A stretch of 64,000 nt of DNA from Lewinella sp. 4G2 (GTDB taxonomy: Bacteria > Bacteroidota > Bacteroidia > Chitinophagales > Saprospiraceae). The notes beneath the pieces were generated by a model. It worked only from the letters and a program-made list of their open reading frames with translations, was not told the origin of the DNA and searched no databases. The stretch spans positions 1 to 64,000 of the forward strand of contig NZ_LVWJ02000014.1 of the NCBI RefSeq assembly GCF_001625015.1, read 5' to 3'. Numbering within the stretch: the stretch's first letter is position 1; each line of letters begins with the position of its first letter. Of this stretch, positions 1 to 64,000 are shown in pieces. The position numbers and the translations under genes were made by a program.

Positions 1-96
<96 letters not shown>

Positions 97-471
97 AAAG
101 TTCTTATAACTACACCCTAAGGTGCAGCCTGTTATTTCGAACGTACCGAGTAGAGTTCAATGCTGTTATTGATTAAACTAAATTAATTGTCAGGGCCTGT
201 ATTGTTTCCAAAATCTTAACCTTTACTACCCCAAAGAGCAGCAAAAGCAGATTGTCTAATTCTATAAATACGGCGTTTGAACCTCGCCTACCATTGATGT
301 CAAAGATCGTTGCGTCAAGTTGTATCCCAATCCGTCAAGTAACGACTGCTTAAAATCGTACTAGTTGAATGTTATCGCTACCCAAGTGAGTGGGCTTGAC
401 TGACCTGCTAATTGTAACCGTCAAGGTTATTTAAGCAGCTTGTTTCGTTCGCCTTGCTTTCAAAGCGGGTG
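97..471 (-). other. 16S rRNA leader region
   Basis: About 370 nt between the mature 16S end and the nearest promoter-like element. It is A+T richer than the surrounding coding DNA and has no credible ORF. It would be transcribed as the rRNA leader, where antitermination and processing signals usually sit; none could be assigned by eye. Confidence 0.6.
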
Positions 472-502
472 CAAAATTACAACCCTTTCTTTTACTGTGC
501 AA
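472..502 (-). promoter_or_regulatory. rRNA promoter, proximal (P1)
   Basis: On the minus strand a TTG (502-500) is followed after 20 bp by TAATTTTG (479-472). This matches the Bacteroidota primary-sigma promoter (-33 TTG, -7 TAnnTTTG). Predicted start is 4-5 nt further, near 467. Position upstream of 16S supports the role; spacing and consensus are seen directly. Confidence 0.6.
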
Positions 503-585
503 CACTTATATGAAAGTTTCTCAAAATAATTTGCCGAAGCAAACCAAAGCAAACTCTCAACTCATCACCCTTCGTTAAGGGGCCG

Positions 586-593
586 CAAAGATA
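586..593 (-). promoter_or_regulatory. rRNA promoter -7 element (P2)
   Basis: Minus strand TATCTTTG followed by CGGCCCC. The best upstream TTG (621-619) is 25 bp away, longer than usual, so this copy may be weaker. It shares the TTTGCGGCC start region with P3 and with the tRNA-Gln promoter. Confidence 0.45.
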
Positions 594-730
594 AGGTCTT
601 CGCCTTTAGCTTTCCTAACAACATTGTACTTTTTAAGAAAGTTTTATTGTTAGATCGAACAACTCGCTTAGAGCGGTCGTACAACTAAGGTTTCAAGCTT
701 ATCAGCGAGGCGTTTCTCGCTAACGGGCCG

Positions 731-762
731 CAAAGATACAGTGAAGATGATGACCTGCACAA
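731..762 (-). promoter_or_regulatory. rRNA promoter (P3)
   Basis: Minus strand TTG (762-760), 21-bp spacer, TATCTTTG (738-731), then CGGCCCG. Good fit to the Bacteroidota consensus. It lies about 140 bp upstream of P2, in a series of similar elements. Confidence 0.6.
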
Positions 763-866
763 GGTGTAGATGAAAATAGATTCATCTTTTTTTACTGGCT
801 GCCTCACGTTACGTTCGGGTGCTTCACCACACTCATTTGAAGGGACGTTTCCCTCTGGGCGGACAG

Positions 867-898
867 CAAAGATACGTCGCTCCACCGCATATTTGCAA
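867..898 (-). promoter_or_regulatory. rRNA promoter (P4)
   Basis: Minus strand TTG (898-896), 21-bp spacer, TATCTTTG (874-867), then CTGTCCGCCC. Same spacing as P3. Region 860-990 has no credible gene, so the role is probably in rRNA transcription. Confidence 0.55.
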
Positions 899-995
899 GT
901 AGTTTGGGCTTAGTAATAAAGGTGCCTACACACTGTCTAGCTTCCTTTCTGCTGGAGCCCCCGTATTCCCTACTTACTTTGCACCTGCGGCCGCG

Positions 996-1003
996 CAAAA
1001 TTA
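996..1003 (-). promoter_or_regulatory. Possible fifth rRNA -7 element (P5)
   Basis: Minus strand TAATTTTG followed by CGCGGCCGC, the same G+C-rich start region as the other stable-RNA promoters here. No TTG at the right distance, and the upstream DNA is the left arm of the long palindrome, so this copy is uncertain. Nearby 981-996 resembles the dispersed 17-mer with mismatches. Confidence 0.3.
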
Positions 1004-1005
1004 TT

Positions 1006-1174
1006 CTAGTGGTCTGTCAAGCTTAAGTTTTCAGGTGACCTGATGCGTCTTTTCGCCGCTAGCTTCGTTACTCGAATCCTCATTTAGCTACGGCTAAACT
1101 CCGGTTCGAGTGCCTCACTAGCAACGAAAATCCATCATCATTCTACCTGAAATTAAACATTGACAGACCACTAG
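1006..1174. repeat. 169-bp imperfect palindrome
   Basis: Outer arms 1006-1036 and 1145-1174 are nearly perfect inverted repeats (CTAGTGGTCTGTCAA against TTGACAGACCACTAG, plus CAGGT/ACCTG). Pairing continues inward (TTTTCG / CGAAAA, GCTAG / CTAGC, ACTCGAA / TTCGAGT) to a tip TTAGCTACGGCTAA at 1084-1097. The right arm contains the crtY stop codon (1171-1173). It could be a MITE-like insertion or a strong hairpin separating the carotenoid operon from the rRNA promoters. No ORF and no target duplication were identified. Confidence 0.8.
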
Positions 1175-2307
1175 CGCAGTGCTTCCAGGACGAACGACTT
1201 GCCAAATTCGCGGATATTGGTCGTAGACATGATGGCCAATTCTTCCGTAAAATCTGACTCTCCATTTAGAAATGCGAGTAAACGCGGCGTGGGGTTGGCG
1301 CTAAAGAGGTCCAGGAATATCTGATCGCCGCGCAGCCGGTTATGCTGAAGTAGACCGAGTATGGTCGCATCATAATAAAGATCACGCCGACGCCAGGGTT
1401 TTGGCGCCCGGGAGGGGAAGGATTTAGCAAGCGCTCCCAATTGCCGCTGCATACCGTAGAAGGTATAGCCCGTACTGGGCCTGGCGGCTCCTCCCCGCAA
1501 ACCGATGTAGGTAAGGTTGCCTTCGGAAGTAGGAAAGGGATAGGTCGTCATGGGAATATTCCCCTGCTCAACGTGTTTGACTGTATAGGCCCCTTCTGTC
1601 CAGTGCGCCGCTATGTACTGAGATAGTATTTCGTCGTAAGCTTCTGATGTCAAGTGATTGTTACTGAAGATAGCTACTTCCACTAGTGCCTCGGTGGAGC
1701 TGGTCGGCAGCACGTACAGAAACCTCGTCTCATCGTGCTGTGGTGTCCTGAAGTCCATTAGTGCCGCAACGGCCGGGTCAAACACCGGCTCTTCCGTTTT
1801 GATGATCCACCCCTTGAAGTGTTGATCGAGGTAAGGTTGCTTGATCTGGCGCGGCCGCAGGTGCAGGGGTAAGGACGAGTAAGCGTGGGTAACGCGGTAC
1901 GATTGCCCCCCACTCGTAAAGTGGACAAATTCTTCGGCGGAGGTGATGTTCTCCGCGCGGTCAGTGAGACGGGTAACCACCCCTGCCGCATCAATAACTT
2001 TATTGACGTGCGCGTAGAAGTCGCTACTGCGGATCAACTTATACTGATAGGGCGCTAGCTCACAAATTAGATCGCGCTCATTGTCATGCACGGTAACCGT
2101 ATCCCATCGGTGGTGAACGAGTGATTCAAACGGGCCCGGCTCAGCTTCCCAAAACGACCAGGTACGGTCGTATTTATTTTTCCTCCCCGCCGGGTCGACC
2201 AGCAACACTTTCTTATCGGCCAACTTACCCGCTTCGATGAGGTGGTACAGTAGCGATAGTCCGGCCAGCCCACCCCCAAGTACTGCAATGTCGAAATCGG
2301 TATTCAC
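1171..2307 (-). CDS. crtY: Lycopene beta-cyclase (CrtY family)
   Basis: A flavoprotein of 378 aa that would cyclise the ends of lycopene to beta-ionone rings. Visible: an N-terminal dinucleotide-binding motif (GGGLAGLSLLYHL, residues 11-23), a DRTWSFW motif near residue 48 typical of CrtY, and a GLRGGAARPSTGYTF segment near residue 270 matching the conserved GxRxGxxxPTTGYS region. Length is usual for CrtY. It starts with GTG, overlapping the TGA of the upstream gene in a GTGA junction, so translation is probably coupled. It is the last gene of the carotenoid operon, and its stop lies in the 169-bp palindrome. A one-mismatch copy of the dispersed 17-mer is inside it at 1848-1864. Confidence 0.93.
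   Translation of the reverse strand: MNTDFDIAVLGGGLAGLSLLYHLIEAGKLADKKVLLVDPAGRKNKYDRTWSFWEAEPGPFESLVHHRWDTVTVHDNERDLICELAPYQYKLIRSSDFYAHVNKVIDAAGVVTRLTDRAENITSAEEFVHFTSGGQSYRVTHAYSSLPLHLRPRQIKQPYLDQHFKGWIIKTEEPVFDPAVAALMDFRTPQHDETRFLYVLPTSSTEALVEVAIFSNNHLTSEAYDEILSQYIAAHWTEGAYTVKHVEQGNIPMTTYPFPTSEGNLTYIGLRGGAARPSTGYTFYGMQRQLGALAKSFPSRAPKPWRRRDLYYDATILGLLQHNRLRGDQIFLDLFSANPTPRLLAFLNGESDFTEELAIMSTTNIREFGKSFVLEALR
1848..1864 (+). repeat. Dispersed 17-mer, one mismatch
   Basis: GGCGCGGCCGCAGGTGC differs from the consensus GGCGCTGCCGCRGGTGC at one base. Within crtY. Confidence 0.5.
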
Positions 2308-3011
2308 AGCATTAAATTTAGCACAACGAAGAAGAACAGCTGGGCGAAAAAGTAAACCAACAGCAAAGGGCTCCTAAAACGAATGCCGAGTAAGTGGAGC
2401 GGCAGGGAAATCGCAAAGGCGATGGCCGCCCAGGCCAAGTAGTTTTGTAGTGGAATTTCCACGGCTGCCCAGGACCAGTAATCCAACTCGATGGCAACTG
2501 GCTCGATCACGACATCATACAGTGCAGTAAGGATGCCTGCTATCAGGGCGGCGAATACGGATCGCACTAAAAATGAGCGTTCCTGGCGCCGAGGAACACC
2601 GACCAAGCGAATGGCCACTTCATTGCAGGCGAGCGTAAGGGCACACCAGTTCAGGGCAATGACGAAGGGCACGCCCAACCATTGCGCCCACATCGTGGGG
2701 CCGTAGGTATACTCGCCAAAGATGGCTCCCGTAGCTACACCCACCGCTTCCATCGTGAACGTAAAAACGTAAGCCACCACCAGCCACCAAAGCAGGGCGG
2801 TATCCTGATTTCTTTTTTGAATCGCGTAAAGCAAAAGCCCGTTGAGTACCAGGAGCAGGCCATCAGTAGTGTAGCGCGTTACCGGTAGTACGGCTGGCAG
2901 CAAATGAGCTAGGGTTCCGGAAGCAAAAGCAAAGATCAGAAATACCTTCAGATAGAATTCGAATCCAGAAGCCTTAGTGGCTGCTGGACGGGTAGTGCTC
3001 GGTTGATCCAC
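2304..3011 (-). CDS. cruF: Carotenoid biosynthesis protein, CruF-like (DUF422)
   Basis: A 235-aa integral membrane protein with about seven hydrophobic segments (for example around residues 24-45, 50-65, 72-95 and at the C-terminus). Its sequence character and place between crtB and crtY match the DUF422 family, whose CruF/CruF-like members hydrate the acyclic psi end (C-1',2' hydratase). Together with CrtY this would give monocyclic carotenoids with one hydroxylated acyclic end. Start is GTG at 3011. It is 11 bp downstream of crtB and overlaps crtY by 4 bp. Family assignment is good; the exact reaction is inferred from context. Confidence 0.8.
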   Translation of the reverse strand: MDQPSTTRPAATKASGFEFYLKVFLIFAFASGTLAHLLPAVLPVTRYTTDGLLLVLNGLLLYAIQKRNQDTALLWWLVVAYVFTFTMEAVGVATGAIFGEYTYGPTMWAQWLGVPFVIALNWCALTLACNEVAIRLVGVPRRQERSFLVRSVFAALIAGILTALYDVVIEPVAIELDYWSWAAVEIPLQNYLAWAAIAFAISLPLHLLGIRFRSPLLLVYFFAQLFFFVVLNLML

Positions 3012-3022
3012 GTATACCTACT

Positions 3023-3859
3023 TTACAATAGGTTGAACTGGTGCTTTACCGCTGAACTGGCCAGCAGGTAGACCTTGCGTGTATCCGGCACCCGGATCCG
3101 TTCGTCCGCTACCTGCTTAGCGGGAGATTTTTTGATCTTCTGGAACAGCTTCGTGTAATAGACGTAGGCCAGGTAAACCCCCAGCCGGGCAGAACTGGGC
3201 AACTGCTTGATGCCCTCGTAGCCGTGGTCGAAGTCAAGTTTGATATCTTCTTCGATTTCAGTTTTGATCTCGTTGGTGAACTGGTTAAAATCCACCCCGG
3301 GGAAGTAGACCCGGCCTCTCTCTTCGTAATCACTCTTGATGTCGCGAAGGAAGTTGATCTTCTGAAATGCGGAACCCAGCGCGCAAGCTGCGTCTTTTAG
3401 TCTTTCGTACTCTGCATCGTCACCGTCCACGAATACTTTGAGGCACATTAACCCCACTACTTCGGCACTACCATATATATAGGTCTTGTACAGACCATCG
3501 TGGTAGCGGCTGAACTCCAGGTCCATTGCCATACTATCCAGGAAAGGATCGATCAGGTCGCGACCAATTCCGTAGCGATTAGCCACCTCCTGAAAGGCTT
3601 GCAGTACCGGGTTCAGACTTATACCGTCTTCAATGGCCGCATAGGTATCTTCCCGGAACTTATTCAACAACTTTGCCTTATCGTGGCCGTGAAAGGTATC
3701 CACGATCTCATCCGCAAACCGGACGAACCCATACACGCCGTAGATCGGTGCGCGCAGGGGTTTATCAAATACCCGGATGCCCAGACTAAAGCTGGTGCTG
3801 TAGCGGCGGGTGATCAGCGATGCGCACTCGCGGCAAGTTTGTTGGTAAAGACTAAGCAT
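3023..3859 (-). CDS. crtB: Phytoene synthase
   Basis: Joins two geranylgeranyl diphosphates into phytoene. The 278-aa protein has both Asp-rich Mg-diphosphate motifs: DEIVD in the segment FVRFADEIVDTFHG (residues ~46-59) and DIKSD in the segment FLRDIKSDYEERGRVYFP (~170-187), plus the conserved RRYSTSF near residue 18. Length is normal for bacterial CrtB. The ATG start overlaps the end of crtI by 8 bp. It is the second gene of the carotenoid operon. Confidence 0.95.
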   Translation of the reverse strand: MLSLYQQTCRECASLITRRYSTSFSLGIRVFDKPLRAPIYGVYGFVRFADEIVDTFHGHDKAKLLNKFREDTYAAIEDGISLNPVLQAFQEVANRYGIGRDLIDPFLDSMAMDLEFSRYHDGLYKTYIYGSAEVVGLMCLKVFVDGDDAEYERLKDAACALGSAFQKINFLRDIKSDYEERGRVYFPGVDFNQFTNEIKTEIEEDIKLDFDHGYEGIKQLPSSARLGVYLAYVYYTKLFQKIKKSPAKQVADERIRVPDTRKVYLLASSAVKHQFNLL

Positions 3860-5375
3860 TGATCGGTGTGGGCTGAGGTTTAGAGGAAATATCTTTAGCG
3901 CCGGTCAGGCTCTGGTGGACATCGCGGGCGACGACTTCCCCGGAGATGATACTGGGTGGCATCCCCGGCCCGGGGGTCGTTAGTTGCCCCGTGTACCATA
4001 AGTTGTCCAACTTTTTACTGCGGAGCTTTGGCTTGAGGAAAGCCGTCTGGGTCAGGGTATTGGCCAGGCCGTAGGCATTACCACGGTAAGCGTTGTAGTC
4101 CTCCTTGAATTCTTTGTGGGCAAAGGCGCGTTTGTACACAACGTGTGGGCGGATGTCCACCCCGGTACGTTCGGCGAAACGGTCGCACATCAGGTTCCAA
4201 TACTTCTCCCGTTGTTCTTCGGTATCCTCAATTTCGGCGGCGAGTGGCAGCAGGAAGAACAGATTTTCGTGACCCGCAGGGGCAACGGAGGCGTCCGTTA
4301 CCGAAGGCGCGCATACGTAGAAAAGAGGATCTTCGGGCCAGGCGGGCTCCGTGTAGATCTCGTGGGCGTGCTGGTTGAAATCAGCGTCGAAGAACAACGT
4401 GTGGTGGTGCAGATCAGGAATGCGCCGGTTCACACCTACGTAGAAGAGCAGGCTGGAGGGTGCCATAACCCGCTTACTCCAGTATTTTTCTGAGTAGACG
4501 CGGTCCGCCGGTTCCAGCACCTGTTGCTCGAAATGGTGGTAGTCCGCACTATTGATGAGTACACCGGTGGCGAAGGTGGTCCCATCACTGGTGGTCACGG
4601 ATTCCACCGTGCCATTAGAAGTACGTACGGATTCCACCGCAGCACCTGCAATGATCTCCACGCCAAGGTTCTTGACGACGGCGACCATTCCTTCAATGAT
4701 CTTATGCATCCCACCCATCGGGTACCAGGTGCCGAGTTCAAGGTCGGCGTAATTCATGAGACTGTACAGTGCCGGTGTATTGGCGGGCGTTGCCCCAAGA
4801 AACAGGACCGGAAACTCAAGCAGTTCCCTCAATTGAGGGTGCTTAAAAAGCTTACGTACGTAGCTGGACATGTCCGTCAGCATCTGCAACTTCATGGCAG
4901 CCTTGACGACGCGGAAGTCAGCAAAATCCAATATGCTGTGTCCTGGCTTCTGGACGAATTCCCCCAAGCCTACGCGGTACTTATACTCTGCTTCACTGAG
5001 GAATTGCTTCAGGTTAGCGGAGCTACCGGGTTCTAACCGCTCGAACAAGGCGTACAGTTCTTCCGTGCTGGCGGGGACATCCATCCGGTCGCCCTTCCCA
5101 AAGTAGATCTCGTAGCTGGGGTCTAAGCGCACCAGGTTGTAGTGCTCGCTGGCCGATGAGCCGAAGTCGTTGAAGAAATCTTCAAAGACCTGGGGCATCC
5201 AGTACCAGCTGGGGCCCATATCGAATTGGAAGCCTTCTGCCGCGAAGGTGCGGGCCCGGCCGCCGAGGCCTTCGTTCTTTTCGAGGATGCGTACGGCGTA
5301 GCCCTCGCGCGCCAAGTAAGCGGCGGCGGAAAGGCCGGAAAAACCGGCGCCTACGATGGTGATCTGAGTCTTCAA
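3852..5375 (-). CDS. crtI: Phytoene desaturase (CrtI family)
   Basis: FAD-dependent desaturase of 507 aa converting phytoene toward lycopene. The N-terminus has the Rossmann motif GAGFSGLSAAAYLAREG (residues 9-25) and the following GLGGRARTF; the C-terminal FAD-contact region contains TGQLTTPGPGMPPSIISGE, a CrtI signature. The assigned start is TTG (5375-5373), directly before KTQITIVGAG, where CrtI proteins normally begin; no better ATG is present. It is the first gene of the operon crtI-crtB-cruF-crtY and lies 91 bp after pth on the same strand. CrtD-type paralogues share this fold, but adjacency to crtB favours CrtI. Confidence 0.93.
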   Translation of the reverse strand: MKTQITIVGAGFSGLSAAAYLAREGYAVRILEKNEGLGGRARTFAAEGFQFDMGPSWYWMPQVFEDFFNDFGSSASEHYNLVRLDPSYEIYFGKGDRMDVPASTEELYALFERLEPGSSANLKQFLSEAEYKYRVGLGEFVQKPGHSILDFADFRVVKAAMKLQMLTDMSSYVRKLFKHPQLRELLEFPVLFLGATPANTPALYSLMNYADLELGTWYPMGGMHKIIEGMVAVVKNLGVEIIAGAAVESVRTSNGTVESVTTSDGTTFATGVLINSADYHHFEQQVLEPADRVYSEKYWSKRVMAPSSLLFYVGVNRRIPDLHHHTLFFDADFNQHAHEIYTEPAWPEDPLFYVCAPSVTDASVAPAGHENLFFLLPLAAEIEDTEEQREKYWNLMCDRFAERTGVDIRPHVVYKRAFAHKEFKEDYNAYRGNAYGLANTLTQTAFLKPKLRSKKLDNLWYTGQLTTPGPGMPPSIISGEVVARDVHQSLTGAKDISSKPQPTPINA

Positions 5376-5466
5376 GCGGGGTGGTTATGCTGCTTCCTAA
5401 CCACACACGTTCAAACAGGTTTGGCAAATGGGCGACGGACTTGGCCGCATTCCCGCTTAGGTTCCT

Positions 5467-6147
5467 TCAATCCGGACCGCCTTCAGAGCCAGCGGGAGGG
5501 GCTTGCTTGGCTTTTTTCTTTTTCTTCCCGCCGTTGTTGAATTTATTCATGGTATTCTGCAGCCCGTGGCCACAAAAACTGAGGACGGTTTCCCCCGCGG
5601 TCTTGATCAAATCTGATAAGCCCTCCCGTTCTTTCGTCGTCCACTCACCCAGGACGTACTTGACTTGCTCACCGGGGTGAAAGTCGCGGCCAATCCCACA
5701 GCGCAGCCGGGCGTAATTGTTGCCGCCGTTAAGCTGGTCAATGGATTTGAGACCATTGTGCCCGGCGTCCGCTCCTTTTCCCCGCAAGCGGAGCTGGGCG
5801 AAGTCCAGGTGTAAGTCATCAACAACAACGAGCAGGTTCTCTTTGGGAATGTTTTCTTTCTGTAACCAGTAGCGAACCGCCTTGCCACTAAGGTTCATAA
5901 AAGTATCCGGCTTGAGCAGTAGTACCTGTTTGCCCCGGTGCTTGATGCGCGCCATCTTGCCGTGGCTGACGTCGGACCATTCCTCCGCTAAAGCATCCAG
6001 CACTTTAAATCCAATGTTGTGGCGCGTCTCTTCGTACTTGGCACCGGGGTTACCGAGGCCAACAATCAGGAATTTCATCTCGGGAGGGGTATTGTCCGCT
6101 GCGGTAGGCTGGTGAGCCCCAAATAGGTTGCGCAGAAAGTTGAGCAT
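5467..6147 (-). CDS. pth: Peptidyl-tRNA hydrolase
   Basis: Releases tRNA from prematurely dropped peptidyl-tRNA. The core begins at residue 24 (MKFLIVGLGNPG) and shows the family motifs GNPGAKYEETRHNIGF with the catalytic His, and GKGADAGHNGLKS. The 23-residue N-terminal extension (MLNFLRNLFGAHQ...) and a Lys-rich C-terminal tail (GGKKKKKAKQ) are additions. The upstream sequence is TACCTTTG-CCCC-ATG, which would place the transcript start on the first ATG at 6147; this supports the long form as a leaderless start. The inner ATG at 6078 is the alternative. Confidence 0.93.
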   Translation of the reverse strand: MLNFLRNLFGAHQPTAADNTPPEMKFLIVGLGNPGAKYEETRHNIGFKVLDALAEEWSDVSHGKMARIKHRGKQVLLLKPDTFMNLSGKAVRYWLQKENIPKENLLVVVDDLHLDFAQLRLRGKGADAGHNGLKSIDQLNGGNNYARLRCGIGRDFHPGEQVKYVLGEWTTKEREGLSDLIKTAGETVLSFCGHGLQNTMNKFNNGGKKKKKAKQAPPAGSEGGPD

Positions 6148-6151
6148 GGGG

Positions 6152-6159
6152 CAAAGGTA
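6152..6159 (-). promoter_or_regulatory. Promoter -7 element of pth, leaderless geometry
   Basis: Minus strand TACCTTTG ends 4 nt before the pth ATG (6147). The Bacteroidota -7 element normally lies about 4-5 nt before the transcript start, so the mRNA should begin at or within a base of the AUG. Same geometry at 38855, 44192 and 62598. Confidence 0.55.
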
Positions 6160-6179
6160 GTTCGGAGGCTACTAGTTTT

Positions 6180-6250
6180 GAGTTGCAAGTATCGAGTTTC
6201 GAGTACAAGTACTCACTACTTGACACTCGCAACTCGCCACTCGCTACTAC
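6180..6250. repeat. Palindromic array of 7-bp units
   Basis: Left half reads GAGTTGC AAGTATC GAGTTTC GAGTACA; right half reads ACTTGAC ACTCGCA ACTCGCC ACTCGCT, i.e. degenerate heptamers that reverse-complement each other. The transcript could fold into one long hairpin. It fills the pth-phhA gap and includes the phhA stop codon (6247-6249). Related arrays at 8625, 25028 and 58366 use other units. Confidence 0.75.
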
Positions 6251-6981
6251 TCACTCCACCGAACCGCCAACTTATCGACCACCGCCCATAGCTCGGAGAA
6301 ATCGTTGATGGCAAAGTATTTATTCTGTACTTCCGAGATGACGAAATCCTGAGCTAGGACTGCATCCAGGTCAAAATCCACTATCTCTACTTTGGAGTCG
6401 TTGAACACATGGAGCACTTCGGAATAGCTACTACAGATACCGGCGCCGTAAACTTTTAAACCGTCCGCTTGGCGGATGACGCCGAATTCGATAGTGAACC
6501 AGTACAAGCGTTGAAGCTGCGTCACCTTTTCTTCGTTCGCGTGGTACTTAACGCCGAGTGCCCCTAATTTCTGGGCGAAACTGGCGTAATCTGCATTGAG
6601 GTATAGGGGGATATGCCCGAAGATGTCGTGAAACATATCCGGCTCCTCGAGGTAATCCAGTTGGTCTTCTCCCCGCAACCAGGTGCTGGAACAGAAGCGT
6701 TTGGTGGAGAGTAAACCGAAAAATTCGTCCACCGGCAGAAATCCGGGGACTACCTTAATGGACCAACCATGCGCCGCCTTCAATTGCTCGTTCAAATTTT
6801 CGAAACGTGGTGGATGAGTGGGGGAGATGACGGGATGCAGTGCCCGGACGCAAGCGTTGTATTCTTCGCAAGCGTACTTTTCAAGCACTTCTAGTTGCCG
6901 CTCCGTAAGGGTTTTCCAAACGGCGTAGTCGGCGGGGGTATAAGCGTCATAATCCTGGTAAGGGCTGAGGGTAGCGGTCAT
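6247..6981 (-). CDS. phhA: Phenylalanine 4-monooxygenase
   Basis: Non-haem iron, tetrahydropterin-dependent enzyme that hydroxylates phenylalanine to tyrosine. The 244-aa form shows the iron ligands in EPDMFHDIFGHIPL (two His) and in RLYWFTIEFGV (Glu), plus the usual C-terminal GAGICSSYSE segment. The ATG at 6981 (MTATLSPYQDYDAYTP) is chosen because a -7-like TATCTTTA lies at 7016-7009, so the longer frame to 7071 would start upstream of the transcript. Length then matches bacterial PhhA. It is followed by the heptamer array. Confidence 0.93.
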   Translation of the reverse strand: MTATLSPYQDYDAYTPADYAVWKTLTERQLEVLEKYACEEYNACVRALHPVISPTHPPRFENLNEQLKAAHGWSIKVVPGFLPVDEFFGLLSTKRFCSSTWLRGEDQLDYLEEPDMFHDIFGHIPLYLNADYASFAQKLGALGVKYHANEEKVTQLQRLYWFTIEFGVIRQADGLKVYGAGICSSYSEVLHVFNDSKVEIVDFDLDAVLAQDFVISEVQNKYFAINDFSELWAVVDKLAVRWSE

Positions 6982-7103
6982 GATCGGTCCGTTTTGGTAC
7001 TGATAGAATAAAGATAGCGTGGCAAATGTTGTCTTGCTAACTTTATTTTTCGAATCGTCCCTCGCGCACAATTCTCACCCCGTAAAAGTGGCCTCACTCC
7101 GTA

Positions 7104-7143
7104 AAAAAAGCGTGGCTAGCCATCTTGGCCAGTCACGCTTTTC
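7104..7143. terminator. Bidirectional intrinsic terminator
   Basis: A long stem (AAAAGCGTGGCTAGCCA against TTGGCCAGTCACGCTTTT) with A-run on one side and T-run on the other. On the minus strand it lies just downstream of the pyrH stop and would end the pyrH transcript before the phhA promoter. Confidence 0.85.
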
Positions 7144-7164
7144 CCGATAACGTCTATGCTGAAA

Positions 7165-7878
7165 TCAGTTCGTCACGAGGGTCCCCACCGATTCTCCGAA
7201 CATGATCTTCCGCAAGTTGGAAGGCTCGTTGATATCAAAAACAATGATTGGCAGGTTGTTCTCCGCGCAGAGGGCGAAAGCTGCCTGGTCCATGATCCGA
7301 AGATTCTTGTTCATCACTTCCTTAAAGGTGATCGTCTCGTATTTCTCCGCGGTCGGGTCTTTCTCCGGGTCGGCCGTGTAAATACCATCTACGCGTGTCC
7401 CCTTCAAAATGACGTCGGCCTTGATCTCGTTGGCGCGAAGTGCGGCGGCGGAGTCGGTCGTAAAGTAAGGGTTACCGGTGCCGGCGCTGAAGATCACTAC
7501 CCTCCCCTTCTCCAGGTGGCGCATCGTACGGCGGCGGATGTACGGCTCGGCAATCTGCTCCATTTTGATGGCGGAGATCAGGCGGGTAAACACGCCGTGG
7601 GTTTCCATCATGCTTTGCAGCGCCATCCCGTTGATGACCGTGGCGAGCATGCCCATGTAATCACCCTGGGTCCGTTCGACGCCCGATTCCGCGGCGCTCA
7701 GGCCCCGGAAGATGTTGCCGCCCCCAATCACCACGGCTACCTCCACACCAATGGTCACCAATTCCTTGATTTGCTTCGTGTAGTAGGTCAGCATTTTCGG
7801 GTCGATACCGTATTGTTGGTCACCCATCAGGGTCTCACCACTCAATTTCAGCATCACTCTTTTGTACTTCAGGGCCAT
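7165..7878 (-). CDS. pyrH: Uridylate (UMP) kinase
   Basis: Phosphorylates UMP to UDP in pyrimidine nucleotide synthesis. The 237-aa protein has the amino-acid-kinase features: [15 protein letters not shown] at the N-terminus, [11 protein letters not shown] near residue 50, [16 protein letters not shown] (uridylate-specific region) and the [16 protein letters not shown] segment. Length is typical. A TACCTTCG element lies at 7904-7897, giving a leader of only ~15 nt. Monocistronic in this window, with a strong terminator behind it. Confidence 0.97.
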
Positions 7879-7964
7879 TTATGGGGGATTGTGGCGCGAA
7901 GGTAAAAGATTCGTACCGTAGCAGTAGCCCAATGGCCAACCAACTTCTACCCACTGCTCATTTT

Positions 7965-7981
7965 GGCGCTGCCGCGGGTGC
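7965..7981 (+). repeat. Dispersed 17-mer (intergenic)
   Basis: Exact GGCGCTGCCGCGGGTGC in the divergent spacer between pyrH and the lipoprotein gene at 8075. Confidence 0.85.
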
Positions 7982-8074
7982 GGAGTAAGTAGGGGCCTAA
8001 AAGACATACCTTCGCCACCGGATCGACGTTAGTCATTAGGGACGATTACCTGACACCCGAAAACCGTACTCACT

Positions 8075-8620
8075 ATGTACAAAGCGCTAAGCCTGCTCCT
8101 GCTCCCCCTCATCTTCCTGAGTGCGGGTTGTGGTTCGGATAATCTGGGAGACCGCCTCTTCGAGGTGCAATATCCCGTCATCGAATTCCCCATCCCCGCC
8201 GGCCAGAGCCGCATCCAGCAATTCGTAGTGGCGGACCCCAGCGTGGCAACGCGATTCCAGGAAGAAATGCAACGTGCCGGCGTCACTGCGGACGACATCG
8301 ACCTCGTCGGCGGCCTCCGCGCCCGCGTCACCTCACTGACCGGTGACGATTTCAGCGAGTTTGAACGTATGGAACTCCGCGTTTGCCCCGTCGGCCAGTC
8401 CGGTGGCTGCGACCAATTCGACCTCCTCTTCAGTGTGGACGATCTCTTCCGCCGCCGTCAGGTTCGCGTCGATCTTAACCCCGGCCTCCGCAACTTGAAG
8501 GATATCTTCCTCGGTGAACGGATGCGCGTAGAATTAATCCTTGTCGCTGGAGATTTTAGTAGCGTAGCCCTCGATGCTCGGCTGGAGTGGTCGGTACAGG
8601 CAGTAGGGAACTTGGAGTAG
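8075..8620 (+). CDS. Hypothetical lipoprotein
   Basis: A 181-aa protein with a lipoprotein signal peptide: hydrophobic segment LLLLPLIFLSAGC with the lipobox Cys at about residue 19, so it is probably anchored in the outer or cytoplasmic membrane. The mature part is beta-rich and acidic with two Cys (RVCPVGQSGGCDQF, residues ~110-123) that could form a disulfide. I recognise no family. A TACCTTCG element at 8009-8016 would give a ~55-nt leader. The ATG at 8075 directly precedes the signal peptide. The next gene follows after an octamer palindrome. Confidence 0.8.
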   Translation: MYKALSLLLLPLIFLSAGCGSDNLGDRLFEVQYPVIEFPIPAGQSRIQQFVVADPSVATRFQEEMQRAGVTADDIDLVGGLRARVTSLTGDDFSEFERMELRVCPVGQSGGCDQFDLLFSVDDLFRRRQVRVDLNPGLRNLKDIFLGERMRVELILVAGDFSSVALDARLEWSVQAVGNLE

Positions 8621-8624
8621 TTTG

Positions 8625-8685
8625 ATAGTCGGGTAGTCGGGTAGTGCGGCCTACCAGACTACGCTACTACCCGACTACGCTACTA
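8625..8685. repeat. Palindromic array of 8-bp units
   Basis: Left half TAGTCGGG repeated, right half ACTACGCT ACTACCCG ACTACGCT, mutually complementary. It occupies almost the whole gap between the lipoprotein and esterase genes and ends six bases before the esterase -7 element. Confidence 0.75.
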
Positions 8686-8705
8686 AATACTACCTTCGCC
8701 GGACC

Positions 8706-9782
8706 ATGCCCCGCAAGACTTTACACCTACTTACCGAAGCCGAAGATGACCGCCCGATCTACGTCGCCGGCACCTTTAATAACTGGACGGTAGCGCAGGA
8801 AAATCACCGCCTGACGCCTTCGGGCTTACCCAATCAGTACAGTGTTGAACTTGACCTGCCTGCGGAACCCAACCGGATTGAGTACAAGTACACCCGCGGT
8901 GGCTGGGAAGCCGTTGAGTTGGGAGATTCAGGGCAAAGCGTACTGAACCATACCCGCTTCGTTACTGAAGATTGGACCGTCCCCGACCACGTTAAAGTTT
9001 GGGCCAACGCCGGGCTCCACTACCGGCCGGAACTCCTCCCCAAGATCGAGGTGATCGACGAAGAATTTGAAATCCCTACCCTCATCCGGACGCGCCGGGT
9101 TGCGGCCTTATTGCCCCACGATTACCATACCTCCGATAAACGCTACCCCGTCCTTTACCTACAGGATGGGCAGAACCTCTTCGATGATTACGCACCCTAC
9201 GGTAGTTGGGGGGTCGATAAGCAATTGGCCAGCCTCACTGCTCGAGGAATGGGTGACCTGATCGTCATCGCCATCGACCACGCGGAAGCCCAACGAATCA
9301 GTGAGTACATCCCCAATTTCAATACCCGCCTCGGCCGGGGAGACGGGCGGCAGTACGTGGACTTCCTCGCCCAACACCTCAAACCTTACGTCGACGAACA
9401 CTTCCGTACCCGCCCCGAGGCGGAATTCACCGGCATCGGCGGCAGTTCCCTCGGTGGCCTGATCAGCATCTACGCGGGTATCTATTACCCCCAGGTCTAC
9501 GACCGACTAATGATCTTCAGCCCCAGCCTCTGGGTCACGCCTCGGATCCCTTTCCGGATGATGAAACTCACCCATAAGTTCCGGGGTAAGATTTACCTCT
9601 ACGGCGGCGAAGCGGAAAGCGCCACGATGGTCTCTAACATGAAACGCTTCCGGAAAGAGTTGGAGAAGCAGACGAATAGCACACAGGTAGAATTCCGGGT
9701 GGAGATCGACAAGCACGGGCAACATAATGAAGCACGGTGGGGGCAGGAGTTTCCTAAGGCGGTGGAGTGGTTGTTCTTCTAA
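8706..9782 (+). CDS. Putative esterase (alpha/beta-hydrolase) with N-terminal CBM48-like domain
   Basis: A 358-aa protein. Residues ~1-85 look like a glycogen-binding/E-set domain (VAGTFNNWT, then IEYKYTRGGWE). Residues ~115-358 match the Esterase_D/Fes-like family: LYLQDGQNLFD, nucleophile elbow GIGGSSLGGL (Ser in GxSxG), and a C-terminal HGQHNEARW supplying the catalytic His. There is no signal peptide, so it is probably cytoplasmic. The substrate is unknown; enterochelin-esterase relatives have similar architecture. A TACCTTCG at 8691-8698 lies only 7 nt before the ATG, so the leader would be almost absent. Confidence 0.85.
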   Translation: MPRKTLHLLTEAEDDRPIYVAGTFNNWTVAQENHRLTPSGLPNQYSVELDLPAEPNRIEYKYTRGGWEAVELGDSGQSVLNHTRFVTEDWTVPDHVKVWANAGLHYRPELLPKIEVIDEEFEIPTLIRTRRVAALLPHDYHTSDKRYPVLYLQDGQNLFDDYAPYGSWGVDKQLASLTARGMGDLIVIAIDHAEAQRISEYIPNFNTRLGRGDGRQYVDFLAQHLKPYVDEHFRTRPEAEFTGIGGSSLGGLISIYAGIYYPQVYDRLMIFSPSLWVTPRIPFRMMKLTHKFRGKIYLYGGEAESATMVSNMKRFRKELEKQTNSTQVEFRVEIDKHGQHNEARWGQEFPKAVEWLFF

Positions 9783-9804
9783 CTGTTGAATTGAACTACA
9801 GTGC

Positions 9805-10224
9805 CTCCGGCGGTTGCCAGGGAGTAAGCGGAGGAGGTAGAGAAACTGAGGTTTTTTCCGTTAATAATGACCACTGCAGAGGAGCATTTCTGTTTCGCAG
9901 GAGTCGGGGAGGTTGGAAAGAAGGAGAGGCCTGCGGCGCTTGCTTCACCCCGTCCCGAAGGGCCGGCCTGCGTAGCGATGGCACACCGTTAGGTGGCCCA
10001 TTCTACTTGATAGTCTCCGGCGGTTGCCAGGGAGTAAGAGGAGGAGGTAGAGAAACTGAGGTTTTTTCCGTTAATAACGACTACTGCAGGGGAACAATTC
10101 TGTTTCGCAGGAGTCGGGGAGGTTGGAAAGAGGGAGAGGCCTGCGGCGCTTGCTTCACCCCGTCCCGAAGGGCCGGCCTACGTAGCGATGGCACACCGTC
10201 AGGTGGCCCATTCTACTTCGTAGC
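9805..10224. repeat. Tandem duplication of a 210-bp sequence
   Basis: Two head-to-tail copies (9805-10014 and 10015-10224), about 95% identical by eye. Differences cluster in the segment after CCGTTAATAA. Each holds a purine-rich stretch (GGAGGAGGTAGAGAAACTG), a T6 run and a G+C-rich part (CCCGTCCCGAAGGGCCGGCC). The unit is 70 codons long, so an accidental frame stays open through both copies, but the peptide is low-complexity and I do not call it a gene. It could be a structured RNA or a non-autonomous repeat. Confidence 0.85.
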
Positions 10225-10263
10225 TTGCGGGTTGTTTGTGGTAAACAGGCACCACAGCCCACC

Positions 10264-10575
10264 CTACTTAATCACCACCTCCTCCAAATAATCTTCCCCA
10301 AACTCCTTATTCAACCGGTCACGGATGCCGGCGCGAACGGTAATCATCTGTGCCCGTAGCGGGGCATTAGTGACGTACACGTACAGCTTACGGTTACGGA
10401 CCATCAGGTTTTTGGTGTTGTCCGCCACGTGTTTGCCGAAGAATTCTTCCCAGACCAACTTGGTGCGTGCGCGGAAGTAGCCCGCTTCGTTTTCCTTGGT
10501 GGAACGGAGCATCTGCAGGAAGGCATCCTTCAGGGTAACGGTATCCTTATTACGGGGGTCCTTCTTTTTTCTCAT
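10264..10575 (-). CDS. DUF721 (DciA-like) protein
   Basis: A basic 103-aa protein (KDTVTLKDAFLQMLRS..., KLYVYVTNAPLRAQM..., IRDRLNKEFGEDYLEEVVI) with the layout of the DUF721 family. Longer members of this family (DciA) load the replicative helicase in many bacteria. Its ATG overlaps the recF TGA (ATGA), so the pair is translationally coupled, a common arrangement for DUF721 genes and a hint of a role in DNA replication. The helicase-loader role is inferred from the family and not visible in the sequence. Confidence 0.85.
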   Translation of the reverse strand: MRKKKDPRNKDTVTLKDAFLQMLRSTKENEAGYFRARTKLVWEEFFGKHVADNTKNLMVRNRKLYVYVTNAPLRAQMITVRAGIRDRLNKEFGEDYLEEVVIK

Positions 10576-11693
10576 GGCGTAGCGTTGGCTTCCGTAACCC
10601 GGCCGGCTTTAACGAGAAAGCGCTTCCACCGGTTACCCTCCGCCGCATCGATGAGGGCAGTCACCCGGTCGGGGTCCGTATCGGAGAGGAAGACCTGCCC
10701 GAAGGAGGCGCTCAGGACGTAGTTGAGGAGTTGGCTGACGCGGTCGCGGTCCAGCTTGTCAAAGATATCGTCCAGCAGCAGGATGGGGAGGCGCTGGGTC
10801 ACTTTTTCCAGTAGGCGATACTGGGCGAGTTTCAGGCTCAGTACGAATGACTTGAGCTGACCCTGGCTGGCGACCCGGCGGAGGGGGTGGCCCTCCTGCG
10901 TAAAGACCAGATCGTCCTTGTGGATGCCACCGGTCGTCCGTTGCAGCAGCCGGTCTTTTTCGGCCCGGTCCGCGGTTAAATCGGCCCAGGAGATATCGGT
11001 GAGTTGGCTTTTGTAGGTGACGTTCACTTCTTCCTGCTGGCCGGAGATCACCGCGTAGGCTTCCGTCAGCAACTGGGTGAATGGCCGCACGAAGGCCGCC
11101 CGGCAGGCGTGGATGTAGGCCGCCGGCTCCGCCATCTGTTCGTTGTAAATGGCGATGAGTCCGGTCACGTCCGGCCGACCCTCCAACTCTTTGAGGAGGG
11201 AATTGCGGTTGGCCAGCAACTTATTGTACTTAATGAGTTCACTCAGGTAGGTCGGGTCCGACTGCGAAAGGCTGTTATCCAGTAATCGGCGGCGGGTCTC
11301 GCTGCCTTCCAGCACGAGGTTACTATCGTCCGGAGCAATGACGACCACCGGGTAGCGGCCAACGTGTTCGGCCATTCGTTCGTAGGCGGCACCATTGCGC
11401 TCGATGACCTTCCGCTTACGCTTCTGAACCTTGACGACAATTTTATCCGTCTCCCCTGATTCGGGGTGGTGGAAGTGGCCTTCAATCCGGGTGCCATCAT
11501 CGCCGTGGCGGATACCGTAGGCATCCGGGTTGGTGCTGAAGCTTTTACCCATGCAGAGGAAGTGGATCCCTTCCAGCAAGTTAGTTTTTCCCGCACCGTT
11601 GGGGCCTACGAAACAGTTCAGCCCCGCCGCCAGCTCCAGCCGTTGGGAAGCGTAATTTTTGAACTGCGTCAGTTTGAGGTCCTGTAAATGGAT
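10572..11693 (-). CDS. recF: DNA replication/repair protein RecF, non-canonical start
   Basis: SMC-like ATPase that helps load RecA at gaps. The frame contains the RecF N-terminus IHLQDLKLTQFKNY, the Walker A GPNGAGKTN near residue 32, the signature region around ASQGQLKSFVLSLKLAQ, and Walker B PILLLDDIFDKLD. No ATG, GTG or TTG precedes the Walker A motif in frame; the first TTG (11579) would delete it. The codon where homologues have their Met is ATC (11693-11691), preceded by AACCTTCG-TGCC, the same spacing seen at leaderless genes here. I therefore place the start at ATC; a sequencing error (ATG read as ATC) is the main alternative. About 373 aa, normal for RecF. Confidence 0.88.
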   Translation of the reverse strand: MHLQDLKLTQFKNYASQRLELAAGLNCFVGPNGAGKTNLLEGIHFLCMGKSFSTNPDAYGIRHGDDGTRIEGHFHHPESGETDKIVVKVQKRKRKVIERNGAAYERMAEHVGRYPVVVIAPDDSNLVLEGSETRRRLLDNSLSQSDPTYLSELIKYNKLLANRNSLLKELEGRPDVTGLIAIYNEQMAEPAAYIHACRAAFVRPFTQLLTEAYAVISGQQEEVNVTYKSQLTDISWADLTADRAEKDRLLQRTTGGIHKDDLVFTQEGHPLRRVASQGQLKSFVLSLKLAQYRLLEKVTQRLPILLLDDIFDKLDRDRVSQLLNYVLSASFGQVFLSDTDPDRVTALIDAAEGNRWKRFLVKAGRVTEANATP

Positions 11694-11750
11694 GGCACGA
11701 AGGTTTTGTAATGCGGCTCGCTGATTCTTCAGCTTAAATGGTAACGGAAA

Positions 11751-12764
11751 TTAAATCGTTCCGTTCCCCTCGCGGTAAACGACGGCCGTGACGACCTGGC
11801 CGACGGCCCGAAGGGTTTCCTTATCAATCACATCCAAGTCATCATCGCCAGTGTGCCAGTGGGCCACGAAACCGGTTTTGGTGTCCTTTCGGAAATTAAT
11901 GATGTCGATCATCGGAATGCGGGCGATCGTATTGACGAAGTAGTGGTCATCCGTTACGGCCTTCCCGCGCTCCCGGGGAAAATAGGGTGCGAATTTGGAC
12001 ATCGTGCTGGCCAGTCCCCACACCTTATTCACAATATCGGGAGCGTAGCGCTCGCTCACGCCTTCTACGGCAAAACGGGCGTCTTTGGCTCCTACCATGT
12101 CTAACAGAATGCCGTAACGAGGCACATTGGGGGGCAAATTTCTACTGTAGTGCTGCGCACCGAGGCCCCAGCTATTCTGGTCACCGCCGCCACCTTCCCC
12201 GTAATCTTCCGCGTCAAAGAGGACGATATCGACGCCAATATTCGGTGCGCTAGCACTGAGTTGGCGGGCAATCTCCAGGAGAACGCCGACGCCACTCGCG
12301 CCGTCGTCCGCGCCGTTCACTACGGCGGCGGGGTCGTTCTCCAGTTCGCTGTCGGCTACGTGGCGGGTATCGTAGTGGGCGGCCAGTAGCATCCGGTCGG
12401 CCATCTCCGGGTTGAAGCGGGCGATGATGTTGGTGCTCTCCAGTTTCGTTCCGTCGTAAGCCGTGGCGGTGAAGTTCTGCTCGATCACTTTCGCTCCGTA
12501 GTTCGCCAGTTTCTGCACCATCCATTCCTTGGCGGCTTCGTGGGCGTCCGTGTTCATCACGCGGGGCCCGAAGGCAACCTGTTTGGCTACGTAGGCGTAG
12601 GCGCTGTCGGCGTCAAATGCAGGTACCGGCACCGGTGGTAAATCTGTTCTGGGCGCTGCCGCGGGTGCAGAGGAGGTGGGAACTTCCGCATCGGATCCAC
12701 ATGCAAACAGGAGGACGACGAGCGCCAGGCCGGAGACGAATCTCAAAAGAAAGGAAAAGGGCAA
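11751..12764 (-). CDS. M28 family zinc aminopeptidase / glutaminyl cyclase-like lipoprotein
   Basis: A 337-aa exported protein: hydrophobic signal with lipobox LLFACGS (Cys ~22), a low-complexity linker, then an M28 domain. Metal ligands are visible as AHYDTRH, DGASG, DAEDYGEGGGG, and a C-terminal His in VAHWHTGDDDLD. Fold and motif order resemble M28 peptidases and bacterial glutaminyl-peptide cyclotransferases, which cannot be told apart here. Start is TTG at 12764, behind a TATCTTTG at 12793-12786. A dispersed 17-mer encodes APAAAP in the linker (12652-12668). Confidence 0.88.
   Translation of the reverse strand: MPFSFLLRFVSGLALVVLLFACGSDAEVPTSSAPAAAPRTDLPPVPVPAFDADSAYAYVAKQVAFGPRVMNTDAHEAAKEWMVQKLANYGAKVIEQNFTATAYDGTKLESTNIIARFNPEMADRMLLAAHYDTRHVADSELENDPAAVVNGADDGASGVGVLLEIARQLSASAPNIGVDIVLFDAEDYGEGGGGDQNSWGLGAQHYSRNLPPNVPRYGILLDMVGAKDARFAVEGVSERYAPDIVNKVWGLASTMSKFAPYFPRERGKAVTDDHYFVNTIARIPMIDIINFRKDTKTGFVAHWHTGDDDLDVIDKETLRAVGQVVTAVVYREGNGTI
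12652..12668 (+). repeat. Dispersed 17-mer (in M28 lipoprotein gene)
   Basis: Exact GGCGCTGCCGCGGGTGC; read from the minus strand it encodes APAAAP in the linker after the lipobox. Confidence 0.85.
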
Positions 12765-12820
12765 GATGGGATTATTTGTACACGCAAAGATAAATCGACC
12801 AGGATGGATAAAGGCCTCGA

Positions 12821-13279
12821 TTACCGGCTTCCGGCGTCCCCATCCTTAACGAGTTTGGCATCCGTGAGCACGTACATCAGTCGGTTGATGTCCTCATTGT
12901 TGAGGGCCAGCTTTCCGCGGAGCCTGACTTTATCCGTCGTGTACTTCACTGGCTCCAGGCTGGTGACTTCCATGACCGTTTCGGGGCCGGCCCCGCCACA
13001 GAAGAAACACATATTATAAGGATAGGCACTGAAGACAAATTCAGAATGGCTCTTGTAACCCTCCACTGGCACGATGTAGCCACTCACTTCCACCATCTCC
13101 CCGTCCAGCTCCTTGATGCCTTCGCTGAAGACCGGCACGTCCACCTTGAAGCCCAGCAGATCGTCGAATTTCTTCTCGTAGGTGATCTTCGAGAGTGTCT
13201 TCCACAAATTGGTTTGCTGCGCCATCAACGTCGGAGTGGCGAGGGCAGCAAATAGGCAGATCAGGAGAAGCTTTTTCAT
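12821..13279 (-). CDS. Secreted DUF3299-like protein
   Basis: A 152-aa protein with a clean signal peptide (MKKLLLICLFAALATPTLMAQ). The mature part has VEVSGYIVPVEGY followed by EFVFSAYPYNMCFFCGGAGP, similar to the DUF3299 pattern of a beta domain with a conserved small-residue loop; the CFFCGG pair could bind metal or form a disulfide. Function unknown. Upstream TACCTTTA at 13307-13301 is a plausible promoter element. Located between the M28 lipoprotein and the cupin, all on the minus strand but with separate spacers. Confidence 0.75.
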   Translation of the reverse strand: MKKLLLICLFAALATPTLMAQQTNLWKTLSKITYEKKFDDLLGFKVDVPVFSEGIKELDGEMVEVSGYIVPVEGYKSHSEFVFSAYPYNMCFFCGGAGPETVMEVTSLEPVKYTTDKVRLRGKLALNNEDINRLMYVLTDAKLVKDGDAGSR

Positions 13280-13404
13280 AGCGCGGATGTTCGGGGAGTA
13301 AAGGTAGGTAACGCACTACGGCCAGTGGGGGATGTGAAAGGGGCGTTAATTTGTTAGCCGCCCCGTGCACTCATTGAGCCGCCAACCCATTGGGGTTTCT
13401 GGGT

Positions 13405-13857
13405 CTACAATTCGTCCGGCGCGACCTTTCCGCCCTTCAGTTTTTCGTTGTCGGTGAACTGGACAATCATCATCTTGCAGGGTTTGCCATCCAGCGTACC
13501 GGAGCGGTGGCCCTTTTCGTCGTTGGAGTGTTGGTCGGCGCCGAAGGAGAGTTCTCCCACGCGCATTTCGGTCCGGTGGCCATCCATCGTTTCTACCCAC
13601 CAGCCGCCGGTGAGGGGGATGACCCATTGTGGTTGCGGGTTCTCGTGCCAGTCGCCATCAAAATCGGCCGGCAGTTCGCTGAAGATGACCTGGGTGGCGC
13701 CCTTCATCAGCTTGTTGTTCCACTGCTCCCCGGAGCCGCCGCCCATGCTCTCCAGTTCGAAGCCGGTCAGTTCCCGCTTCCGCTGTCTGCTGACGCCGTC
13801 TTCATCGGTGTACACGTGCCAGTAGGAGATGGAGGGTTGGTTCTTTTGGTCGGCCAT
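13405..13857 (-). CDS. Cupin-fold protein
   Basis: A 150-aa cytoplasmic protein with a single beta-barrel pattern: FDGDWHENPQPQWVIPLTGGWWVET, then GELSFGADQHSNDEKGHRSGTLDG. These resemble the two cupin motifs with His/Gln residues that could hold a metal, but the canonical ligand set is not complete. The specific function is unknown. The ATG at 13857 is the first Met. Upstream lies the four-unit tandem hairpin array. Confidence 0.75.
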   Translation of the reverse strand: MADQKNQPSISYWHVYTDEDGVSRQRKRELTGFELESMGGGSGEQWNNKLMKGATQVIFSELPADFDGDWHENPQPQWVIPLTGGWWVETMDGHRTEMRVGELSFGADQHSNDEKGHRSGTLDGKPCKMMIVQFTDNEKLKGGKVAPDEL

Positions 13858-13985
13858 GCTTGGAGTTTTCTTTCTCCAACTACCTGCACGGACCTTCTGT
13901 TCTGGGCTCAGAATTGTTATGCCCTAAAACTTCGCGGATAGGAGTTCGCTTCTGGAGTTTGTTGGCTATGACCGCGTTACTTTTT

Positions 13986-14490
13986 AGGTTTCGCAAAGAA
14001 GTATAAGGTGATTAAGAAGATAGAGAAGTTGGCTACCGCGTGCTTCTCGCTACTCTAGCCTCTCTTCCGCCTTAATCTCCTTTGCGAAACGATAGCCAAC
14101 TCTGAGGCAAGTTAGGTTTCGCAAAGAAGCATAAGATGATTAAGAAGATAGAGAAGACGTTCAGGCTACCGCAAGTATCTCTCATCTCTATCCTCATCTT
14201 CCGCCATAATTTCCTTTGCGAAACGATAGCCGACTCTGAGGCGAGATAGGTTTCGCAAAGAGGTATAAGATGATTAAGAAGATAGAGAAGACGTTCAGGC
14301 TACCGCAAGTATCTCTCATCTCTATCCTCTCTTCCGCCATAATTTCCTTTGCGAAACGATAGCCGACTCTGAGGCGAGATAGGTTTCGCAAAGAGGTATA
14401 AGATGATTAAGAAGATAGAGAAGACGTTCAGGCTACCGCAAGTATCTCTCATCTCTAGCGTCTCTTCCGCCTTAATCTTCTTTGCGAAAT
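13986..14490. repeat. Four tandem ~130-bp hairpin units
   Basis: Units begin at 13986, 14114, 14248 and 14381 (periods 128, 134, 133) with AGGTTTCGCAAAG. Each ends in CTTTGCGAAA, the inverse of its start, enclosing purine-rich (AAGAAGATAGAGAAG) and pyrimidine-rich (CTCTATCCTCTCTTCCGCC) halves that can pair partly. Units 2-4 are almost identical, unit 1 more diverged. Spacers between units read ATAGCCGACTCTGAGGCGAGAT. The array fills the gap between the CHAT gene and the cupin gene. Not CRISPR: units are contiguous and palindromic with no unique spacers. Confidence 0.9.
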
Positions 14491-14523
14491 AATAGGTAGC
14501 GACTAAACTTAGGCACCGCTACC

Positions 14524-16533
14524 CTATCCCTTCCTCTTGCTTCCACGCCCCATCCACCAAACGAATACGCCACCAAATAAACCTCCGACGACCCCAAAAA
14601 TACTGAGCTGAAATCCCCCCTCCTCACCCGGCACCTGCGGCAGCGCCCTTCCGGAAAAACTCGCCGTAGCCCAGTAGTGTGGATGTTGGTATTTACCATT
14701 GAGGAGTTGCGCCCGGGCGGCACTCAGCGCGGCATCCCGCGGAAGACCCGCCTTTGAGTTCGCATAAAAAGCCTCCAGTAGGGCCGACCGGGATTCACCT
14801 GAAACCGGCCACTGAGTTGCGATCACGGAATTGACGCCGGCCGCCAAAAAAGCGTTGGCTAGCGGCTCTCCGTCTACCCGCGGGTCACTGAGCTCCGCCG
14901 AAAAACCGTGAAGGACGAGGAGGTCATTCATGAGGTCAAGTGCAGCGATATCCGCAAAGGAAAGCGCCTGCTCGACGCTGGTTTCCTCCGCCGACGGCGC
15001 AAAACTGAGGTAGGACTGGGACGGCGCAAAAACTTCCGCACCGCTCACCTCGAGTTCGACCACCCGGGCACTACTGGCGATAGCGATGAACTCCTCCCGC
15101 AGGTAATTATCATCCGTGCGGAAAGCAGTGGAGCTACCAGTTGAAGCAGCCGGAGTTGATGCCGGAGTGAACTGTAGAAAGTCGTAATCGTAAGCCTCCC
15201 GCTGCGGTGGCTCCTCCAGCAAAATGGCGGAAGAACGGGCCCGCTGCAACGCACGGCCCACCCCCAGATAAGGTAAGTCCCCAAACTCCGCCACGGCCGG
15301 TGCGTCGGGGCTCACCAGACACGAAAAGGGCACCGCGTGCAGCGGACCGTCGGGCAGTAGGAGAAGATTACCCGTACCTTCTATAAGGTCCCCAAAAAGT
15401 TGGCCGTAGAGGTTGGTCGATAGGTCCCGGAACCGGGCCAACTCTTCCGCGGAACCCGAACCCGGATCGCTAAGGGTGCGGCGGAAGGCCGCTACCGCCC
15501 TCCCCAGATTCTCGGCCGGAGGCAGGCGCCGGTAGGCAACCGTATCCGCATTCGGATGGATGATGAAGACGTGGCTCGCATCCGCCCCAACGTGAAAGGA
15601 GACCAGGGTTTTATCAGCGGTTTCCAAAGCGGGCAAAATGGATCGGCCGGGGGGAGGTGTGACTTCGCGCAATGACATCTTCTCCCGCCCGTGCCGGAGG
15701 CGCTCGACTTGCGCCCGGGCCGCCTCCAAACCACTGGCAGAACCAGACCCGCCCGCGGATAACTCGGTGATGCGTTGCTCCAGCCGGCGAATGGTGTGAG
15801 CCCGCTCGCTGGGCGACCGGCGTAAATTTTCCCGGTGGCCGTAGATCTTCCCCCGCTCGCTGAGGGCGAAGGCATCCCACAGTAAAGAAGCGTCGCCGGA
15901 AGTCAGGGATTGGTCGACTAGCATCGTAACGGCGGCGTCGTAATACTGGCGGATATTTTGGCCGGGGTAAGCGTCCAGTTCTTCCGCACTCAGGCTTTGG
16001 CGGCGCTGGTCTTCGAGCAGGAAGAGTAATTCGTAATCGAGAAAAGCCTCCAGCGGGCGGTTGGAATTTGCCAGCAACGTTGCTCGGTTACCGAGTAGAA
16101 TGGTCGCCTCGGCGAATTGCCGCCCGTGAATGCTATCCGGGTGCGGCCGCGGCAGGCCCCGATGGATGCCCCAGTAGAAAGAATTGAGCCCCTCGTTGAA
16201 CGCAGCCAGGGCTTCGAATTGATCACCCGCGGCGAGGGCCAAACTACCCCGCAGGTTTTCTACGACGGGGAGGAACTCGGGGCGAGTTTCCGAAAAAGCT
16301 TCTTTGGCCAAATCCGCATTCAACCTGGCCTGGCCCACCTTCCCGGCCCGGTGGTAAGCCTGGGCGAGCTGCAGGTGAAGGGTGCCCAGTTTGACTTCAT
16401 CCGGTGTAGCGGACTGGTTCAACTCACTGACTTGATTCTCCAATTGTTGCAGCCGCTGCTCACCCTGGCTCCACGCGGAAGCCGGAAGAGCAAGTAAGAG
16501 GAAGAGCAACGAAGCAAGAAAATTGGTGCGCAT
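14524..16533 (-). CDS. CHAT-domain-like protein with TPR region, membrane-anchored
   Basis: A 669-aa protein: signal peptide (residues 1-20), a helical tetratricopeptide-like region (~30-290), a coiled segment (~270-310), a C-terminal CHAT-like domain (~330-620) and a C-terminal membrane helix followed by basic residues (WWMGRGSKRKG). The CHAT core is recognisable (LLLLPDGPLHAVPFSCL, ANAFLAAGVNSVIATQWPVS), but the positions that normally carry the catalytic His (HFATHG) and Cys (SACETG) read VELEVSG and LHGFSAEL, so it looks inactive as a protease. The ATG at 16533 is chosen because it starts the signal peptide; the longer frame would overlap dapD's promoter region. Confidence 0.85.
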   Translation of the reverse strand: MRTNFLASLLFLLLALPASAWSQGEQRLQQLENQVSELNQSATPDEVKLGTLHLQLAQAYHRAGKVGQARLNADLAKEAFSETRPEFLPVVENLRGSLALAAGDQFEALAAFNEGLNSFYWGIHRGLPRPHPDSIHGRQFAEATILLGNRATLLANSNRPLEAFLDYELLFLLEDQRRQSLSAEELDAYPGQNIRQYYDAAVTMLVDQSLTSGDASLLWDAFALSERGKIYGHRENLRRSPSERAHTIRRLEQRITELSAGGSGSASGLEAARAQVERLRHGREKMSLREVTPPPGRSILPALETADKTLVSFHVGADASHVFIIHPNADTVAYRRLPPAENLGRAVAAFRRTLSDPGSGSAEELARFRDLSTNLYGQLFGDLIEGTGNLLLLPDGPLHAVPFSCLVSPDAPAVAEFGDLPYLGVGRALQRARSSAILLEEPPQREAYDYDFLQFTPASTPAASTGSSTAFRTDDNYLREEFIAIASSARVVELEVSGAEVFAPSQSYLSFAPSAEETSVEQALSFADIAALDLMNDLLVLHGFSAELSDPRVDGEPLANAFLAAGVNSVIATQWPVSGESRSALLEAFYANSKAGLPRDAALSAARAQLLNGKYQHPHYWATASFSGRALPQVPGEEGGFQLSIFGVVGGLFGGVFVWWMGRGSKRKG
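14631..14647 (-). repeat. Dispersed 17-mer (in CHAT gene)
   Basis: Exact copy, encoding ALPQV in the linker just before the C-terminal membrane helix of the CHAT-like protein. Confidence 0.85.
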
Positions 16534-16705
16534 AGAAGATTTTGCCGAAGAAATCGCAAGGTACGGAGACGGGCTGGTTGAGCCGGCTGGTCTTCGTCCG
16601 TCGGTATTTTCATTTTTTCTGGCCGCTACCCGGGCCCTCCTTACTTTCGTGGTTCCCATATTTGCAACGCCCCAGCTAAAGGGCCTTCCCCATAAAAATA
16701 CCCAA

Positions 16706-17524
16706 ATGCAAGACGTACAAAACATCATCGAAGCCGCCTGGAACGAGCGCGAACTCCTGAAGGAAGCCTCCACACGGGAAGCCATCGATTACGTAATTGA
16801 AGAACTGGACAAAGGCCGTCTGCGCGTGGCTGAACCTACCGGCGACGGTGAATGGCAGGCCAACGAGTGGATCAAGAAAGCCGTCGTACTCTACTTCCCC
16901 ATCCGGAAGATGGAAACCATCGAGGTAGGCCCCTTCGAGTTTCACGATAAGATGGCGCTGAAGAAAGATTACGCCAGCCAGGGTGTCCGTGTCGTCCCCC
17001 ACGCCGTGGCCCGCTACGGTGCTTACCTGGAGAAGGGCGTGATCATGATGCCGAGCTACGTCAACATCGGCGCCTGGGTGGGTTCGGGAACGATGGTTGA
17101 CACCTGGGCTACCGTCGGCAGTTGTGGACAGATCGGCCGTAACGTCCACCTTTCTGGCGGTGTCGGCATTGGCGGCGTACTGGAGCCGCTGCAGGCAACG
17201 CCTACCATCATTGAGGACGATGCATTTATTGGTTCCCGCTCCATTGTCGTGGAGGGCGTCCGCGTTGGTAAGGAAGCCGTACTGGGCGCGAATGTCGTCC
17301 TGACGAAGAGTACCCGCATTATCGACGTAACCGGGACGGAACCCGTTACCCACCGGGGTTTCGTGCCTCCCCGTTCCGTGGTAATTCCCGGCAGCTACAC
17401 CAAGTCCTTTCCCGCAGGAGACTACCAGGTTTCCTGCGCCCTCATCATTGGGCAGCGGAAGGAATCGACCGATAAGAAAACGAGCCTCAACCAGGCGTTG
17501 CGAGAGCATGACGTGGCGGTTTAA
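16706..17524 (+). CDS. dapD: 2,3,4,5-tetrahydropyridine-2,6-dicarboxylate N-succinyltransferase
   Basis: Lysine/diaminopimelate pathway enzyme. The 272-aa protein has the family N-terminus (MQDVQNIIEAAWNERE) and left-handed beta-helix hexapeptides (VNIGAWVGSGTMVDTWATVG, GIGGVLEP), with the C-terminal GSYTKSFPAGDYQVSCALI segment. The ATG at 16706 is chosen by homology to the usual N-terminus; longer frames add unlike sequence. A TACTTTCG at 16643-16650 is a possible -7 element. Divergent from the CHAT gene. It lies ahead of the SpoIIM-like gene with a 71-bp gap. Confidence 0.96.
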   Translation: MQDVQNIIEAAWNERELLKEASTREAIDYVIEELDKGRLRVAEPTGDGEWQANEWIKKAVVLYFPIRKMETIEVGPFEFHDKMALKKDYASQGVRVVPHAVARYGAYLEKGVIMMPSYVNIGAWVGSGTMVDTWATVGSCGQIGRNVHLSGGVGIGGVLEPLQATPTIIEDDAFIGSRSIVVEGVRVGKEAVLGANVVLTKSTRIIDVTGTEPVTHRGFVPPRSVVIPGSYTKSFPAGDYQVSCALIIGQRKESTDKKTSLNQALREHDVAV

Positions 17525-17595
17525 GTATCCGCCGCCTGACCATGGTTTACGGCCCACTTACTACCTTGTAGCACCGCCGTGCAAAGCCCCAATAA

Positions 17596-19443
17596 TTGAG
17601 AGAGACCGACTTCATCGACAAGAACCAGGAAAAGTGGAAGCGCTACGAGCGGGCCTTGGAAAGCGATGACCAGGACCCGGAGTTGCTCACGGAGCTCTAC
17701 ATCCATACGACGGACGATCTTTCTTATTCCCGCACCTACTATCCCAACCGGAGCGTGCGGGTCTACCTCAACAACCTGGCACAACGGACCTTTCTGCAGA
17801 TCTACCGTGGCCGCAAGGGGGAGACGGGGCGTTTCTTCACCTTTTGGTCGGACGAGTTGCCACGCGTCATCGAACGCAACCATAAGGCCCTGTTCGTTTC
17901 CCTGATCATCTTCGTACTAGCCATGGTCATCGGGGTGGTGAGTTACCGGATCGATCCGAGCTTCGCCGAAACGATCATGGGCCAATCCTATATGGACATG
18001 ACGCGCGCCAACATTGCCAAGGGCGACCCCATGGCGGTGTACAAGGAAATGTCTCCGTATAAGATGACGCTGGCCATCACGGTGAATAACATCTTCGTTG
18101 CGCTACTCACCTTCGTATCCGGGGCATTTTTTGCCATTGGGGCGGTGGTCCAGCTACTGCGGAATGGTATCATGCTGGGGGTATTCCAGTACTTTTTCTA
18201 CGATCAGGGCATCTTCTGGGAGAGTTTCCTCACCATCTGGATCCACGGGGCGTTGGAGATCAGCAGCATCGTTATTGCTGGCGGGGCGGGGATCACGATG
18301 GGGGCCGGTTTGCTCTTTCCGGGTACGCTATCTCGCTTTGAGGCCTTTAAAGCTTCGGCCCGGGATGGCCTGAAGATCATGCTCGGCACCGTGCCCTTGT
18401 TCATCATTGCGGGCATCCTAGAGAGTTACCTGACGCGGCACACCGAGGTGCCGGATGGTATTCGTGGGCTGTTCATTGCGCTCTGTTTCCTGTACGTGGT
18501 TTGGTACTACTACTGGTACCCGAAAAAGGTAGCTTCCACGCCTGCAGAAAAGAAATACTCCCTCCCCCGCCAGGCCAAGGAGAAGGACCAAACTGTACTG
18601 CGGCAACAGATCCGGTCTGCGGGTGAAAATTTGGAGGCGTCCTTTTCTATCATGCGCCAGTCCTCGGCCGCAGTGTTCGGTGGGGCGGCCGTGCTGGCGT
18701 TGGGGTTTTGCGCGCTGTCCTTCTTTTTCTTTGGCGGGAGCGCCTTCGCCCGGTATACGTTTAGTGGCGAGTGGTTCACGGCGGAGTTCATGAATTTCTA
18801 CGAGCTCTTCGTCACCTTTGCGCGCGAACGGAGCTTGACTTATTTGCTACTGGTGGGGCTATTTTTCTACGGCTTATTCCGCCTGGCCTTCTACATCTTT
18901 TGGTCGGCGACGGACATTGATTTACTGCCAGCCACATGGCGTTCCGAATTATTCCTGGGGCTGGTAGCGTTGGCCGTTGCGGTTGCTCTGGGCGTCAACA
19001 TCATCGTCACAGCCATCTCTCTCACCTTCGTGTTGCCGATCCTCTTTACGGTTGCCTATGCTGGGTACAGCGGGCTTAGCGGAGTGAAGGAAACCGTTGG
19101 TTACTGCGTGCGCCGGTTGGGGAGTTTGCTTTCCAATCATTTGCTCGTACTCCTCATGGTCGTCCCGGGGATGATGCTGATCGATACCGTGGTCGGCTCC
19201 ATGCTCTTTTCTTTCCTGGACTGGGTCGTCTACGCGGACTCCGTGGCCATCGACAACATGAACGTGGTGCTGCAGGCCGTCACCTATCTCTTCCTGTACA
19301 CGATCGCCTTGCTCCTGCTCACCATTTCCTTTTGCCTCAATGCGTACAACCTCCGCGAGATCAACGAAGCCGACCGGTTACTGGCGGAAATTGAATCCGT
19401 CGGCACCCGGCGCAAACTCCGGGGCATGGAGTTAGAGAGTTAA
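17596..19443 (+). CDS. Stage II sporulation protein M-like membrane protein, extended
   Basis: A 615-aa polytopic membrane protein. The N-terminal half (to ~residue 320) matches the SpoIIM/DUF95 family: cytoplasmic helical start (RYERALESDD..., SYSRTYYPNRSVRVYLN), then membrane segments with NNIFVALLTFVSGAFFAIG and IWIHGALEISSIVIAGGAG. The C-terminal half adds about six more membrane helices that I do not recognise. It begins with TTG (17596); no upstream ATG fits. In non-sporulating bacteria the family is of unknown function, often beside RDD-domain genes; here neighbours are dapD and citrate synthase. Confidence 0.85.
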   Translation: MRETDFIDKNQEKWKRYERALESDDQDPELLTELYIHTTDDLSYSRTYYPNRSVRVYLNNLAQRTFLQIYRGRKGETGRFFTFWSDELPRVIERNHKALFVSLIIFVLAMVIGVVSYRIDPSFAETIMGQSYMDMTRANIAKGDPMAVYKEMSPYKMTLAITVNNIFVALLTFVSGAFFAIGAVVQLLRNGIMLGVFQYFFYDQGIFWESFLTIWIHGALEISSIVIAGGAGITMGAGLLFPGTLSRFEAFKASARDGLKIMLGTVPLFIIAGILESYLTRHTEVPDGIRGLFIALCFLYVVWYYYWYPKKVASTPAEKKYSLPRQAKEKDQTVLRQQIRSAGENLEASFSIMRQSSAAVFGGAAVLALGFCALSFFFFGGSAFARYTFSGEWFTAEFMNFYELFVTFARERSLTYLLLVGLFFYGLFRLAFYIFWSATDIDLLPATWRSELFLGLVALAVAVALGVNIIVTAISLTFVLPILFTVAYAGYSGLSGVKETVGYCVRRLGSLLSNHLLVLLMVVPGMMLIDTVVGSMLFSFLDWVVYADSVAIDNMNVVLQAVTYLFLYTIALLLLTISFCLNAYNLREINEADRLLAEIESVGTRRKLRGMELES

Positions 19444-19761
19444 CACCGTCTACCATTGATCCGATTTTGAGTGACCCCTCCTATGCGCACATCTCACATT
19501 TGGGCGCTGCCGCGGGTGCTGAGCAATTGGATCGGGCCGCCTTGGAACTAAGTAGTTAGCTAACGCCCACCGTGGCTTCCCCAAACATTGTTGGGTGGAT
19601 CAAGGGATGAGGTGGGGATAATTCCCGTTATTTGCCGCCCCTGGCCCGAATGCACTCCTTTTGGGCGAACTACCTCCCAGTCGTAGCGTTGTCAGGACAA
19701 TGGACCTTCACCGTAACGGTGGAACAACTCGAATTACCCAAACCAAACATTTTCCCAGCCG
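19444..19761. other. Intergenic region before citrate synthase
   Basis: 318 bp without a gene. It contains one exact dispersed 17-mer (19503-19519). I see no clear TAnnTTTG element and no terminator. Confidence 0.6.
19503..19519 (+). repeat. Dispersed 17-mer (intergenic)
   Basis: Exact GGCGCTGCCGCGGGTGC between the SpoIIM-like and citrate synthase genes. Confidence 0.85.
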
Positions 19762-21060
19762 ATGGACACCCTCAAACAGAAATTTGCCGACAAGGCCCTT
19801 GCCCTCTTTAAAGAAATGCGCGCGATCAGTAAAGCGAACGGCGACAAAAAGGTAGCGGAGGTCACCCTCGGTCAAATCATGGGAGGTGCCCGTGGCGTAA
19901 AGATGATGCAATGGGAAACCAGCGAGCTGGACGCCAATGAAGGAATTCGTTTCCGCGGTTACTCCATTCCCGAGATCAAAAAACTCCTCCCCAGCGGCCC
20001 CCAGGGTGAACCCAAACCGGAAGGCCTCTTCTGGCTGATGCTCACCGGCGAAGTACCCACGGAAGATGAAGTAAAAGGACTCACCGCGGAGTGGCACCGC
20101 CGTGCGGACGTCCCCGCCCAAGCCTTCACCGTGCTGGATAGCTTACCCACCGATACCCATCCGATGACCCAGCTCACCATTGGGATCATGGCTATGCAGG
20201 GAGATAGTGTATTCGCCAACCGGTACGCGGAAGGTATTTCCAAGACGGAGTACTGGGACGCCGTCTACGAAGACAGCATGAACCTCATTGCCCGCCTCCC
20301 CCGGGTCGCCGCCTACATCTACCGCCGCACCTTTAAGGATGGCCAGCACATTGAGCCGGACACCAGCCTTGATTACAGCGCCAACTACGCCCACATGCTG
20401 GGTAACGACGATGAGGACTTCCGCAGTCTGATGCGCCTTTACCTTACAATCCACGCGGATCACGAAGGTGGCAACGCTTCGGCGCACACCGTCCACCTCG
20501 TCGGCTCTACCCTATCCGATCCCTACCGGTCCTTTGCTGCGGGGATGAATGCACTGGCCGGCCCCCTTCACGGTCTGGCTAACCAAGAGGTCATCAAGTG
20601 GATCTTCGAAATGATCGAGAACCTCGGTACGAAGACACCCTCCAAAGAACAGATCGGCGAGTACGTGCAAAAGACGCTGGATGCCGGTAAGGTCATCCCC
20701 GGTTACGGCCACGCCGTGCTGCGGGAGCCCGACCCCCGTTTCGTGGCGCAACGCCGTTTCGCCGAGCAGTACATTAAGGACAGCGATCTAATCACTACCG
20801 TATGGAAGATCTTTGACGTGGTTCCGGAGAAACTGCAGGCCCTCGGCAAGGTGAAAAATCCCTGGCCTAATGTGGATGCCCACTCCGGTGCCCTCCTGGT
20901 CCACTACGGTTTCCCCGAGTACAGCTACTACACGGTGCTCTTCGGTGTAAGCCGCGCCCTTGGCGTACTGGCTGCCGGTGTTTGGAGCCGTGCCCTCGGC
21001 ATGCCGCTGGAACGCCCCAAATCCGTCACCTCCGACTGGATCAAGGCCCAGGCCAAATAA
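19762..21060 (+). CDS. gltA: Citrate synthase, eukaryotic-type
   Basis: Condenses oxaloacetate and acetyl-CoA at the entry of the TCA cycle. The 432-aa protein has the mitochondrial-type organisation rather than the E. coli hexameric type: GGARGVKMMQWETSELDANEGIRF at the N-terminus, catalytic His segments in AGPLHGLANQEV and PGYGHAVLREPDPRF, and the C-terminal DAHSGALLVHYG with the catalytic Asp region. Length fits. The ATG at 19762 is the first in frame. This type of citrate synthase is known in several Bacteroidota. Confidence 0.95.
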   Translation: MDTLKQKFADKALALFKEMRAISKANGDKKVAEVTLGQIMGGARGVKMMQWETSELDANEGIRFRGYSIPEIKKLLPSGPQGEPKPEGLFWLMLTGEVPTEDEVKGLTAEWHRRADVPAQAFTVLDSLPTDTHPMTQLTIGIMAMQGDSVFANRYAEGISKTEYWDAVYEDSMNLIARLPRVAAYIYRRTFKDGQHIEPDTSLDYSANYAHMLGNDDEDFRSLMRLYLTIHADHEGGNASAHTVHLVGSTLSDPYRSFAAGMNALAGPLHGLANQEVIKWIFEMIENLGTKTPSKEQIGEYVQKTLDAGKVIPGYGHAVLREPDPRFVAQRRFAEQYIKDSDLITTVWKIFDVVPEKLQALGKVKNPWPNVDAHSGALLVHYGFPEYSYYTVLFGVSRALGVLAAGVWSRALGMPLERPKSVTSDWIKAQAK

Positions 21061-21159
21061 ACCTCGGCGGGTGGTTGGCAACCGTTGAAATAATCCTACT
21101 TTGCGGGCCGGACTGGCCGAGCGTTTTGGCCGGGCTCAATCACGCTAGATTGTACTGAT

Positions 21160-21549
21160 ATGAACGTACCCGAAAATCTTCTTTACACCGAGGAGCACGA
21201 ATGGGTGTTGCTGGAAGGCAACATCGCTACCGTCGGCATTACGGACTTCGCGCAGGAAGCCCTCGACGAACTCGTTTACGTTGAGGTCGATACCGTTGGT
21301 GAAGCGCTGGAACGAAACGAAGTCTTTGGATCAGTCGAAGCCGTTAAGACGACTAGTGAACTCTTCCTGCCGATGGCCGGCAAAGTGACCGAGTTCAATT
21401 CCGAGTTGGATGAAAATGAAGGGGATAACCCTACGCTCGTCAATGAAGATTGCTACGGCAAGGGCTGGATCATTAAATTAGAAGTTACTGACCCGGAAGA
21501 TCGGGAAGGCCTGCTGAGTGCTGAGGAGTACAAGAAATTAATTTCCTAA
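21160..21549 (+). CDS. gcvH: Glycine cleavage system H protein
   Basis: Lipoyl carrier of the glycine cleavage complex. The 129-aa protein has the canonical start (NLLYTEEHEWV), ATVGITDFAQEALDELVYVE, and the lipoylation site in FGSVEAVKTTSELF (Lys of EAVK). Full family length. It is followed at once by a VanZ-like frame that begins within about 12 bp of its stop, so the two may be co-transcribed. No other gcv gene is in the window. Confidence 0.97.
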   Translation: MNVPENLLYTEEHEWVLLEGNIATVGITDFAQEALDELVYVEVDTVGEALERNEVFGSVEAVKTTSELFLPMAGKVTEFNSELDENEGDNPTLVNEDCYGKGWIIKLEVTDPEDREGLLSAEEYKKLIS

Positions 21550-21560
21550 ATAAATTTCAC

Positions 21561-21995
21561 CTGCGCCCACCCAAACCATCCGGAAGCTCATCTTCCCCCC
21601 GTAAATGGCGCTGGCAACGGCTGGTACTATTACTCTACGGAAGCTTGCTGGCATTAGTCAGCTTACTGCCCAGCCGACAACTTCCGGAAATACCGGACTG
21701 GAGTTCGCTCTTTTCACCGGATAAGGTGGCTCACTTTGGTGCTTACGCCATTTTTGCGCTATTATTGTCCGTGGAATTCCACCCTCGTGGTGGTTTGCGT
21801 GGCGCCTGCCTTGCTTTCCTGATCGCTGCTCTTTTTGGCGCGCTAATGGAGGTACTGCAGGGCGTTTCGGGAACGGGCAGATCGGCGGACCTGATTGACA
21901 TCGCGGCCAATTGTATTGGTGCGTTGATTGGCTGTCTACTGTTTCTGTTTATCCACCAACTTTACAAATGGGCCTTCCCACCGGGGCGGGCCTGA
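21561..21995 (+). CDS. VanZ-like membrane protein, start uncertain
   Basis: A small membrane protein with about four hydrophobic segments and the VanZ family core: SLLP, then DKVAHFGAYAIFALLLSVEF, then ALMEVLQGVSGTGRSADLIDIAANCIGALIG. The only standard start in frame (TTG, 21645) would cut the first membrane helix in half; the frame stays open upstream with WRWQRLVLLLYGSLLALVSLLP, clearly part of helix 1. No ATG or GTG exists in that stretch. CTG at 21561 (12 nt after the gcvH stop) or CTG at 21621 are possible starts, or there is a base error. Function unknown; VanZ homologues affect glycopeptide resistance. Confidence 0.75.
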   Translation: MRPPKPSGSSSSPRKWRWQRLVLLLYGSLLALVSLLPSRQLPEIPDWSSLFSPDKVAHFGAYAIFALLLSVEFHPRGGLRGACLAFLIAALFGALMEVLQGVSGTGRSADLIDIAANCIGALIGCLLFLFIHQLYKWAFPPGRA

Positions 21996-22021
21996 CGAAT
22001 AACTTTTTTAACCCAATAGTC

Positions 22022-22954
22022 ATGGATCTCTCAATTACCGGAGGTACGCTTGGAATTACGTTGGTGTTAATTTTTGCTGCCCTTATTGGTATGATCTTCT
22101 TTATGAAGTCAGTCTACAATAAGCGCACCGAGAAGGCGCTCCAGGGTGAATACAAGAATGAAGAAGGCCAACAATCCTACATCGCCAACCGCGCGAAGTA
22201 CGAAGCCCTCGACGTTTTTGGCCTGAGTGGTACTTTCCTCAACTTCGGTCTGGCGCTCGCCGTCGGCCTTTCTCTCCTGGCTTTTGGTTGGACGCAGTAC
22301 TCCAAGCAGGTCATCATCCCCGCCGGCGCTCTTGAGCTCGACGAGGAGATCGAAATGGAGCCACCGCGGACGGCCGAACCGCCCCCACCCCCTCCACCGC
22401 CACCGCCCCCCGTTATCGAGGAGCTGCCGGAGGAAATGATCGAAGAAGATCCCCCACCATTTGAAGATATGTCCGTCGACGAAGAAACCGTCATGGAAGA
22501 AGTGGTACAGGAAGAAGTAGCTGAGGAAGATCCCGGCCCACCACCTCCGCCACCACCCCCACCGCCACCACCAGCTCCCAAAGAAGAGGAGATCTTTAAG
22601 GTGGTAGAGCAGATGCCCCTCTTCCCCGGCTGTGAAGGCCAGGGTAGCTACGCGGAGCAAAAGCAGTGTGCTGATAAGAAGATGCTCGAATTCATCTACG
22701 GTAACATCAAGTACCCTGCCATTGCCCGTGAGAACGGAGTAGAAGGTATGGCCGTTGTTTCCTTCGTCGTCGAGAAAGACGGTACGGTGACTGACGCCAA
22801 AGTCGTCCGGAACCCCGGTGCCAAGACCGGTGAAGAAGCCCTTCGCGTCGTTGAGTTGATGAATACTCAGGGCAAGAAGTGGAGCCCCGGAAAGCAGGGT
22901 GGCCGTAACGTTCGCGTACAGTTCAACCTCCCCGTGAAGTTCAAGCTTGAGTAA
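22022..22954 (+). CDS. tonB: TonB family energy-transducing protein
   Basis: Links inner-membrane proton motive force to outer-membrane transporters. The 310-aa protein has two N-terminal membrane segments (residues ~8-25 and ~67-87), a Pro/Glu-rich periplasmic arm with two polyproline runs of 11-12 residues (about residues 117-127 and 180-191), and a C-terminal TonB domain (YPAIARENGVEGMAVVSFVV, VVRNPGAKTGEEALRVV, VQFNLPVKFKLE). The FPGCEG...KQCADKKMLEFIYGNIKYP motif is typical of Bacteroidota TonB. The ATG at 22022 is chosen because upstream residues belong to the VanZ-like frame. A terminator follows. Confidence 0.93.
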   Translation: MDLSITGGTLGITLVLIFAALIGMIFFMKSVYNKRTEKALQGEYKNEEGQQSYIANRAKYEALDVFGLSGTFLNFGLALAVGLSLLAFGWTQYSKQVIIPAGALELDEEIEMEPPRTAEPPPPPPPPPPPVIEELPEEMIEEDPPPFEDMSVDEETVMEEVVQEEVAEEDPGPPPPPPPPPPPPAPKEEEIFKVVEQMPLFPGCEGQGSYAEQKQCADKKMLEFIYGNIKYPAIARENGVEGMAVVSFVVEKDGTVTDAKVVRNPGAKTGEEALRVVELMNTQGKKWSPGKQGGRNVRVQFNLPVKFKLE

Positions 22955-22977
22955 GCATAATCGCTCACTTATCCGTA

Positions 22978-23016
22978 GAGAAGCCGGTAATGCCTTTGGG
23001 TGTTACCGGCTTTTCT
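22978..23016 (+). terminator. Intrinsic terminator after tonB
   Basis: Stem GAAGCCGGTAA / TTACCGGCTTTTC with a TGCCTTTGGGTG loop and following T-rich tract, 24 bp after the tonB stop. Confidence 0.85.
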
Positions 23017-23094
23017 GTTTTGTGGGGTAGTCGGTACGTAATGAGTCCGTACTTCGTGTTGAAGGTTGCCACCGTATTACCACCAATTAACCTG

Positions 23095-23111
23095 GCACCT
23101 GCGGCAGCGCC
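23095..23111 (-). repeat. Dispersed 17-mer (intergenic)
   Basis: Exact reverse-orientation copy, extended on both sides as CCTGGCACCTGCGGCAGCGC, between the tonB terminator and the TPR gene. The rest of the 210-bp spacer shows no clear element. Confidence 0.85.
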
Positions 23112-23228
23112 CTCATCTAACATTTGGACGTGGGTGGGCTACGCTAAAAGCGATAGCTATTCAACACCTAAATGATCCATGGAAACGTTAGTAACTTAGA
23201 TCCCTCAGAACTATCAAGATTTTACTAG

Positions 23229-25028
23229 ATGCGTATTTTACTATTTGCCCTGGCCCTGCTTTTGACCGGTGCCCTGAGTGCTCAGAACAATAAGCTCGCG
23301 CAGCAATATTACAACGACGGAGAGTACGAAAAATCGGCGGAATTATTCCTGGAGCTAAGCAAAGCAAAGCCGGGGAATAGCTACTATTTCGACCGTTACG
23401 TAACGAGCCTGATCAAGTTGGAACGCTACGATGACGCGGAGAGTGCGCTGAAAAAGCAGCTCAAAAAACAACCTCAGGAGGTGGCGCTGTACGTGAAGTT
23501 TGGGCAGTTACGGGAGCAGCAATTTGACGAGGAAGGCGCCACCAAACAGTACAACAAAGCCATTGAGAACCTGCCGGCGGACCAATACCGAATCACCCAA
23601 CTTGGCAACGCATTCATCTCACAGACTAAGTACGACTACGCCATCAAGGTGTACGAGCGGGGCTCGGAATTGATGAAGGGGAAGAAGAATTTCAGTAGCA
23701 ACCTGGGTGATCTGTACCGCCGCAAGGGGGAATACACAAAGATGATCACCAACTACCTGGACGTGGTGGCCGAACAGCCTAAACGCGCCCGGCAGATCCA
23801 AACCTACTTCCAGCGCTACCTGAGTGAGGAAGACCTGCTGGAAGCCCAGAAGCAACTCTACGCCCGCATCCAGGAGGCGGATGAAGACGATACTACCTTC
23901 CCAGAAATGCTGGCCTGGGTCTTCATTCAACGGAAGGATTTCAAGGCCGCCCTACGGCAGGCGCGGGCCCTCGATAAGCGCCTTGACGAAAACGGAGAAC
24001 GGGTACTCCGCATTGGGCGGATGGCCGCTAACGCCAAGGAATACGAGTCCGCCATCGCTGCGTTTGACTACATCACGGAGAATAAAAGTTCCGCTTCCGG
24101 TATCTACCTCGAAGCCAAACGGGAAGGGCTTTTGACGCGCCGCCGCGCCATCACTGATGGTTACGACTACACCGAGGCCGATCTCCGCATATTGGAAACG
24201 GCCTACGAAGAGTTCCTTACCGAATTCGGCTACAACCCCGCGTCGGCGCGGATCGCCATCCAACTAGCGGAACTCGAAGCTTTGTACCTGAATGACCTGG
24301 ATAAAGGAATCGACATCCTCAAAGAAGTGATCGACGCACCCGGCGTAGATGGTGCCATCCAGGCCAATGCGAAACTGGCCCTGGCCGATTACTACCTGAT
24401 GACGGATGAGGTGTGGGAGTCCACCCTACTCTACTCCCAAGTGGATAAGAAATTCAAGGAGGACCTACTGGGCCACGAAGCCCGCTTCCGCAACGCCCGG
24501 CTCTCCTATTTCCGGGGAGATTTCGAGTGGGCCCAGTCTCAATTCGACGTACTGAAAGCCTCCACTTCCCGCCTCATCGCTAATGACGCCCTCGACCTCT
24601 CCGTATTCATTATGGATAACCTGGGGCTGGACACCAGCGCGACCGCTCTCCAAACCTACGCGGACGCGGAACTCCTCGTATTCCAGAACCGATTCGACGA
24701 CGCTTTCAAAACCTTGGACGACCTCAAAAAGGCCTTCCCCGGCCATGAATTGGAGGACGATATCGTGTACCTCAAAGCCAAGATCTACCTGAAACTTCGC
24801 CGCTACGAAGAAGCTGCCACCGCCTACCAAAGTATCATCGATGGCTTCCCGGAATCCATTCGCCTGGACAACAGCCTCTGGGCACTCGGCAACCTCTACG
24901 AGAACCAACTCGACGACAAGGCAAAGGCGCAAGAGATCTACGAAACACTATTCGTGGACTACAGTAATAGTATCCTGGCCGTGGAAGCGCGGAAGCGGTA
25001 TAGGGCTTTGCGGGGAGATGGGGTGTAG
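23229..25028 (+). CDS. Secreted tetratricopeptide-repeat protein
   Basis: A 599-aa protein with a signal peptide (MRILLFALALLLTGALSAQ) followed almost wholly by TPR-like helical hairpins (for example YYNDGEYEKSAELFLELSKAKP, LYVKFGQLREQQFDEEGATKQYNKAIENLP, YLKLRRYEEAATAYQSIIDGFPES). It is probably periplasmic and a scaffold; partners unknown. The ATG at 23229 begins the signal peptide. It is convergent with fumC, and both stop codons abut the octamer palindrome at 25028-25095. Confidence 0.88.
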   Translation: MRILLFALALLLTGALSAQNNKLAQQYYNDGEYEKSAELFLELSKAKPGNSYYFDRYVTSLIKLERYDDAESALKKQLKKQPQEVALYVKFGQLREQQFDEEGATKQYNKAIENLPADQYRITQLGNAFISQTKYDYAIKVYERGSELMKGKKNFSSNLGDLYRRKGEYTKMITNYLDVVAEQPKRARQIQTYFQRYLSEEDLLEAQKQLYARIQEADEDDTTFPEMLAWVFIQRKDFKAALRQARALDKRLDENGERVLRIGRMAANAKEYESAIAAFDYITENKSSASGIYLEAKREGLLTRRRAITDGYDYTEADLRILETAYEEFLTEFGYNPASARIAIQLAELEALYLNDLDKGIDILKEVIDAPGVDGAIQANAKLALADYYLMTDEVWESTLLYSQVDKKFKEDLLGHEARFRNARLSYFRGDFEWAQSQFDVLKASTSRLIANDALDLSVFIMDNLGLDTSATALQTYADAELLVFQNRFDDAFKTLDDLKKAFPGHELEDDIVYLKAKIYLKLRRYEEAATAYQSIIDGFPESIRLDNSLWALGNLYENQLDDKAKAQEIYETLFVDYSNSILAVEARKRYRALRGDGV

Positions 25029-25095
25029 TAGTCGGGGAGTACTTAGTCGGGTAGTCGGGTAGTACGTACTACACTACTACCCGACTACGCTACTA
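25028..25095. repeat. Palindromic array of 8-bp units between convergent genes
   Basis: Left half holds TAGTCGGG-type octamers, right half CTACCCGA / CTACGCTA, complementary around GTACGTAC. The TPR stop codon abuts one end and the fumC TAG lies inside the other, so it probably acts as a bidirectional hairpin. Its unit is the same as the array at 8625-8685. Confidence 0.75.
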
Positions 25096-26478
25096 AATCA
25101 TCGATTCCGGGCGCACCCAGGCGTCAAAGTCTTCCGCGGAGACGTAACCCAATTCCACGGCGGCGGCCTTCAGGGTGGAGTCTTCTTTGTACGCCTTCTT
25201 GGCGATCTCGCTGGCCTTATCGTAACCGATCTTCGTATTGAGGGCGGTTACGAGCATGAGGCTGTTGTCGAGGTGTTCCTTGATCTTCTTTTTATTAGGC
25301 TGGATACCGGCGGCGCAGTTCTTTTCAAAGCTGCGGCAGGCATCACCGATCAGGCGGGCCGAGACGAGGAAGTTGTAGATCATCATTGGCTTGAACACGT
25401 TAAGCTCAAAGTGGCCGGTGCAACCACCAATGTTAATGGCGACGTCGTTCCCCATTACCTGCGCCATAGCCATGGTGAGGGCTTCCGACTGGGTGGGGTT
25501 CACCTTTCCGGGCATGATGGAGCTTCCTGGTTCGTTGGCGGGGATGACGATCTCGCCGATACCGGAGCGGGGACCGCTGGAGAGCATCCGAATGTCGTTG
25601 CCAATTTTCATCAGGCTGACGGAAACGGTTTTGAGGGCGCCATGCGCTTCGACGATGGCATCGTGCGCGGCGAGGGCTTCAAACTTGTTTTCGGCCGTGC
25701 GGAAAGGGAGATTGGTCAACTTAGCGATCTGTTGGGCGACGTTGACGGCGTAGCCCTTAGGGGTGTTGAGGCCTGTCCCAACGGCGGTGCCGCCGAGAGC
25801 GAGTTCAGCAAGGTGATCCAACGTATTGTTGATGGCCCGTAGCCCGTGGTCGAGTTGGCTAACGTAACCGCTGAACTCCTGGCCTAGCGTGAGGGGCGTC
25901 GCGTCCATAAAGTGAGTACGGCCAATTTTAACTACATCCTTCATTTCCTCGGCCTTGGCCCGGAGGGTGTCCCGTAGTTGGGTGATCCCGGGGATGGTGC
26001 TCTCCACGAGCATTTTGTAGGCCGCGATGTGCATCGCCGTCGGAAAGGTATCGTTACTGGACTGGCTCTTATTAACGTCGTCATTGGGGTGTAAGGCCTT
26101 GTCCTTGTCCGTGAGCGCGCCGCCGTTGAGCACGTGACCACGGTTGGCGATCACTTCGTTGACGTTCATATTGGACTGGGTGCCGGAACCCGTTTGCCAT
26201 ACGACGAGGGGGAACTCATCGTCGAGGTCACCAGCCAGAATCTCGTCGGCTACTCGGCCAATCAGGTCAGCTTTGGCGGGGTCCAAACCACCGAGTTCGG
26301 CATTAGTAAGGGCGGCCGCCTTTTTTAGGATGGCGAAGGCGCGTACGATCTCCAGTGGCATCTGCTGGGTACCGATCTCGAAGTTTGTAAAGCTACGCTG
26401 GGTCTGCGCGCCCCAGTACCGTTCAGTGGGTACGTCTACAAATCCGATACTGTCTTTTTCCTGGCGAGTGTTGCTCAT
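25093..26478 (-). CDS. fumC: Fumarate hydratase class II
   Basis: TCA-cycle enzyme interconverting fumarate and malate. The 461-aa protein has the superfamily signature [15 protein letters not shown], plus [18 protein letters not shown] and [20 protein letters not shown] substrate-binding segments. The start is set at ATG 26478 ([10 protein letters not shown]), since a TACCTTCG at 26508-26501 would begin the transcript near 26497, downstream of the longer frame's start at 26511. Monocistronic. Confidence 0.97.
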
Positions 26479-26789
26479 GGGTAGTTGATTATTTGGCTGG
26501 CGAAGGTACACCGAGTTAAGGGGGAGAAAAAGGTCCCACTCTATATGGAAAGAGCCAATCTAAAGTTCATTCTTTGGGGCAAACCACGTAAGTGCCCTAC
26601 CGTGCCCGCTGAGTTGCCAGTATAGAAATAATGCTTGTATATGCACGTAATTTCTGCCCTGGCGTAACGAACCCAAATTTCAGTGCATTACCAGGTATCA
26701 ATACAACGGTATTGCTAGCCGGTAGCAGAAAGGGTGGTACTTATTTACGTACTTTTGGGTGACACACACCTTTCTTACGACACGGAATT
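26479..26789. other. Divergent intergenic region fumC / sigma factor
   Basis: 311 bp. Holds the fumC -7 element (TACCTTCG, 26508-26501, minus) and a TACTTTTG at 26750-26757 on the plus strand that could serve the sigma-factor gene. No other structure recognised. Confidence 0.55.
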
Positions 26790-27368
26790 ATGGACAAGCC
26801 AAGGGACGACGCGGCACTGTTCGCAGCGATCAAGGCGGGAAAGTACCAACTACTCGATGAACTCTACGTGGCTCATCGCGAAGCTTTCATCATTTACGCC
26901 CAACGGCAGCTCTACGCAACCGAAACGGATGCGGCGGACTGCTTTCAGGACGCCGTCATCGCTTTCTACAAGAACGTACAGAGCGGCCGGATGACGGAAC
27001 TTACGTGCACCATGCGTACTTACCTTTTTGGCATCGGGAAGCGCCTCGTCTACCGCCGCAACAAGCAGCGGCAGCGAGAGGTGCCTACGGACCACGACGC
27101 CGGGCGCGGGATCGGCAACGACCCCACGACGGAATTGGACCTTTCCCTGCTGAACCGTTTTGAGGATGACCACCGCCGCCAGTTGATGGCAGCGGCCCTA
27201 CCCCAACTCGGAGGGTCTTGTCAGCAAATTCTCACGCTCTTCTACTACCATCGCTACCCCATCGAAAGTATTCAAACAACCCTAGATCTTAGCTCGCCCG
27301 GCGCCGTCCGCATCAAAAAAATGCGTTGCCTGGAAAAACTGAAAGCGTTGCTAAGCCCCAAGTCTTAA
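26790..27368 (+). CDS. RNA polymerase sigma-70 family (ECF-like) sigma factor
   Basis: A 192-aa protein. Residues ~18-85 correspond to sigma region 2 (YQLLDELYVAHREAFIIYAQRQL, then DAADCFQDAVIAFYKNV), residues ~130-190 to region 4 (LGGSCQQILTLFYYHRYPIESI... GAVRIKKMRCLEKLKALL). Region 3 is missing, as in ECF factors. It is followed 9 bp later by a membrane-anchored protein with an anti-sigma-like N-terminus, the usual arrangement for such pairs. The stimulus is unknown. A plausible promoter element is at 26750. Confidence 0.88.
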   Translation: MDKPRDDAALFAAIKAGKYQLLDELYVAHREAFIIYAQRQLYATETDAADCFQDAVIAFYKNVQSGRMTELTCTMRTYLFGIGKRLVYRRNKQRQREVPTDHDAGRGIGNDPTTELDLSLLNRFEDDHRRQLMAAALPQLGGSCQQILTLFYYHRYPIESIQTTLDLSSPGAVRIKKMRCLEKLKALLSPKS

Positions 27369-27377
27369 ACCGGGAAA

Positions 27378-28166
27378 ATGAACCCTGAATTACAGCAAGA
27401 ACGAATCGACGACTACCTGCTAGGTAGGGGCTCCGCTGCAGAGCGGGCGGAGTTCGAGCAGCTCCTCGAGCAGAACGCCGATCTTCGCCAGCAATTGGCC
27501 GATACTCAGGCCGCTATGGATGCCATCGAGCTTCATGCGGACGCTCAGCTAAAGGCCCGGCTACAGCAATTGGAGGCTGGCCTAGCTTCCCCTGATGCGA
27601 ATCAACAATCCTCCCTCACTGCCAGCAAGGGCGGTGGAATGGTAGCCCCCATGAAGGCTTCCAGGAACCGCAACCGGACGTGGATGGCCATTGCTGCCTC
27701 CCTCCTTTTATTGCTCACGGCAGGCTGGTTCATTATGCGCCAACCCGCCTTCGCTACTGGTGGAGAACTCGCTATGGCCCAGTTTGAGCCCTACGACAAC
27801 ATCGCGTACACCTTCGAGCGGGGTACGAGCGACGACAGCATCGAGGCCAGCGCCTACCGCGCCTACGAGAAAGGTGACTTTGCAGCCGCACAGTCCAGCT
27901 TCGAAAAGATTGATGCGAATCCAGTCCGTTCATTCTATCTCGGGCAAACCCTCTTGGCTCAAAGTAAATTTAGCGAGGCAGCTACCACTTACGCCGCACT
28001 CGCCGAAGCAGAGAGCCCCTTTCAGCAGGAAAGTGAGTACTATCATGCGCTGGCACTTGTCGGTCTCGACCGCAAGGAGGAAGCGCGGACGCTGCTGCGA
28101 AAGATCACTTCTAACGCGAGCCACGAATCTTACGCGGAGGCCAGTTCCCTGCTCGCTAAATTATAA
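27378..28166 (+). CDS. Probable anti-sigma factor with periplasmic TPR-like domain
   Basis: A 262-aa single-pass membrane protein. N-terminal ~75 residues (IDDYLLGRGSAAERAEFEQLLEQN) form the short helical start typical of Bacteroidota anti-sigma regulators; one membrane helix follows at ~101-117 (WMAIAASLLLLLTAGWF); the periplasmic part holds helical repeats (YRAYEKGDFAAAQSSFEKI, LAQSKFSEAATTYAALAEAE, LALVGLDRKEEARTLLRKI). Adjacent to and co-oriented with the sigma factor, so it likely binds it. Function is inferred from context and architecture. Confidence 0.75.
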   Translation: MNPELQQERIDDYLLGRGSAAERAEFEQLLEQNADLRQQLADTQAAMDAIELHADAQLKARLQQLEAGLASPDANQQSSLTASKGGGMVAPMKASRNRNRTWMAIAASLLLLLTAGWFIMRQPAFATGGELAMAQFEPYDNIAYTFERGTSDDSIEASAYRAYEKGDFAAAQSSFEKIDANPVRSFYLGQTLLAQSKFSEAATTYAALAEAESPFQQESEYYHALALVGLDRKEEARTLLRKITSNASHESYAEASSLLAKL

Positions 28167-28172
28167 CTACGT

Positions 28173-28207
28173 AAAAAGCCGCTCTCCCATTTGGAAGAGC
28201 GGCTTTT
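28173..28207. terminator. Bidirectional intrinsic terminator
   Basis: Stem AAAAGCCGCTCT / AGAGCGGCTTTT with a TCCCATTTGGA-like loop between convergent genes ending at 28166 and 28231. Confidence 0.9.
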
Positions 28208-28230
28208 CTATTCATTGTTCGGCGGGATCC

Positions 28231-28752
28231 CTATTGCTCGGCCAGGTAATTGGCGACCATTTCCTGGACTACGTCCTTCAGGTACATCTTTCGATCCTTT
28301 GCCTGTTCTTTCAGCGTTACCAAGTGCGCTTTATTGAAGACCAACGTCACCCGCTTGGTATCGGGAGCGCGTGGTTTCTCCCGTTCGGCCATCTCTTCTT
28401 TGCTGATGGTAGAACGAATAAGTAGGTCCAGCCCCGTTTTCCTTCGTCTGCGGGGCGCTGCCGCAGGTGCAGTGCGGCGGGACTTGGGAGCGCTGTCAGT
28501 GGAAGACGTACCCCCACTAGCTCTGTCCATATCTAATGACATGAAGGCATCCAGGTCGGCGGTAAACTTCTTGCTGGAGAGTTTCTTCTTTGCCTTGGAG
28601 GAGCGGACGGGCACCTCAATTTCTACCGTCTCTTCGTCCTTGGCGTCGGCTCCGGCCACCTCGTCGCTACCCCCACCGTAGTTGAGGTCCGTACCGGGGT
28701 ACGGATTATCGAAAAGGTCGTTCAGGTCCGCGGTGAAGCGTTTCTTGGCCAT
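28231..28752 (-). CDS. ParA-partner protein with C-terminal ribbon-helix-helix-like domain
   Basis: A 173-aa basic protein, 9 bp downstream of parA. The C-terminal ~45 residues (KRVTLVFNKAHLVTLKEQAK...LKDVVQEMVANYLAEQ) have a strand followed by two helices, as in ribbon-helix-helix or DUF3408-like DNA binders. The first 125 residues are low-complexity and probably disordered, and carry one short motif twice: KKRFTADLNDLF (residues 3-14) and SKKFTADLDAFM (~60-71). These resemble the N-terminal ParA-contacting motif of ParB (GLGRGLDALL), so it may be the DNA-binding partner of a partition-like system. No family name can be given with certainty. Confidence 0.7.
   Translation of the reverse strand: MAKKRFTADLNDLFDNPYPGTDLNYGGGSDEVAGADAKDEETVEIEVPVRSSKAKKKLSSKKFTADLDAFMSLDMDRASGGTSSTDSAPKSRRTAPAAAPRRRRKTGLDLLIRSTISKEEMAEREKPRAPDTKRVTLVFNKAHLVTLKEQAKDRKMYLKDVVQEMVANYLAEQ
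28454..28470 (+). repeat. Dispersed 17-mer (in ParA-partner gene)
   Basis: Exact GGCGCTGCCGCAGGTGC, encoding APAAAP in the disordered linker of the protein on the minus strand. Confidence 0.85.
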
Positions 28753-28761
28753 GAGCTGCTA

Positions 28762-29559
28762 TTATTGAGTGGGTGCTGTTTTCTTAGAACGGGGGCGGGT
28801 GTGGATTGGATTATCCGTCCGTTCAATAATTTCCTTGGAAACCGCCAGGTAATCCTTCGCACCGTTGGAGCGCGGGGAGTACTTGAAGATATCTTCCCGG
28901 GCCGCGGGGGCTTCCGCCAATGATACGTTATCGCGGATGTAGGTCTCAAAGAGCAGTGGGCCGAAGTACTTCTGGATGGTCTCGATCACGTCGCGGTTGA
29001 GGACTTTCCGGGCATCGTACATCGTAGCGAGTACACCACTAATGTGTAGTTCCTTGTTAAGGCGCAACTTGACTTTTTGGATCACCTGCTTGATCTTGGC
29101 CAGACCCTGTAGTGCCAGGAACTGTGTTTGCAGCGGGATGATCACCTGCGAGCTTGAGGTAAGCGCGTTCAGCGTCAGCAAACCCAGACTGGGAGGGCAG
29201 TCGATGATGATAAAGTCGTAATCTTCATCCACCCCGGCGAAGAGTTCGCGCAGGATAAATTCACGCCCGGCTTCATTGACGAGCTCCATCTCCGCGCTCG
29301 AAAGGTCGAGGCTGGAAGTCACTACGTGTAGGTTCTCCCGCACTTCAAACGGGGAAAGGTCGCTCTCACCCATAATGGATTCGTAAATGGTAACCGGTTG
29401 CCGGGGGATGCCCAGCGAAAGGCTCAGGTTTGCTTGCGGATCGAGGTCAACGAGGAGCACCCGTTTGCCAAGTTCAACGAGTCCGGCACCCAGGTTGATG
29501 GTCGACGTCGTCTTGCCAACGCCGCCTTTGTGGTTCAGTAAACTGATAATTGTGGCCAT
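28762..29559 (-). CDS. parA: ParA/Soj family ATPase
   Basis: A 265-aa partition-type ATPase with the deviant Walker A NHKGGVGKTT (residues 9-18), switch region LLVDLDPQANLSLSLG and Walker B DFIIIDCPPSLGLLTLNAL. No N-terminal DNA-binding domain, so it is a short (Soj-like) form; a basic C-terminal tail (RPRSKKTAPTQ) follows. It is the first gene of a two-gene unit with the RHH-like protein. No ParB is visible nearby. It could serve chromosome or protein-complex positioning; sequence alone does not decide. Confidence 0.92.
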   Translation of the reverse strand: MATIISLLNHKGGVGKTTSTINLGAGLVELGKRVLLVDLDPQANLSLSLGIPRQPVTIYESIMGESDLSPFEVRENLHVVTSSLDLSSAEMELVNEAGREFILRELFAGVDEDYDFIIIDCPPSLGLLTLNALTSSSQVIIPLQTQFLALQGLAKIKQVIQKVKLRLNKELHISGVLATMYDARKVLNRDVIETIQKYFGPLLFETYIRDNVSLAEAPAAREDIFKYSPRSNGAKDYLAVSKEIIERTDNPIHTRPRSKKTAPTQ

Positions 29560-29927
29560 AAAATACAGAGGGCTTGATAGTAAAGATGCAAGGTAGGAAT
29601 TAAGGTGGTGAGTTTCTTGTTAGCTACCTGCCTTACGTGTATTTATTATTTAGTCTACAGAAGGCTGTCACCATCTGATCTACGAATAACGCTCTGGGCT
29701 GACTTTCGACTTCATAAAGAGGATAGCCCAACGCTGAACTGCCATCCTAAAAGCCGGAAGACCAACGTAAAAACCGTAGCCCGGGCAACATTATTATGAA
29801 TTGTCAGTAAAGTGCGCATCCCTGGTATAACCTAAGGCCCACTTCACCGTTACCACTGCAGCAAAATCCCGGGATTTTTACTCCGAAACCCGTAGCTTAG
29901 GTCACCGTTGGCCCTTAACCAAGTTGT
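29560..29927. other. Divergent intergenic region parA / propeller-barrel protein
   Basis: 368 bp, A+T richer than flanking genes, no credible ORF. It contains a perfect 16-bp palindrome at 29863-29878. No convincing TAnnTTTG element was found for either gene. Confidence 0.6.
29863..29878. promoter_or_regulatory. Perfect 16-bp palindrome, possible operator
   Basis: AAAATCCCGGGATTTT, fully self-complementary, 49 bp upstream of the ATG at 29928 and about 300 bp upstream of parA. Such a site suits a dimeric regulator; the RHH-like protein or another factor could bind. Only the palindrome itself is seen. Confidence 0.4.
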
Positions 29928-32900
29928 ATGCGTTTATCCTTATCTCTCTTTCTGCTGTTGGCCGGCCTGAGCCTTACCGCACAAACTTCCCAGGTGGAGT
30001 TTGGTAAGAACCGGGTGCAGTACCACCAGGACTTTGAAAGCTGGGAGAAATACGAATCGGACAACTTCGTCACCTATTGGTACGGGGAAGGGCGAAACTT
30101 GGGGCAGGCCGTAGTGCAGATCGCGGAACACGAATTTGGCTACATCCAAAAGATGCTCGAGCACCGGATGAACCAGAAAGTACAGTTGATCGTGTACCGG
30201 GACGTCACCGACCTCAAGCAAAGTAACATCGGTAGCGAGGAAGTATTCACTTTGCCTTCCAACCAGGCGCTTGGCCGCAGTACCAACTATATTCAGCAGA
30301 CCCGAACCAAGTTTTTCGGCAACAAGGCTTTTGTTTACTTCAACGGTGACCACACGGACTTACGCCGCCAAATTCGGGAGGCGATCGCCAGCGTCTACCT
30401 GGAGCGGATGCTTTACGGCAGTTCCGTGCAGGAGGTCGTCCAGAACGCTGTCCTGCTCAACCTCCCGCCCTGGTTCAAGCCCGGGCTCGTTAGCTACCTC
30501 GGGGAAGATTGGAACGCCGAGAAGGACGATCAACTACGGGTGCTCCTGCAAAGTGAGGAATACGAAAATTTTGAAGACTTGGCCGCGGACTACCCCACCC
30601 TCGCCGGCCACAGCTTCTGGTACTTCGTAGCGGAGAACTACGGTAAGCCTAATGTATCCAACCTCCTTTACCTCACCCGTAATTACCGGTCCGTAGAGAA
30701 CGGCTTCCTCTACATTCTGGGCGGTAACTACGAGCAGACACTCTTTAACTGGCAACAGTTCTTCGCCACCCGCCACCAAGCTGACTTACAGGGAAGAGCC
30801 GCACCCAACCACCAGGAAGTTGCCATTAAGAATAAGCGCAACCTCCCGATCACGAACCTAAAGATGAGCCCGGACGGGACGAAGGTCGCTTACGTGCTCA
30901 ACGAGATCGGCCGCTACAAGGTCTATCTTCAGGACGTCAGAACCGGGGAGCGTGAACTCATCAACAAGGGCGGCCAGCGTAACTTGCTCCAGGCAACCGA
31001 CTATAACTATCCACTGCTGGACTTCTCCCCCACCAATCAGGAACTAGCCATCCTATACGAATTCCGGGACCGGCCCCGTCTGCTACAGTATGATCTGAAT
31101 ACCGGCAAGAACGTCACCAAAGACTTGGACGTAACGCTCGACCGAGTCTTCAGTATGGCCTATCTGGATCCGGGAACGATGGTGCTCTCCGCCTTAGCCT
31201 TCGGGCAGACCGACGTCTATACCTACTTCCCCGCTACCCGCACTTCCGTTAAGATCACCAATGATTTTTGGGATGACCTGGACGTCATTCCCGTACGCAT
31301 TGAGGGCCGTAAGGGCATCCTCTTCAGCAGCAACCGGCCCGACCCGGCGCTGGGGGTACAAAAGCTGGACACCCTTCTCCCAATTGGTGACTTTGACATC
31401 TTCTATTACGATTTAGAGAACCGTCCAAAGGAATTGGTGCAGGTCACCGATACCGAGTTCGCCGATGAGTCACAACCCACCCCGATAAACGGGACCTATT
31501 TCTCCTACCTGAGTGATGCCAGTGGCGTCGTGAATCGCTACCGCGGCTACCTTGAAGAATATATCGACCACTACGAACGCACGATCTACCTGACGGATGG
31601 CTCGGAAATAATTCTTCACGCCGATTCTACTCTGGAGAGACTGGACACGGCCTTGATTGATTCTACGGTGGTGTTCCCGGTCATGAAAGAAAGAGGGGTT
31701 ACTACCGCTGTAACCAACCTGGCCACCAACATTACCCTGCAGGATGCTGCGGGGAAGGTCAACCAGGGTGTAGAATTGTTTGCCGCAGAAAACGGGCAGT
31801 TAATACGCACCTTCAGTTTCGACACCCTCGCCCAGACCGCCCCCCCTCCTACAGCTTTCCGCAGAAGCACCTACCTGGGAGGCAATCAGGTCGTTCCCAC
31901 CTTTACCCGGCCGGGTACTCCCATCGGGCAGGATGCCGACAATGGTGGTTTGATCTCCCCCAATCAACCCAGCACTGCGGAACCCCAAGCTCCGCAGGAC
32001 GAGGAAGGCTACCGTTTCCAAACCCGCTTCGATGATTTCGTCAAACCGCCAGCGCCGGAACCCGCACCGGTAGAAAACATTTTGCTACAGGAACCACAGG
32101 GAGATGAGGCGGCGAACCGCCCCCGCCCCGCAGGAACCGATTCCACGGGTACCCGACCCAACCTCACCGTCGTTACCCCGAATGGTAAACCGCTGCCGGC
32201 CAAGGTGCAGCGCAAACTATTCCGCGGAGAACTACCCGATCCAGTTCTGAACCGCCAGTACAAGTTCATCCGCGGCCGCATTACGCCATCGCGGCTCACC
32301 TTCCGCCTGAACTACTTCAAGACGGAAGCGGACAACGAACCGCTCTTCGCGGGGCTAAATAGTTTTGCGGGCAACCCGCAGGGCTTCACCCAGCAGCCGG
32401 TTGGCATTCTCTTTAAGGGTAATGTAATCGACATTTTTGAGGACTACTCGATCACCGGTGGCTTGCGCGTTCCTTTCCGTTTTAACGGTAGTGAATACTT
32501 CTTTACCTACGAAAACCGGAAGAAACGGCTGGACCGCATCTTTTCCGTCTACCGCAGGAACCGGCGGGACGAGCGGGGCTTCTACCCTAACTCCCTAGTT
32601 CAAATCCGGCCATCCGTCATTGAAGAGAACACGCTGCTGGCCCAGTACGGCATTCGGTACCCACTCGATGTCTTCCGTTCGCTCCGCCTGACCGGTACCG
32701 TTCGGCGGGACCGTGTACAGACCCTACCCACCGAACAGGTTGCGCTGGAGCTGGCTCCCCAAAATCAGGCCAGAGTAGGCTTGCGCTTGGAATACGTATT
32801 CGATAACACCCTTAACCTGGCGACCAACCTCCGGATGGGCACCCGGTACAAGGTGTACGCGGACAGCTATAAGGGTTTCGACATCAGCCTGAACAGCGGT

Positions 32901-33530
32901 GGCGAGACCACTAGCCTGGAGCCTGGCTTTTTGGGGATCGTCGGCGCCGACGTGCGCCACTATCAGCGACTGGATAAGCGCACCATCCTTGCGCTGCGGC
33001 TGGCGGGTGCTACCAATATTGGCTCACAGAAAGTACTCTATTACCTGGGTGGTGTAGACCGGGCCATTGGGCAAAATTTTAACCAGGGTATTCCTACTCC
33101 GACAACGGGGAATTTTGTCTTCCAGGATCTCGCTAACCCACTGCGTGGTTTCGATATCAATATTCGCAATGGGGGCACTTACGTGTTAGGCAATGCGGAA
33201 CTACGGGTTCCCATCTTCACCTACTTCAGCCGGAACCTGCGCTCTAAATTCCTCCGTGACTTTCAGGTGGTACCCTTCTTTGATATCGGTACGGCATGGT
33301 CGGGCGACGATCCGTTTGACGAGGATAATCCCGTCAATCTATCGACAATTGAGGAACCGCCAGTCCGGGTAGTGATTCGCCGTTTCCGGGACCCTATTAT
33401 TTACGGCTATGGGGTAGGTGCTCGCACCTCCATTTTCGGATACTTCATCCGTGCGGATTACGGCTGGGGAGTAGAGACCGGAATTCGGGGCGACGCAAAG
33501 TTGCAGGTAGCCTTCGGCCTGGACTTTTAA
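29928..33530 (+). CDS. Large secreted protein: degenerate peptidase-like region, beta-propeller, Omp85-like barrel
   Basis: A 1200-aa protein with a signal peptide (to ~residue 18). Residues ~40-290 resemble gluzincin (peptidase MA) folds: LPPWFKPGLVSYLGEDW matches the usual LPxWFxEGLAEYxxxxW, but the zinc motif HExxH reads REAIA, so it should be inactive. Residues ~300-560 show TolB/PD40 propeller blades (LKMSPDGTKVAYVLNE, LDFSPTNQELAILYEF). Residues ~640-780 are Pro/Gln-rich and probably disordered. The last ~400 residues look like an Omp85-type beta barrel (GNAELRVPIF, FFDIGTAW, YGYGVGART...) ending in Phe, an outer-membrane insertion signal. Function unknown; probably an outer-membrane protein of Bacteroidota. 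Confidence 0.8.
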   Translation: MRLSLSLFLLLAGLSLTAQTSQVEFGKNRVQYHQDFESWEKYESDNFVTYWYGEGRNLGQAVVQIAEHEFGYIQKMLEHRMNQKVQLIVYRDVTDLKQSNIGSEEVFTLPSNQALGRSTNYIQQTRTKFFGNKAFVYFNGDHTDLRRQIREAIASVYLERMLYGSSVQEVVQNAVLLNLPPWFKPGLVSYLGEDWNAEKDDQLRVLLQSEEYENFEDLAADYPTLAGHSFWYFVAENYGKPNVSNLLYLTRNYRSVENGFLYILGGNYEQTLFNWQQFFATRHQADLQGRAAPNHQEVAIKNKRNLPITNLKMSPDGTKVAYVLNEIGRYKVYLQDVRTGERELINKGGQRNLLQATDYNYPLLDFSPTNQELAILYEFRDRPRLLQYDLNTGKNVTKDLDVTLDRVFSMAYLDPGTMVLSALAFGQTDVYTYFPATRTSVKITNDFWDDLDVIPVRIEGRKGILFSSNRPDPALGVQKLDTLLPIGDFDIFYYDLENRPKELVQVTDTEFADESQPTPINGTYFSYLSDASGVVNRYRGYLEEYIDHYERTIYLTDGSEIILHADSTLERLDTALIDSTVVFPVMKERGVTTAVTNLATNITLQDAAGKVNQGVELFAAENGQLIRTFSFDTLAQTAPPPTAFRRSTYLGGNQVVPTFTRPGTPIGQDADNGGLISPNQPSTAEPQAPQDEEGYRFQTRFDDFVKPPAPEPAPVENILLQEPQGDEAANRPRPAGTDSTGTRPNLTVVTPNGKPLPAKVQRKLFRGELPDPVLNRQYKFIRGRITPSRLTFRLNYFKTEADNEPLFAGLNSFAGNPQGFTQQPVGILFKGNVIDIFEDYSITGGLRVPFRFNGSEYFFTYENRKKRLDRIFSVYRRNRRDERGFYPNSLVQIRPSVIEENTLLAQYGIRYPLDVFRSLRLTGTVRRDRVQTLPTEQVALELAPQNQARVGLRLEYVFDNTLNLATNLRMGTRYKVYADSYKGFDISLNSGGETTSLEPGFLGIVGADVRHYQRLDKRTILALRLAGATNIGSQKVLYYLGGVDRAIGQNFNQGIPTPTTGNFVFQDLANPLRGFDINIRNGGTYVLGNAELRVPIFTYFSRNLRSKFLRDFQVVPFFDIGTAWSGDDPFDEDNPVNLSTIEEPPVRVVIRRFRDPIIYGYGVGARTSIFGYFIRADYGWGVETGIRGDAKLQVAFGLDF

Positions 33531-33608
33531 AATTGAGCAATATATGTACTGGCAAAAGGATGCCGACGAACCCCGACGGTCTTCATTCTTGAGCTTGTTG
33601 GTTCACGG

Positions 33609-34689
33609 CTATTGATCACCGTTTACAAAGGCATTGACTCGCTCTACCGCATTTTCTCGGACATTCACGTAAAAGAGATTGTAATCACCGATGTGGTAAT
33701 TCTTCGTTCGGAAGAAGATATCTCCAAAAAACCGTGGCTTACTCGTAAATAGTCCAGCGCCCCTAATTTCTGCCGATACCAGATCGGGCTTAGGGCCTTT
33801 ATTAAAATTCAGTAATACCCCTCCCTTATTCAGGCTGGCATCTGCTACCTCGGGCCGTGTCGTCCAAGTCAGCGGATTAACAACAGCAATGTTCTCTACC
33901 GTATCCCGGTAGCCGGGCCTGGGTTCGAAATCCTCCCGGTAGGTGCGCCAGCTCACGAAGCAGCCAGTCTGCGTAGCGTTCTGGCAAACGGGGATGGTAG
34001 CATAAGCATCAGCGGAGACTGGCATACCTACCAGGTAGGTAAGCGGCCACCAATTGTTGCTGGAGTGGCTTTCCATCAAACCGGTCCCGCAGCAATCGCT
34101 TAGCGTGGGTCGTCCCTTGGCTATGTCCGGCAATGATGATGGGCCGGCCGTTATTATGATTTTTTAAGTAATAATCAAAGGCCCGCAGAATATCATCGTA
34201 AGCGATATCTAACGCGCGTTTGGCCATTTTTCTACCTTCGGAATAATATACTTTTAAATTCGCCTGCCGGTACCGCGGGGCGTATATCTTGCCCGCAGCA
34301 TTGAAAATACTCGCCTGGTTTTTAATGGATCCATCATCCACCGCTTCGTTGATTTCCAGATCGTATACGTTCGCGTTCCAATCCGTGCTGGATTCGGTGG
34401 TATTACGGTAGTGCGTAGGGTGCAGAAAGAATACGTCCGCCCGCGCATTCGCTTGTTGATCTTGCAATTGGTCACCCGGAGTCAGGTCCGCATAATCTTC
34501 CGTCGTCGGTAAAGCTGCCCAGTTAGCTGGTGAGGCATATTCTGGTGGAGGTGGCACGGGAAATGACCCGTTCGCGGGGAGTTTAGGGGCGCTGCCGCAG
34601 GTGCTAAGCAATAGGAAAAGGGGCAGCGCACAAAGCCGAAGAAATAACCGGAGTTCGGATCGGTATGCGTTTAAATTACAGAACCTCAT
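33609..34689 (-). pseudogene. DUF3089 lipoprotein, frameshifted
   Basis: An alpha/beta-hydrolase-like lipoprotein split over two frames. The first part (34689 to about 34040) has a lipobox (LLLSTCGS) and the nucleophile motif IIIAGHSQGTTHAKRLL; the second frame continues with YLVGMPVSADAYATIPVCQN...GCFVSWRTYREDF to 33609. The break is at a tandem 4-bp duplication, AGGTAGGT on the plus strand (34033-34040); removing one AGGT restores AYLVGMPV as one frame. So it is a recent disruption, a phase-variable site, or a sequencing error. A dispersed 17-mer forms the codons of the lipobox. Intact product would be about 358 aa. Confidence 0.85.
34588..34604 (+). repeat. Dispersed 17-mer (at the lipobox of the DUF3089 gene)
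   Basis: Exact GGCGCTGCCGCAGGTGC; on the minus strand it encodes TCGSA, including the lipidated Cys. Confidence 0.85.
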
Positions 34690-34811
34690 CGGGCAGATTT
34701 AATAATGGATGATGCATTGCTCTACGTGCAGCAAGTTAAATAGGGCAGTAACCAAACTTAATGAGCAGGATAGATTTAAACAGCATAGGTACAGACAGCA
34801 GCCCATAAATA

Positions 34812-34886
34812 TTAATCGGTCAAAGAGTTATCGCCTACAAAGTAGATGAGAACTAGTGCAACGAGGCCCAGAGAGAAGATGACCAT
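34812..34886 (-). CDS. Possible small membrane protein after kynU
   Basis: From ATG 34886 a 24-aa frame encodes mostly one hydrophobic helix (MVIFSLGLVALVLIYFVG) ending DNSLTD. The same frame is open and coding-like upstream to 34952 (DRRRTKHERFAQGYSNTKSA), directly behind the kynU TGA and in the same reading frame. The combined 46-residue sequence, basic then hydrophobic, looks like a typical small membrane protein, but no standard start lies in the basic part. It may start at a rare codon, or arise by UGA read-through as a membrane tail of KynU. Confidence 0.4.
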   Translation of the reverse strand: MVIFSLGLVALVLIYFVGDNSLTD

Positions 34887-34952
34887 AATTCTAGCGCTTT
34901 TGGTATTGCTATAACCCTGGGCAAAACGCTCGTGTTTGGTCCGTCGGCGATC

Positions 34953-36182
34953 TCACGCTAATTGGTCTCCCAATATCCTAACGGCACGTATTACCTCCTC
35001 CTCGGTGGCGTAAAGTGGGGCCGGAGCTAAGCGGAGTACGCCACCTTCACTCCCCCGAAGGTTATCCTCTCGGTAATCCACTACCAAAGCAGCTTCGGAC
35101 AACTGTTCCTCCAAATCCGGACGGTGGCCGGGTACGTAAACCGAAAGCTGGGCGCCCCGTGCCTGTGGGTCGGCCGGTGTGAGGATCGTCAACCCATTAA
35201 TGGCAGCAATACCGTCGTATAGTTGCTGCGTGAGTAATTCACTGCGCTTGCGGAGGGCACTCATCCCACCAGCTTCCGCGAATAGGGGAAGCGACGCCAA
35301 CAATGGCGCCATCCCCAAAACGGGAACGGTTGATACTTCCCAACCCGCCGCACCGCGCTCGGGCCGAAATTCCCGCCGCATTTGAAAACGGTCCGATTGC
35401 CGGTGGCCCCACCAACCGGCAAAGCGGGGAAGGGAATCGTCCTCGGCGTGGCGTTCGTGGACGAAAAGCCCACCGGGAGCCCCCGGGCCACCATTCAGGT
35501 ATTTATAGTTACACCATACGGCAAAGTCCACCCCCCAATCGTGGAGGTGCAACGGAACATTTCCGGCGGCGTGAGCCAAATCAATCCCCACCCTGGCACC
35601 CGCGGCAGCGCCCGCATCCGCAATGGCCTGGATGTCAAAAAACTGACCGGTATAGTAATGAATACCACTCCAGAGGACGAGCGCCAGCTCCTCCCCCACT
35701 CCCTCGATCTGAGTGACGATATCTTCGGTACGGATCGTCCATTCACCAGCGCGAGGGGCGACCTCGATGAGGCAGTCATCCGGATTCAGGCCGTGGAACT
35801 TCAACTGGCTAATGATGGCGTGCTGATCACTAGGGAAGGCACCAGCCTCCATAATAATCTTGCGGCGTTTTCCGGTGGGACGGAAGAAGGAGACCATCAA
35901 CAAATGCAGATTAACCGTGAGCGCGTTGGCGACCGTGACCTCCTCCGGGTGGGCACCAACGATGTTCGCCAACCCATGCCGGGCGCGGGCGGAATACCCC
36001 AACCACCCACCTGCGGGGCCGCCCCACCAACCTTCAACGGCGCGTTCCCGCCACGTACTTAACTCAGTATCTAATTGGTCCGCTACGGCCTTTGGTTGAG
36101 GACCAAGACTGTTGCCGCAGAGGTAGATTTTATCCGGAGGAAGGTGGAAACGGTCGCGAAGCATAATCGGGGAATTTCCCAC
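34953..36182 (-). CDS. kynU: Kynureninase
   Basis: PLP enzyme cleaving kynurenine to anthranilate and alanine in tryptophan breakdown or NAD synthesis. The 409-aa protein shows IYLCGNSLGPQPKAV, VTVANALTVNLHLL, GIDLAHAAGNVPLHLHDWGVD and the PLP-Lys segment WCNYKYLNGGPG, all kynureninase hallmarks. Start is GTG 36182 or ATG 36164; an in-frame stop lies just upstream, so the N-terminus is slightly shorter than in many homologues. A dispersed 17-mer (35596-35612) encodes GAAAG in a helix. Likely co-transcribed with ogt. Confidence 0.93.
   Translation of the reverse strand: MGNSPIMLRDRFHLPPDKIYLCGNSLGPQPKAVADQLDTELSTWRERAVEGWWGGPAGGWLGYSARARHGLANIVGAHPEEVTVANALTVNLHLLMVSFFRPTGKRRKIIMEAGAFPSDQHAIISQLKFHGLNPDDCLIEVAPRAGEWTIRTEDIVTQIEGVGEELALVLWSGIHYYTGQFFDIQAIADAGAAAGARVGIDLAHAAGNVPLHLHDWGVDFAVWCNYKYLNGGPGAPGGLFVHERHAEDDSLPRFAGWWGHRQSDRFQMRREFRPERGAAGWEVSTVPVLGMAPLLASLPLFAEAGGMSALRKRSELLTQQLYDGIAAINGLTILTPADPQARGAQLSVYVPGHRPDLEEQLSEAALVVDYREDNLRGSEGGVLRLAPAPLYATEEEVIRAVRILGDQLA
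35596..35612 (-). repeat. Dispersed 17-mer (in kynU)
   Basis: Exact (R = G form), encoding GAAAG in the helix before the PLP-binding GIDLAHAAGN segment. Confidence 0.8.
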
Positions 36183-36215
36183 AAGGTACTACCGCTAATG
36201 TGAGGTATAGGCGCC

Positions 36216-36701
36216 CTAAAACAGGCTCCCCTGCACCCCAAAACTCTTGGGGTTCTCCAGGCCGAGTAAGCTGCGTTTGAAGTCCAATCCGTAAAAGTAG
36301 CCGTGTAGATCTCCCGTTTTCGCGATGACCCGGTGGCAGGGCACAATGATGGCGATGGGGTTACGACGGTTGGCCTGCCCCACGGCCTGGCAAGCTTTGG
36401 GATCCCCTAAGCGATCAGCAATGAACTGGTAACTGACCGTGCGGCCGTACTTGATCTCCAACAACTGCCGCCAAACGGCCCGGTGAAAGTCGGTAGCGCC
36501 CGACCAGTCGAAAGGAAGATTGAATTCCCGCAGGGTACCGGAAAAGTAAGCATCCAATTGCCGCGTGGTTTTCAGGAGGATGGGGTGCGTAGGCGCCTCC
36601 AAGTGGGGGCTCAGGTCATTATCCAGCTTCACCTCGCGCAATCCGGTATCGGAAGCAACGAGTTTAAAGGTCCCGTAGGGCGTGGCGTGGAAATGGGTCA
36701 T
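36216..36701 (-). CDS. ogt: Methylated-DNA--protein-cysteine methyltransferase
   Basis: Suicidal repair of O6-alkylguanine. The 161-aa protein has the active site IIVPCHRVI with the acceptor Cys, the helix-turn-helix/arginine finger region (KYGRTVSYQFIADRLG... QAVGQANRRNP) and the C-terminal GYFYGLDFKRSLLGLE. Full-length Ogt, no Ada N-domain. It lies 14 bp after the FAD oxidoreductase and 33 bp before kynU, so it is probably within one transcript. Confidence 0.95.
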   Translation of the reverse strand: MTHFHATPYGTFKLVASDTGLREVKLDNDLSPHLEAPTHPILLKTTRQLDAYFSGTLREFNLPFDWSGATDFHRAVWRQLLEIKYGRTVSYQFIADRLGDPKACQAVGQANRRNPIAIIVPCHRVIAKTGDLHGYFYGLDFKRSLLGLENPKSFGVQGSLF

Positions 36702-36715
36702 GGCCGACAGCTGAT

Positions 36716-37963
36716 TTACGTCCGCAACAGGCCCTGAGCGGCCAGGCGGCCACTGCGCATGGCGGCATCCAGGGATCCGTTCAACTGGTGGTCACCCGCC
36801 AGGAAGGTGCGGTTCACAATGCGGCAGTGCGTGGGGTCGTAAGTAAAAGCGACCGGCTTAAGTGCCGGCAGTGCTTTTTTCACTTCGTAATGCTTCAAGA
36901 ACTTAAGGCTATCGTTCGGCAACCGGGAATGGCGCAGCAAATCCTGTTCAGCCTGGCCGATCTGGCTTTCCCGCTCTACGGGGTTCCGCAGCGTAACGGA
37001 AATAAGCGAGCCCCCTTGGTCTTCCAACTTGTAGGTGGGCGCTACCTCATCCAACACCGTGAACGTATTGATCAGACTGGTGGGGTCACTCACCAGGTTG
37101 ATGAGCCGGTTTTCCTTTAATCGGCGGGAACTGTAGAAGTAGAGATTCGAAGTGGATTTCCACTCCAGGGCTTCGCCCGCCAGCTGCGGAAGCAATTTTT
37201 CGGGTGGGCAGGCCACGATGATGCCGCCCGGCGCAGGAACCGATAGGCCCCCTTCTAAAATGACTTCTCCGTCCCGTACTTCCCGCACCTTGGTATTTAG
37301 CCGGACGTCAGTTTGCTTCAACTTACCGGCTAGTTGTTGGGCTACCGCTTCAATCCCTTCGGCCGGGAGGACGGCTTTGCCGGACCCAAACATCTTAAAG
37401 ATGAAGCGGAACATGGCCGCGGGAGTGATTAACTCTGTCTCCAAAAAGATACCCCCGAAAAATGGGCGGAAAAAACGTTCAACGATCTGCTCGCTGAAGC
37501 CAAGCGACCAGAGGTAGTCGATCGTTTTCATGTCCGTGTACTTCGGCTTGAAGCAATCCTCCGGGGAAGTACCGCGGAGTTTCACGCCCAGTTGGGCCAA
37601 CTTGAGCTTATCCGAAAGCGTCCCCACCGGAGAGAGGGCCGACCGCACAATTTGCGCCGGCTCCCGCAAGGGGTCCGCAAAACGAAAGCGTTGCTGCCGG
37701 GTATGGACGTGGCCTCCCGGGCGGAACGCTTTCACCCGTAACGCCTGTAGATCGAGATAGCGATTGACCTCCGGATAGTCTGTCAGCAACACTTGAAAAC
37801 CATGATCCAGACGAAAACCGTCTACGATGTCCGTTCGTAAACGCCCACCCACGCGGTCACCAGCCTCAAGCAGAATGGGTGCGTGGCCCGCCTGCTCCAG
37901 TTCGTAGGCCGCAACCAAACCGGCGGCGCCGGCACCAATGATGATCGTTTGGGGAAGTGACAA
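36716..37963 (-). CDS. FAD-dependent amine-oxidase-like oxidoreductase
   Basis: A 415-aa flavoprotein: N-terminal Rossmann motif IIIGAGAAGLVAAYELEQAGH, GGRLRTD, and a C-terminal FAD segment FLAGDHQLNGSLDAAMRSGRLAAQGLL. It belongs to the protoporphyrinogen oxidase / phytoene desaturase superfamily but is shorter than CrtI and lacks its C-terminal signature; substrate unknown. It lies 77 bp downstream of cysQ and 14 bp upstream of ogt. Confidence 0.85.
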   Translation of the reverse strand: MSLPQTIIIGAGAAGLVAAYELEQAGHAPILLEAGDRVGGRLRTDIVDGFRLDHGFQVLLTDYPEVNRYLDLQALRVKAFRPGGHVHTRQQRFRFADPLREPAQIVRSALSPVGTLSDKLKLAQLGVKLRGTSPEDCFKPKYTDMKTIDYLWSLGFSEQIVERFFRPFFGGIFLETELITPAAMFRFIFKMFGSGKAVLPAEGIEAVAQQLAGKLKQTDVRLNTKVREVRDGEVILEGGLSVPAPGGIIVACPPEKLLPQLAGEALEWKSTSNLYFYSSRRLKENRLINLVSDPTSLINTFTVLDEVAPTYKLEDQGGSLISVTLRNPVERESQIGQAEQDLLRHSRLPNDSLKFLKHYEVKKALPALKPVAFTYDPTHCRIVNRTFLAGDHQLNGSLDAAMRSGRLAAQGLLRT

Positions 37964-38040
37964 GGGCTGGGATTGTAACGGTTAGGATGGGGCGAGCCGC
38001 CTTCAGGTTATGCTGCAACGGCGTCCGTGCGCATAACGGA

Positions 38041-38850
38041 TTAGCACGCGAGTAGTTCCTCCCGCACTTCCCCGTACGCGATGAAGTGGTTATTGCGCAA
38101 AATTTCCTTGTTGTAGCGAAGCTCTTTACCCGTAGTATCGTCCACCATTTTACCACCAGCTTCCAGCAAAATGGCGTGAGCGGCACCGGTATCCCATTCC
38201 ATTGTGGGAGCGAGACGGGGGTAAACGTGGGCATTACCCCGGGCCAGTTCCATGATCTTCAGTGAGCTGCCACGCTGAACCAGTTCCGGCCGGTCAAAGC
38301 GGTCGATGAAATTCTGGGTTTCCTCGTTGAGGTGGCTGCGGCTGGCGACTACTTTCAGGTTCACGTCCTTCATCGTAAAGGCTGCCGCGAAAATGCGCGA
38401 CGGTTTGGCCCCCGGGCTTAGTACCTCAAAGGCGCCCTTTCCGGCGGCGGAGTAAAACAGCTCGTCCGTCACCGGGGTGAAGACGACACCGAGAACGGGT
38501 TTACCACTTTCGATCAGGGCGATGTTTACCGTGAAGTCACCGTTGCGTTTGATGAACTCCTTAGTGCCATCCAGTGGATCCACCAGCCAGAAGCGGGTGA
38601 GTTGGCTGCGAGTAGCGTAGCTCATCTCTTCCTTGGTTCCCTCCTCGGAAACGATGGGAGCTTGGAAGGCCAATTTTTTCAGGCCGGCTTCGATGACGGC
38701 GTTGGCGGCTTTGTCCGCTTTGGTGAGCGGGCTATCGTCGCTTTTCATTTCTACCCCGAAGTCCTCGGTGTCGTAGATCTTGAGAATTTCAGCTCCCGCG
38801 GCGCGCGCAATTTCGCCAACTTCTTCGGCGAGTTTCAGGTAATCGGTCAT
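38041..38850 (-). CDS. cysQ: 3'(2'),5'-bisphosphate nucleotidase
   Basis: Removes PAP formed in sulfate assimilation. The 269-aa inositol-phosphatase-family protein has the metal motifs DPLDGTKEFIKRNGDFTVNIALIE and MEWDTGAAHAILLEAGG. ATG 38850 is preceded exactly by TACCTTCG-CGCC, one of the leaderless-type starts, so although it follows the arginine operon closely (24 bp) it may also have its own transcript. Confidence 0.95.
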   Translation of the reverse strand: MTDYLKLAEEVGEIARAAGAEILKIYDTEDFGVEMKSDDSPLTKADKAANAVIEAGLKKLAFQAPIVSEEGTKEEMSYATRSQLTRFWLVDPLDGTKEFIKRNGDFTVNIALIESGKPVLGVVFTPVTDELFYSAAGKGAFEVLSPGAKPSRIFAAAFTMKDVNLKVVASRSHLNEETQNFIDRFDRPELVQRGSSLKIMELARGNAHVYPRLAPTMEWDTGAAHAILLEAGGKMVDDTTGKELRYNKEILRNNHFIAYGEVREELLAC

Positions 38851-38854
38851 GGCG

Positions 38855-38862
38855 CGAAGGTA
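38855..38862 (-). promoter_or_regulatory. Promoter -7 element of cysQ, leaderless geometry
   Basis: Minus strand TACCTTCG ending 4 nt before the cysQ ATG (38850). Confidence 0.5.
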
Positions 38863-38874
38863 CTCAATTGGCGC

Positions 38875-39810
38875 TTACAGGAGCGAATCCAGCACGGCTT
38901 GGGCGGCCCAGGTGCGGTTGTTTGCTTGCTGAAGTACGAGCGAGCGTTCGCCACTGATCACGCCGTCGGTCACCACTACGCCGCGGCGGACCGGTAGGCA
39001 ATGCATGAAGTAAGCATTGTTGGTTAGGGCCATCTTTTCTTCGTCCACGATCCAGTCGTCGTACTCATTAGTCGTAGCGCCGTAGTTGTCGTAGGCGGAC
39101 CAGTTCTTGGCGTAGACGAAATCTGCATCCGCAAAGGCGGCGCGCTGGTCGTGGGTGACGATTTCTTTGGGCGCAAACGCAGGTGCGAGGTTAAAACCGG
39201 GGGGATTGGCGATCGTCAGTTCGACCTCTCCCCAGGCCTGCATCCACTGCACAAAACTATTGGACACACACTGGGGTAAACGACGGGGGTGTGGCGCCCA
39301 GGTAAGGACCACCTTCGGCCGGGGGACCGGCCGGTGTTCCGCGATGGTCAGACAATCCGTCAAACTCTGCAGGGGGTGCAACGTCGCCGATTCCAGGCTG
39401 ACGACCGGTACCGAAGCGTACTTCACGAAGGACTTGATAATGCGGTCTTCGTAATCTGCCACCCGGTCCTCCAGTGAGGGGAAGGAGCGAACGCACAGTA
39501 CGTCGCAGTACTGGCTCAGTACGCCGGCTGCTTCCCGGACGTGTTCGGCGGTGTTACCGTTCATCACCGTACCATCTTCAAATTCGATACCCCAACCGCC
39601 ACTGGCGTCGTAGGTGATGACGTCCGCCCCAAGTTGCCTGGCGGCCTTTTCGGTACTCATCCGCGTGCGGAGGGAGGAATTGAAGAAGAGGTTGATGACC
39701 ATCTTACGTTCACCACTTCGTTTTCCGAAGGGATCTTGCTTGAAAGCCTTTGCTTTGGCAATGAGGGTGTTGATGTTGGTCACATCGTCAGCAGAAAGGA
39801 ACTGTTTCAT
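38875..39810 (-). CDS. argF': N-acetyl/N-succinylornithine carbamoyltransferase
   Basis: Bacteroidota-type transcarbamylase acting on an N-acylated ornithine in arginine synthesis. The 311-aa protein has the carbamoyl-phosphate motif FFNSSLRTRMS, ADVITYDASGGWGIEFEDGTVM, SLESATLHPLQSLTD and the HCLPVRRGV segment. Whether the acyl group is acetyl or succinyl depends on a loop residue that I cannot decide by eye. ATG overlaps the ABM stop (ATGA). Confidence 0.93.
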   Translation of the reverse strand: MKQFLSADDVTNINTLIAKAKAFKQDPFGKRSGERKMVINLFFNSSLRTRMSTEKAARQLGADVITYDASGGWGIEFEDGTVMNGNTAEHVREAAGVLSQYCDVLCVRSFPSLEDRVADYEDRIIKSFVKYASVPVVSLESATLHPLQSLTDCLTIAEHRPVPRPKVVLTWAPHPRRLPQCVSNSFVQWMQAWGEVELTIANPPGFNLAPAFAPKEIVTHDQRAAFADADFVYAKNWSAYDNYGATTNEYDDWIVDEEKMALTNNAYFMHCLPVRRGVVVTDGVISGERSLVLQQANNRTWAAQAVLDSLL

Positions 39811-40091
39811 AGCTCGTAATAATCAACGGTGGGGAAGGTATCGTAAAATGGGTGGAGGAGGGCCGACCAGGTTTTGTACTCATCACTGTTGCGAAACCCT
39901 TCCGTATGGTGGGCGAGTGACGTCCATTCAATCAGGAGGACAAACTCACCTTCCGCCCCGACTTTTGGTAGGAGGCGGGCGCCGTGGCATCCGTCCTGAC
40001 ACAGCACCTGCGGCAGCGCCCGCTTAAAGGCTGCGAGATAGGCGGGTACGCGAGCGGGGTCGATTTCGATCAAAACATGCTCGAGGATCAT
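39807..40091 (-). CDS. Antibiotic-biosynthesis monooxygenase (ABM)-domain protein
   Basis: A 94-aa ferredoxin-like protein: MILEHVLIEIDPARVPAYLAAF at the start, LLIEWTSLAHHTEGFRNSDEY in the middle. This is the ABM/quinol monooxygenase pattern; members are often putative quinol monooxygenases. It is coupled by 4-bp overlaps to argD upstream and argF' downstream, so it is an integral part of the arginine operon, though no role there is known. ATG 40091 is chosen for the overlap and family start. A 17-mer (40004-40020) encodes ALPQV in a helix. Confidence 0.8.
   Translation of the reverse strand: MILEHVLIEIDPARVPAYLAAFKRALPQVLCQDGCHGARLLPKVGAEGEFVLLIEWTSLAHHTEGFRNSDEYKTWSALLHPFYDTFPTVDYYEL
40004..40020 (-). 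repeat. Dispersed 17-mer (in ABM gene)
   Basis: Exact copy encoding ALPQV of the ABM protein. Confidence 0.85.
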
Positions 40092-41233
40092 ACCGGCTGC
40101 TTCGCTGAACTGAGGGCTTTCACGAAAGCGGCGATCAATACGTCGCACTGTTCCCGAGTGACGTTAAGTGGTGGGAGTAACCGGATCGTATTCGGGTCCT
40201 TTGAAGAACCGGTGAAGACGTCGTGCTCGAACAACAACTGCTTGCGGAGCGGCGCGATGGGCGTTTCCAGCTCCAGGCCAATCATGAGGCCGTAGCCGCG
40301 GATCTCTTTGAAAAGTTGGGTAGCCGCCAGCTTATCGACCAGATACTCCCCCATTTTGGTGGCGTTGGTAAGAAGGTTTTCCTGCTCAATCACGTCCAGC
40401 ACGGCGATGCCGGCGGCGCAGGCGAGGTGGCTACCACCGTAAGTGGTACCTAACATACCCGGCTTGGCGGTGAAGCTTTCGTGGATCAGGACGCCGCCGA
40501 TGGGGAAACCATTCCCCATTCCTTTAGCCATGGCGATGATGTCCGGCTTTACCTTACTGTACTGGAAGGCGAAAAATTTACCGGTCCGCCCGTACCCGGA
40601 TTGGACCTCGTCCAGGATGAGCTTCGCACCGTGAGCGTGGCAGAGGTCGGGAAGGGCTTCCAGGAATTCGGGCTCCGGAACGTAAATGCCGTGGACGCCC
40701 TGCACGCCTTCAATGATGAGCGCCGCGACGTCCCCTTTCTCCAGTTCGGCACGAACCGCTTCGAGGTCGTTCATCGGCAAAAAGGTGACGGGGAAGTTCT
40801 TATTGATGGGCGCCTTGATTTTCTCGTTATCCGTAACGTTAACCGCGGCGGAGGTACGCCCGTGGAAGGCTCCTCTGAAGGCCAGGATCCGATTACGACC
40901 GGTCTCAAAACTGGCCAATTTGAGGGCATTCTCCGTAGCTTCGGCCCCGCTGCTGACGAGAAATAATTCATAATCGTCCAACCCGGAAAGGCGGCCTAGT
41001 TTCTCCGCCAGTTCCTGCTGCAACGGATTCTTTACGCTGTTGGAGTAAAACCCAATCTTGGCCACCTGCTCCTGAATGAGTTTGACGTAGTGCGGGTGGG
41101 CGTGGCCAATGGACATCACCGCGTGGCCTCCATAAAAATCCAGTACGGTCTTGCCCTGATCGTCGGACACGTAGGCACCTTGCGCGTGGGTGGGTTCAAA
41201 GTCGTAGAGGGAGTAAACGGGAAAGAGATTCAT
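40088..41233 (-). CDS. argD: Acetylornithine (N-acylornithine) aminotransferase
   Basis: PLP aminotransferase class III forming N-acylornithine. The 381-aa protein shows SSGAEATENALKLA, GAFHGRTSAAVN, LILDEVQSGYGRTGKFFAFQ and the PLP-Lys in IAMAKGMGNGFPIGGVL. Normal length for ArgD. It lies 11 bp downstream of argC and overlaps the ABM gene by 4 bp. Confidence 0.95.
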   Translation of the reverse strand: MNLFPVYSLYDFEPTHAQGAYVSDDQGKTVLDFYGGHAVMSIGHAHPHYVKLIQEQVAKIGFYSNSVKNPLQQELAEKLGRLSGLDDYELFLVSSGAEATENALKLASFETGRNRILAFRGAFHGRTSAAVNVTDNEKIKAPINKNFPVTFLPMNDLEAVRAELEKGDVAALIIEGVQGVHGIYVPEPEFLEALPDLCHAHGAKLILDEVQSGYGRTGKFFAFQYSKVKPDIIAMAKGMGNGFPIGGVLIHESFTAKPGMLGTTYGGSHLACAAGIAVLDVIEQENLLTNATKMGEYLVDKLAATQLFKEIRGYGLMIGLELETPIAPLRKQLLFEHDVFTGSSKDPNTIRLLPPLNVTREQCDVLIAAFVKALSSAKQPV

Positions 41234-41244
41234 GGGGGTGGGTT

Positions 41245-42198
41245 TTAAAAGTAATTCGCTTTGAGGCGAAGGCCGGCCTTTTCATCTAAGCCCAGCGCCA
41301 GATTCATGTTCTGAACCGCCTGACCGCTGGCGCCCTTGAGCAAATTATCGATCATGGAAATGACGAGGGCCTTATCACCGTGCTTTTCCACGTGTACCAA
41401 ACCCTTGTTGGTATTCACGACCTGCTTGAGGTTGGGATTTTCGCTGGTGACGTGCGTAAAGGCAGCGTCCGCGTAGAAGCTTTGGAAAATGTCGTCCAAC
41501 TCCCGCTGGCTAGCTTCCGTGGTGACGTAGGTGGAAACGAAGATCCCCCGCGCAAACGGTCCGCGGTGGGGGAGGAAGTTGATGCCCCCCGTCGTTGGTC
41601 GGCCGAGCTGCGTAACGGTGCGGCCAATTTCGTTGAGGTGTTGGTGGGAAAAGGCCTTGTAGATGCTGACGTTGTTATTCCTCCAGCTGAAGTGAGTTGT
41701 CGCCATCGGTTGTTGGCCCGCCCCGGTACTACCCGTCATCCCGTTTACGTGGACCTCGCCGTCGGCCAATCCGGCTTTGACGAGGGGGAGTAAGCCCAAC
41801 TGGATTGCCGTAGCGAAACAGCCGGGGTTCGCTACTCGTTTGGCTCCGCGCGTCACCGCCCGATTGATTTCGGGCAGTCCGTACACCCAGTCATCTGCCA
41901 TCCGGTAATCCGTACTGAGATCTACCACCAGCGTGGACGACGGAGGATCATTCTCCTCCATCCAGGTGCGGGAACGGCCGTGACCCATGCAGAGGAAAAG
42001 TATGTCGGCCTCACCCGCCTCAGCCGAAAAGGTGAGATCGGTTTCTCCGACGAGGTCGGTATGCGTTGCGTGGACCGGTTTCCCGGCTTGGCTGGCGCTC
42101 TGCACAAACTTGATACTTACGCCAGGGTGGTGGACCAACAGGCGAATCAACTCCCCCGCGGTGTACCCTCCACCCCCGATAATTCCTACGGTTTTCAT
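41245..42198 (-). CDS. argC: N-acetyl-gamma-glutamyl-phosphate reductase
   Basis: NADPH-dependent reductase of the arginine pathway. The 317-aa protein has GIIGGGGYTAGELIRLL (nucleotide binding), the active-site Cys in ANPGCFATAIQLGLLPL, and HHFSWRNNN-type substrate region (THFSWRNNNVSIYKAFSHQH). It lies 6 bp after argG. Confidence 0.96.
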   Translation of the reverse strand: MKTVGIIGGGGYTAGELIRLLVHHPGVSIKFVQSASQAGKPVHATHTDLVGETDLTFSAEAGEADILFLCMGHGRSRTWMEENDPPSSTLVVDLSTDYRMADDWVYGLPEINRAVTRGAKRVANPGCFATAIQLGLLPLVKAGLADGEVHVNGMTGSTGAGQQPMATTHFSWRNNNVSIYKAFSHQHLNEIGRTVTQLGRPTTGGINFLPHRGPFARGIFVSTYVTTEASQRELDDIFQSFYADAAFTHVTSENPNLKQVVNTNKGLVHVEKHGDKALVISMIDNLLKGASGQAVQNMNLALGLDEKAGLRLKANYF

Positions 42199-42204
42199 GG
42201 CACC

Positions 42205-43389
42205 TTATTTGTTGACGGCGTTACGGATTCTTCCCGGTACGCTGAGGATCTTGGTGAAGCCTCGGACATCTGCGCCGGACCAGCCTTTATTCATCTCCCC
42301 GTAGGCGCCGAAGCCGGCTCCCAGCAAATCGTTGGGTGAAGTGATACCGTTGAGCACGTAGCGGTGGGGATGCAGAGTGACGTGAACGCTACCGTTGACG
42401 GTGGATTGGGAAGACTCCATGAAGGCCTCCACGTCGCGCATGACCGGGTCCAGGAACTGCCCTTCGTGGAGCATCATCCCGTACCAGTTGGCGAGTTGTT
42501 CTTTCCAGAAGAGTTGCCACTTGGCCAGGGTATGTTTCTCCAGCAAGTGGTGACCCTTAATGATGAGGACGGCAGCGGCCGCCGCAAAACCAACCCGGCC
42601 CTTAATGCCAATGATGGTGTCCCCGACGTGGATATCCCGCCCAACACCGAAGGGCGCTGCAATGGCTTCCAGCGCTTCGATGGCCTTGACGTTGGAGGCA
42701 AAGCGTTGGCCGTTAAAGCCGACGAACTGCCCTTCCTCAAAGTCCAGATCTATGTTCAGTGGTTCAGTAGCCGTTACCGGAATGGGCCAGGCATCTTCGG
42801 GTAATGATTGATGGCTGGTCAGCGTTTCTGCGCCGCCCACGGAGGTGCCCCACAGACCAGCATTAATGCTGTAAGTGCCTTTTTTGGCGGGCCAGTCCAG
42901 GCCATGCTTCGCGAGGTAATCCACTTCCTCCTGCCGGCTGAGTTGCATATCGCGGATGGGGGTAATGATCTCCAGTTCCTTGCCACTCAGTTCAAAGGCC
43001 AGGTCGAATCTTACCTGGTCATTTCCCGCTCCAGTGGAGCCGTGGGCCACCCCGCCCGCATCGATTTCCACGGCGTACCGCGCTACGCTCATAGCCTGAA
43101 ACATCCGTTCGGCGCTGACGCTCATGGGGTAAGTCTGATACCGCAAGCAGTTACCGTACACGAGGAAACGAATGCATTCCTGGTAGTAGGCTTCCGTGAC
43201 GTCCACCCTTTTGTAGCTGGCGGCGCCAAGGAATTTCGCGCGTTGCTCCATTTCGGCGATCTCCTGCTCGGAGAAGCCACCGGTATCTACGCTCAGCGCG
43301 TGTACTTCGTAGCCTTTTTCAGCCGTCAGGTATTTGATGCAATAGCTGGTATCCAGCCCGCCGCTGTAGGCGAGTACAATCTTTTTCAT
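42205..43389 (-). CDS. argG: Argininosuccinate synthase
   Basis: Joins citrulline and aspartate with ATP. The 394-aa protein has the PP-loop LAYSGGLDTSYCIKYL, VAHGSTGAGNDQVRFDLAF and the C-terminal SQSTVNGSVHVTLHPHRY substrate segment. Length is typical. It follows the GNAT gene by 30 bp and precedes argC by 6 bp. Confidence 0.97.
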   Translation of the reverse strand: MKKIVLAYSGGLDTSYCIKYLTAEKGYEVHALSVDTGGFSEQEIAEMEQRAKFLGAASYKRVDVTEAYYQECIRFLVYGNCLRYQTYPMSVSAERMFQAMSVARYAVEIDAGGVAHGSTGAGNDQVRFDLAFELSGKELEIITPIRDMQLSRQEEVDYLAKHGLDWPAKKGTYSINAGLWGTSVGGAETLTSHQSLPEDAWPIPVTATEPLNIDLDFEEGQFVGFNGQRFASNVKAIEALEAIAAPFGVGRDIHVGDTIIGIKGRVGFAAAAAVLIIKGHHLLEKHTLAKWQLFWKEQLANWYGMMLHEGQFLDPVMRDVEAFMESSQSTVNGSVHVTLHPHRYVLNGITSPNDLLGAGFGAYGEMNKGWSGADVRGFTKILSVPGRIRNAVNK

Positions 43390-43419
43390 AGTCGGTATTT
43401 CTGGGGTTTGGTGCTAAAT

Positions 43420-44016
43420 CTATTTGAGCTTGCGCTCCAGTTTCTCCCGTTTCCGGTCGAGTTTCTCTAATTTTTTGCGCTTGACATCCTCCGCGCTCGG
43501 CGCCATCATCGCGGTACAAAGGCACATCTGCCGCTCGTTCCGGGTGAGGATATCAAAGTTGGGGCAGGTCTGGCAGCCGGCCCAGAAGGCATCATCTTGC
43601 GTCAGTTCACTAAAAGTAACCGGGCGGTAACCGAGGTCGCTATTGATTTTCATGACGGGCAGGCTCGTCGTGATCCCAAAGATCTTCGCCGAAGGGTACT
43701 TCTTCCGCGATAGCTTGAAGACGGCTGCCTTGATCTTGCGTGCTAACCCCAGCCTCCGGTAGGCGGGGTTGACGATCAGGCCAGAGTTGGCCACGTATTC
43801 TCCGTGGCCCCAGGTTTCGATGTAACTGAACCCACCAATGTCACCGTCCACGATGGCCACGATGGCTTTACCGCTGCGGATCTTCTCTTCTACGTAAGCG
43901 GGTTTCCGTTTAGCGATGCCCGTTCCGCGGGCCTTTGCTGATTCTTCGATCAAATCGCAAATGGCCTGTGCGTACACGGCGTGCTCTGCCTGAGCGACGA
44001 GTATCTGAATATCCAT
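43420..44016 (-). CDS. GNAT N-acetyltransferase with C-terminal Cys cluster, first gene of arginine operon
   Basis: A 198-aa protein. Residues ~5-135 form a GNAT fold with the acetyl-CoA loop YRRLGLARKIK (the Q/RxxGxA motif). After it comes a Cys-rich segment FWAGCQTCPNFDIL...RQMCLCTAM (residues ~145-172) with C-x2-C and C-x-C pairs that could bind metal, then a Lys/Arg/Glu coiled tail (KRKKLEKLDRKREKLERKLK). As first gene of an operon that has argG, C, D and F' it is a candidate for the acylating step of arginine synthesis or for regulation, but this is inference from position. Confidence 0.8.
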   Translation of the reverse strand: MDIQILVAQAEHAVYAQAICDLIEESAKARGTGIAKRKPAYVEEKIRSGKAIVAIVDGDIGGFSYIETWGHGEYVANSGLIVNPAYRRLGLARKIKAAVFKLSRKKYPSAKIFGITTSLPVMKINSDLGYRPVTFSELTQDDAFWAGCQTCPNFDILTRNERQMCLCTAMMAPSAEDVKRKKLEKLDRKREKLERKLK

Positions 44017-44076
44017 ACTGTAAATAAAGGGGGAAGCGGAACAAGGCCGCCGGATGAAACTAGTAGAATCGGCACT

Positions 44077-44130
44077 GCCCGTTCAGCCACGATACGCTGC
44101 GGGCGCTTCCGGGCCACGCGGGCGGGAAGC
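44077..44130 (-). promoter_or_regulatory. Tandem stem-loops of the arginine leader
   Basis: Two abutting hairpins in the RNA of the minus strand. Hairpin 1 (44130-44105): GCUUCC-C-GCC / GGC-CC-GGAAGC, beginning at the base after the leader-peptide stop. Hairpin 2 (44104-44077): GCCCGCAGC / GCUG-AA-CGGGC. The segment GCCCG occurs three times and can pair with the single CGGGC, so alternative folds exist. A weak GCGG/CCGC stem followed by UUUAUUU lies just before the GNAT start and may be the terminator. Confidence 0.55.
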
Positions 44131-44187
44131 TTACTTAATCCTCCTTCGTCGGAGGTCGGTGCGGAGAAAATCTACTGACTGGGTCAT
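44131..44187 (-). CDS. Arginine operon leader peptide (leaderless, 18 aa)
   Basis: ATG-to-TAA frame MTQSVDFLRTDLRRRRIK with five Arg codons, four of them consecutive (CGA CGA AGG AGG) and of types that look rare in the neighbouring genes. It lies 114 bp upstream of the GNAT-argGCDF' operon. Its ATG sits exactly 4 nt after TACCTTTG (44199-44192), so the transcript should begin at this ATG. Directly behind its stop are two stem-loops. Arg-codon-rich peptide, location and hairpins together indicate ribosome-mediated attenuation by Arg-tRNA supply; this is an inference, but each part is visible. Confidence 0.75.
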   Translation of the reverse strand: MTQSVDFLRTDLRRRRIK

Positions 44188-44191
44188 GGGC

Positions 44192-44199
44192 CAAAGGTA
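44192..44199 (-). promoter_or_regulatory. Promoter -7 element of the arginine operon
   Basis: Minus strand TACCTTTG, then GCCC, then the leader-peptide ATG. No strong TTG is seen at -33, so the promoter may be moderate or regulated. Confidence 0.55.
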
Positions 44200-44238
44200 A
44201 GCGCAATTTATGGCGTTTGAAATACCGAACATCTATTT

Positions 44239-44255
44239 GGCGCTGCCGCAGGTGC
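44239..44255 (+). repeat. Dispersed 17-mer (intergenic)
   Basis: Exact GGCGCTGCCGCAGGTGC, 40 bp upstream of the arginine operon -7 element and before the T9SS gene terminator. Confidence 0.85.
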
Positions 44256-44284
44256 GGGGCGAGTGGGATTAGGCACCGTAAATA

Positions 44285-44331
44285 AAAAAGCGGCCCCCTT
44301 CCACGCATGGTGAAAGGGGGCCGGCTTTTTG
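44285..44331. terminator. Strong bidirectional intrinsic terminator
   Basis: Stem AAAAAGCGGCCCCCTT / AAGGGGGCCGGCTTTTT with a short CCAC-GCATG-GTG top, just downstream of the T9SS gene on the minus strand. Confidence 0.9.
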
Positions 44332-44381
44332 AGCTCCTTTATTTAGTGAATAAGGAAACTCGATCAATCGGATCGGTTAGC

Positions 44382-47270
44382 TTACTGCTTTACGATCTGC
44401 TTGCTGTAAAGAGCACCGTTGGCGAGGATTGTCAGGTTGTAAACACCTGCGGGTACTTCGCTGAGGTCGATACGGCTGTTAACACCGTTGAAGACGTTGG
44501 CGGAGATTACCTGGCCGCTGAGGCTGGATACGGTTACGTAGAACTTGCTGATGTCAGCGTCGTTGTTCTGGATCGTAACTACGTCCACGGTTGGGTTCGG
44601 GAAGAACGCCATGTCGAGGCCACTTTCGTCGATGCTGGTAACACCAGTGAGTTCCCACTCAGCTTCGATGGCACCGATGTCTGGCGTACGGCCACGGAGC
44701 GTACCGAAGATGTCTCTTTCGGGAACGAGCGCGTTTGCTACACCACCGTCGATGAGGGGGTTAGAAACACCCAGGTCATCACCGATTACGAGGTCGAGGT
44801 CGAACAGGTCGTCTTCGTCGTTGAAGGGGTCAAGGAAGATAGAGAGCAGTGCATCTTCGTCTTCAGCATCGTCTACAACGCGGTCGGTATCACCGAATTC
44901 GATGTTGGCACCGTTTTCACCGTTGAAGAAGTTACCACCAAGAGAGTTGATGTTGATGGCACCAATACGGTCGAGATCGCCGGGGCCAAAGTTGCCGTCG
45001 GGGTTGTAAAGTTCAACTTCGATCTGGTTGATGCCTTCAGCCGTAGCCTCTTCGCTCATGAAAGCGTTGTTGAGGAAGTTCAGCGTCATGGAGTTGACTT
45101 CGTTGAGTACGTTCTCGCCACCCTGGAAGAGCGCGATTTGGTTACCAACGGCAGTTTCGCCTTCACCCTTACGGTTTTCGAAGAAAGTGTTGTGGACGAT
45201 GTTGGCTTCCAGCACTACGGAACCGATGCTATCCCACTTACCTTCGTTCGTGTTGTAGCTAGGAGCGTTACCGTTGAAAATAAAGGCACCGCCGCTACCG
45301 TCAGTAACGAGGTTGCGGAGGAAAATAGAGTTTTCCAGGCCAACCACGAGGCGCTGCGTAGAGATCGCACCACCCTGTGAACCAGAGCTGTTACCAATGA
45401 AGGTAGAGTTCTTCACGTCAACGGCAAGGTCACCGTATACTACGTCGATACCAGTTTCCAGCGTGTCACGAGAAACCAGGCCACGAACGGCATTGATTGC
45501 TCCACCGTCACCCGTAGAAGAGTTCTCAAGGAAGTCACAATCTTCGATCGTTACGTCGAAACCAGACCGGAAGTGCAGTGCAGCACCCGAAGCGGCCGTA
45601 CCAGCGGAGTTACGCTGAAAAATAGAGTTCTTGATGGAGAATGGCACGGTACCAGCGTCTGGGCCAAAGCCGTAGAGAGCACCACCACCAGAAACAACGT
45701 TGACGGGGTTTTCACCAATTACGTTTTCGCGGAAAGTACAGCCGTCGAAGTTAGCACCAACGGTACCGGGGTCGTAGTAGAAGGTGATGGCTGCGCCCTG
45801 GGAAGCATCCGTAGAAGTACCGTTGTTGGCGAAAGTAGTGTTGGTCGCATTCAGCTCGTAAGGGGAGTTGAACATGATACCACTACCGTAGCGAGAAACG
45901 CCACCGCTGATGGTTACATCGTTAAGCGTAAGTGCGTTGGCCGCGTCGTTTGCGTCACCCTGTACGTAAATAGTACCACCGAAACCAGCTTCCGTAGAAG
46001 AAAGGGTGCTGTTGTTGAGGGTCGTGTTGTTGAGGGTGAGGTCAATCGAAGCAGAATCGAATTCAAGGATCGTAACGGCACCACCAAAGCGGCCACCGAC
46101 GTGTCCGTCAAACGAACAGTCATTCAGCGTTACGCTGTGACGAAGGGGAGTAGCGTTAACACCGAAGGTGTAAAATCCTGCAGTTCCACTGCTACCAAGA
46201 TCAACATCATTATTAGTGAAGTTGGTGCTGTTAACTATCCAGTTCTGGTTACCACCGCCACCAAGGGCAGAACGGTCAGAAGAGGTAATGTTGGAGAACG
46301 TACAGTTCGTAACCACCATGTCGTTGGTAGGATCAGCGTCAGGGCGACCGGGAGCACCGGAAACGTACACACCACCACGGGTGCTGGCGATCTGGTCGAA
46401 CGTAGAGTTCATCAGCATTACGTTGTCCGTACCCACGAAGTTGATACCGGCACCACGAACGGCCCGGCCATTGATGTTAGAGAAGGTACAGTTGTCAACG
46501 ACGACACCGTTGACATCGCTGATACGCAGCATCTCGTCCTGGTTGTCACTGGTCTTACCCAGACCAATGAAGGTAGAGTTGGTGATGGTCAGATCGTCCA
46601 GACGCTCGATGTAAGCGTTGAAGCTGCTCTGAGCGAAGTTGTTCATGAACGTGATATTGTCCAACGTGGTACCACTGGTCTCTGCACCGAAGATGGTGAG
46701 GGCGGAACCGAACGTGGAACGGTTGTTCATGAAGACACAGCGAGAAACGTCAGCGCGGCCACGGAGGTAAAGACCTGCACCGGCGAAGTCAAGGTTACCA
46801 CCGTCAGCGGCGATACCACCGTTACTGAAAGTGATACCGTCGATCTTGGTCGTGTACGTACCACCGGAAGTGTCGATTACGGCCAGGATACGGTTGTTGT
46901 CGAGGTACGCAAGGCTGTCGTAAGTACCAGCTACGTCGTTACCCATAACGTCACCACTAAGAATAGTCACGTTGGTAGCGGGGTCTGCAGCGGTAGCGTC
47001 AGATTCGGTACCAGCGAAACCACCGAGGATTTCCATTTCACGTATAGCCACGAAACTGCGCTCCGCAGGTGTCGTGTAAGTACCAGCAGCGATCCAGATG
47101 GATGCACCGACGGGTGCGTTAAGTAGAGCTGAGTCGAGCTCAGTGTAGGCATCAGCCCAGGTGTCGCCATTGTCGGCACCAGTTGCCGCTCCGTTCACGT
47201 AAACGACTTTCTGAGCCATCAGGCCGGTCGTTGTGAGGAGCAAACAAGCAAAGAGTAGTAATTGCTTCAT
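44382..47270 (-). CDS. Secreted parallel beta-helix protein with T9SS sorting domain
   Basis: A 962-aa surface or secreted protein. Signal peptide at 1-19 (LMAQ cleavage), then a KVVYVNGAATGADNGDTWADAY start typical of Bacteroidota pectate-lyase-like helices, then many repeating coils (NCTFSNI, NSTFDQI, NNTTLNNSTLSS, KNSTFIGNSSGSQGGAIS) forming a right-handed beta-helix to ~residue 870. The last ~80 residues (FFPNPTVDVVTI...VSSLSGQVIS...VPAGVYNLTILANG...KQIVKQ) are a type A T9SS C-terminal domain, so it is exported through the type IX system. It has a ~200-nt leader with a hairpin and a strong terminator, suggesting high, tuned expression. Ligand unknown. Confidence 0.9.
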   Translation of the reverse strand: MKQLLLFACLLLTTTGLMAQKVVYVNGAATGADNGDTWADAYTELDSALLNAPVGASIWIAAGTYTTPAERSFVAIREMEILGGFAGTESDATAADPATNVTILSGDVMGNDVAGTYDSLAYLDNNRILAVIDTSGGTYTTKIDGITFSNGGIAADGGNLDFAGAGLYLRGRADVSRCVFMNNRSTFGSALTIFGAETSGTTLDNITFMNNFAQSSFNAYIERLDDLTITNSTFIGLGKTSDNQDEMLRISDVNGVVVDNCTFSNINGRAVRGAGINFVGTDNVMLMNSTFDQIASTRGGVYVSGAPGRPDADPTNDMVVTNCTFSNITSSDRSALGGGGNQNWIVNSTNFTNNDVDLGSSGTAGFYTFGVNATPLRHSVTLNDCSFDGHVGGRFGGAVTILEFDSASIDLTLNNTTLNNSTLSSTEAGFGGTIYVQGDANDAANALTLNDVTISGGVSRYGSGIMFNSPYELNATNTTFANNGTSTDASQGAAITFYYDPGTVGANFDGCTFRENVIGENPVNVVSGGGALYGFGPDAGTVPFSIKNSIFQRNSAGTAASGAALHFRSGFDVTIEDCDFLENSSTGDGGAINAVRGLVSRDTLETGIDVVYGDLAVDVKNSTFIGNSSGSQGGAISTQRLVVGLENSIFLRNLVTDGSGGAFIFNGNAPSYNTNEGKWDSIGSVVLEANIVHNTFFENRKGEGETAVGNQIALFQGGENVLNEVNSMTLNFLNNAFMSEEATAEGINQIEVELYNPDGNFGPGDLDRIGAININSLGGNFFNGENGANIEFGDTDRVVDDAEDEDALLSIFLDPFNDEDDLFDLDLVIGDDLGVSNPLIDGGVANALVPERDIFGTLRGRTPDIGAIEAEWELTGVTSIDESGLDMAFFPNPTVDVVTIQNNDADISKFYVTVSSLSGQVISANVFNGVNSRIDLSEVPAGVYNLTILANGALYSKQIVKQ

Positions 47271-47316
47271 AAAATAAATTGGTTTTATACTGAATTGAAG
47301 AGTCGATTAGTGATCA

Positions 47317-47353
47317 TTACCCGGATGGAAGTATCGCCTCCATCTTCGGGTAA
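47317..47353 (-). promoter_or_regulatory. 5'-UTR hairpin of the T9SS protein gene
   Basis: Inverted repeat TTACCCG-GATGGA / TCCATC-TTCGGGTAA around GTATCGCC, about 50 nt upstream of the ATG within the predicted leader. Could stabilise the mRNA or regulate translation. Confidence 0.5.
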
Positions 47354-47473
47354 CTATTGTGAGACTTTGTTTTGGCCCGAGCGTAAGGAAACCCAAGTAG
47401 CAAAAAGGCTGGCTAGGTAACTATTCTCCCAAGAGGGATTTGCGCGAACTATTAATTCAGGGTTTAGGGTCTG

Positions 47474-47501
47474 CAAAGATAGAAAAATAGCAAGAAAGCA
47501 A
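47474..47501 (-). promoter_or_regulatory. Promoter of the T9SS protein gene
   Basis: Minus strand TTG (47501-47499), 17-bp spacer, TATCTTTG (47481-47474). Predicted start near 47469 gives a leader of about 200 nt. No ORF explains the leader. Confidence 0.5.
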
Positions 47502-47627
47502 GCAGAGCAATTTTTACTTCCTAGGTTTTGCAACGGACCATAACAGTGTCGTGTCGCCCGTGCTACCAATGGCGGTTGCTCAATTTGTCAACACACCCAA
47601 CCTTCGTAACCACAATGCCCACCAACG

Positions 47628-47662
47628 ACAAAGCCCCCATCCTTTTAACGGGATGGGGGCTT
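47628..47662 (-). terminator. Terminator after tRNA-Gln
   Basis: Stem AAGCCCCCATCC / GGATGGGGGCTT with loop TTTTAAC-G, 16 bp downstream of the tRNA on the minus strand, followed by T-rich sequence. Confidence 0.85.
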
Positions 47663-47677
47663 GTAATTCGCTTAGAG

Positions 47678-47749
47678 TAGACCTACAAGGACTCGAACCT
47701 TGAACGACAGAACCAAAATCTGTTGTGTTGCCAATTACACCATAGGTCT
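47678..47749 (-). tRNA. tRNA-Gln (anticodon TTG)
   Basis: Minus strand cloverleaf: acceptor AGACCTA / TAGGTCT, T8, D arm with A14-A15, anticodon stem CAGAT around TTTGGTT (anticodon TTG), T arm AAGG-TTCGAGT-CCTT. Discriminator A; CCA is not encoded. 72 nt. Confidence 0.95.
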
Positions 47750-47780
47750 AAAAAGACCGGGCTGTTGCCCTAAGCGGCCG

Positions 47781-47812
47781 CAAATATACAGACGATTTAT
47801 TTTTAACGCCAA
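47781..47812 (-). promoter_or_regulatory. Promoter of tRNA-Gln
   Basis: Minus strand TTG (47812-47810), 21-bp spacer, TATATTTG (47788-47781), then CGGCCGC. Same spacing and G+C-rich start region as the rRNA promoters. Confidence 0.65.
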
Positions 47813-47848
47813 CTGAAACGGATTAATTTTTTCGGCCTCATGCAGCTA

Positions 47849-50215
47849 CTACTCCTGCATCAATTCCACGACGGCTTCCACTACGTCCATGACTTGCGGC
47901 TTACTCACGTAGTTACCGTCATCACCGTAAGCCGGGCGGTGCTCAGAAGCCGTCAGCGATTTGATGGGCGCATCTAAATGGAAGTACCCACCCTGCACCT
48001 CCAGCACCTGGTGGCGAATGTAAGCGGAGGTCGCGCCGGGTGAATCTTCGTCTACGATCAGCAGCCGGTTAGTCTTGCTGAGGTGACGCACGATCCGGTG
48101 TTCCAGATCGAATGGCAATAGCGTCTGCACGTCAATTACCTCTACGGAAACGCCTCGTTCTTCCAGCATCTCCGCAGCTTCCAGGGAAACCCGTACGCAT
48201 GCGCCGTAGGTCACCAACGTTACGTCCGTACCGGGCCGCAAACATTCGGGCACGCCTAGCGGCACGGTGAAATTTGATAGGTTATCCGGCTCCGCTTCGT
48301 GCAGACGGTAACCATTGAGTACTTCAATCACGATGGCGGGGTCGTCCCCCAGCAACAAGGTGTTGTACATACCCGCAGCCTGCACGGCATTGCGGGGGAC
48401 GCACAGGTGGATACCCCGCAAACTGCTCGTCAGCGCCGCCAGGTAGCTGCCACTGTGCCAGATCCCTTCCAACCGGTGCCCACGCGTTCGGATAATGAGG
48501 GGGCAGGATTGCTGGCCAGCCGTCCGCCAACGCAGGGTGGCTACGTCGTCCGTCAGGATGGGGAGGGCGTAGTAGATGTAGTCCAGGTACTGAATTTCAG
48601 CAATCGGCCGTAGCCCCCGCATGGCCATTCCCATCGCTTGCCCGATGATCGTCCATTCCCGAATGCCCGTGTCGAATACGCGGTGCTCCGTGAACTTCTC
48701 CTGCAGGCCGGCGAAGCCCTGGTTTACGTCACCAATCTTGCCCACGTCTTCTCCGAAAGCATAGAGTTCGGGTAGCTCGGAAAATTTAGCCGTGAAGTAG
48801 TGTTGCAGCACTTCATAAGCAGGGTGAGACTTGCTATCACTTCCATAAACGGGCGGAACCTCCGCTACTCGTAACGGGGATTTCGTGGTTTCACTCAGCA
48901 AGTTATCACCGATGTATTCGCGTAACTCGGCTTTGCAATCCTTCATCCAGCGCAGAAAGGCTGCCGGAAGGGCCTGCTCACCAACCTGAAAAGCCAGTCT
49001 CCGGCCTGCATCAATGAGCACGGAATCAATGGGCAGGTCTTCCTTTTGTACTTGTTGGCGGAATGCGGTGAAGGGTTCCTCGGAAAACTCGGTAGCGGGC
49101 AGCAGCGCCAGTACTTCATTCCTTTTTACGCCCAATCTTTCAGTGTAGGCATCCCAGGCGCGGCGGCGGGCGGCCATCACGTCCTTCTTGGCCTTTTTTT
49201 CTAACTCGTCCAGTTCGCTGGCTTCGGCTACGCCGGTCGCGATCATCCAGTGGCGGAACTGAGCGATACAATCCCACTCTTTTTCCCAGGCCAGTCGTTC
49301 GGCTGATTTGTAACGCTCGTGGCTACCGCTCGTGCTGTGCCCGTTAGGCTGGGTGAGCTCATCTACGTGGATGAGGGCAGCGCGATGGGTTTCGCGCGTC
49401 GTTTTCGCAGCCTGGCGGTAGGTCGTCAAAAGTGCGGGGTAATCCCAACCCTTTACATTGTAGATTTCGATCCCCCGGCCATCCTTACCGGCCTGCAGGC
49501 CAGCGGTGGCCTGGCTGATGCTCCCCTTCGTCGTCTGCTTTTCTACGGGTACGGAAATGCCGTAACCATCATCAACCACAGTAGCCACCATCGGTACTTT
49601 GAGGACGCCCGCGGCGTTCAGGGTTTCCCAGAAAACGCCCTCCGAAGTGGAGGCGTCACCGATCTCCGTCCAGGCAATTTCGTTGCCGTTGGTGGAGAAA
49701 CCGGTAGGGAGGTCCTTACCCTCCCGGTAAATCTTTGAAGCGAAGGCTAGCCCCATGCCCCGGGCCATTTGTCCGGCCGTCGGGGAGGTGGCACTGCTGA
49801 TGTTGAAGGTCTTGGTGTGGTCCAACCAATTACCCTCCGCATCAATGGTAGGCGTAGCGTGGTGGCCAACCATTTGCCGGCCACGGCTGAACGGGTCCTT
49901 TTCGCCGTCTGAGTAGAGCTGAGCGAGAATGTCCTCAACCGTTGCCAGGCCTAAAGCCAGTAGCAAGGTGTGGCCACGGTAATAATCGGCGCGCCAATCT
50001 CCGGGTTCAATGACCCGGGCCATGGCGAGCTGGTAAAGTTCCTTACCGTCGTCACTCACCCCGAACTTAGCCCGTCCGGTCAGCACATCCCGCCGGATCA
50101 CCGCACTAAGCTGGCGGCTTAGCAGCGCCGTATAGTAATCGGACAGAATGCGGCTGGTGGTGTCAGCCTCATCCCTGGAAGCCATGGTGGCCTGATCAGG
50201 ATTTATCGAGGGCAA
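47849..50215 (-). CDS. 2-oxoacid (branched-chain) dehydrogenase E1, alpha-beta fusion
   Basis: Thiamine-diphosphate decarboxylase of a branched-chain-type 2-oxoacid dehydrogenase complex, both subunits in one 788-aa chain. The alpha part (to ~420) has HHATP, the ThDP motif GDASTSEGVFWETLNAAG...VVDDGYGISVP, and HGHST-like PNGHSTSGSHERY. The beta part (~450-788) has YAFGEDVGKIGDVNQGF, FDTGIREWTIIGQAMGMAMRG and LLIVDEDSPGATSAYIRHQVLE. Start is TTG 50215 or more likely ATG 50185. A TTG-N22-TATCTTTG promoter lies at 50358-50326. E2/E3 are not in the window. Confidence 0.9.
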   Translation of the reverse strand: MPSINPDQATMASRDEADTTSRILSDYYTALLSRQLSAVIRRDVLTGRAKFGVSDDGKELYQLAMARVIEPGDWRADYYRGHTLLLALGLATVEDILAQLYSDGEKDPFSRGRQMVGHHATPTIDAEGNWLDHTKTFNISSATSPTAGQMARGMGLAFASKIYREGKDLPTGFSTNGNEIAWTEIGDASTSEGVFWETLNAAGVLKVPMVATVVDDGYGISVPVEKQTTKGSISQATAGLQAGKDGRGIEIYNVKGWDYPALLTTYRQAAKTTRETHRAALIHVDELTQPNGHSTSGSHERYKSAERLAWEKEWDCIAQFRHWMIATGVAEASELDELEKKAKKDVMAARRRAWDAYTERLGVKRNEVLALLPATEFSEEPFTAFRQQVQKEDLPIDSVLIDAGRRLAFQVGEQALPAAFLRWMKDCKAELREYIGDNLLSETTKSPLRVAEVPPVYGSDSKSHPAYEVLQHYFTAKFSELPELYAFGEDVGKIGDVNQGFAGLQEKFTEHRVFDTGIREWTIIGQAMGMAMRGLRPIAEIQYLDYIYYALPILTDDVATLRWRTAGQQSCPLIIRTRGHRLEGIWHSGSYLAALTSSLRGIHLCVPRNAVQAAGMYNTLLLGDDPAIVIEVLNGYRLHEAEPDNLSNFTVPLGVPECLRPGTDVTLVTYGACVRVSLEAAEMLEERGVSVEVIDVQTLLPFDLEHRIVRHLSKTNRLLIVDEDSPGATSAYIRHQVLEVQGGYFHLDAPIKSLTASEHRPAYGDDGNYVSKPQVMDVVEAVVELMQE

Positions 50216-50325
50216 TGCTCAAAATTTTAGTCCACGGTGAACCGCGGTGGGTTAAGGGGTTCAGTCTCATTAGACGAACGGTGCTGCTCGGCAGCTCGGC
50301 ATGAAAAGTGGTCGCTAAGCGAGCT

Positions 50326-50358
50326 CAAAGATAAACAACGTGCCTAAGTTACTGACAA
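50326..50358 (-). promoter_or_regulatory. Promoter of the E1 fusion gene
   Basis: Minus strand TTG (50358-50356), 22 bp, TATCTTTG (50333-50326); leader about 105-135 nt. Confidence 0.5.
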
Positions 50359-50499
50359 TGACTACGTTGCACAAGACAGTTTCAATTCTACGTGACCGCA
50401 AATTATTTACCAATCACCAAACCTCACTTCGGCTTCGTAGACGGGAACGGAATTATCCTCTAGTTGTTGACGTGCTAGCCATACAATCTACGCAGGAAA

Positions 50500-51243
50500 T
50501 TATTTCCAATAAAGTAGCTCAACTCCTCCCTCATCGAGCCGGCAGTAGGAGTTGTAGTGAAGCCATTCCCCCAGATTCAGGTAGCGGCTACGCCCGTTGC
50601 TCAGGGTGTGATCGATCGGTAAATGCCGGTGACCGAACAGGCAGAAATCCAGGGAAGCGTCCTGCGCAAGCTTACGTTCGGAGTAGGCGACGAGCCATTC
50701 CTGGTCGGGCCCTAAGAATTCAGTTTCCGCTGGCTGGCTACTGCGGCTTCTACCGCTTAGAAAAAAGGCAAGCCGGATCGCAAAGTTGGGGTGCAGCCGG
50801 GCGTATAACCACTTTGCCCAACCGGCCGTGAACACCTTCTTCATCCGTTTATAGCCGTGGTCCCCCGGGCCCAGGCCATCACCGTGGGCGATGAGCACTT
50901 CGTACCCCTTGAGTTGAACCCGGAGGGCAGAAAAGTGCAGCTTTACGCCTACCTCCCGCTCCAGGTAATCAACCATCCACAGATCGTGGTTGCCCGTGAA
51001 CACGTGGACCGGGCAACCCGAATCAACGATCTCCGCCAGTTTTCCCAGGAAGCGGACGTAGCCCTTGGGTACAACCTCTTTCCATTCAAACCAGAATTCG
51101 AAGAGATCGCCCACTAGGTAGAAGGCCTCGGCGTCCGTCCGCCAACAGTGGTCCAGCCAGGCTACGATCTGCCTTTCCCGCTCCCGGGAGCTTACGCGGG
51201 CGTCAACACCCAGGTGAAAATCACTAGCAAAGTAGATGGCCAT
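50500..51243 (-). CDS. lpxH: UDP-2,3-diacylglucosamine hydrolase-like phosphoesterase
   Basis: Metallophosphoesterase of 247 aa with the full dimetal motif set: DFHLG (8), GDLFEFWFEW, GNHDLW, HGDGLGPGD and FGHRHLP. Pattern and size fit LpxH/LpxH2, which removes UMP in lipid A synthesis. ATG 51243 (MAIYFASDFHLG) is chosen as the family start; the upstream frame is an artefact. Its product would act at the inner membrane's cytoplasmic face. Confidence 0.88.
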   Translation of the reverse strand: MAIYFASDFHLGVDARVSSRERERQIVAWLDHCWRTDAEAFYLVGDLFEFWFEWKEVVPKGYVRFLGKLAEIVDSGCPVHVFTGNHDLWMVDYLEREVGVKLHFSALRVQLKGYEVLIAHGDGLGPGDHGYKRMKKVFTAGWAKWLYARLHPNFAIRLAFFLSGRSRSSQPAETEFLGPDQEWLVAYSERKLAQDASLDFCLFGHRHLPIDHTLSNGRSRYLNLGEWLHYNSYCRLDEGGVELLYWK

Positions 51244-51304
51244 AGCGGGGGCGGGTGAGTTAGCGGGCCAGGATCGCTCCGCCCGCCGCGTCACAAAGAA
51301 ACGA

Positions 51305-52084
51305 TCACCGCGCCAAAACACCCGCACGGGCGGCTCCGACGATCCGCTGGTCCGTCGTCCGCTGCGCTAGCAGCACCACTTCCAATCCATCGGTGTTCAG
51401 ACCTTCTGGCACGGATAATTCAATCGTGCCTTCTTTCCTGGCCGGCTCGTGTTCGAGGGCCCGGACGACGTTGACGTGGCTGAGCTCCCGCCCCCGGTTT
51501 TCTCCGCGGTTAACGGAGGAATGAGCTTCGGTTTGCACCAGGGCGGCGCTCACCCGTAAGTCTTCTCCAACGGTAGCCAATTGGTACTGCACCCGTAGCT
51601 CATCCCCCCGTCGTTCTACACTTGTAGTCCCGAACGCTAGTGGAAGGGGTACCTGTTTTGCGGCGGCCACGAGCGCCCGCACTTCTTTTTCTCGGCTGCC
51701 TACGGTTTCCTTCCGCCCATTCACCACCAGTTGGGGCGTATAGGTGCGGGAGCGTAGCTGATCCGTATAATCCCGCTGCCGGGCGCTGTACCAAGGACTG
51801 CTGAAGGGGTCTTCCCAACCCAGGTAGTTCCAGTAATCTACGTGAAAGGAAAGGGCCAGCACTCCCTCCTCTCTGGCCAGTTCTCCCAGTAGACGATCCG
51901 CCGAAGGGCAGCTACTACAGCCCTGGCTGGTAAATAATTCCAGTACGGCAATGCCTTTGGAAGCCTCGTGCGTCGTGTCGTACACCATTTCGGGCGCTGC
52001 CGCAGGTGCCGGGTCAGGACTGAAATACAGGACCGCCATTAACCAGATAGGTAGCGATGCAAGTAGGAGCGTGACGTTTTTCAT
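51305..52084 (-). CDS. DUF1223 thioredoxin-like secreted protein
   Basis: A 259-aa protein with an N-terminal membrane/signal segment (residues ~3-20) and the DUF1223 core: VLELFTSQGCSSCPSADRLLGEL with a C-x2-C redox pair, LSFHVDYWNYLGWEDPF, and YTPQLVVNGR. Probably a periplasmic thiol protein; substrate unknown. ATG 52084 precedes the signal segment. A 17-mer (51993-52009) encodes APAAAP in the linker behind it. Confidence 0.88.
   Translation of the reverse strand: MKNVTLLLASLPIWLMAVLYFSPDPAPAAAPEMVYDTTHEASKGIAVLELFTSQGCSSCPSADRLLGELAREEGVLALSFHVDYWNYLGWEDPFSSPWYSARQRDYTDQLRSRTYTPQLVVNGRKETVGSREKEVRALVAAAKQVPLPLAFGTTSVERRGDELRVQYQLATVGEDLRVSAALVQTEAHSSVNRGENRGRELSHVNVVRALEHEPARKEGTIELSVPEGLNTDGLEVVLLAQRTTDQRIVGAARAGVLAR
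51993..52009 (+). repeat. Dispersed 17-mer (in DUF1223 gene)
   Basis: Exact copy, extended as CGGGCGCTGCCGCAGGTGCC; encodes APAAAP after the signal segment. Confidence 0.85.
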
Positions 52085-52267
52085 GGTGGGCTGATTTTGA
52101 ATGGTAAGTGGCAAGCAAACGAGGCTTCCCTGCCAAAAGTGGTGCTGCGTATCCGCTGGAAGTGTCTTGAATTAGCCGGGGCCACGGAATTTACTGATGG
52201 GGCGTCAAATACCTAACTGGCAGTTCCGTCCAAAACCTGGATGGCTCGTCCGCCTTCCCATTTCCTG

Positions 52268-52284
52268 GCACCTGCGGCAGCGCC
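52268..52284 (-). repeat. Dispersed 17-mer (intergenic)
   Basis: Exact reverse copy in the ~290-bp divergent spacer DUF1223 / Wzz, only 275 bp from the previous copy. The spacer also holds a TACCTTTG at 52347-52354 for the Wzz gene. Confidence 0.85.
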
Positions 52285-52377
52285 CATTGCCTGCTTGGGA
52301 AGAATTTCCATTTAGCATTCATATTAAGCCACGCCGGCCATTTCGTTACCTTTGCGCCCCGTTTACCATAACCACCG

Positions 52378-53499
52378 ATGAAGTTAAAAAATAATGGCAC
52401 CGCCCCCCCGCCCCTACTGGCCGGTGTGCTCCGCAGCCTTTGGCAATGGCGGAAACCCATCGTAATTACGACCCTCGTTGGTGGGCTACTGGCAGCGATT
52501 GTGAGTCTACTCCTGCCCGTCTACTACCAATCTACGACGAGCTTCCTGGCCGTGAACCCGGACCTGAATACGATCGATAACATCTTTGGCAACTCCAATG
52601 GCCGGATTGGCATCTACGGCGGCCGCGACGACATTGACCGGCTGCTGGCCATCGCGGAAAGCGACGAACTCCTGAGCCACCTCGTTGAAACCTTTGACCT
52701 TTACGGCGTCTACGAGATTGACTCCACCAATACGAAGAGCGCCATGAGCGTGCGGCGGGAACTGCTGAATAACTACCAAGTGGTCAAGACCCCCCGCAAC
52801 ACCCTGGAGCTTTCGGTAATGGATAAGGACCCCGAACGGGCGGCTGAAATGGCCAGATCGGCCCGCGAAAAGATCAGTGACATTAGCGTCAACATCATCA
52901 CCGCCAACCACCGCCGGATCTACAATAGCCTGGGTGATGAGGTGAAGACCCGCGAACAACGCCTGGCCGACATCAATGCCTCCCTCAAAGAAATTCGTTC
53001 CTCTTCCGGCGTTTACAATACCGAAGTGCAGGGGGAAGTGCTCTCTACCCTATCCTCTTCCCTGGAAAATGACATTGCGACCACCGAAAGCCGGATCGAA
53101 TCTTACCGCCAGCGCAACCGCCGCGCGGATCGGGACAGTATCGCCAAATTAGAGATCTCCCTGGCCAGCCTCACCAGCAGCCGGATAACGCTCGATACTC
53201 AGCTGACGCGCTTCAACGAAAACCTGGGCCCCATCAACGCCCTCGAAGAAAGACGGACGCTCCTCAGTAACGCCGTCTCCTACGATCGGCTGCGCCTAAC
53301 GCAGTACGAGCGCCTGTTGGCCACGCAACAACGCGCCCTGGAAGTGGTGGAAGAGGCCCGCGTGCCCGTCGTAAAGGCAAAACCCGTCCGTAGCCTGATC
53401 GTGCTCGGTGGTCTGATCTTCAGTTTCCTCACGGCCGTCATCGGGGTACTGATCTTCGAAAGCGGGCGGCGCTACGACTGGAAAAGCATCTTTCAGTAA
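52378..53499 (+). CDS. Wzz-type polysaccharide chain-length determinant protein
   Basis: A 373-aa inner-membrane protein: helix 1 at ~30-50 (VITTLVGGLLAAIVSLLLPVYY), a long periplasmic coiled-coil region (~190-330: TREQRLADINASLKEIRS, LENDIATTESRIESYRQ) and helix 2 near the end (SLIVLGGLIFSFLTAVIGVLIF). This is the Wzz/PCP architecture; no kinase domain. Preceded by TACCTTTG, leader ~20 nt. The following gene is an O-antigen ligase/polymerase-like protein, so both act in surface polysaccharide assembly. Confidence 0.85.
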   Translation: MKLKNNGTAPPPLLAGVLRSLWQWRKPIVITTLVGGLLAAIVSLLLPVYYQSTTSFLAVNPDLNTIDNIFGNSNGRIGIYGGRDDIDRLLAIAESDELLSHLVETFDLYGVYEIDSTNTKSAMSVRRELLNNYQVVKTPRNTLELSVMDKDPERAAEMARSAREKISDISVNIITANHRRIYNSLGDEVKTREQRLADINASLKEIRSSSGVYNTEVQGEVLSTLSSSLENDIATTESRIESYRQRNRRADRDSIAKLEISLASLTSSRITLDTQLTRFNENLGPINALEERRTLLSNAVSYDRLRLTQYERLLATQQRALEVVEEARVPVVKAKPVRSLIVLGGLIFSFLTAVIGVLIFESGRRYDWKSIFQ

Positions 53500-53556
53500 G
53501 CAACCCGCCTCGCCCCTCTGGAAACGCAAACCTGAAGGGCAGCCAGCAATTTTGCC

Positions 53557-55041
53557 ATGCCCCCACCGCTAACCACGACGGCTCCCACGCTACCGCAGCA
53601 ACGGCTCTACTACGGGTACGCTGCGGTTTCCCTGGTGGCTATGGTAGTAGCGCTGGCCACGGATAATTACCTGTTGCTTGGTCTTCCGGCCGTGATGTGG
53701 GTGCTGGCCCAGTCCTTTACTGACTTCCGGCCGCTGTTCTACCTGATGCTGGTGTTCATCCCCCTGAGTACGGACATCCAACTACCCGGTGGGCTGAGTA
53801 CGGATATTCCTACGGAACCCTTAGCCGTTGGCCTTACCGGTTTGTTCGTGCTGCACCTGGCGCGGCACTGGCACGAATATGCATCCGAGCGCTTTTTGCA
53901 CCCCATCGCCTGCCTGCTCTACCTGCACGTGGGGTGGATTCTCTTCACCACCTTCTTCAGCGCGGGGGTGACGACTAGCCTGAAGTTCTCCGCCGCGAAG
54001 TTGTGGTACGTGGGTGCCTACTTTCTAGTTCCCCTGCTGCTCATTCGATCGCGCAAGAGTTTGCTGATTGCGTTGAACTGTATTTTCTGGCCTCTCCTGT
54101 TCGTGGCCATCCAAACGTTGGTGCGCCACGCGGCCTACGGCTTCAGTTTTGCGGAACAACACCTGACCATGTACCCCTTCATGCCGGAGCACGTTAGTTA
54201 CGCCGGGTGCCTTTCGGTATTTACCCCCTGGCTGATCTTTCTCCGGTGGTGGCGGGGCCGGCAGGGCAAATCCACCTGGTGGTGGACCTACCTGATCCTT
54301 CCCGTTTGGATGATCGCCGTTTACTTCACCTTCACCCGGGCGGCCTTCGTAGCGCTGGTCATGGCCGGCGGGGTGTACTTCCTCATCAAGTGGAAACTGT
54401 TGAAGCCGGTTTTGGCCCTCGCGGTGGTGGCCTTACTGCTGGGGTCAGCCTACGTCATTCAGGATAATAAATACCTGGACTATGCCCCGGACTATAACAC
54501 CACCGTTAGCCACGATAATTTCGGCAACCTGATCTCAGCAACCTACAAATTGGAGGACATTTCCACCATGGAGCGCCTCTACCGCTGGGTTGCTGCCGGC
54601 CATATGGTGCCCTACGAACCGTGGACGGGCTGGGGGCCGGGCACCTTCCTCCAACATTACAAAGGGTACACCGTAGAGATGTTCCGCACCTACGTGAGTG
54701 ATAATGAGGACGGGTCCGGTATCCACAGCTACTACCTGATGACGCTGGTGGAACAGGGCTTCCCTGGGCTTGTACTTTTCCTGGTCTACATTCTGGGTGC
54801 CCTGGTGTACGGAGCCCGGATGTACTACAGGCAACGGGACCCATATGCACGCAACGCCATCATGGCGGCCCTGCTGGCACTAATCATTGTAGATGCCTTC
54901 AACATCATCAACGACCAGATGGAGACGGATAAGATTGGCGCTCAGTACCTGCTCAATCTAGCCTTCATCATTGCCATGGGCAACTACCAAGTGGAGCGTA
55001 AAGACAGCAATGATCTCGAAAAGCTAGCGGAGCCAGAGTAG
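53557..55041 (+). CDS. O-antigen ligase/polymerase-like membrane protein
   Basis: A 494-aa protein with about 11-12 membrane helices and one large periplasmic loop (~residues 310-400) containing GWGPGTFLQHYKGYT and DNEDGSGIHSYYLMTLVEQGFPG, the Wzy_C / O-antigen ligase signature (HSxxxxxLxExG). It could polymerise or ligate polysaccharide units. A near-promoter CAATTTTG precedes the ATG by 2 nt. Its 3' end overlaps crcB by 18 bp convergently. Confidence 0.85.
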   Translation: MPPPLTTTAPTLPQQRLYYGYAAVSLVAMVVALATDNYLLLGLPAVMWVLAQSFTDFRPLFYLMLVFIPLSTDIQLPGGLSTDIPTEPLAVGLTGLFVLHLARHWHEYASERFLHPIACLLYLHVGWILFTTFFSAGVTTSLKFSAAKLWYVGAYFLVPLLLIRSRKSLLIALNCIFWPLLFVAIQTLVRHAAYGFSFAEQHLTMYPFMPEHVSYAGCLSVFTPWLIFLRWWRGRQGKSTWWWTYLILPVWMIAVYFTFTRAAFVALVMAGGVYFLIKWKLLKPVLALAVVALLLGSAYVIQDNKYLDYAPDYNTTVSHDNFGNLISATYKLEDISTMERLYRWVAAGHMVPYEPWTGWGPGTFLQHYKGYTVEMFRTYVSDNEDGSGIHSYYLMTLVEQGFPGLVLFLVYILGALVYGARMYYRQRDPYARNAIMAALLALIIVDAFNIINDQMETDKIGAQYLLNLAFIIAMGNYQVERKDSNDLEKLAEPE

Positions 55042-55392
55042 GGTGACCCAAATGGCGACCAAGCCCGTGAACAAACTGATGGCGGCGTAAGTGAGCGCAG
55101 CCCCGTAGTGCCCCGCCTCCAGCAGACTTAACAACTCCGCGCTGAAGGTGGAGAACGTCGAAAAACCACCGCAAAAACCAGTGACCAGCAGGAAGGATAA
55201 CTCCTTTGGTAATTGCTCCTTTGCCAGCAACGCCAAAAGGACTCCCAAAAGTAAACACGCCAATGCGTTGGCCAGTAGGGTTGCCCAGGGAATGTCCCCT
55301 TCTGCGAGTTCCGCCAGGGGCAGTAGCCGGGAAATGGCGTACCGGCAGAGGCTGCCCAACCCACCCCCCAGGAATACGAGTAGCCAGGGCAT
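55024..55392 (-). CDS. crcB: Fluoride efflux protein CrcB/Fluc
   Basis: Fluoride channel of 122 aa with four membrane helices, the GGGLGSLCRYAIS N-terminal motif and the signature GFCGGFSTFSTFSAE. Full family length. Its ATG shares one base with the wecA-like stop (TAATG), so it is translationally coupled. No fluoride riboswitch is expected within such an overlap. Confidence 0.95.
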   Translation of the reverse strand: MPWLLVFLGGGLGSLCRYAISRLLPLAELAEGDIPWATLLANALACLLLGVLLALLAKEQLPKELSFLLVTGFCGGFSTFSTFSAELLSLLEAGHYGAALTYAAISLFTGLVAIWVTLLWLR

Positions 55393-56519
55393 TAGGCCTT
55401 TTGGTTAAGGGCCAGGGTCTCCCGCGTTCGCTTGTTCCGCTTATTCTTGAGGTAGATCGCAGTAGAGATTGAGGTGGTAACGCCGACGATAATCAAGATT
55501 AGGAAATGAAGGTCCAGCAATGGGTCCAGGTAGTAAGCCAAGCTGATGATCGTGAGATTGTATAGCCCGAGCGCGGTCGTAGCTTCCAGGTGAGTTAGCC
55601 CGGCATCTACTAGGAGGTGGTGCACGTGGCGGCGGTCCGCCTGCATTGGGCTGAGGCCGCGCAGTAAGCGCACGCTGAATACGCGGAAGGTATCAAATAA
55701 AGGCACAATCAGGATGGCAATACAGATCGCTACGGGGTTCGTAAATCGGTACTTTTCGGTGAGTTCCGCCGTACTTGCCGTATCGATGAATTCGACCGCG
55801 AGCACGCCCAGTACCAGGCCAACGACCAGAGAGCCGGAATCCCCCATGAAGGTCTTCGCCGGCTCCATATTGTAGCGCATATAGCCCAGCAGAGAACCGG
55901 CCGTGGACATTGCCAACACACTCAGGGCGAGATTATCCGTGATGTAGAACCAGACCCCAAAGGAGCAACAGGCGATCGTCCCCACCGTACCAGCCAGCCC
56001 GTTAATACCGTCAATCAGGTTGAAACCATTGACAATGACCAGAATGGTGAACCCAGATAGCAGGATTGAAAAGAATTTGTGGAATTCCCAGTACTGGTAG
56101 AAAAGACCGTAAAAGCTTTCCAGCCGTACCCCCATAATTACCACGATGGAGAGGGCGAGAATTTGCCCTGCTGCTTTATAACTCGCGGTGAGGTCCTTCA
56201 GGTCATCCATGAAACCCACCATAAATACGATGAGGATGGCGGCGGTGATGTACTGTAACTCACCCACCACCTCCGAGGGCGTCATCACCAATATCGAGAA
56301 CAGGATACCTAGGGTGATGGCAATCCCACCTACGCAGGGAGTGATCTCTTTGTGGCTACTGCGGTCCACAACACCGGAAACGATTTGTTTTTCGACCCCG
56401 ATCCTGATGATGGACGGGGCCATCGTCAACACCATCGTAAGTGGCATCAGGAAACTGAGCAGAAACGTCACTTCGGCGGAGCCGGCCAGTTGGGAAAAGT
56501 ATTCGAGGCTTACTTGCAC
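55392..56519 (-). CDS. Undecaprenyl-phosphate sugar-1-phosphate transferase (WecA/TagO-like)
   Basis: Starts lipid-linked polysaccharide synthesis. The 375-aa polytopic protein has GFMDDLKDLTASYKAAGQ, NGFNLIDGINGLAG, MGDSGSLVVG and the RRHVHHLL motif that marks the WecA/TagO/RgpG group rather than MraY. Start is GTG 56519; 27 bp after truA. Its role fits the nearby Wzz and Wzy-like genes. Confidence 0.9.
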   Translation of the reverse strand: MQVSLEYFSQLAGSAEVTFLLSFLMPLTMVLTMAPSIIRIGVEKQIVSGVVDRSSHKEITPCVGGIAITLGILFSILVMTPSEVVGELQYITAAILIVFMVGFMDDLKDLTASYKAAGQILALSIVVIMGVRLESFYGLFYQYWEFHKFFSILLSGFTILVIVNGFNLIDGINGLAGTVGTIACCSFGVWFYITDNLALSVLAMSTAGSLLGYMRYNMEPAKTFMGDSGSLVVGLVLGVLAVEFIDTASTAELTEKYRFTNPVAICIAILIVPLFDTFRVFSVRLLRGLSPMQADRRHVHHLLVDAGLTHLEATTALGLYNLTIISLAYYLDPLLDLHFLILIIVGVTTSISTAIYLKNKRNKRTRETLALNQKA

Positions 56520-56546
56520 GAGCGGGATGCAGGATTTGCCACAAAC

Positions 56547-57308
56547 TTACGACTTTACCCGTTCCCAGCCGTCGCGGTCAGCGTACTTCACCGAGCTGAG
56601 AAAGAGCCCCGCCGCCGGTGCGCTCCAGGGGTTTTTAAGCGGGCGCTGGTTATCAAGCGCCTGTTCCACCTCTGCTAATGACAGTTTCCCGGTCCCAACG
56701 CGCAAGCACATTCCTACGATCAGGCGTACCATTCCCCGGAGGAATCGGTCGGCGTCAATACGAAAAGTCCACTCCTCATCGGTAAATTCCCAGTTGGCCC
56801 GGCGTATTTCGCAATTCATCGTGAAGGCATCAGAGTTCGTCTTGCAGAAAGGGGCAAAGGCAGAGTAGCTCAACAAGAGGTCCGCGGCCCGTTGCATTTT
56901 GTCCTGGTCCGCTGAGGCAAATTGCGGCAGGCTCGTCACGGTGTGCTGCCGGAACGGGTCCTTTTTCAGCGTCATCCGGTAGGTATAACCACGATCATTA
57001 GCCTGGAAGCGGGCGTGGAAATCTTCCGCTACCTTGTACAGTCCCAAGAGAGCGATATCCTCATCGACGAAGCGATTGTACCGGCGTTCAAAAGCGGGCG
57101 GGATCACCCCGTCAAAGTCAAAGTGGGCCACGTAATAGCTGGCGTGCACGCCGGCGTCCGTCCGCCCGCAACCGATGATCTTGATCTTTTCGCCGAGGAT
57201 GGTGCTCAGGGCGGTATCCACGCGCTCCTCCACGGTCATGGCGTTGGGCTGGCGTTGCCACCCGGCGTAGTTGGTGCCATTGTAGGCCAGTTCGAGTACG
57301 TACCGCAT
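56547..57308 (-). CDS. truA: tRNA pseudouridine synthase A
   Basis: Makes pseudouridine at positions 38-40 of tRNAs. The 253-aa protein has LAYNGTNYAGWQRQPN, the catalytic Asp in GCGRTDAGVHASYYVAHF, and LRGMVRLIVGMCLRVG. Full length. Its ATG overlaps the tsaB TGA by one base (TGATG). Confidence 0.96.
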   Translation of the reverse strand: MRYVLELAYNGTNYAGWQRQPNAMTVEERVDTALSTILGEKIKIIGCGRTDAGVHASYYVAHFDFDGVIPPAFERRYNRFVDEDIALLGLYKVAEDFHARFQANDRGYTYRMTLKKDPFRQHTVTSLPQFASADQDKMQRAADLLLSYSAFAPFCKTNSDAFTMNCEIRRANWEFTDEEWTFRIDADRFLRGMVRLIVGMCLRVGTGKLSLAEVEQALDNQRPLKNPWSAPAAGLFLSSVKYADRDGWERVKS

Positions 57309-58039
57309 CAGCCCAGTGGTTTTTTCTTCGATTTGGTCACGAAGGGAGGGTTCAGGTAAGCGGGCTCGTACGTCGCGCTATCCACGATCCGGGAATAAGC
57401 GGGCGCTGCCGCGGGTGCCAGAAGAAAGGTAGCGCGGCAAGTATCGGGCGCCAAAAATTGGACCGGAGCTCCAGTGGGAAGCATTTCCTGTACTCTTTGT
57501 TGGCCGGGGCCGGTGACCGTAATTGCTGCCCCTCCAACAACTTCTAGGAGGTCCTCCAACCACGTCTCTTCGGTCAGGATAATGTTTTGTGGGTTTACCC
57601 AGTAGCCAGCGGACCGATCCGATTCCCCATCACCTGGCACCTGCGGCAGCGCCCCGAGATCGTACAACTGGCCGTATACCTGGCCCCTGCGGGAATTGAT
57701 GGTGGGCAGAACCAAGCCAGTGTGGCCAGTGGCGAGCGCCAACGCACTCAGCGTAGGAACCACCCGCAACTGAAGCCCGGGCAGGGCTAAGCAAAGTCCC
57801 TTCGCCGTAGCGGCCCCGACGCGCAGCGAAGTGTAACTCCCCGGCCCATCGCTGAGGACAACCTCTTGCAATTGCTGAAGGTTAATACCGGCTTGTTCCG
57901 CCACTTGGCGAATGAACAGCGTCAGGTGAGAGGCGTGTTGAAAGGGATCCGCGGACGTATGTTCCGCCAGGATCTCGCCGGCCTGCGCGATGGCGACCGA
58001 GCAGACGTCCGTCGCCGTTTCCAGGAGTAATTGAGTCAT
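57308..58039 (-). CDS. tsaB: tRNA threonylcarbamoyladenosine biosynthesis protein TsaB
   Basis: Partner of TsaD in t6A37 tRNA modification, normally essential. The 243-aa protein shows LLETATDVCSVAIAQ, HASHLTLFIRQV and the conserved DGPGSYTSLRVGAATAKGLCLAL. Two copies of the dispersed 17-mer are inside: one encodes ALPQV in an insertion-like loop (residues ~129-133, after GQLYDLG), the other APAAAP (~207-212). ATG overlaps the stop of the upstream gene (ATGA). Confidence 0.93.
   Translation of the reverse strand: MTQLLLETATDVCSVAIAQAGEILAEHTSADPFQHASHLTLFIRQVAEQAGINLQQLQEVVLSDGPGSYTSLRVGAATAKGLCLALPGLQLRVVPTLSALALATGHTGLVLPTINSRRGQVYGQLYDLGALPQVPGDGESDRSAGYWVNPQNIILTEETWLEDLLEVVGGAAITVTGPGQQRVQEMLPTGAPVQFLAPDTCRATFLLAPAAAPAYSRIVDSATYEPAYLNPPFVTKSKKKPLG
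57402..57418 (+). repeat. Dispersed 17-mer (in tsaB, copy 1)
   Basis: Exact (R = G), encoding APAAAP near the C-terminus of TsaB. Confidence 0.85.
57637..57653 (-). repeat. Dispersed 17-mer (in tsaB, copy 2)
   Basis: Exact, opposite orientation to copy 1 and in a different reading frame (ALPQV). Confidence 0.85.
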
Positions 58040-58359
58040 GGAAGGAGTTCGATCGGGTCCCAGAATAGGTCTTTAAAGTTGTCCACTTTATCGTCGGTGA
58101 CGGAGATGCCTTCCTCCTCCAGCCGTTCCTGCATGGTGGTGGGCGTAGGGAAAGCGTTGCGGCCGCTCAACTCCCCCTTGCGGTTGAGGACGCGGTGGGC
58201 CGGCACGTCTTCGCCCGGCATACACTTGTTCATTGCCCAACCTACCATCCGGGCGCTGCCGAGGGTAAGAAAGCTCGCAATGGCACCGTAGGTCGTCACC
58301 CGCCCGCGGGGGATGGATCTGGCTACGTCGTGTACGTCTAGAATGTATTGGGCTGGCAA
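58036..58359 (-). CDS. Alkyltransferase-like protein (ATL)
   Basis: A 107-aa DNA-binding protein related to methylguanine methyltransferase: IPRGRVTTYGAIASFL, GSARMVGWAMNKC and PAHRVLNRKGELSGR. The acceptor Cys of PCHR is replaced by Ala (PAHR), the mark of ATL proteins, which flag alkylated bases for nucleotide excision repair rather than removing the alkyl group. Start is TTG 58359. Coupled to tsaB by ATGA overlap. Confidence 0.92.
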   Translation of the reverse strand: MPAQYILDVHDVARSIPRGRVTTYGAIASFLTLGSARMVGWAMNKCMPGEDVPAHRVLNRKGELSGRNAFPTPTTMQERLEEEGISVTDDKVDNFKDLFWDPIELLP

Positions 58360-58365
58360 GGAAAG

Positions 58366-58433
58366 GTCTTTAGTCTGTAGTCTATAGTCTGCAGTCTGGA
58401 CTCTACAGACTACAGACTATAGACTACAGACTT
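58366..58433. repeat. Palindromic array of 7-bp units (TAGTCTG)
   Basis: TAGTCTG TAGTCTA TAGTCTG CAGTCTG followed by the inverse CAGACTA CAGACTA TAGACTA CAGACTT. Fills the gap between the ATL gene and the fatty-acid hydroxylase gene. Confidence 0.8.
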
Positions 58434-58443
58434 TGAACTGCTT

Positions 58444-59100
58444 TCACCTCACAATCTCAATCGCCTGCTGCTTATCCCGTTCGGATTTGTGCATGGTACC
58501 GAAAACGTAATCCCACAGCGGTTGGGAGACGCCGAAGAGGACCTCATCCTCACTGTAGTGGTGCAGCGCGTGGTTGATCCAGAGTGCTTTCAGAAAATTT
58601 TTGGGTGGCGGGTACATATGGACCATGTAGTGCACGACCAGGTACATCGCGTAGCCCACCACGAAACCGGCCAGGTAAGCGAAGGCGTAATCACCCAGGA
58701 TGAATTCAAAGAGGAAGAGCAGCAAGGTTGAAATAGCGATGGCCGCGATGGGAGGCATGGCGAGCCGTTTCTTATCCTTTGGGTAATCGTGGTGAAAACC
58801 GTGGAGGTTGTAGGTCATTTCTTTGTACCCTTCACTCGCTCCGTGCGGCGGGTGGTACACCCAGCGGTGGATGAAGTACTCCGCAAAAGTAAAGCCGAGG
58901 GTTCCCAACAAGAATAGACCAATCACGGCTACCGGGCTTACTTCCGTAGCAGTCTCGGTGTAGTATAGCAGGCCGATGGCATAGACAAAAAAGATGACGA
59001 TCGGCGTCGCAATGTGGGTTTGGGTCAGGCGATTGAGAAACTTATTCTCAAACATCGGTGGCGCCTCACCATTGGACTTAAATTTCTGTGTAGAAGCCAT
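58444..59100 (-). CDS. Fatty-acid hydroxylase / sterol desaturase family protein
   Basis: A 218-aa membrane di-iron oxygenase with the His clusters HRWVYH, HGFHHDYP, HYMVHMY and HALHHYSEDE around four hydrophobic segments. The order matches fatty-acid 2-hydroxylase-like proteins, which could act on sphingolipid or lipid A acyl chains; a carotenoid hydroxylase is less likely but in the same superfamily. ATG 59100. Single gene between array and CBS gene. Confidence 0.88.
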   Translation of the reverse strand: MASTQKFKSNGEAPPMFENKFLNRLTQTHIATPIVIFFVYAIGLLYYTETATEVSPVAVIGLFLLGTLGFTFAEYFIHRWVYHPPHGASEGYKEMTYNLHGFHHDYPKDKKRLAMPPIAAIAISTLLLFLFEFILGDYAFAYLAGFVVGYAMYLVVHYMVHMYPPPKNFLKALWINHALHHYSEDEVLFGVSQPLWDYVFGTMHKSERDKQQAIEIVR

Positions 59101-59238
59101 GTTGGGTGAATGCTTAATGCGAAAAGGGTGGCTTTAAATAACGGGCCGAGTAAGCAATTTGCAGTACGCGCCGGAGGGCATTTTGGTTGGTTGAGCGGGG
59201 CATCTTTAACCTAAATCCCCTTAACCAGAGGACCCAAA

Positions 59239-60324
59239 TTAAACCAGGTTCAACTTTTGCTTGATCTTGCGGCCGTACATCCGCTTGTACACCCGGTACA
59301 TGCGTTGTAAGTGCTTGACGCTATAGGAAGCCGGCTCGCCGGTTGGGGTGAGGAAGCCTTGCTCCTTCATCCACTCCTCATTGTATATCTTACCGAGGTA
59401 GCGGGTTCCGTGGTCCGGGAAAAGGACGACGACGACATCATCCTTCGTCAGCTGTTTGCGGATGGCGAACACGGCTTCGAGGGCGGCACCACTGCTGTAG
59501 CCGAGTAGCAAGCCTTCCCGGCGGGCGATCTCCCGTACGCGGAGCGCGGCGGCGCGGTCACCAACCTTAATGAACTCATCGATGAGGTCGAAAGCCACGT
59601 TATCGGGTATGATCGTTTTGCCGAGGCCTTCCACCTTCCAGCTGAAGATCTCATTGGTGTCAAACACACCCGTTTGCCAGTACTTCTTCAGGACGGAGCC
59701 GTAGGCATCCACCCCGACGACGGTGACGTCCGGGTTCTTTTCTTTCAGGTAACGGGCAGTGCCGGAGAGGGTGCCCCCGGTGCCGGCACAGCAAACGTAG
59801 TGGGTCACCTTGCCTTCGGTGTCCTCCCAGATCTCGGGACCGGTGGAGTGGTAGTGTGCACCGGAATTATCCAGGTTCCAGTTCTGCCGGAGGTAGATGC
59901 TGTTGGGGATCGTGCCGGCCAGTTCCTCCGCGCGGGAGTAGTAGCTTTCGGGGTCTTCCGGTGCAGCGTCCTTCGGGCAGAGGACGATTTTGGCGCCGAG
60001 AGCTTTTAAGAGGGCGATTTTCTCCGGGCCGGCCTTATCCGTCAGCGTCAGGATACACTTGTAGCCCTTGACGGCGGCGATCATGGCGATGGAGTAGCCG
60101 GTGTTGCCCGAGGTAGCTTCGATGATGGTCGCGCCGGCCTGGATCCTACCCTTACGCTCGGCCTGCTCGATCATGTACATCGCGGCGCGGTCCTTGGCGG
60201 ACTGGCCGGGGTTATACGCTTCCACTTTGCCGTAAACCTTGGCGGGGATGCGGTCTCCGCAGATTCTATCGAGCGCCACGAGGGGCGTCCGGCCAATGGT
60301 TTGGATAACACTATCGTAACGCAT
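59239..60324 (-). CDS. Cystathionine beta-synthase / cysteine synthase family enzyme
   Basis: A 361-aa PLP enzyme: PLP-Lys in NPGQSAKDRAAMYM, EATSGNTGYSIAMIAAVKGYK, and the phosphate loop CAGTGGTLSGTARYL. Without the C-terminal CBS domains, so it is either a short cystathionine beta-synthase or cysteine synthase; the family C-terminal extension (MYRVYKRMYG) is closer to CBS-type enzymes. ATG 60324. The leader contains two hairpins. Confidence 0.88.
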   Translation of the reverse strand: MRYDSVIQTIGRTPLVALDRICGDRIPAKVYGKVEAYNPGQSAKDRAAMYMIEQAERKGRIQAGATIIEATSGNTGYSIAMIAAVKGYKCILTLTDKAGPEKIALLKALGAKIVLCPKDAAPEDPESYYSRAEELAGTIPNSIYLRQNWNLDNSGAHYHSTGPEIWEDTEGKVTHYVCCAGTGGTLSGTARYLKEKNPDVTVVGVDAYGSVLKKYWQTGVFDTNEIFSWKVEGLGKTIIPDNVAFDLIDEFIKVGDRAAALRVREIARREGLLLGYSSGAALEAVFAIRKQLTKDDVVVVLFPDHGTRYLGKIYNEEWMKEQGFLTPTGEPASYSVKHLQRMYRVYKRMYGRKIKQKLNLV

Positions 60325-60353
60325 AAAATGTAGAGTTCAGTTGTGGCCCTTAG

Positions 60354-60412
60354 GACGCATCGTAACGATCGAACGTCACCAGTTTCGGCACTGTTCGGGT
60401 AGCATTCCGAAC
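60354..60412 (-). promoter_or_regulatory. Tandem hairpins in CBS-like gene leader
   Basis: On the minus-strand RNA: GUUCGG-AAUGCUAC-CCGAAC (60412-60393) and GACG..AUCG-UUA-CGAU..CGUC (60377-60354), 30-90 nt before the ATG. No known riboswitch consensus is recognised. Confidence 0.35.
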
Positions 60413-60534
60413 GCCCACGGGCCAATTGGATAAATTCAACCACCGCTTATCCGGGATTAGTCGATATTTACCAGCCACAAAAGTAACCAAAACCGTCGGG
60501 TTGCTGACTTTACTCCGACCTCCCCTACCCCATT

Positions 60535-60960
60535 ATGGCCAAGTTCTCCGTTTCCCTCAAAGCCCGTTTGTTACTCCAGGACCGGGGCAAACTACTGCTC
60601 CTCAAACAAACCAAACCCAACGGGGGGAATTACTCTCTGGTTGGGGGCACGATCGAACGCAAGGAATTCGCCATGCAAACCCTCATCCGCGAATCCTGGG
60701 AGGAAGCCGGCATCGAACTTAGTGAGGACGACCTCGAACTCGTCCACGTACTCCACAAACGGTCCTCCAAGGAGCACCGAATCGTACTGTATTTCCGCGC
60801 CTACCACTACGAGGGCAACCCCGAAAGCAAGGAACTCCAAAAATTTGAAAACGTGGAATGGTGGTCGCTCAAAGAGTTACCGCGCAACCTGACGAGTACC
60901 GTCCGCCACGTACTCAAAGCCTACAATGCGGGGCTCATTTATTCCCACCTAAGGAAGTAA
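60535..60960 (+). CDS. Nudix hydrolase
   Basis: A 141-aa pyrophosphohydrolase with a complete Nudix box: GTIERKEFAMQTLIRESWEE followed by AGI (G-x5-E-x7-RE-x2-EE-x-G). Substrate unknown; the upstream LLLKQTKPNGGNYSLVGG is typical of housecleaning Nudix enzymes. ATG 60535. Divergent from the CBS-like gene. Confidence 0.92.
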   Translation: MAKFSVSLKARLLLQDRGKLLLLKQTKPNGGNYSLVGGTIERKEFAMQTLIRESWEEAGIELSEDDLELVHVLHKRSSKEHRIVLYFRAYHYEGNPESKELQKFENVEWWSLKELPRNLTSTVRHVLKAYNAGLIYSHLRK

Positions 60961-61001
60961 AAAGGGTCAGTTCAGGGCCGTCAATAGATACCGAAAACTA
61001 A

Positions 61002-61475
61002 TCAGGCATCATCCGGTGCCCTCCGCTCGAGGTGCATTCGCCCGAGGCGGCGGCCGGACTTGAAGACCTCCTCAGTCACCTCCTGCCAGTAACCATTGAG
61101 CACGGGGTTCCAAATATCATCGCTCAGAACGATCTGGTACTGTCGGTTGAATTCCGGGATCAACTCATTCGTGGGGTCGCCAGCGAAGGCGACTTCTTTT
61201 AACTCCATGGAGCCATCGCCATACAGGCGGCCCTTCAGGTCCATGCGCAGCGTTGAACCGTTAGGGAGTTGGACGTAGCTGCGCCCTTCCACCGTCCGGC
61301 CGATGGTTTTCAGGTAGAGTTGCATGGGTAGCCGTTGGGTTCCGTCCAGCCCACCTACGATCATGGTGCCTTCCCAAATTCCGTCTAATCGCTCGTTCTG
61401 CCCGGCCAGACTGACGCTGAGGAGTAGAGCGAGAGGCAGGAAGAAACCAAGAAGTAGTGTGCGAGAGGGGACCAT
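61002..61475 (-). CDS. Hypothetical secreted protein
   Basis: A 157-aa protein with a signal peptide (LLLGFFLPLALLLSVSLAGQ). The mature part begins DGIWEGTMIVGGLDG and has RTVEGRSYVQLPNG and QYQIVLSDDIWNPVLNGYW, a beta-rich pattern found in several Bacteroidota secreted proteins of unknown role. No enzyme motif seen. ATG 61475. Convergent with the Nudix gene. Confidence 0.75.
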   Translation of the reverse strand: MVPSRTLLLGFFLPLALLLSVSLAGQNERLDGIWEGTMIVGGLDGTQRLPMQLYLKTIGRTVEGRSYVQLPNGSTLRMDLKGRLYGDGSMELKEVAFAGDPTNELIPEFNRQYQIVLSDDIWNPVLNGYWQEVTEEVFKSGRRLGRMHLERRAPDDA

Positions 61476-61594
61476 ACGGCAATTAACGTCAAAGAAACGA
61501 AGGGGTTGTCCGTCAGCAACTGAACAACCAGTACTCAGGATGCCGTATTTCCATCATCTGGCGGTTAGCCTTCGCGGGAAACCCAAACTTAGGT

Positions 61595-62593
61595 TCACTG
61601 CCGTGGCAGGGCCATCCGACTACGGGCGACCTTAGATTCAGTTGGCTCCGGAGTCGTTACGAGCTCTCCCCGAAACACTTCCCGGATACGGTAGGGCCGC
61701 TTATCCTGGCTTTCGTAGTAGGTACGCATCAGTACTTCAACGATGATGCCCACCGTAATGAGTTGGATCCCCCCCAAAATCAGCACCGCCCCCAAAATGA
61801 GGATCGGCCGGCCCCAGACGTCCTGACCCATGATCTTTAGGGCTAACAAGTACAGGTTGATGATGGCGCCGAGCACGAACAGAACCATCCCCGACTGAGC
61901 AAACAAGTGCATCGGTTTCTGGAGATACTTCTTGAAGAAGAGCATGAGCATCAGATCGCTCACCACTTTGAAAGTACGACCGAGACCATACTTACTTACC
62001 CCAAACTGCCGGGCGTGGTGGCGCACCGGGATCTGGGTGATCCGCGCGCCTTCTAGGCTGGCCAGGACGGAGATAAAGCGGTGGAGTTCTCCGTAAATGC
62101 CCATATCCTTGGCAATCTCGGAACGGAACAACTTCAGCGCACAACCATAGTCACGCAAGTGCACGCCACTCAGGTTTCTGATGATCCAATTGGCGATGCG
62201 GGAGGGGATCTTCCGGAGGAGGGCGCCATCCTGACGGTTGACGCGTTCCCCGACCACGAGGTCCCAATTCTCCGCTTCCAGGAGTTGGAGCATGGCGGGG
62301 AGATCGAGCGGATCGTTTTGCAGGTCGCCATCCATGGTGGCGATGTAGGTCCCGCGGGCGACGTCGATACCGGCCATGAGGGCCAGGGATTGACCGTAGT
62401 TTTTGCGAAACTCTACGATGACGAGGCGCGGATCATCCAGGCTGCGCAGTTCCGCAACGGTACCGTCCGTACTTCCGTCGTCCACGTAGATGATTTCGTA
62501 GTCGAGGCCCACGAGCGCGGCGTTGATCCGCTCCACGAGGGGGCGAATATTCTCACGTTCATTGTAGACGGTGACGATTACGGACAACTGCAT
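61595..62593 (-). CDS. Glycosyltransferase family 2 (polyprenyl-phosphate sugar synthase-like)
   Basis: A 332-aa enzyme: GT-A domain with VTVYNERENIRPLVERI, YVDDGSTDGT, MDGDLQNDP (metal-binding) and DYGCALKLF, followed by two C-terminal membrane helices. This is the dolichol/undecaprenyl-phosphate mannose or arabinose synthase group (DPM1/ArnC-like). The start is set at ATG 62593 because TATCTTTG-CGGC directly precedes it, a leaderless-type start. It likely supplies the lipid-linked sugar to the GT39-like protein next to it. Confidence 0.92.
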   Translation of the reverse strand: MQLSVIVTVYNERENIRPLVERINAALVGLDYEIIYVDDGSTDGTVAELRSLDDPRLVIVEFRKNYGQSLALMAGIDVARGTYIATMDGDLQNDPLDLPAMLQLLEAENWDLVVGERVNRQDGALLRKIPSRIANWIIRNLSGVHLRDYGCALKLFRSEIAKDMGIYGELHRFISVLASLEGARITQIPVRHHARQFGVSKYGLGRTFKVVSDLMLMLFFKKYLQKPMHLFAQSGMVLFVLGAIINLYLLALKIMGQDVWGRPILILGAVLILGGIQLITVGIIVEVLMRTYYESQDKRPYRIREVFRGELVTTPEPTESKVARSRMALPRQ

Positions 62594-62597
62594 GCCG

Positions 62598-62605
62598 CAA
62601 AGATA
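62598..62605 (-). promoter_or_regulatory. Promoter -7 element of the GT2 gene, leaderless geometry
   Basis: Minus strand TATCTTTG ending 4 nt before the GT2 ATG (62593). Confidence 0.55.
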
Positions 62606-62673
62606 GAAGGTATTCGCCGCTACCAGTTTGCCGGTTATCAATCGCCAACAAGGTGGATGCGTACCACCGCGTT

Positions 62674-64000
62674 TTATTCGTCGCCGGGCTTCAGGGTGCC
62701 CATCCCGTCCATCATGCCGCCCAAGCCCATCCGGGCGCGGTCGGTCGGTGGGATTGCAAAGGGCCCGATAGGGTAACTACTTCGGTGGTGGCGGAGGTAG
62801 ACGCTGTCGACGGCTTCCACTTTGATATCGGGGTACTGCCAGGGAGAGGTCAGGTACAATGTCTTATCGTCAAATCCTTCCCAAATACGCGGGATGATGG
62901 CACCGCGGGCTTGCGTCAGGTAATAGCCCGTGGCCGGTTCAATTAGGGAATAGCCGTAGATGGCTACTTGGTCCTCTTTAGTCGTTTCCATGGCAGCCAC
63001 GGCGGTTTTGCGGACGGCGATTCCGCGTTCGTCACCCGCCGCCCTTGGGGGGAGTACGAAGAAGTTGAAGGCCACCCGGGCAATCAACAGAAACACCGCC
63101 ACGTGGAGGAGGTACCCGCGTTGGCGCTTCCATCCGGTCCACACCACCGCACCCGCGGCAGCGCCCAAGAGAATGCTTTTAAGCCAGGCGTAGCTCACGA
63201 TTGCCGTCTCCGGCACGAGCGGTACGAAGGGCAGTGCAATAGCAATAACCGACATCGTGCCCAGCAGCAGATAACGAAGGCTCCGGTAGGTCAGGGTGCG
63301 CTGCCGCAGGTGCTGGGTGTGTAGGTAGAGGCAGCTGCCGAAGAGAAGGGGAAACAGCATGAGCAAGTACCGGGGGTAAACGTTGGGTGATAACCAATAA
63401 ATAGGCAAATTGGCCAGGAACGCCACCAGGCAGAAGGCGGCAAAATTATTGGTTTTTAACCGCGCCCAACTACCTCGCTGGAGGAGATAGGCCAGCAGGA
63501 GCGTCCACGGCAAAAAGTGATAACTCATTTCGAATGGGAAGCCCGCTACGTGCGCCACGTTTTCCCAAATGGAGTGTGCCGCCGCGGTGCGTTTGCCAGA
63601 TTCCAGGAAGAGCCGATCCACCACCAACGACAGATCTACGTACTGACTGTATTGCCAGTAATATAGGCTGAGCAGGGCCACGCAGGCCACCCCGGATAGC
63701 AAGTGAGCCGGACGGATGAACTGCTTCCAGGCCTTCACCCAGGTCAGCAACGCAAAGATGGTCACCCCCTGAAAGACGATGGCCGGCAAACCCTTCAGCA
63801 TGAAACCGACCGCCGTGAGGCCATAACTCCAGGCGAAGGCGCGCCACCATTGCCCCTTGCTGCCGTATTCGTAAAGCAGCATGATCTGTGCGTACACCAC
63901 CCAGCTGAAGGTGACGTCGATTAAGCCGAGCATGCTGTCCCAAAAGAGCATCCGCCCACAGGTGACCACCGTAAGGGCGTGCAATCCAGCGAGGGAACGG
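62674..64000 (-). CDS. Glycosyltransferase family 39-like membrane protein (5' end beyond window)
   Basis: At least 436 aa, open to the window edge, so the N-terminus (including the usual first periplasmic loop with Asp residues) is missing. About nine membrane helices, then a periplasmic C-terminal domain. The segment GRMLFWDSMLGLIDVTFSW and the overall layout match the ArnT/PMT-type family that moves sugars from polyprenyl phosphate. Two dispersed 17-mers lie inside (63149 encoding GAAAG, 63297 encoding HLRQR). Paired with the GT2 gene. Confidence 0.85.
   Translation of the reverse strand, partial: RSLAGLHALTVVTCGRMLFWDSMLGLIDVTFSWVVYAQIMLLYEYGSKGQWWRAFAWSYGLTAVGFMLKGLPAIVFQGVTIFALLTWVKAWKQFIRPAHLLSGVACVALLSLYYWQYSQYVDLSLVVDRLFLESGKRTAAAHSIWENVAHVAGFPFEMSYHFLPWTLLLAYLLQRGSWARLKTNNFAAFCLVAFLANLPIYWLSPNVYPRYLLMLFPLLFGSCLYLHTQHLRQRTLTYRSLRYLLLGTMSVIAIALPFVPLVPETAIVSYAWLKSILLGAAAGAVVWTGWKRQRGYLLHVAVFLLIARVAFNFFVLPPRAAGDERGIAVRKTAVAAMETTKEDQVAIYGYSLIEPATGYYLTQARGAIIPRIWEGFDDKTLYLTSPWQYPDIKVEAVDSVYLRHHRSSYPIGPFAIPPTDRARMGLGGMMDGMGTLKPGDE
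63149..63165 (-). repeat. Dispersed 17-mer (in GT39-like gene)
   Basis: Exact (R = G), encoding GAAAGA within a membrane helix. Confidence 0.8.
63297..63313 (+). repeat. Dispersed 17-mer, one mismatch (in GT39-like gene)
   Basis: TGCGCTGCCGCAGGTGC differs only at the first base; encodes HLRQR in a cytoplasmic or loop segment. Confidence 0.75.

Follow-up and report, generated by a model that had tools for sequence, protein, structure and literature searches.

A candidate DNA-uptake self-recognition sequence with species dialects in Neolewinella

The host of the DNA analysed here belongs to Neolewinella (Saprospiraceae, Bacteroidota), and it carries a repeat of about 30 bp that is distributed over the whole genome and is spelled in species dialects at orthologous sites, in a genus whose genomes encode ComEC and DprA. 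On balance, we take the repeat to be a DNA-uptake-type self-recognition sequence with a putative non-pilin receptor, where the uptake, the receptor and the drive by recombination are what we infer. Among the candidates listed in an initial annotation, the uptake-like sequence is the best supported, by the high count, the equal strands, ComEC and DprA, and the orthologous dialects.

Copies in the window and in the genome

The window, i.e. the whole 64-kb stretch that was analysed, contains 15 exact copies of a 17-bp sequence, 8 on the plus and 7 on the minus strand (10 and 7 with two one-mismatch copies included), which roughly agrees with the 9 and 7 first estimated. A window search returned all 15 exact positions of the initial annotation and its one-mismatch positions 1848 and 63297. 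With up to three mismatches allowed there are 20 matches, and 100 shuffles gave a mean of 0.67 and a maximum of 3. Read by eye, some 10 or 11 of the copies fall within plausible genes (eleven had been claimed), and, as also noted initially, none of the six frames of the sequence contains a stop codon. The copies are as follows:

981..997, minus strand, two-mismatch copy, TGCGCGGCCGCAGGTGC, from the window search and additional to those first noticed
1848..1864, plus strand, one-mismatch copy from the window search, central bases CGGC
7965..7981, plus strand, exact copy, intergenic
12652..12668, plus strand, exact copy within an M28 peptidase gene
14631..14647, minus strand, exact copy within a CHAT-domain gene
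19503..19519, plus strand, exact copy, intergenic
23095..23111, minus strand, exact copy, intergenic
28454..28470, plus strand, exact copy within a 173-aa ORF without Pfam match
34588..34604, plus strand, exact copy within a DUF3089 gene
35596..35612, minus strand, exact copy within a kynureninase-like gene, peptide GAAAGA
39170..39186, plus strand, GGCGCAAACGCAGGTGC within a carbamoyltransferase gene, fits the 13-base core
40004..40020, minus strand, exact copy in a short ORF or spacer
44239..44255, plus strand, exact copy, intergenic
51993..52009, plus strand, exact copy within a DUF1223 gene, facing pair with 52268
52268..52284, minus strand, exact copy, facing-pair partner of 51993
57402..57418, plus strand, exact copy in a variable loop of a TsaB-like gene (antisense), facing pair with 57637
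57637..57653, minus strand, exact copy in a second variable loop of the TsaB-like gene (sense, ALPQV)
63149..63165, minus strand, exact copy within a 436-aa ORF
63297..63313, plus strand, one-mismatch copy whose first base is T, also within the 436-aa ORF of 63149

The match at 39170 is consistent with the genus-wide form GGCG-N4-CGCRGGTGC, and a three-mismatch match at 58252 falls outside this form and is probably due to chance.

The 5.2-Mb genome holds 614 exact copies, 305 on one strand and 309 on the other, and the pattern read backwards has none, which puts the genome-wide count of the 17-mer proposed in the initial annotation far above background. Per kb this amounts to 0.12 exact copies, and to 0.20 for GGCGCTGNCGCRGGTGC. 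Of 20 samples spread along the chromosome, 19 have copies on both strands, and no relation to GC skew is seen; a local excess is found in 464 kb, with 43 plus and 25 minus exact copies. Neighbours less than 600 bp apart are inverted in all 16 cases. The spacing is more even than random, with 2 to 6 sites per 20-kb sample (20 samples, mean 4.1, variance 1.15, P 0.0009), and two long blocks deviate in the same direction, with a P of 0.13 each, not significant alone. Spacers are preferred, as 88 of 169 sites are in genes where 84 percent of the DNA is coding and 81 are outside, and the coding frame RCRRC is never used among these sites; the gene calls behind these counts and behind the mismatch tally below are home-made.

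Anatomy of the element and its dialects

The element consists of an AT-rich lead, the bipartite and non-palindromic core GGGCG-N4-CGCRGGTGC of 17–18 bp with its central spacer, and a purine-rich tail near RGGNAANGGG, and the flanking preference declines within about 35 bases. In this genome the central four bases are CTGC. In 924 kb there are 184 perfect and 40 one-mismatch copies, compared with 0 and 3 for the reversed control, and the 40 single mismatches are confined to 7 of 16 positions (P 1e-9), i.e. decay is not even over the unit. The ends had been suggested to pair with wobble around a small loop. Such pairing requires C at position +17, yet this position varies (A 21, C 46, G 24 and T 10 percent at 68 sites), and end pairing is therefore not a conserved feature, which tells against a hairpin element.

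High motif counts are found throughout the genus, with an own spelling in each species and low reversed controls, except in the genomes G280 and G299, and the motif is absent from the rest of the family searched. The differences between species sit in the four central bases. Two low-copy relatives (G068 and G296) have related words in which the central bases or the spacing differ, and nothing clear was found in the low-copy G280 and G299, in each case by de novo k-mers in 45 to 100 kb per genome. As to carriage by viruses, the 18-base form is also present in 69 viral-contig stretches, with one copy each.

Of 28 cases placed in the high-copy relatives, 20 keep the orthologous position and strand, mostly in another spelling, though these rows are not independent, as they stem from 12 distinct own sites (9 of them present in one relative or more), with the two TsaB sites and 39170 recurring most; the low-copy relatives keep 2 of 27. 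The 44239 site of L055, visible in other comparisons, was overlooked by this count. Across 19 site pairs, 239 of 247 core cells are identical, as against 38 of 76 for the central bases; since the pairs were picked because they carry the motif, weight attaches only to the contrast between core and central bases, and to the placement counts. The site at 44239 is in place in four of four named relatives, each in its own spelling and one with a core mismatch. The one at 40004 is in place in N. agarilytica, the kynureninase site at 35596 in N. antarctica, and the carbamoyltransferase site at 39170, in a well-conserved stretch, in three of the four relatives placed. The tree of the genus is based on 223 columns of one protein.

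Uptake machinery and rival explanations

The DNA channel ComEC is encoded in 21 of 21 genomes and the recombination loader DprA in 20 of them; competence genes were what the initial annotation had proposed to look for. Both are common to many bacteria, including the E. coli control, and are no proof of competence, and G280 has both without the motif. The type IV pilin domain PF07963 was found in none of the 21 genomes, the pilus ATPase domain PF00437 gave weak, short matches only, of which the three examined were Clp-type AAA proteins, and no shared uptake cluster near ComEC was evident by eye in the ORF lists of five genomes. DUF5689, a domain of one R. anatipestifer protein, is present in one of the 21 Neolewinella genomes, the motif-less G299. 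To our knowledge, the uptake-sequence receptors known so far are pilins. The usual type IV minor pilin cannot be the receptor here, unless pilus genes were missed, and in a genus without a type IV pilus another surface receptor would read the 30-bp word.

A genus-specific surface receptor would favour fragments bearing the motif, ComEC would import one strand, and DprA and RecA would recombine it. As fragments with good copies would enter more often, homologous recombination would replace poor copies by good ones, which might thus build up evenly on both strands where they are harmless. Drift of the receptor preference would then lead to respelling in place, and so to species dialects in the central bases.

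An abundant intracellular protein for nucleoid, segregation or division control might instead bind every few kb and co-evolve with its site in each species. Such a chromosome-organising site would account for the even spread, the position-specific constraint, the bipartite core with spacer and tail, and the close inverted pairs, but we regard it as unlikely. However, 20 samples of the 4.17-Mb contig show neither depletion nor enrichment, the core is much longer than about 600 sites require, the motif is limited to the genus, and without some process of conversion hundreds of sites could hardly be respelled where they stand. The excess of perfect over mismatched copies is, according to PMC1626085, also not what regulatory binding sites typically show.

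A very small mobile repeat of the REP or MITE kind, spread within the genus, is improbable. It would fit the inverted pairs and the consensus, which is as sharp as that of recently copied elements, and in this genome the intervals that enclose sites are often longer than their counterparts in relatives without those sites. The clean insertion that the initial annotation proposed to check by alignment has a mixed outcome: in the kynureninase-like gene the motif peptide GAAAGA aligns without gaps to solved kynureninases (presumably human), whereas in the TsaB-like gene, so named from its match to PF00814, the two motif-bearing loops are longer than in most species without the motif, and a micro mobile element may for this reason still apply at some sites. 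As a general explanation it is weakened by the gapless alignment, by mismatches that cluster, by sites that stay put while their central bases change, and by a flank preference that fades within so short a distance.

A polar recombination or segregation signal, as Chi or KOPS, would likewise be frequent, genome-wide and intragenic. It is refuted, as had been argued from the window, by the strand balance, both genome-wide and in the samples, and the lack of a GC-skew relation also speaks against it; known Chi and KOPS words are also much shorter than this motif, and we regard this explanation as very improbable. Chance, or coding sequence conserved in each gene family, has practically no likelihood. 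The conserved stretch around 39170 would agree with the latter, but shuffles and reversed controls are near zero for the exact word and the sites occur in several frames, in unrelated genes and, for nearly half of the 169, outside genes; on these counts the motif is neither at background level nor mere conserved coding sequence, the two outcomes against which the initial annotation had set its proposal.

Relation to known uptake sequences and significance

The signs of the Neolewinella repeat agree with the list that PMC1626085 gives for USS and DUS, where lack of strand bias, inverted close pairs, spacer preference and more perfect than singly mismatched copies are described as hallmarks; strand balance, regular spacing, close inverted pairs, non-coding preference and clade-specific types are all found here, at 0.12 exact copies per kb compared with about 1 per kb in those systems (PMC1626085). 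The DUS of Neisseriaceae are also short genome-wide words with species dialects and an invariant core, occur in thousands of copies, have dialects congruent with phylogeny, one of them with an extra base inserted in the core, but are 10–12 bp long and recognised by ComP, a type IV minor pilin (PMC3630211), whereas the present word is about 30 bp, sparser, has a central spacer and comes from genomes where the pilin was not found. The USS of Pasteurellaceae (Hin and Apl types) share a strong core with flank preferences and subclade types at a few neighbouring core positions, but have a 9-bp core and AT-rich flanks (PMC1626085), unlike the 17–18 bp core, purine-rich tail and 0.12 to 0.2 copies per kb in this member of the Bacteroidota. 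HIP1 of cyanobacteria is likewise a very frequent genome-wide word, but an 8-bp palindrome linked to methyltransferases (PMC4390886), and not long, spaced and non-palindromic. Riemerella, like Neolewinella, is a member of the Bacteroidota with ComEC and DprA, and its proposed uptake machine has no homology to known outer-membrane parts (PMC7965970, PMC8459023). Transformation genes are described for R. anatipestifer (PMC8459023) and a preference for own DNA for R. columbina, for which PMC7965970 counts A/T-rich k-mers alone and establishes no uptake word.

As of 2006, uptake sequences were not known beyond Pasteurellaceae and Neisseriaceae according to PMC1626085. That Neolewinella has genuine DNA-uptake self-recognition with dialects, pilus-free and with a surface receptor reading a spaced 30-bp word, and is the first such case in the literature found outside these families, is to us an evenly balanced proposition. 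If true, sequence-specific uptake arose independently in Bacteroidota with a different receptor, in a genus seemingly without type IV pili, and the in-place respelling of hundreds of sites would represent uptake-driven conversion in a second, unrelated lineage. It would offer a new system in which to ask the old question of whether a biased receptor drives such repeats or a benefit maintains them. The dialects would indicate between which species DNA exchange is possible, and the motif could aid the genetic tractability of these marine bacteria.

Copy number, sharpness and extent of the word

The word GGCGCTGCCGCRGGTGC occurs in 15 exact copies in the window, and a search of the window with it confirmed every motif coordinate in the initial annotation. 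At up to 3 mismatches there are 20 matches, against a mean of 0.67 in shuffled sequence. The whole genome of Lewinella sp. 4G2 (5,213,657 bases in 21 contigs; G000) contains 614 exact copies, divided 305 / 309 between the strands, and 0 copies of the reversed pattern. In 924 kb, GGCGCTGNCGCRGGTGC gives 184 perfect, 40 one-, 22 two- and 43 three-mismatch matches, and its reversed control gives 0, 3, 16 and 129 respectively. The 40 single mismatches are confined to 7 of the 16 positions (uniform distribution: P 1e-9), suggesting that a recogniser, and not random decay, has shaped them.

Flank preferences, taken from 68 exact sites in 464 kb of this genome, start at about -7, with A or T at -7, -5 and -4 and G at -1 in 75%, and extend downstream as a purine-rich tail to about +34, with G at +20 in 85%, A at +22 in 65% and at +23 in 74%, and G at +25 to +28. 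Scored out of 7, the tail averages 5.1 at the 88 genic sites and 5.9 at the 81 intergenic ones; downstream of 2,325 other GGTGC words, taken as control, the mean is 2.7. Because of these flank preferences, and because genic copies keep the tail, the recognised word is about 30 bp long. Two of the motif copies and other features of the window are as follows.

1-96, minus strand: one end of a small-subunit rRNA gene
8626-8677 and 25044-25087, far apart: identical inverted repeat TAGTCGGGTAGT ... ACTACCCGACTA
9805-10218: two tandem copies of a 210-bp unit, 95% matches
13985-14489: 133-bp tandem repeat, 3.8 copies, 92% matches, with GTTTCGCAAA and its inverse in each copy
35596, minus strand: motif copy in a kynureninase-like gene
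44239, plus strand: intergenic motif copy
47678-47749: tRNA

Range within the genus and species dialects

An aminotransferase of the window, read as ArgD from its neighbouring genes, is 86% identical to that of Neolewinella antarctica and 83% to that of N. agarilytica, and from these identities the genus is taken to be Neolewinella (Saprospiraceae, Bacteroidota). The exact 17-mer has matches in 11 of 298 genomes of the order, namely the 614 copies of G000, 1 to 52 copies in each of 9 of the 14 other genus members drawn, and 1 copy outside the genus, in one genome of another family. With up to 2 mismatches the highest counts among 21 genus genomes are 1,257 (G216), 1,238 (G000) and 1,236 (G129), and the lowest are 26, 17 and 7 (G296, G280 and G299), which are background with reversed controls of 28, 17 and 6; across all 21 genomes these controls range from 6 to 65. 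GGCGCNNNCGCRGGTGC is present 1,001 times in G000, 589 to 1,202 times in eight other genus genomes, 481 times in the 55%-complete G302 and 152 to 216 times in six genomes, with low counts in G068 (34), G192 (26), G296 (18), G299 (5) and G280 (2), and controls of 0 to 8. Among 298 family genomes, the six that belong to the genus have 130 to 798 copies of GGGCGNNNNCGCRGGTGC each (G068 298, G192 130); each of the remaining 292 has at most 2, and 14 of them have any.

Within GGGCG-N4-CGCRGGTGC, the central four bases of G000 are CTGC at 132 of 196 sites and CTGN at 184 of 196. The corresponding bases are CGGC in G216 (18/34), CGGA in G079 (4/11), CGGT in G298 (4/9), GGGC in G303 (7/13) and GGNN in G068 (6/6), and a six-base spacer is seen at a few sites in G296 (5), G274 (4) and G290 (4). 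At the R of CGCRGG, G216 has A at all 34 sites and G298 has G at 7 of 9. A tree of the TsaB-like protein, with G299 as root, places its eight high-copy species and the adjoining G167 apart from the nine others. In 100 kb of G068 (loci L148-L152), CTCGTCCGCCGA is in excess, with 12 counts where 0.05 are expected, and in G280 (L138-L142), which is without the motif, the palindrome CTGGAGCTCCAG is frequent, with 16 both-strand counts in the 100 kb taken against 0.04 expected.

Placement and persistence of sites

Each of twenty 20-kb samples from along the 4.17-Mb contig has between 2 and 6 sites (mean 4.1, variance 1.15; lower-tail P for evenness 0.0009), both strands are present in 19 of them, and no relation to GC skew was seen across the 20. 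In the two long blocks the gaps vary less than random, but with P 0.13 in each, and the largest gap of each block contains giant genes (one ORF of 6,456 aa, two of 2,151 aa). The motif-free 6,456-aa ORF, G000:C14:91831-111200, lies in the largest gap (21 kb) of the 264-kb block. In the 464 kb of the two blocks the plus strand has 43 exact copies and the minus strand 25, a local imbalance that is not seen genome-wide (305/309). All 16 pairs of neighbours closer than 600 bp are inverted; ten of them face each other and six diverge. Among the sites listed for contigs C19-C24 of G079, several facing pairs are separated by 76 to 85 bases (C20 26337/26422, 39874/39953 and 45990/46067 among them), which looks like a preferred pair spacing in that genome.

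By home-made gene calls, 88 of 169 sites are in genes though 84% of the sequence is coding; the genic copies are read as TCGSA (26), GAAAGA (22), APAAAP (20), ALPQV (15) and HLRQR (5), and the frame RCRRC has 0 uses among the 88. Protein tolerance decides where the element settles.

Sites of G000 were placed in relatives by flanking alignment, and a motif was counted at no more than 1 mismatch in the 13 core bases, in identical place and strand. It is in place, on the same strand, in 20 of 28 placed cases in high-copy relatives and in 2 of 27 in low-copy relatives; the density-based expectation is 1.6% per 120-bp, 5.4% per 400-bp and 13.5% per 1-kb interval. In 19 motif-bearing pairs, selected for the motif, agreement is 239/247 cells in the core, 1,731/2,661 in the flanks and 38/76 in the central bases. 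The word persists in place and its dialect changes. At 44239 the motif is present in all four named relatives, in each relative's own spelling, the N. antarctica copy having a core mismatch.

In an alignment of the TsaB-like protein over 19 genomes, both variable loops carry a clean motif in G000, G079, G129 and G298; G216, G226 and G301 have one clean and one imperfect copy, and G206 has one copy. The first-loop copies of G298 and G216 are in a different alignment column of the same loop. The motif is absent from 11 of the 19. In 10 of these the loops are short (225-231 aa; bearers 241-267), and in the eleventh, G167, they are long (265 aa). At 35596, GAAAGA is coded within ADAGAAAGARVG, which aligns without gaps to TKAGQAKGCYVG of solved kynureninases, an alignment by which the motif would have arisen there by substitutions.

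Candidate uptake machinery and proposed role

An open frame for ComEC (PF03772) is present in all 21 genus genomes, and DprA (PF02481) in 20, the one miss being a 55% complete genome. No type IV pilin (PF07963) was found in any of the 21, against 8 positives among 14 control genomes. PF00437, the profile of pilus and T2SS ATPases, matched 20 of the 21 at E of 0.001 or less and reached its cut-off in 11, but no match exceeded 25.5 bits and the matches cover short parts of the 370 profile positions; the three top matches examined were rejected as Clp-type AAA proteins (AAA_2 131 to 232 bits, against 23 to 26 for PF00437). A DUF5689-domain protein is described as essential for transformation in R. 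anatipestifer (PMC8459023). The domain is present in one of the 21 genus genomes, the motif-free outgroup G299, and as a single case this is only a hint; one open frame there (G299:C115:8691-10592) has three adjacent DUF5689 domains.

The six hallmarks given for USS and DUS in PMC1626085 are all found in the motif, namely no strand bias, regularity (with the reservation of P 0.13 in each long block), inverted close pairs, spacer preference, sharpness and clade types. Uptake-biased recombination would explain why the copies are evenly spread, sharp and indifferent to gene content, and why they are respelled where they stand. A protein that binds the motif inside the cell would account for the constraint, but the respelling of hundreds of sites is harder to account for in that way. 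The missing pilus is at odds with the classical uptake sequences, as is the lower density, and the motif is therefore not classed as DUS or USS. Searches of the open-licence literature listed no report of an uptake sequence in Bacteroidota, including Neolewinella/Lewinella; the nearest concerns the own-DNA preference of R. columbina, for which the study counted only A/T-rich k-mers and left function open (PMC7965970). We propose that the motif works like an uptake sequence.
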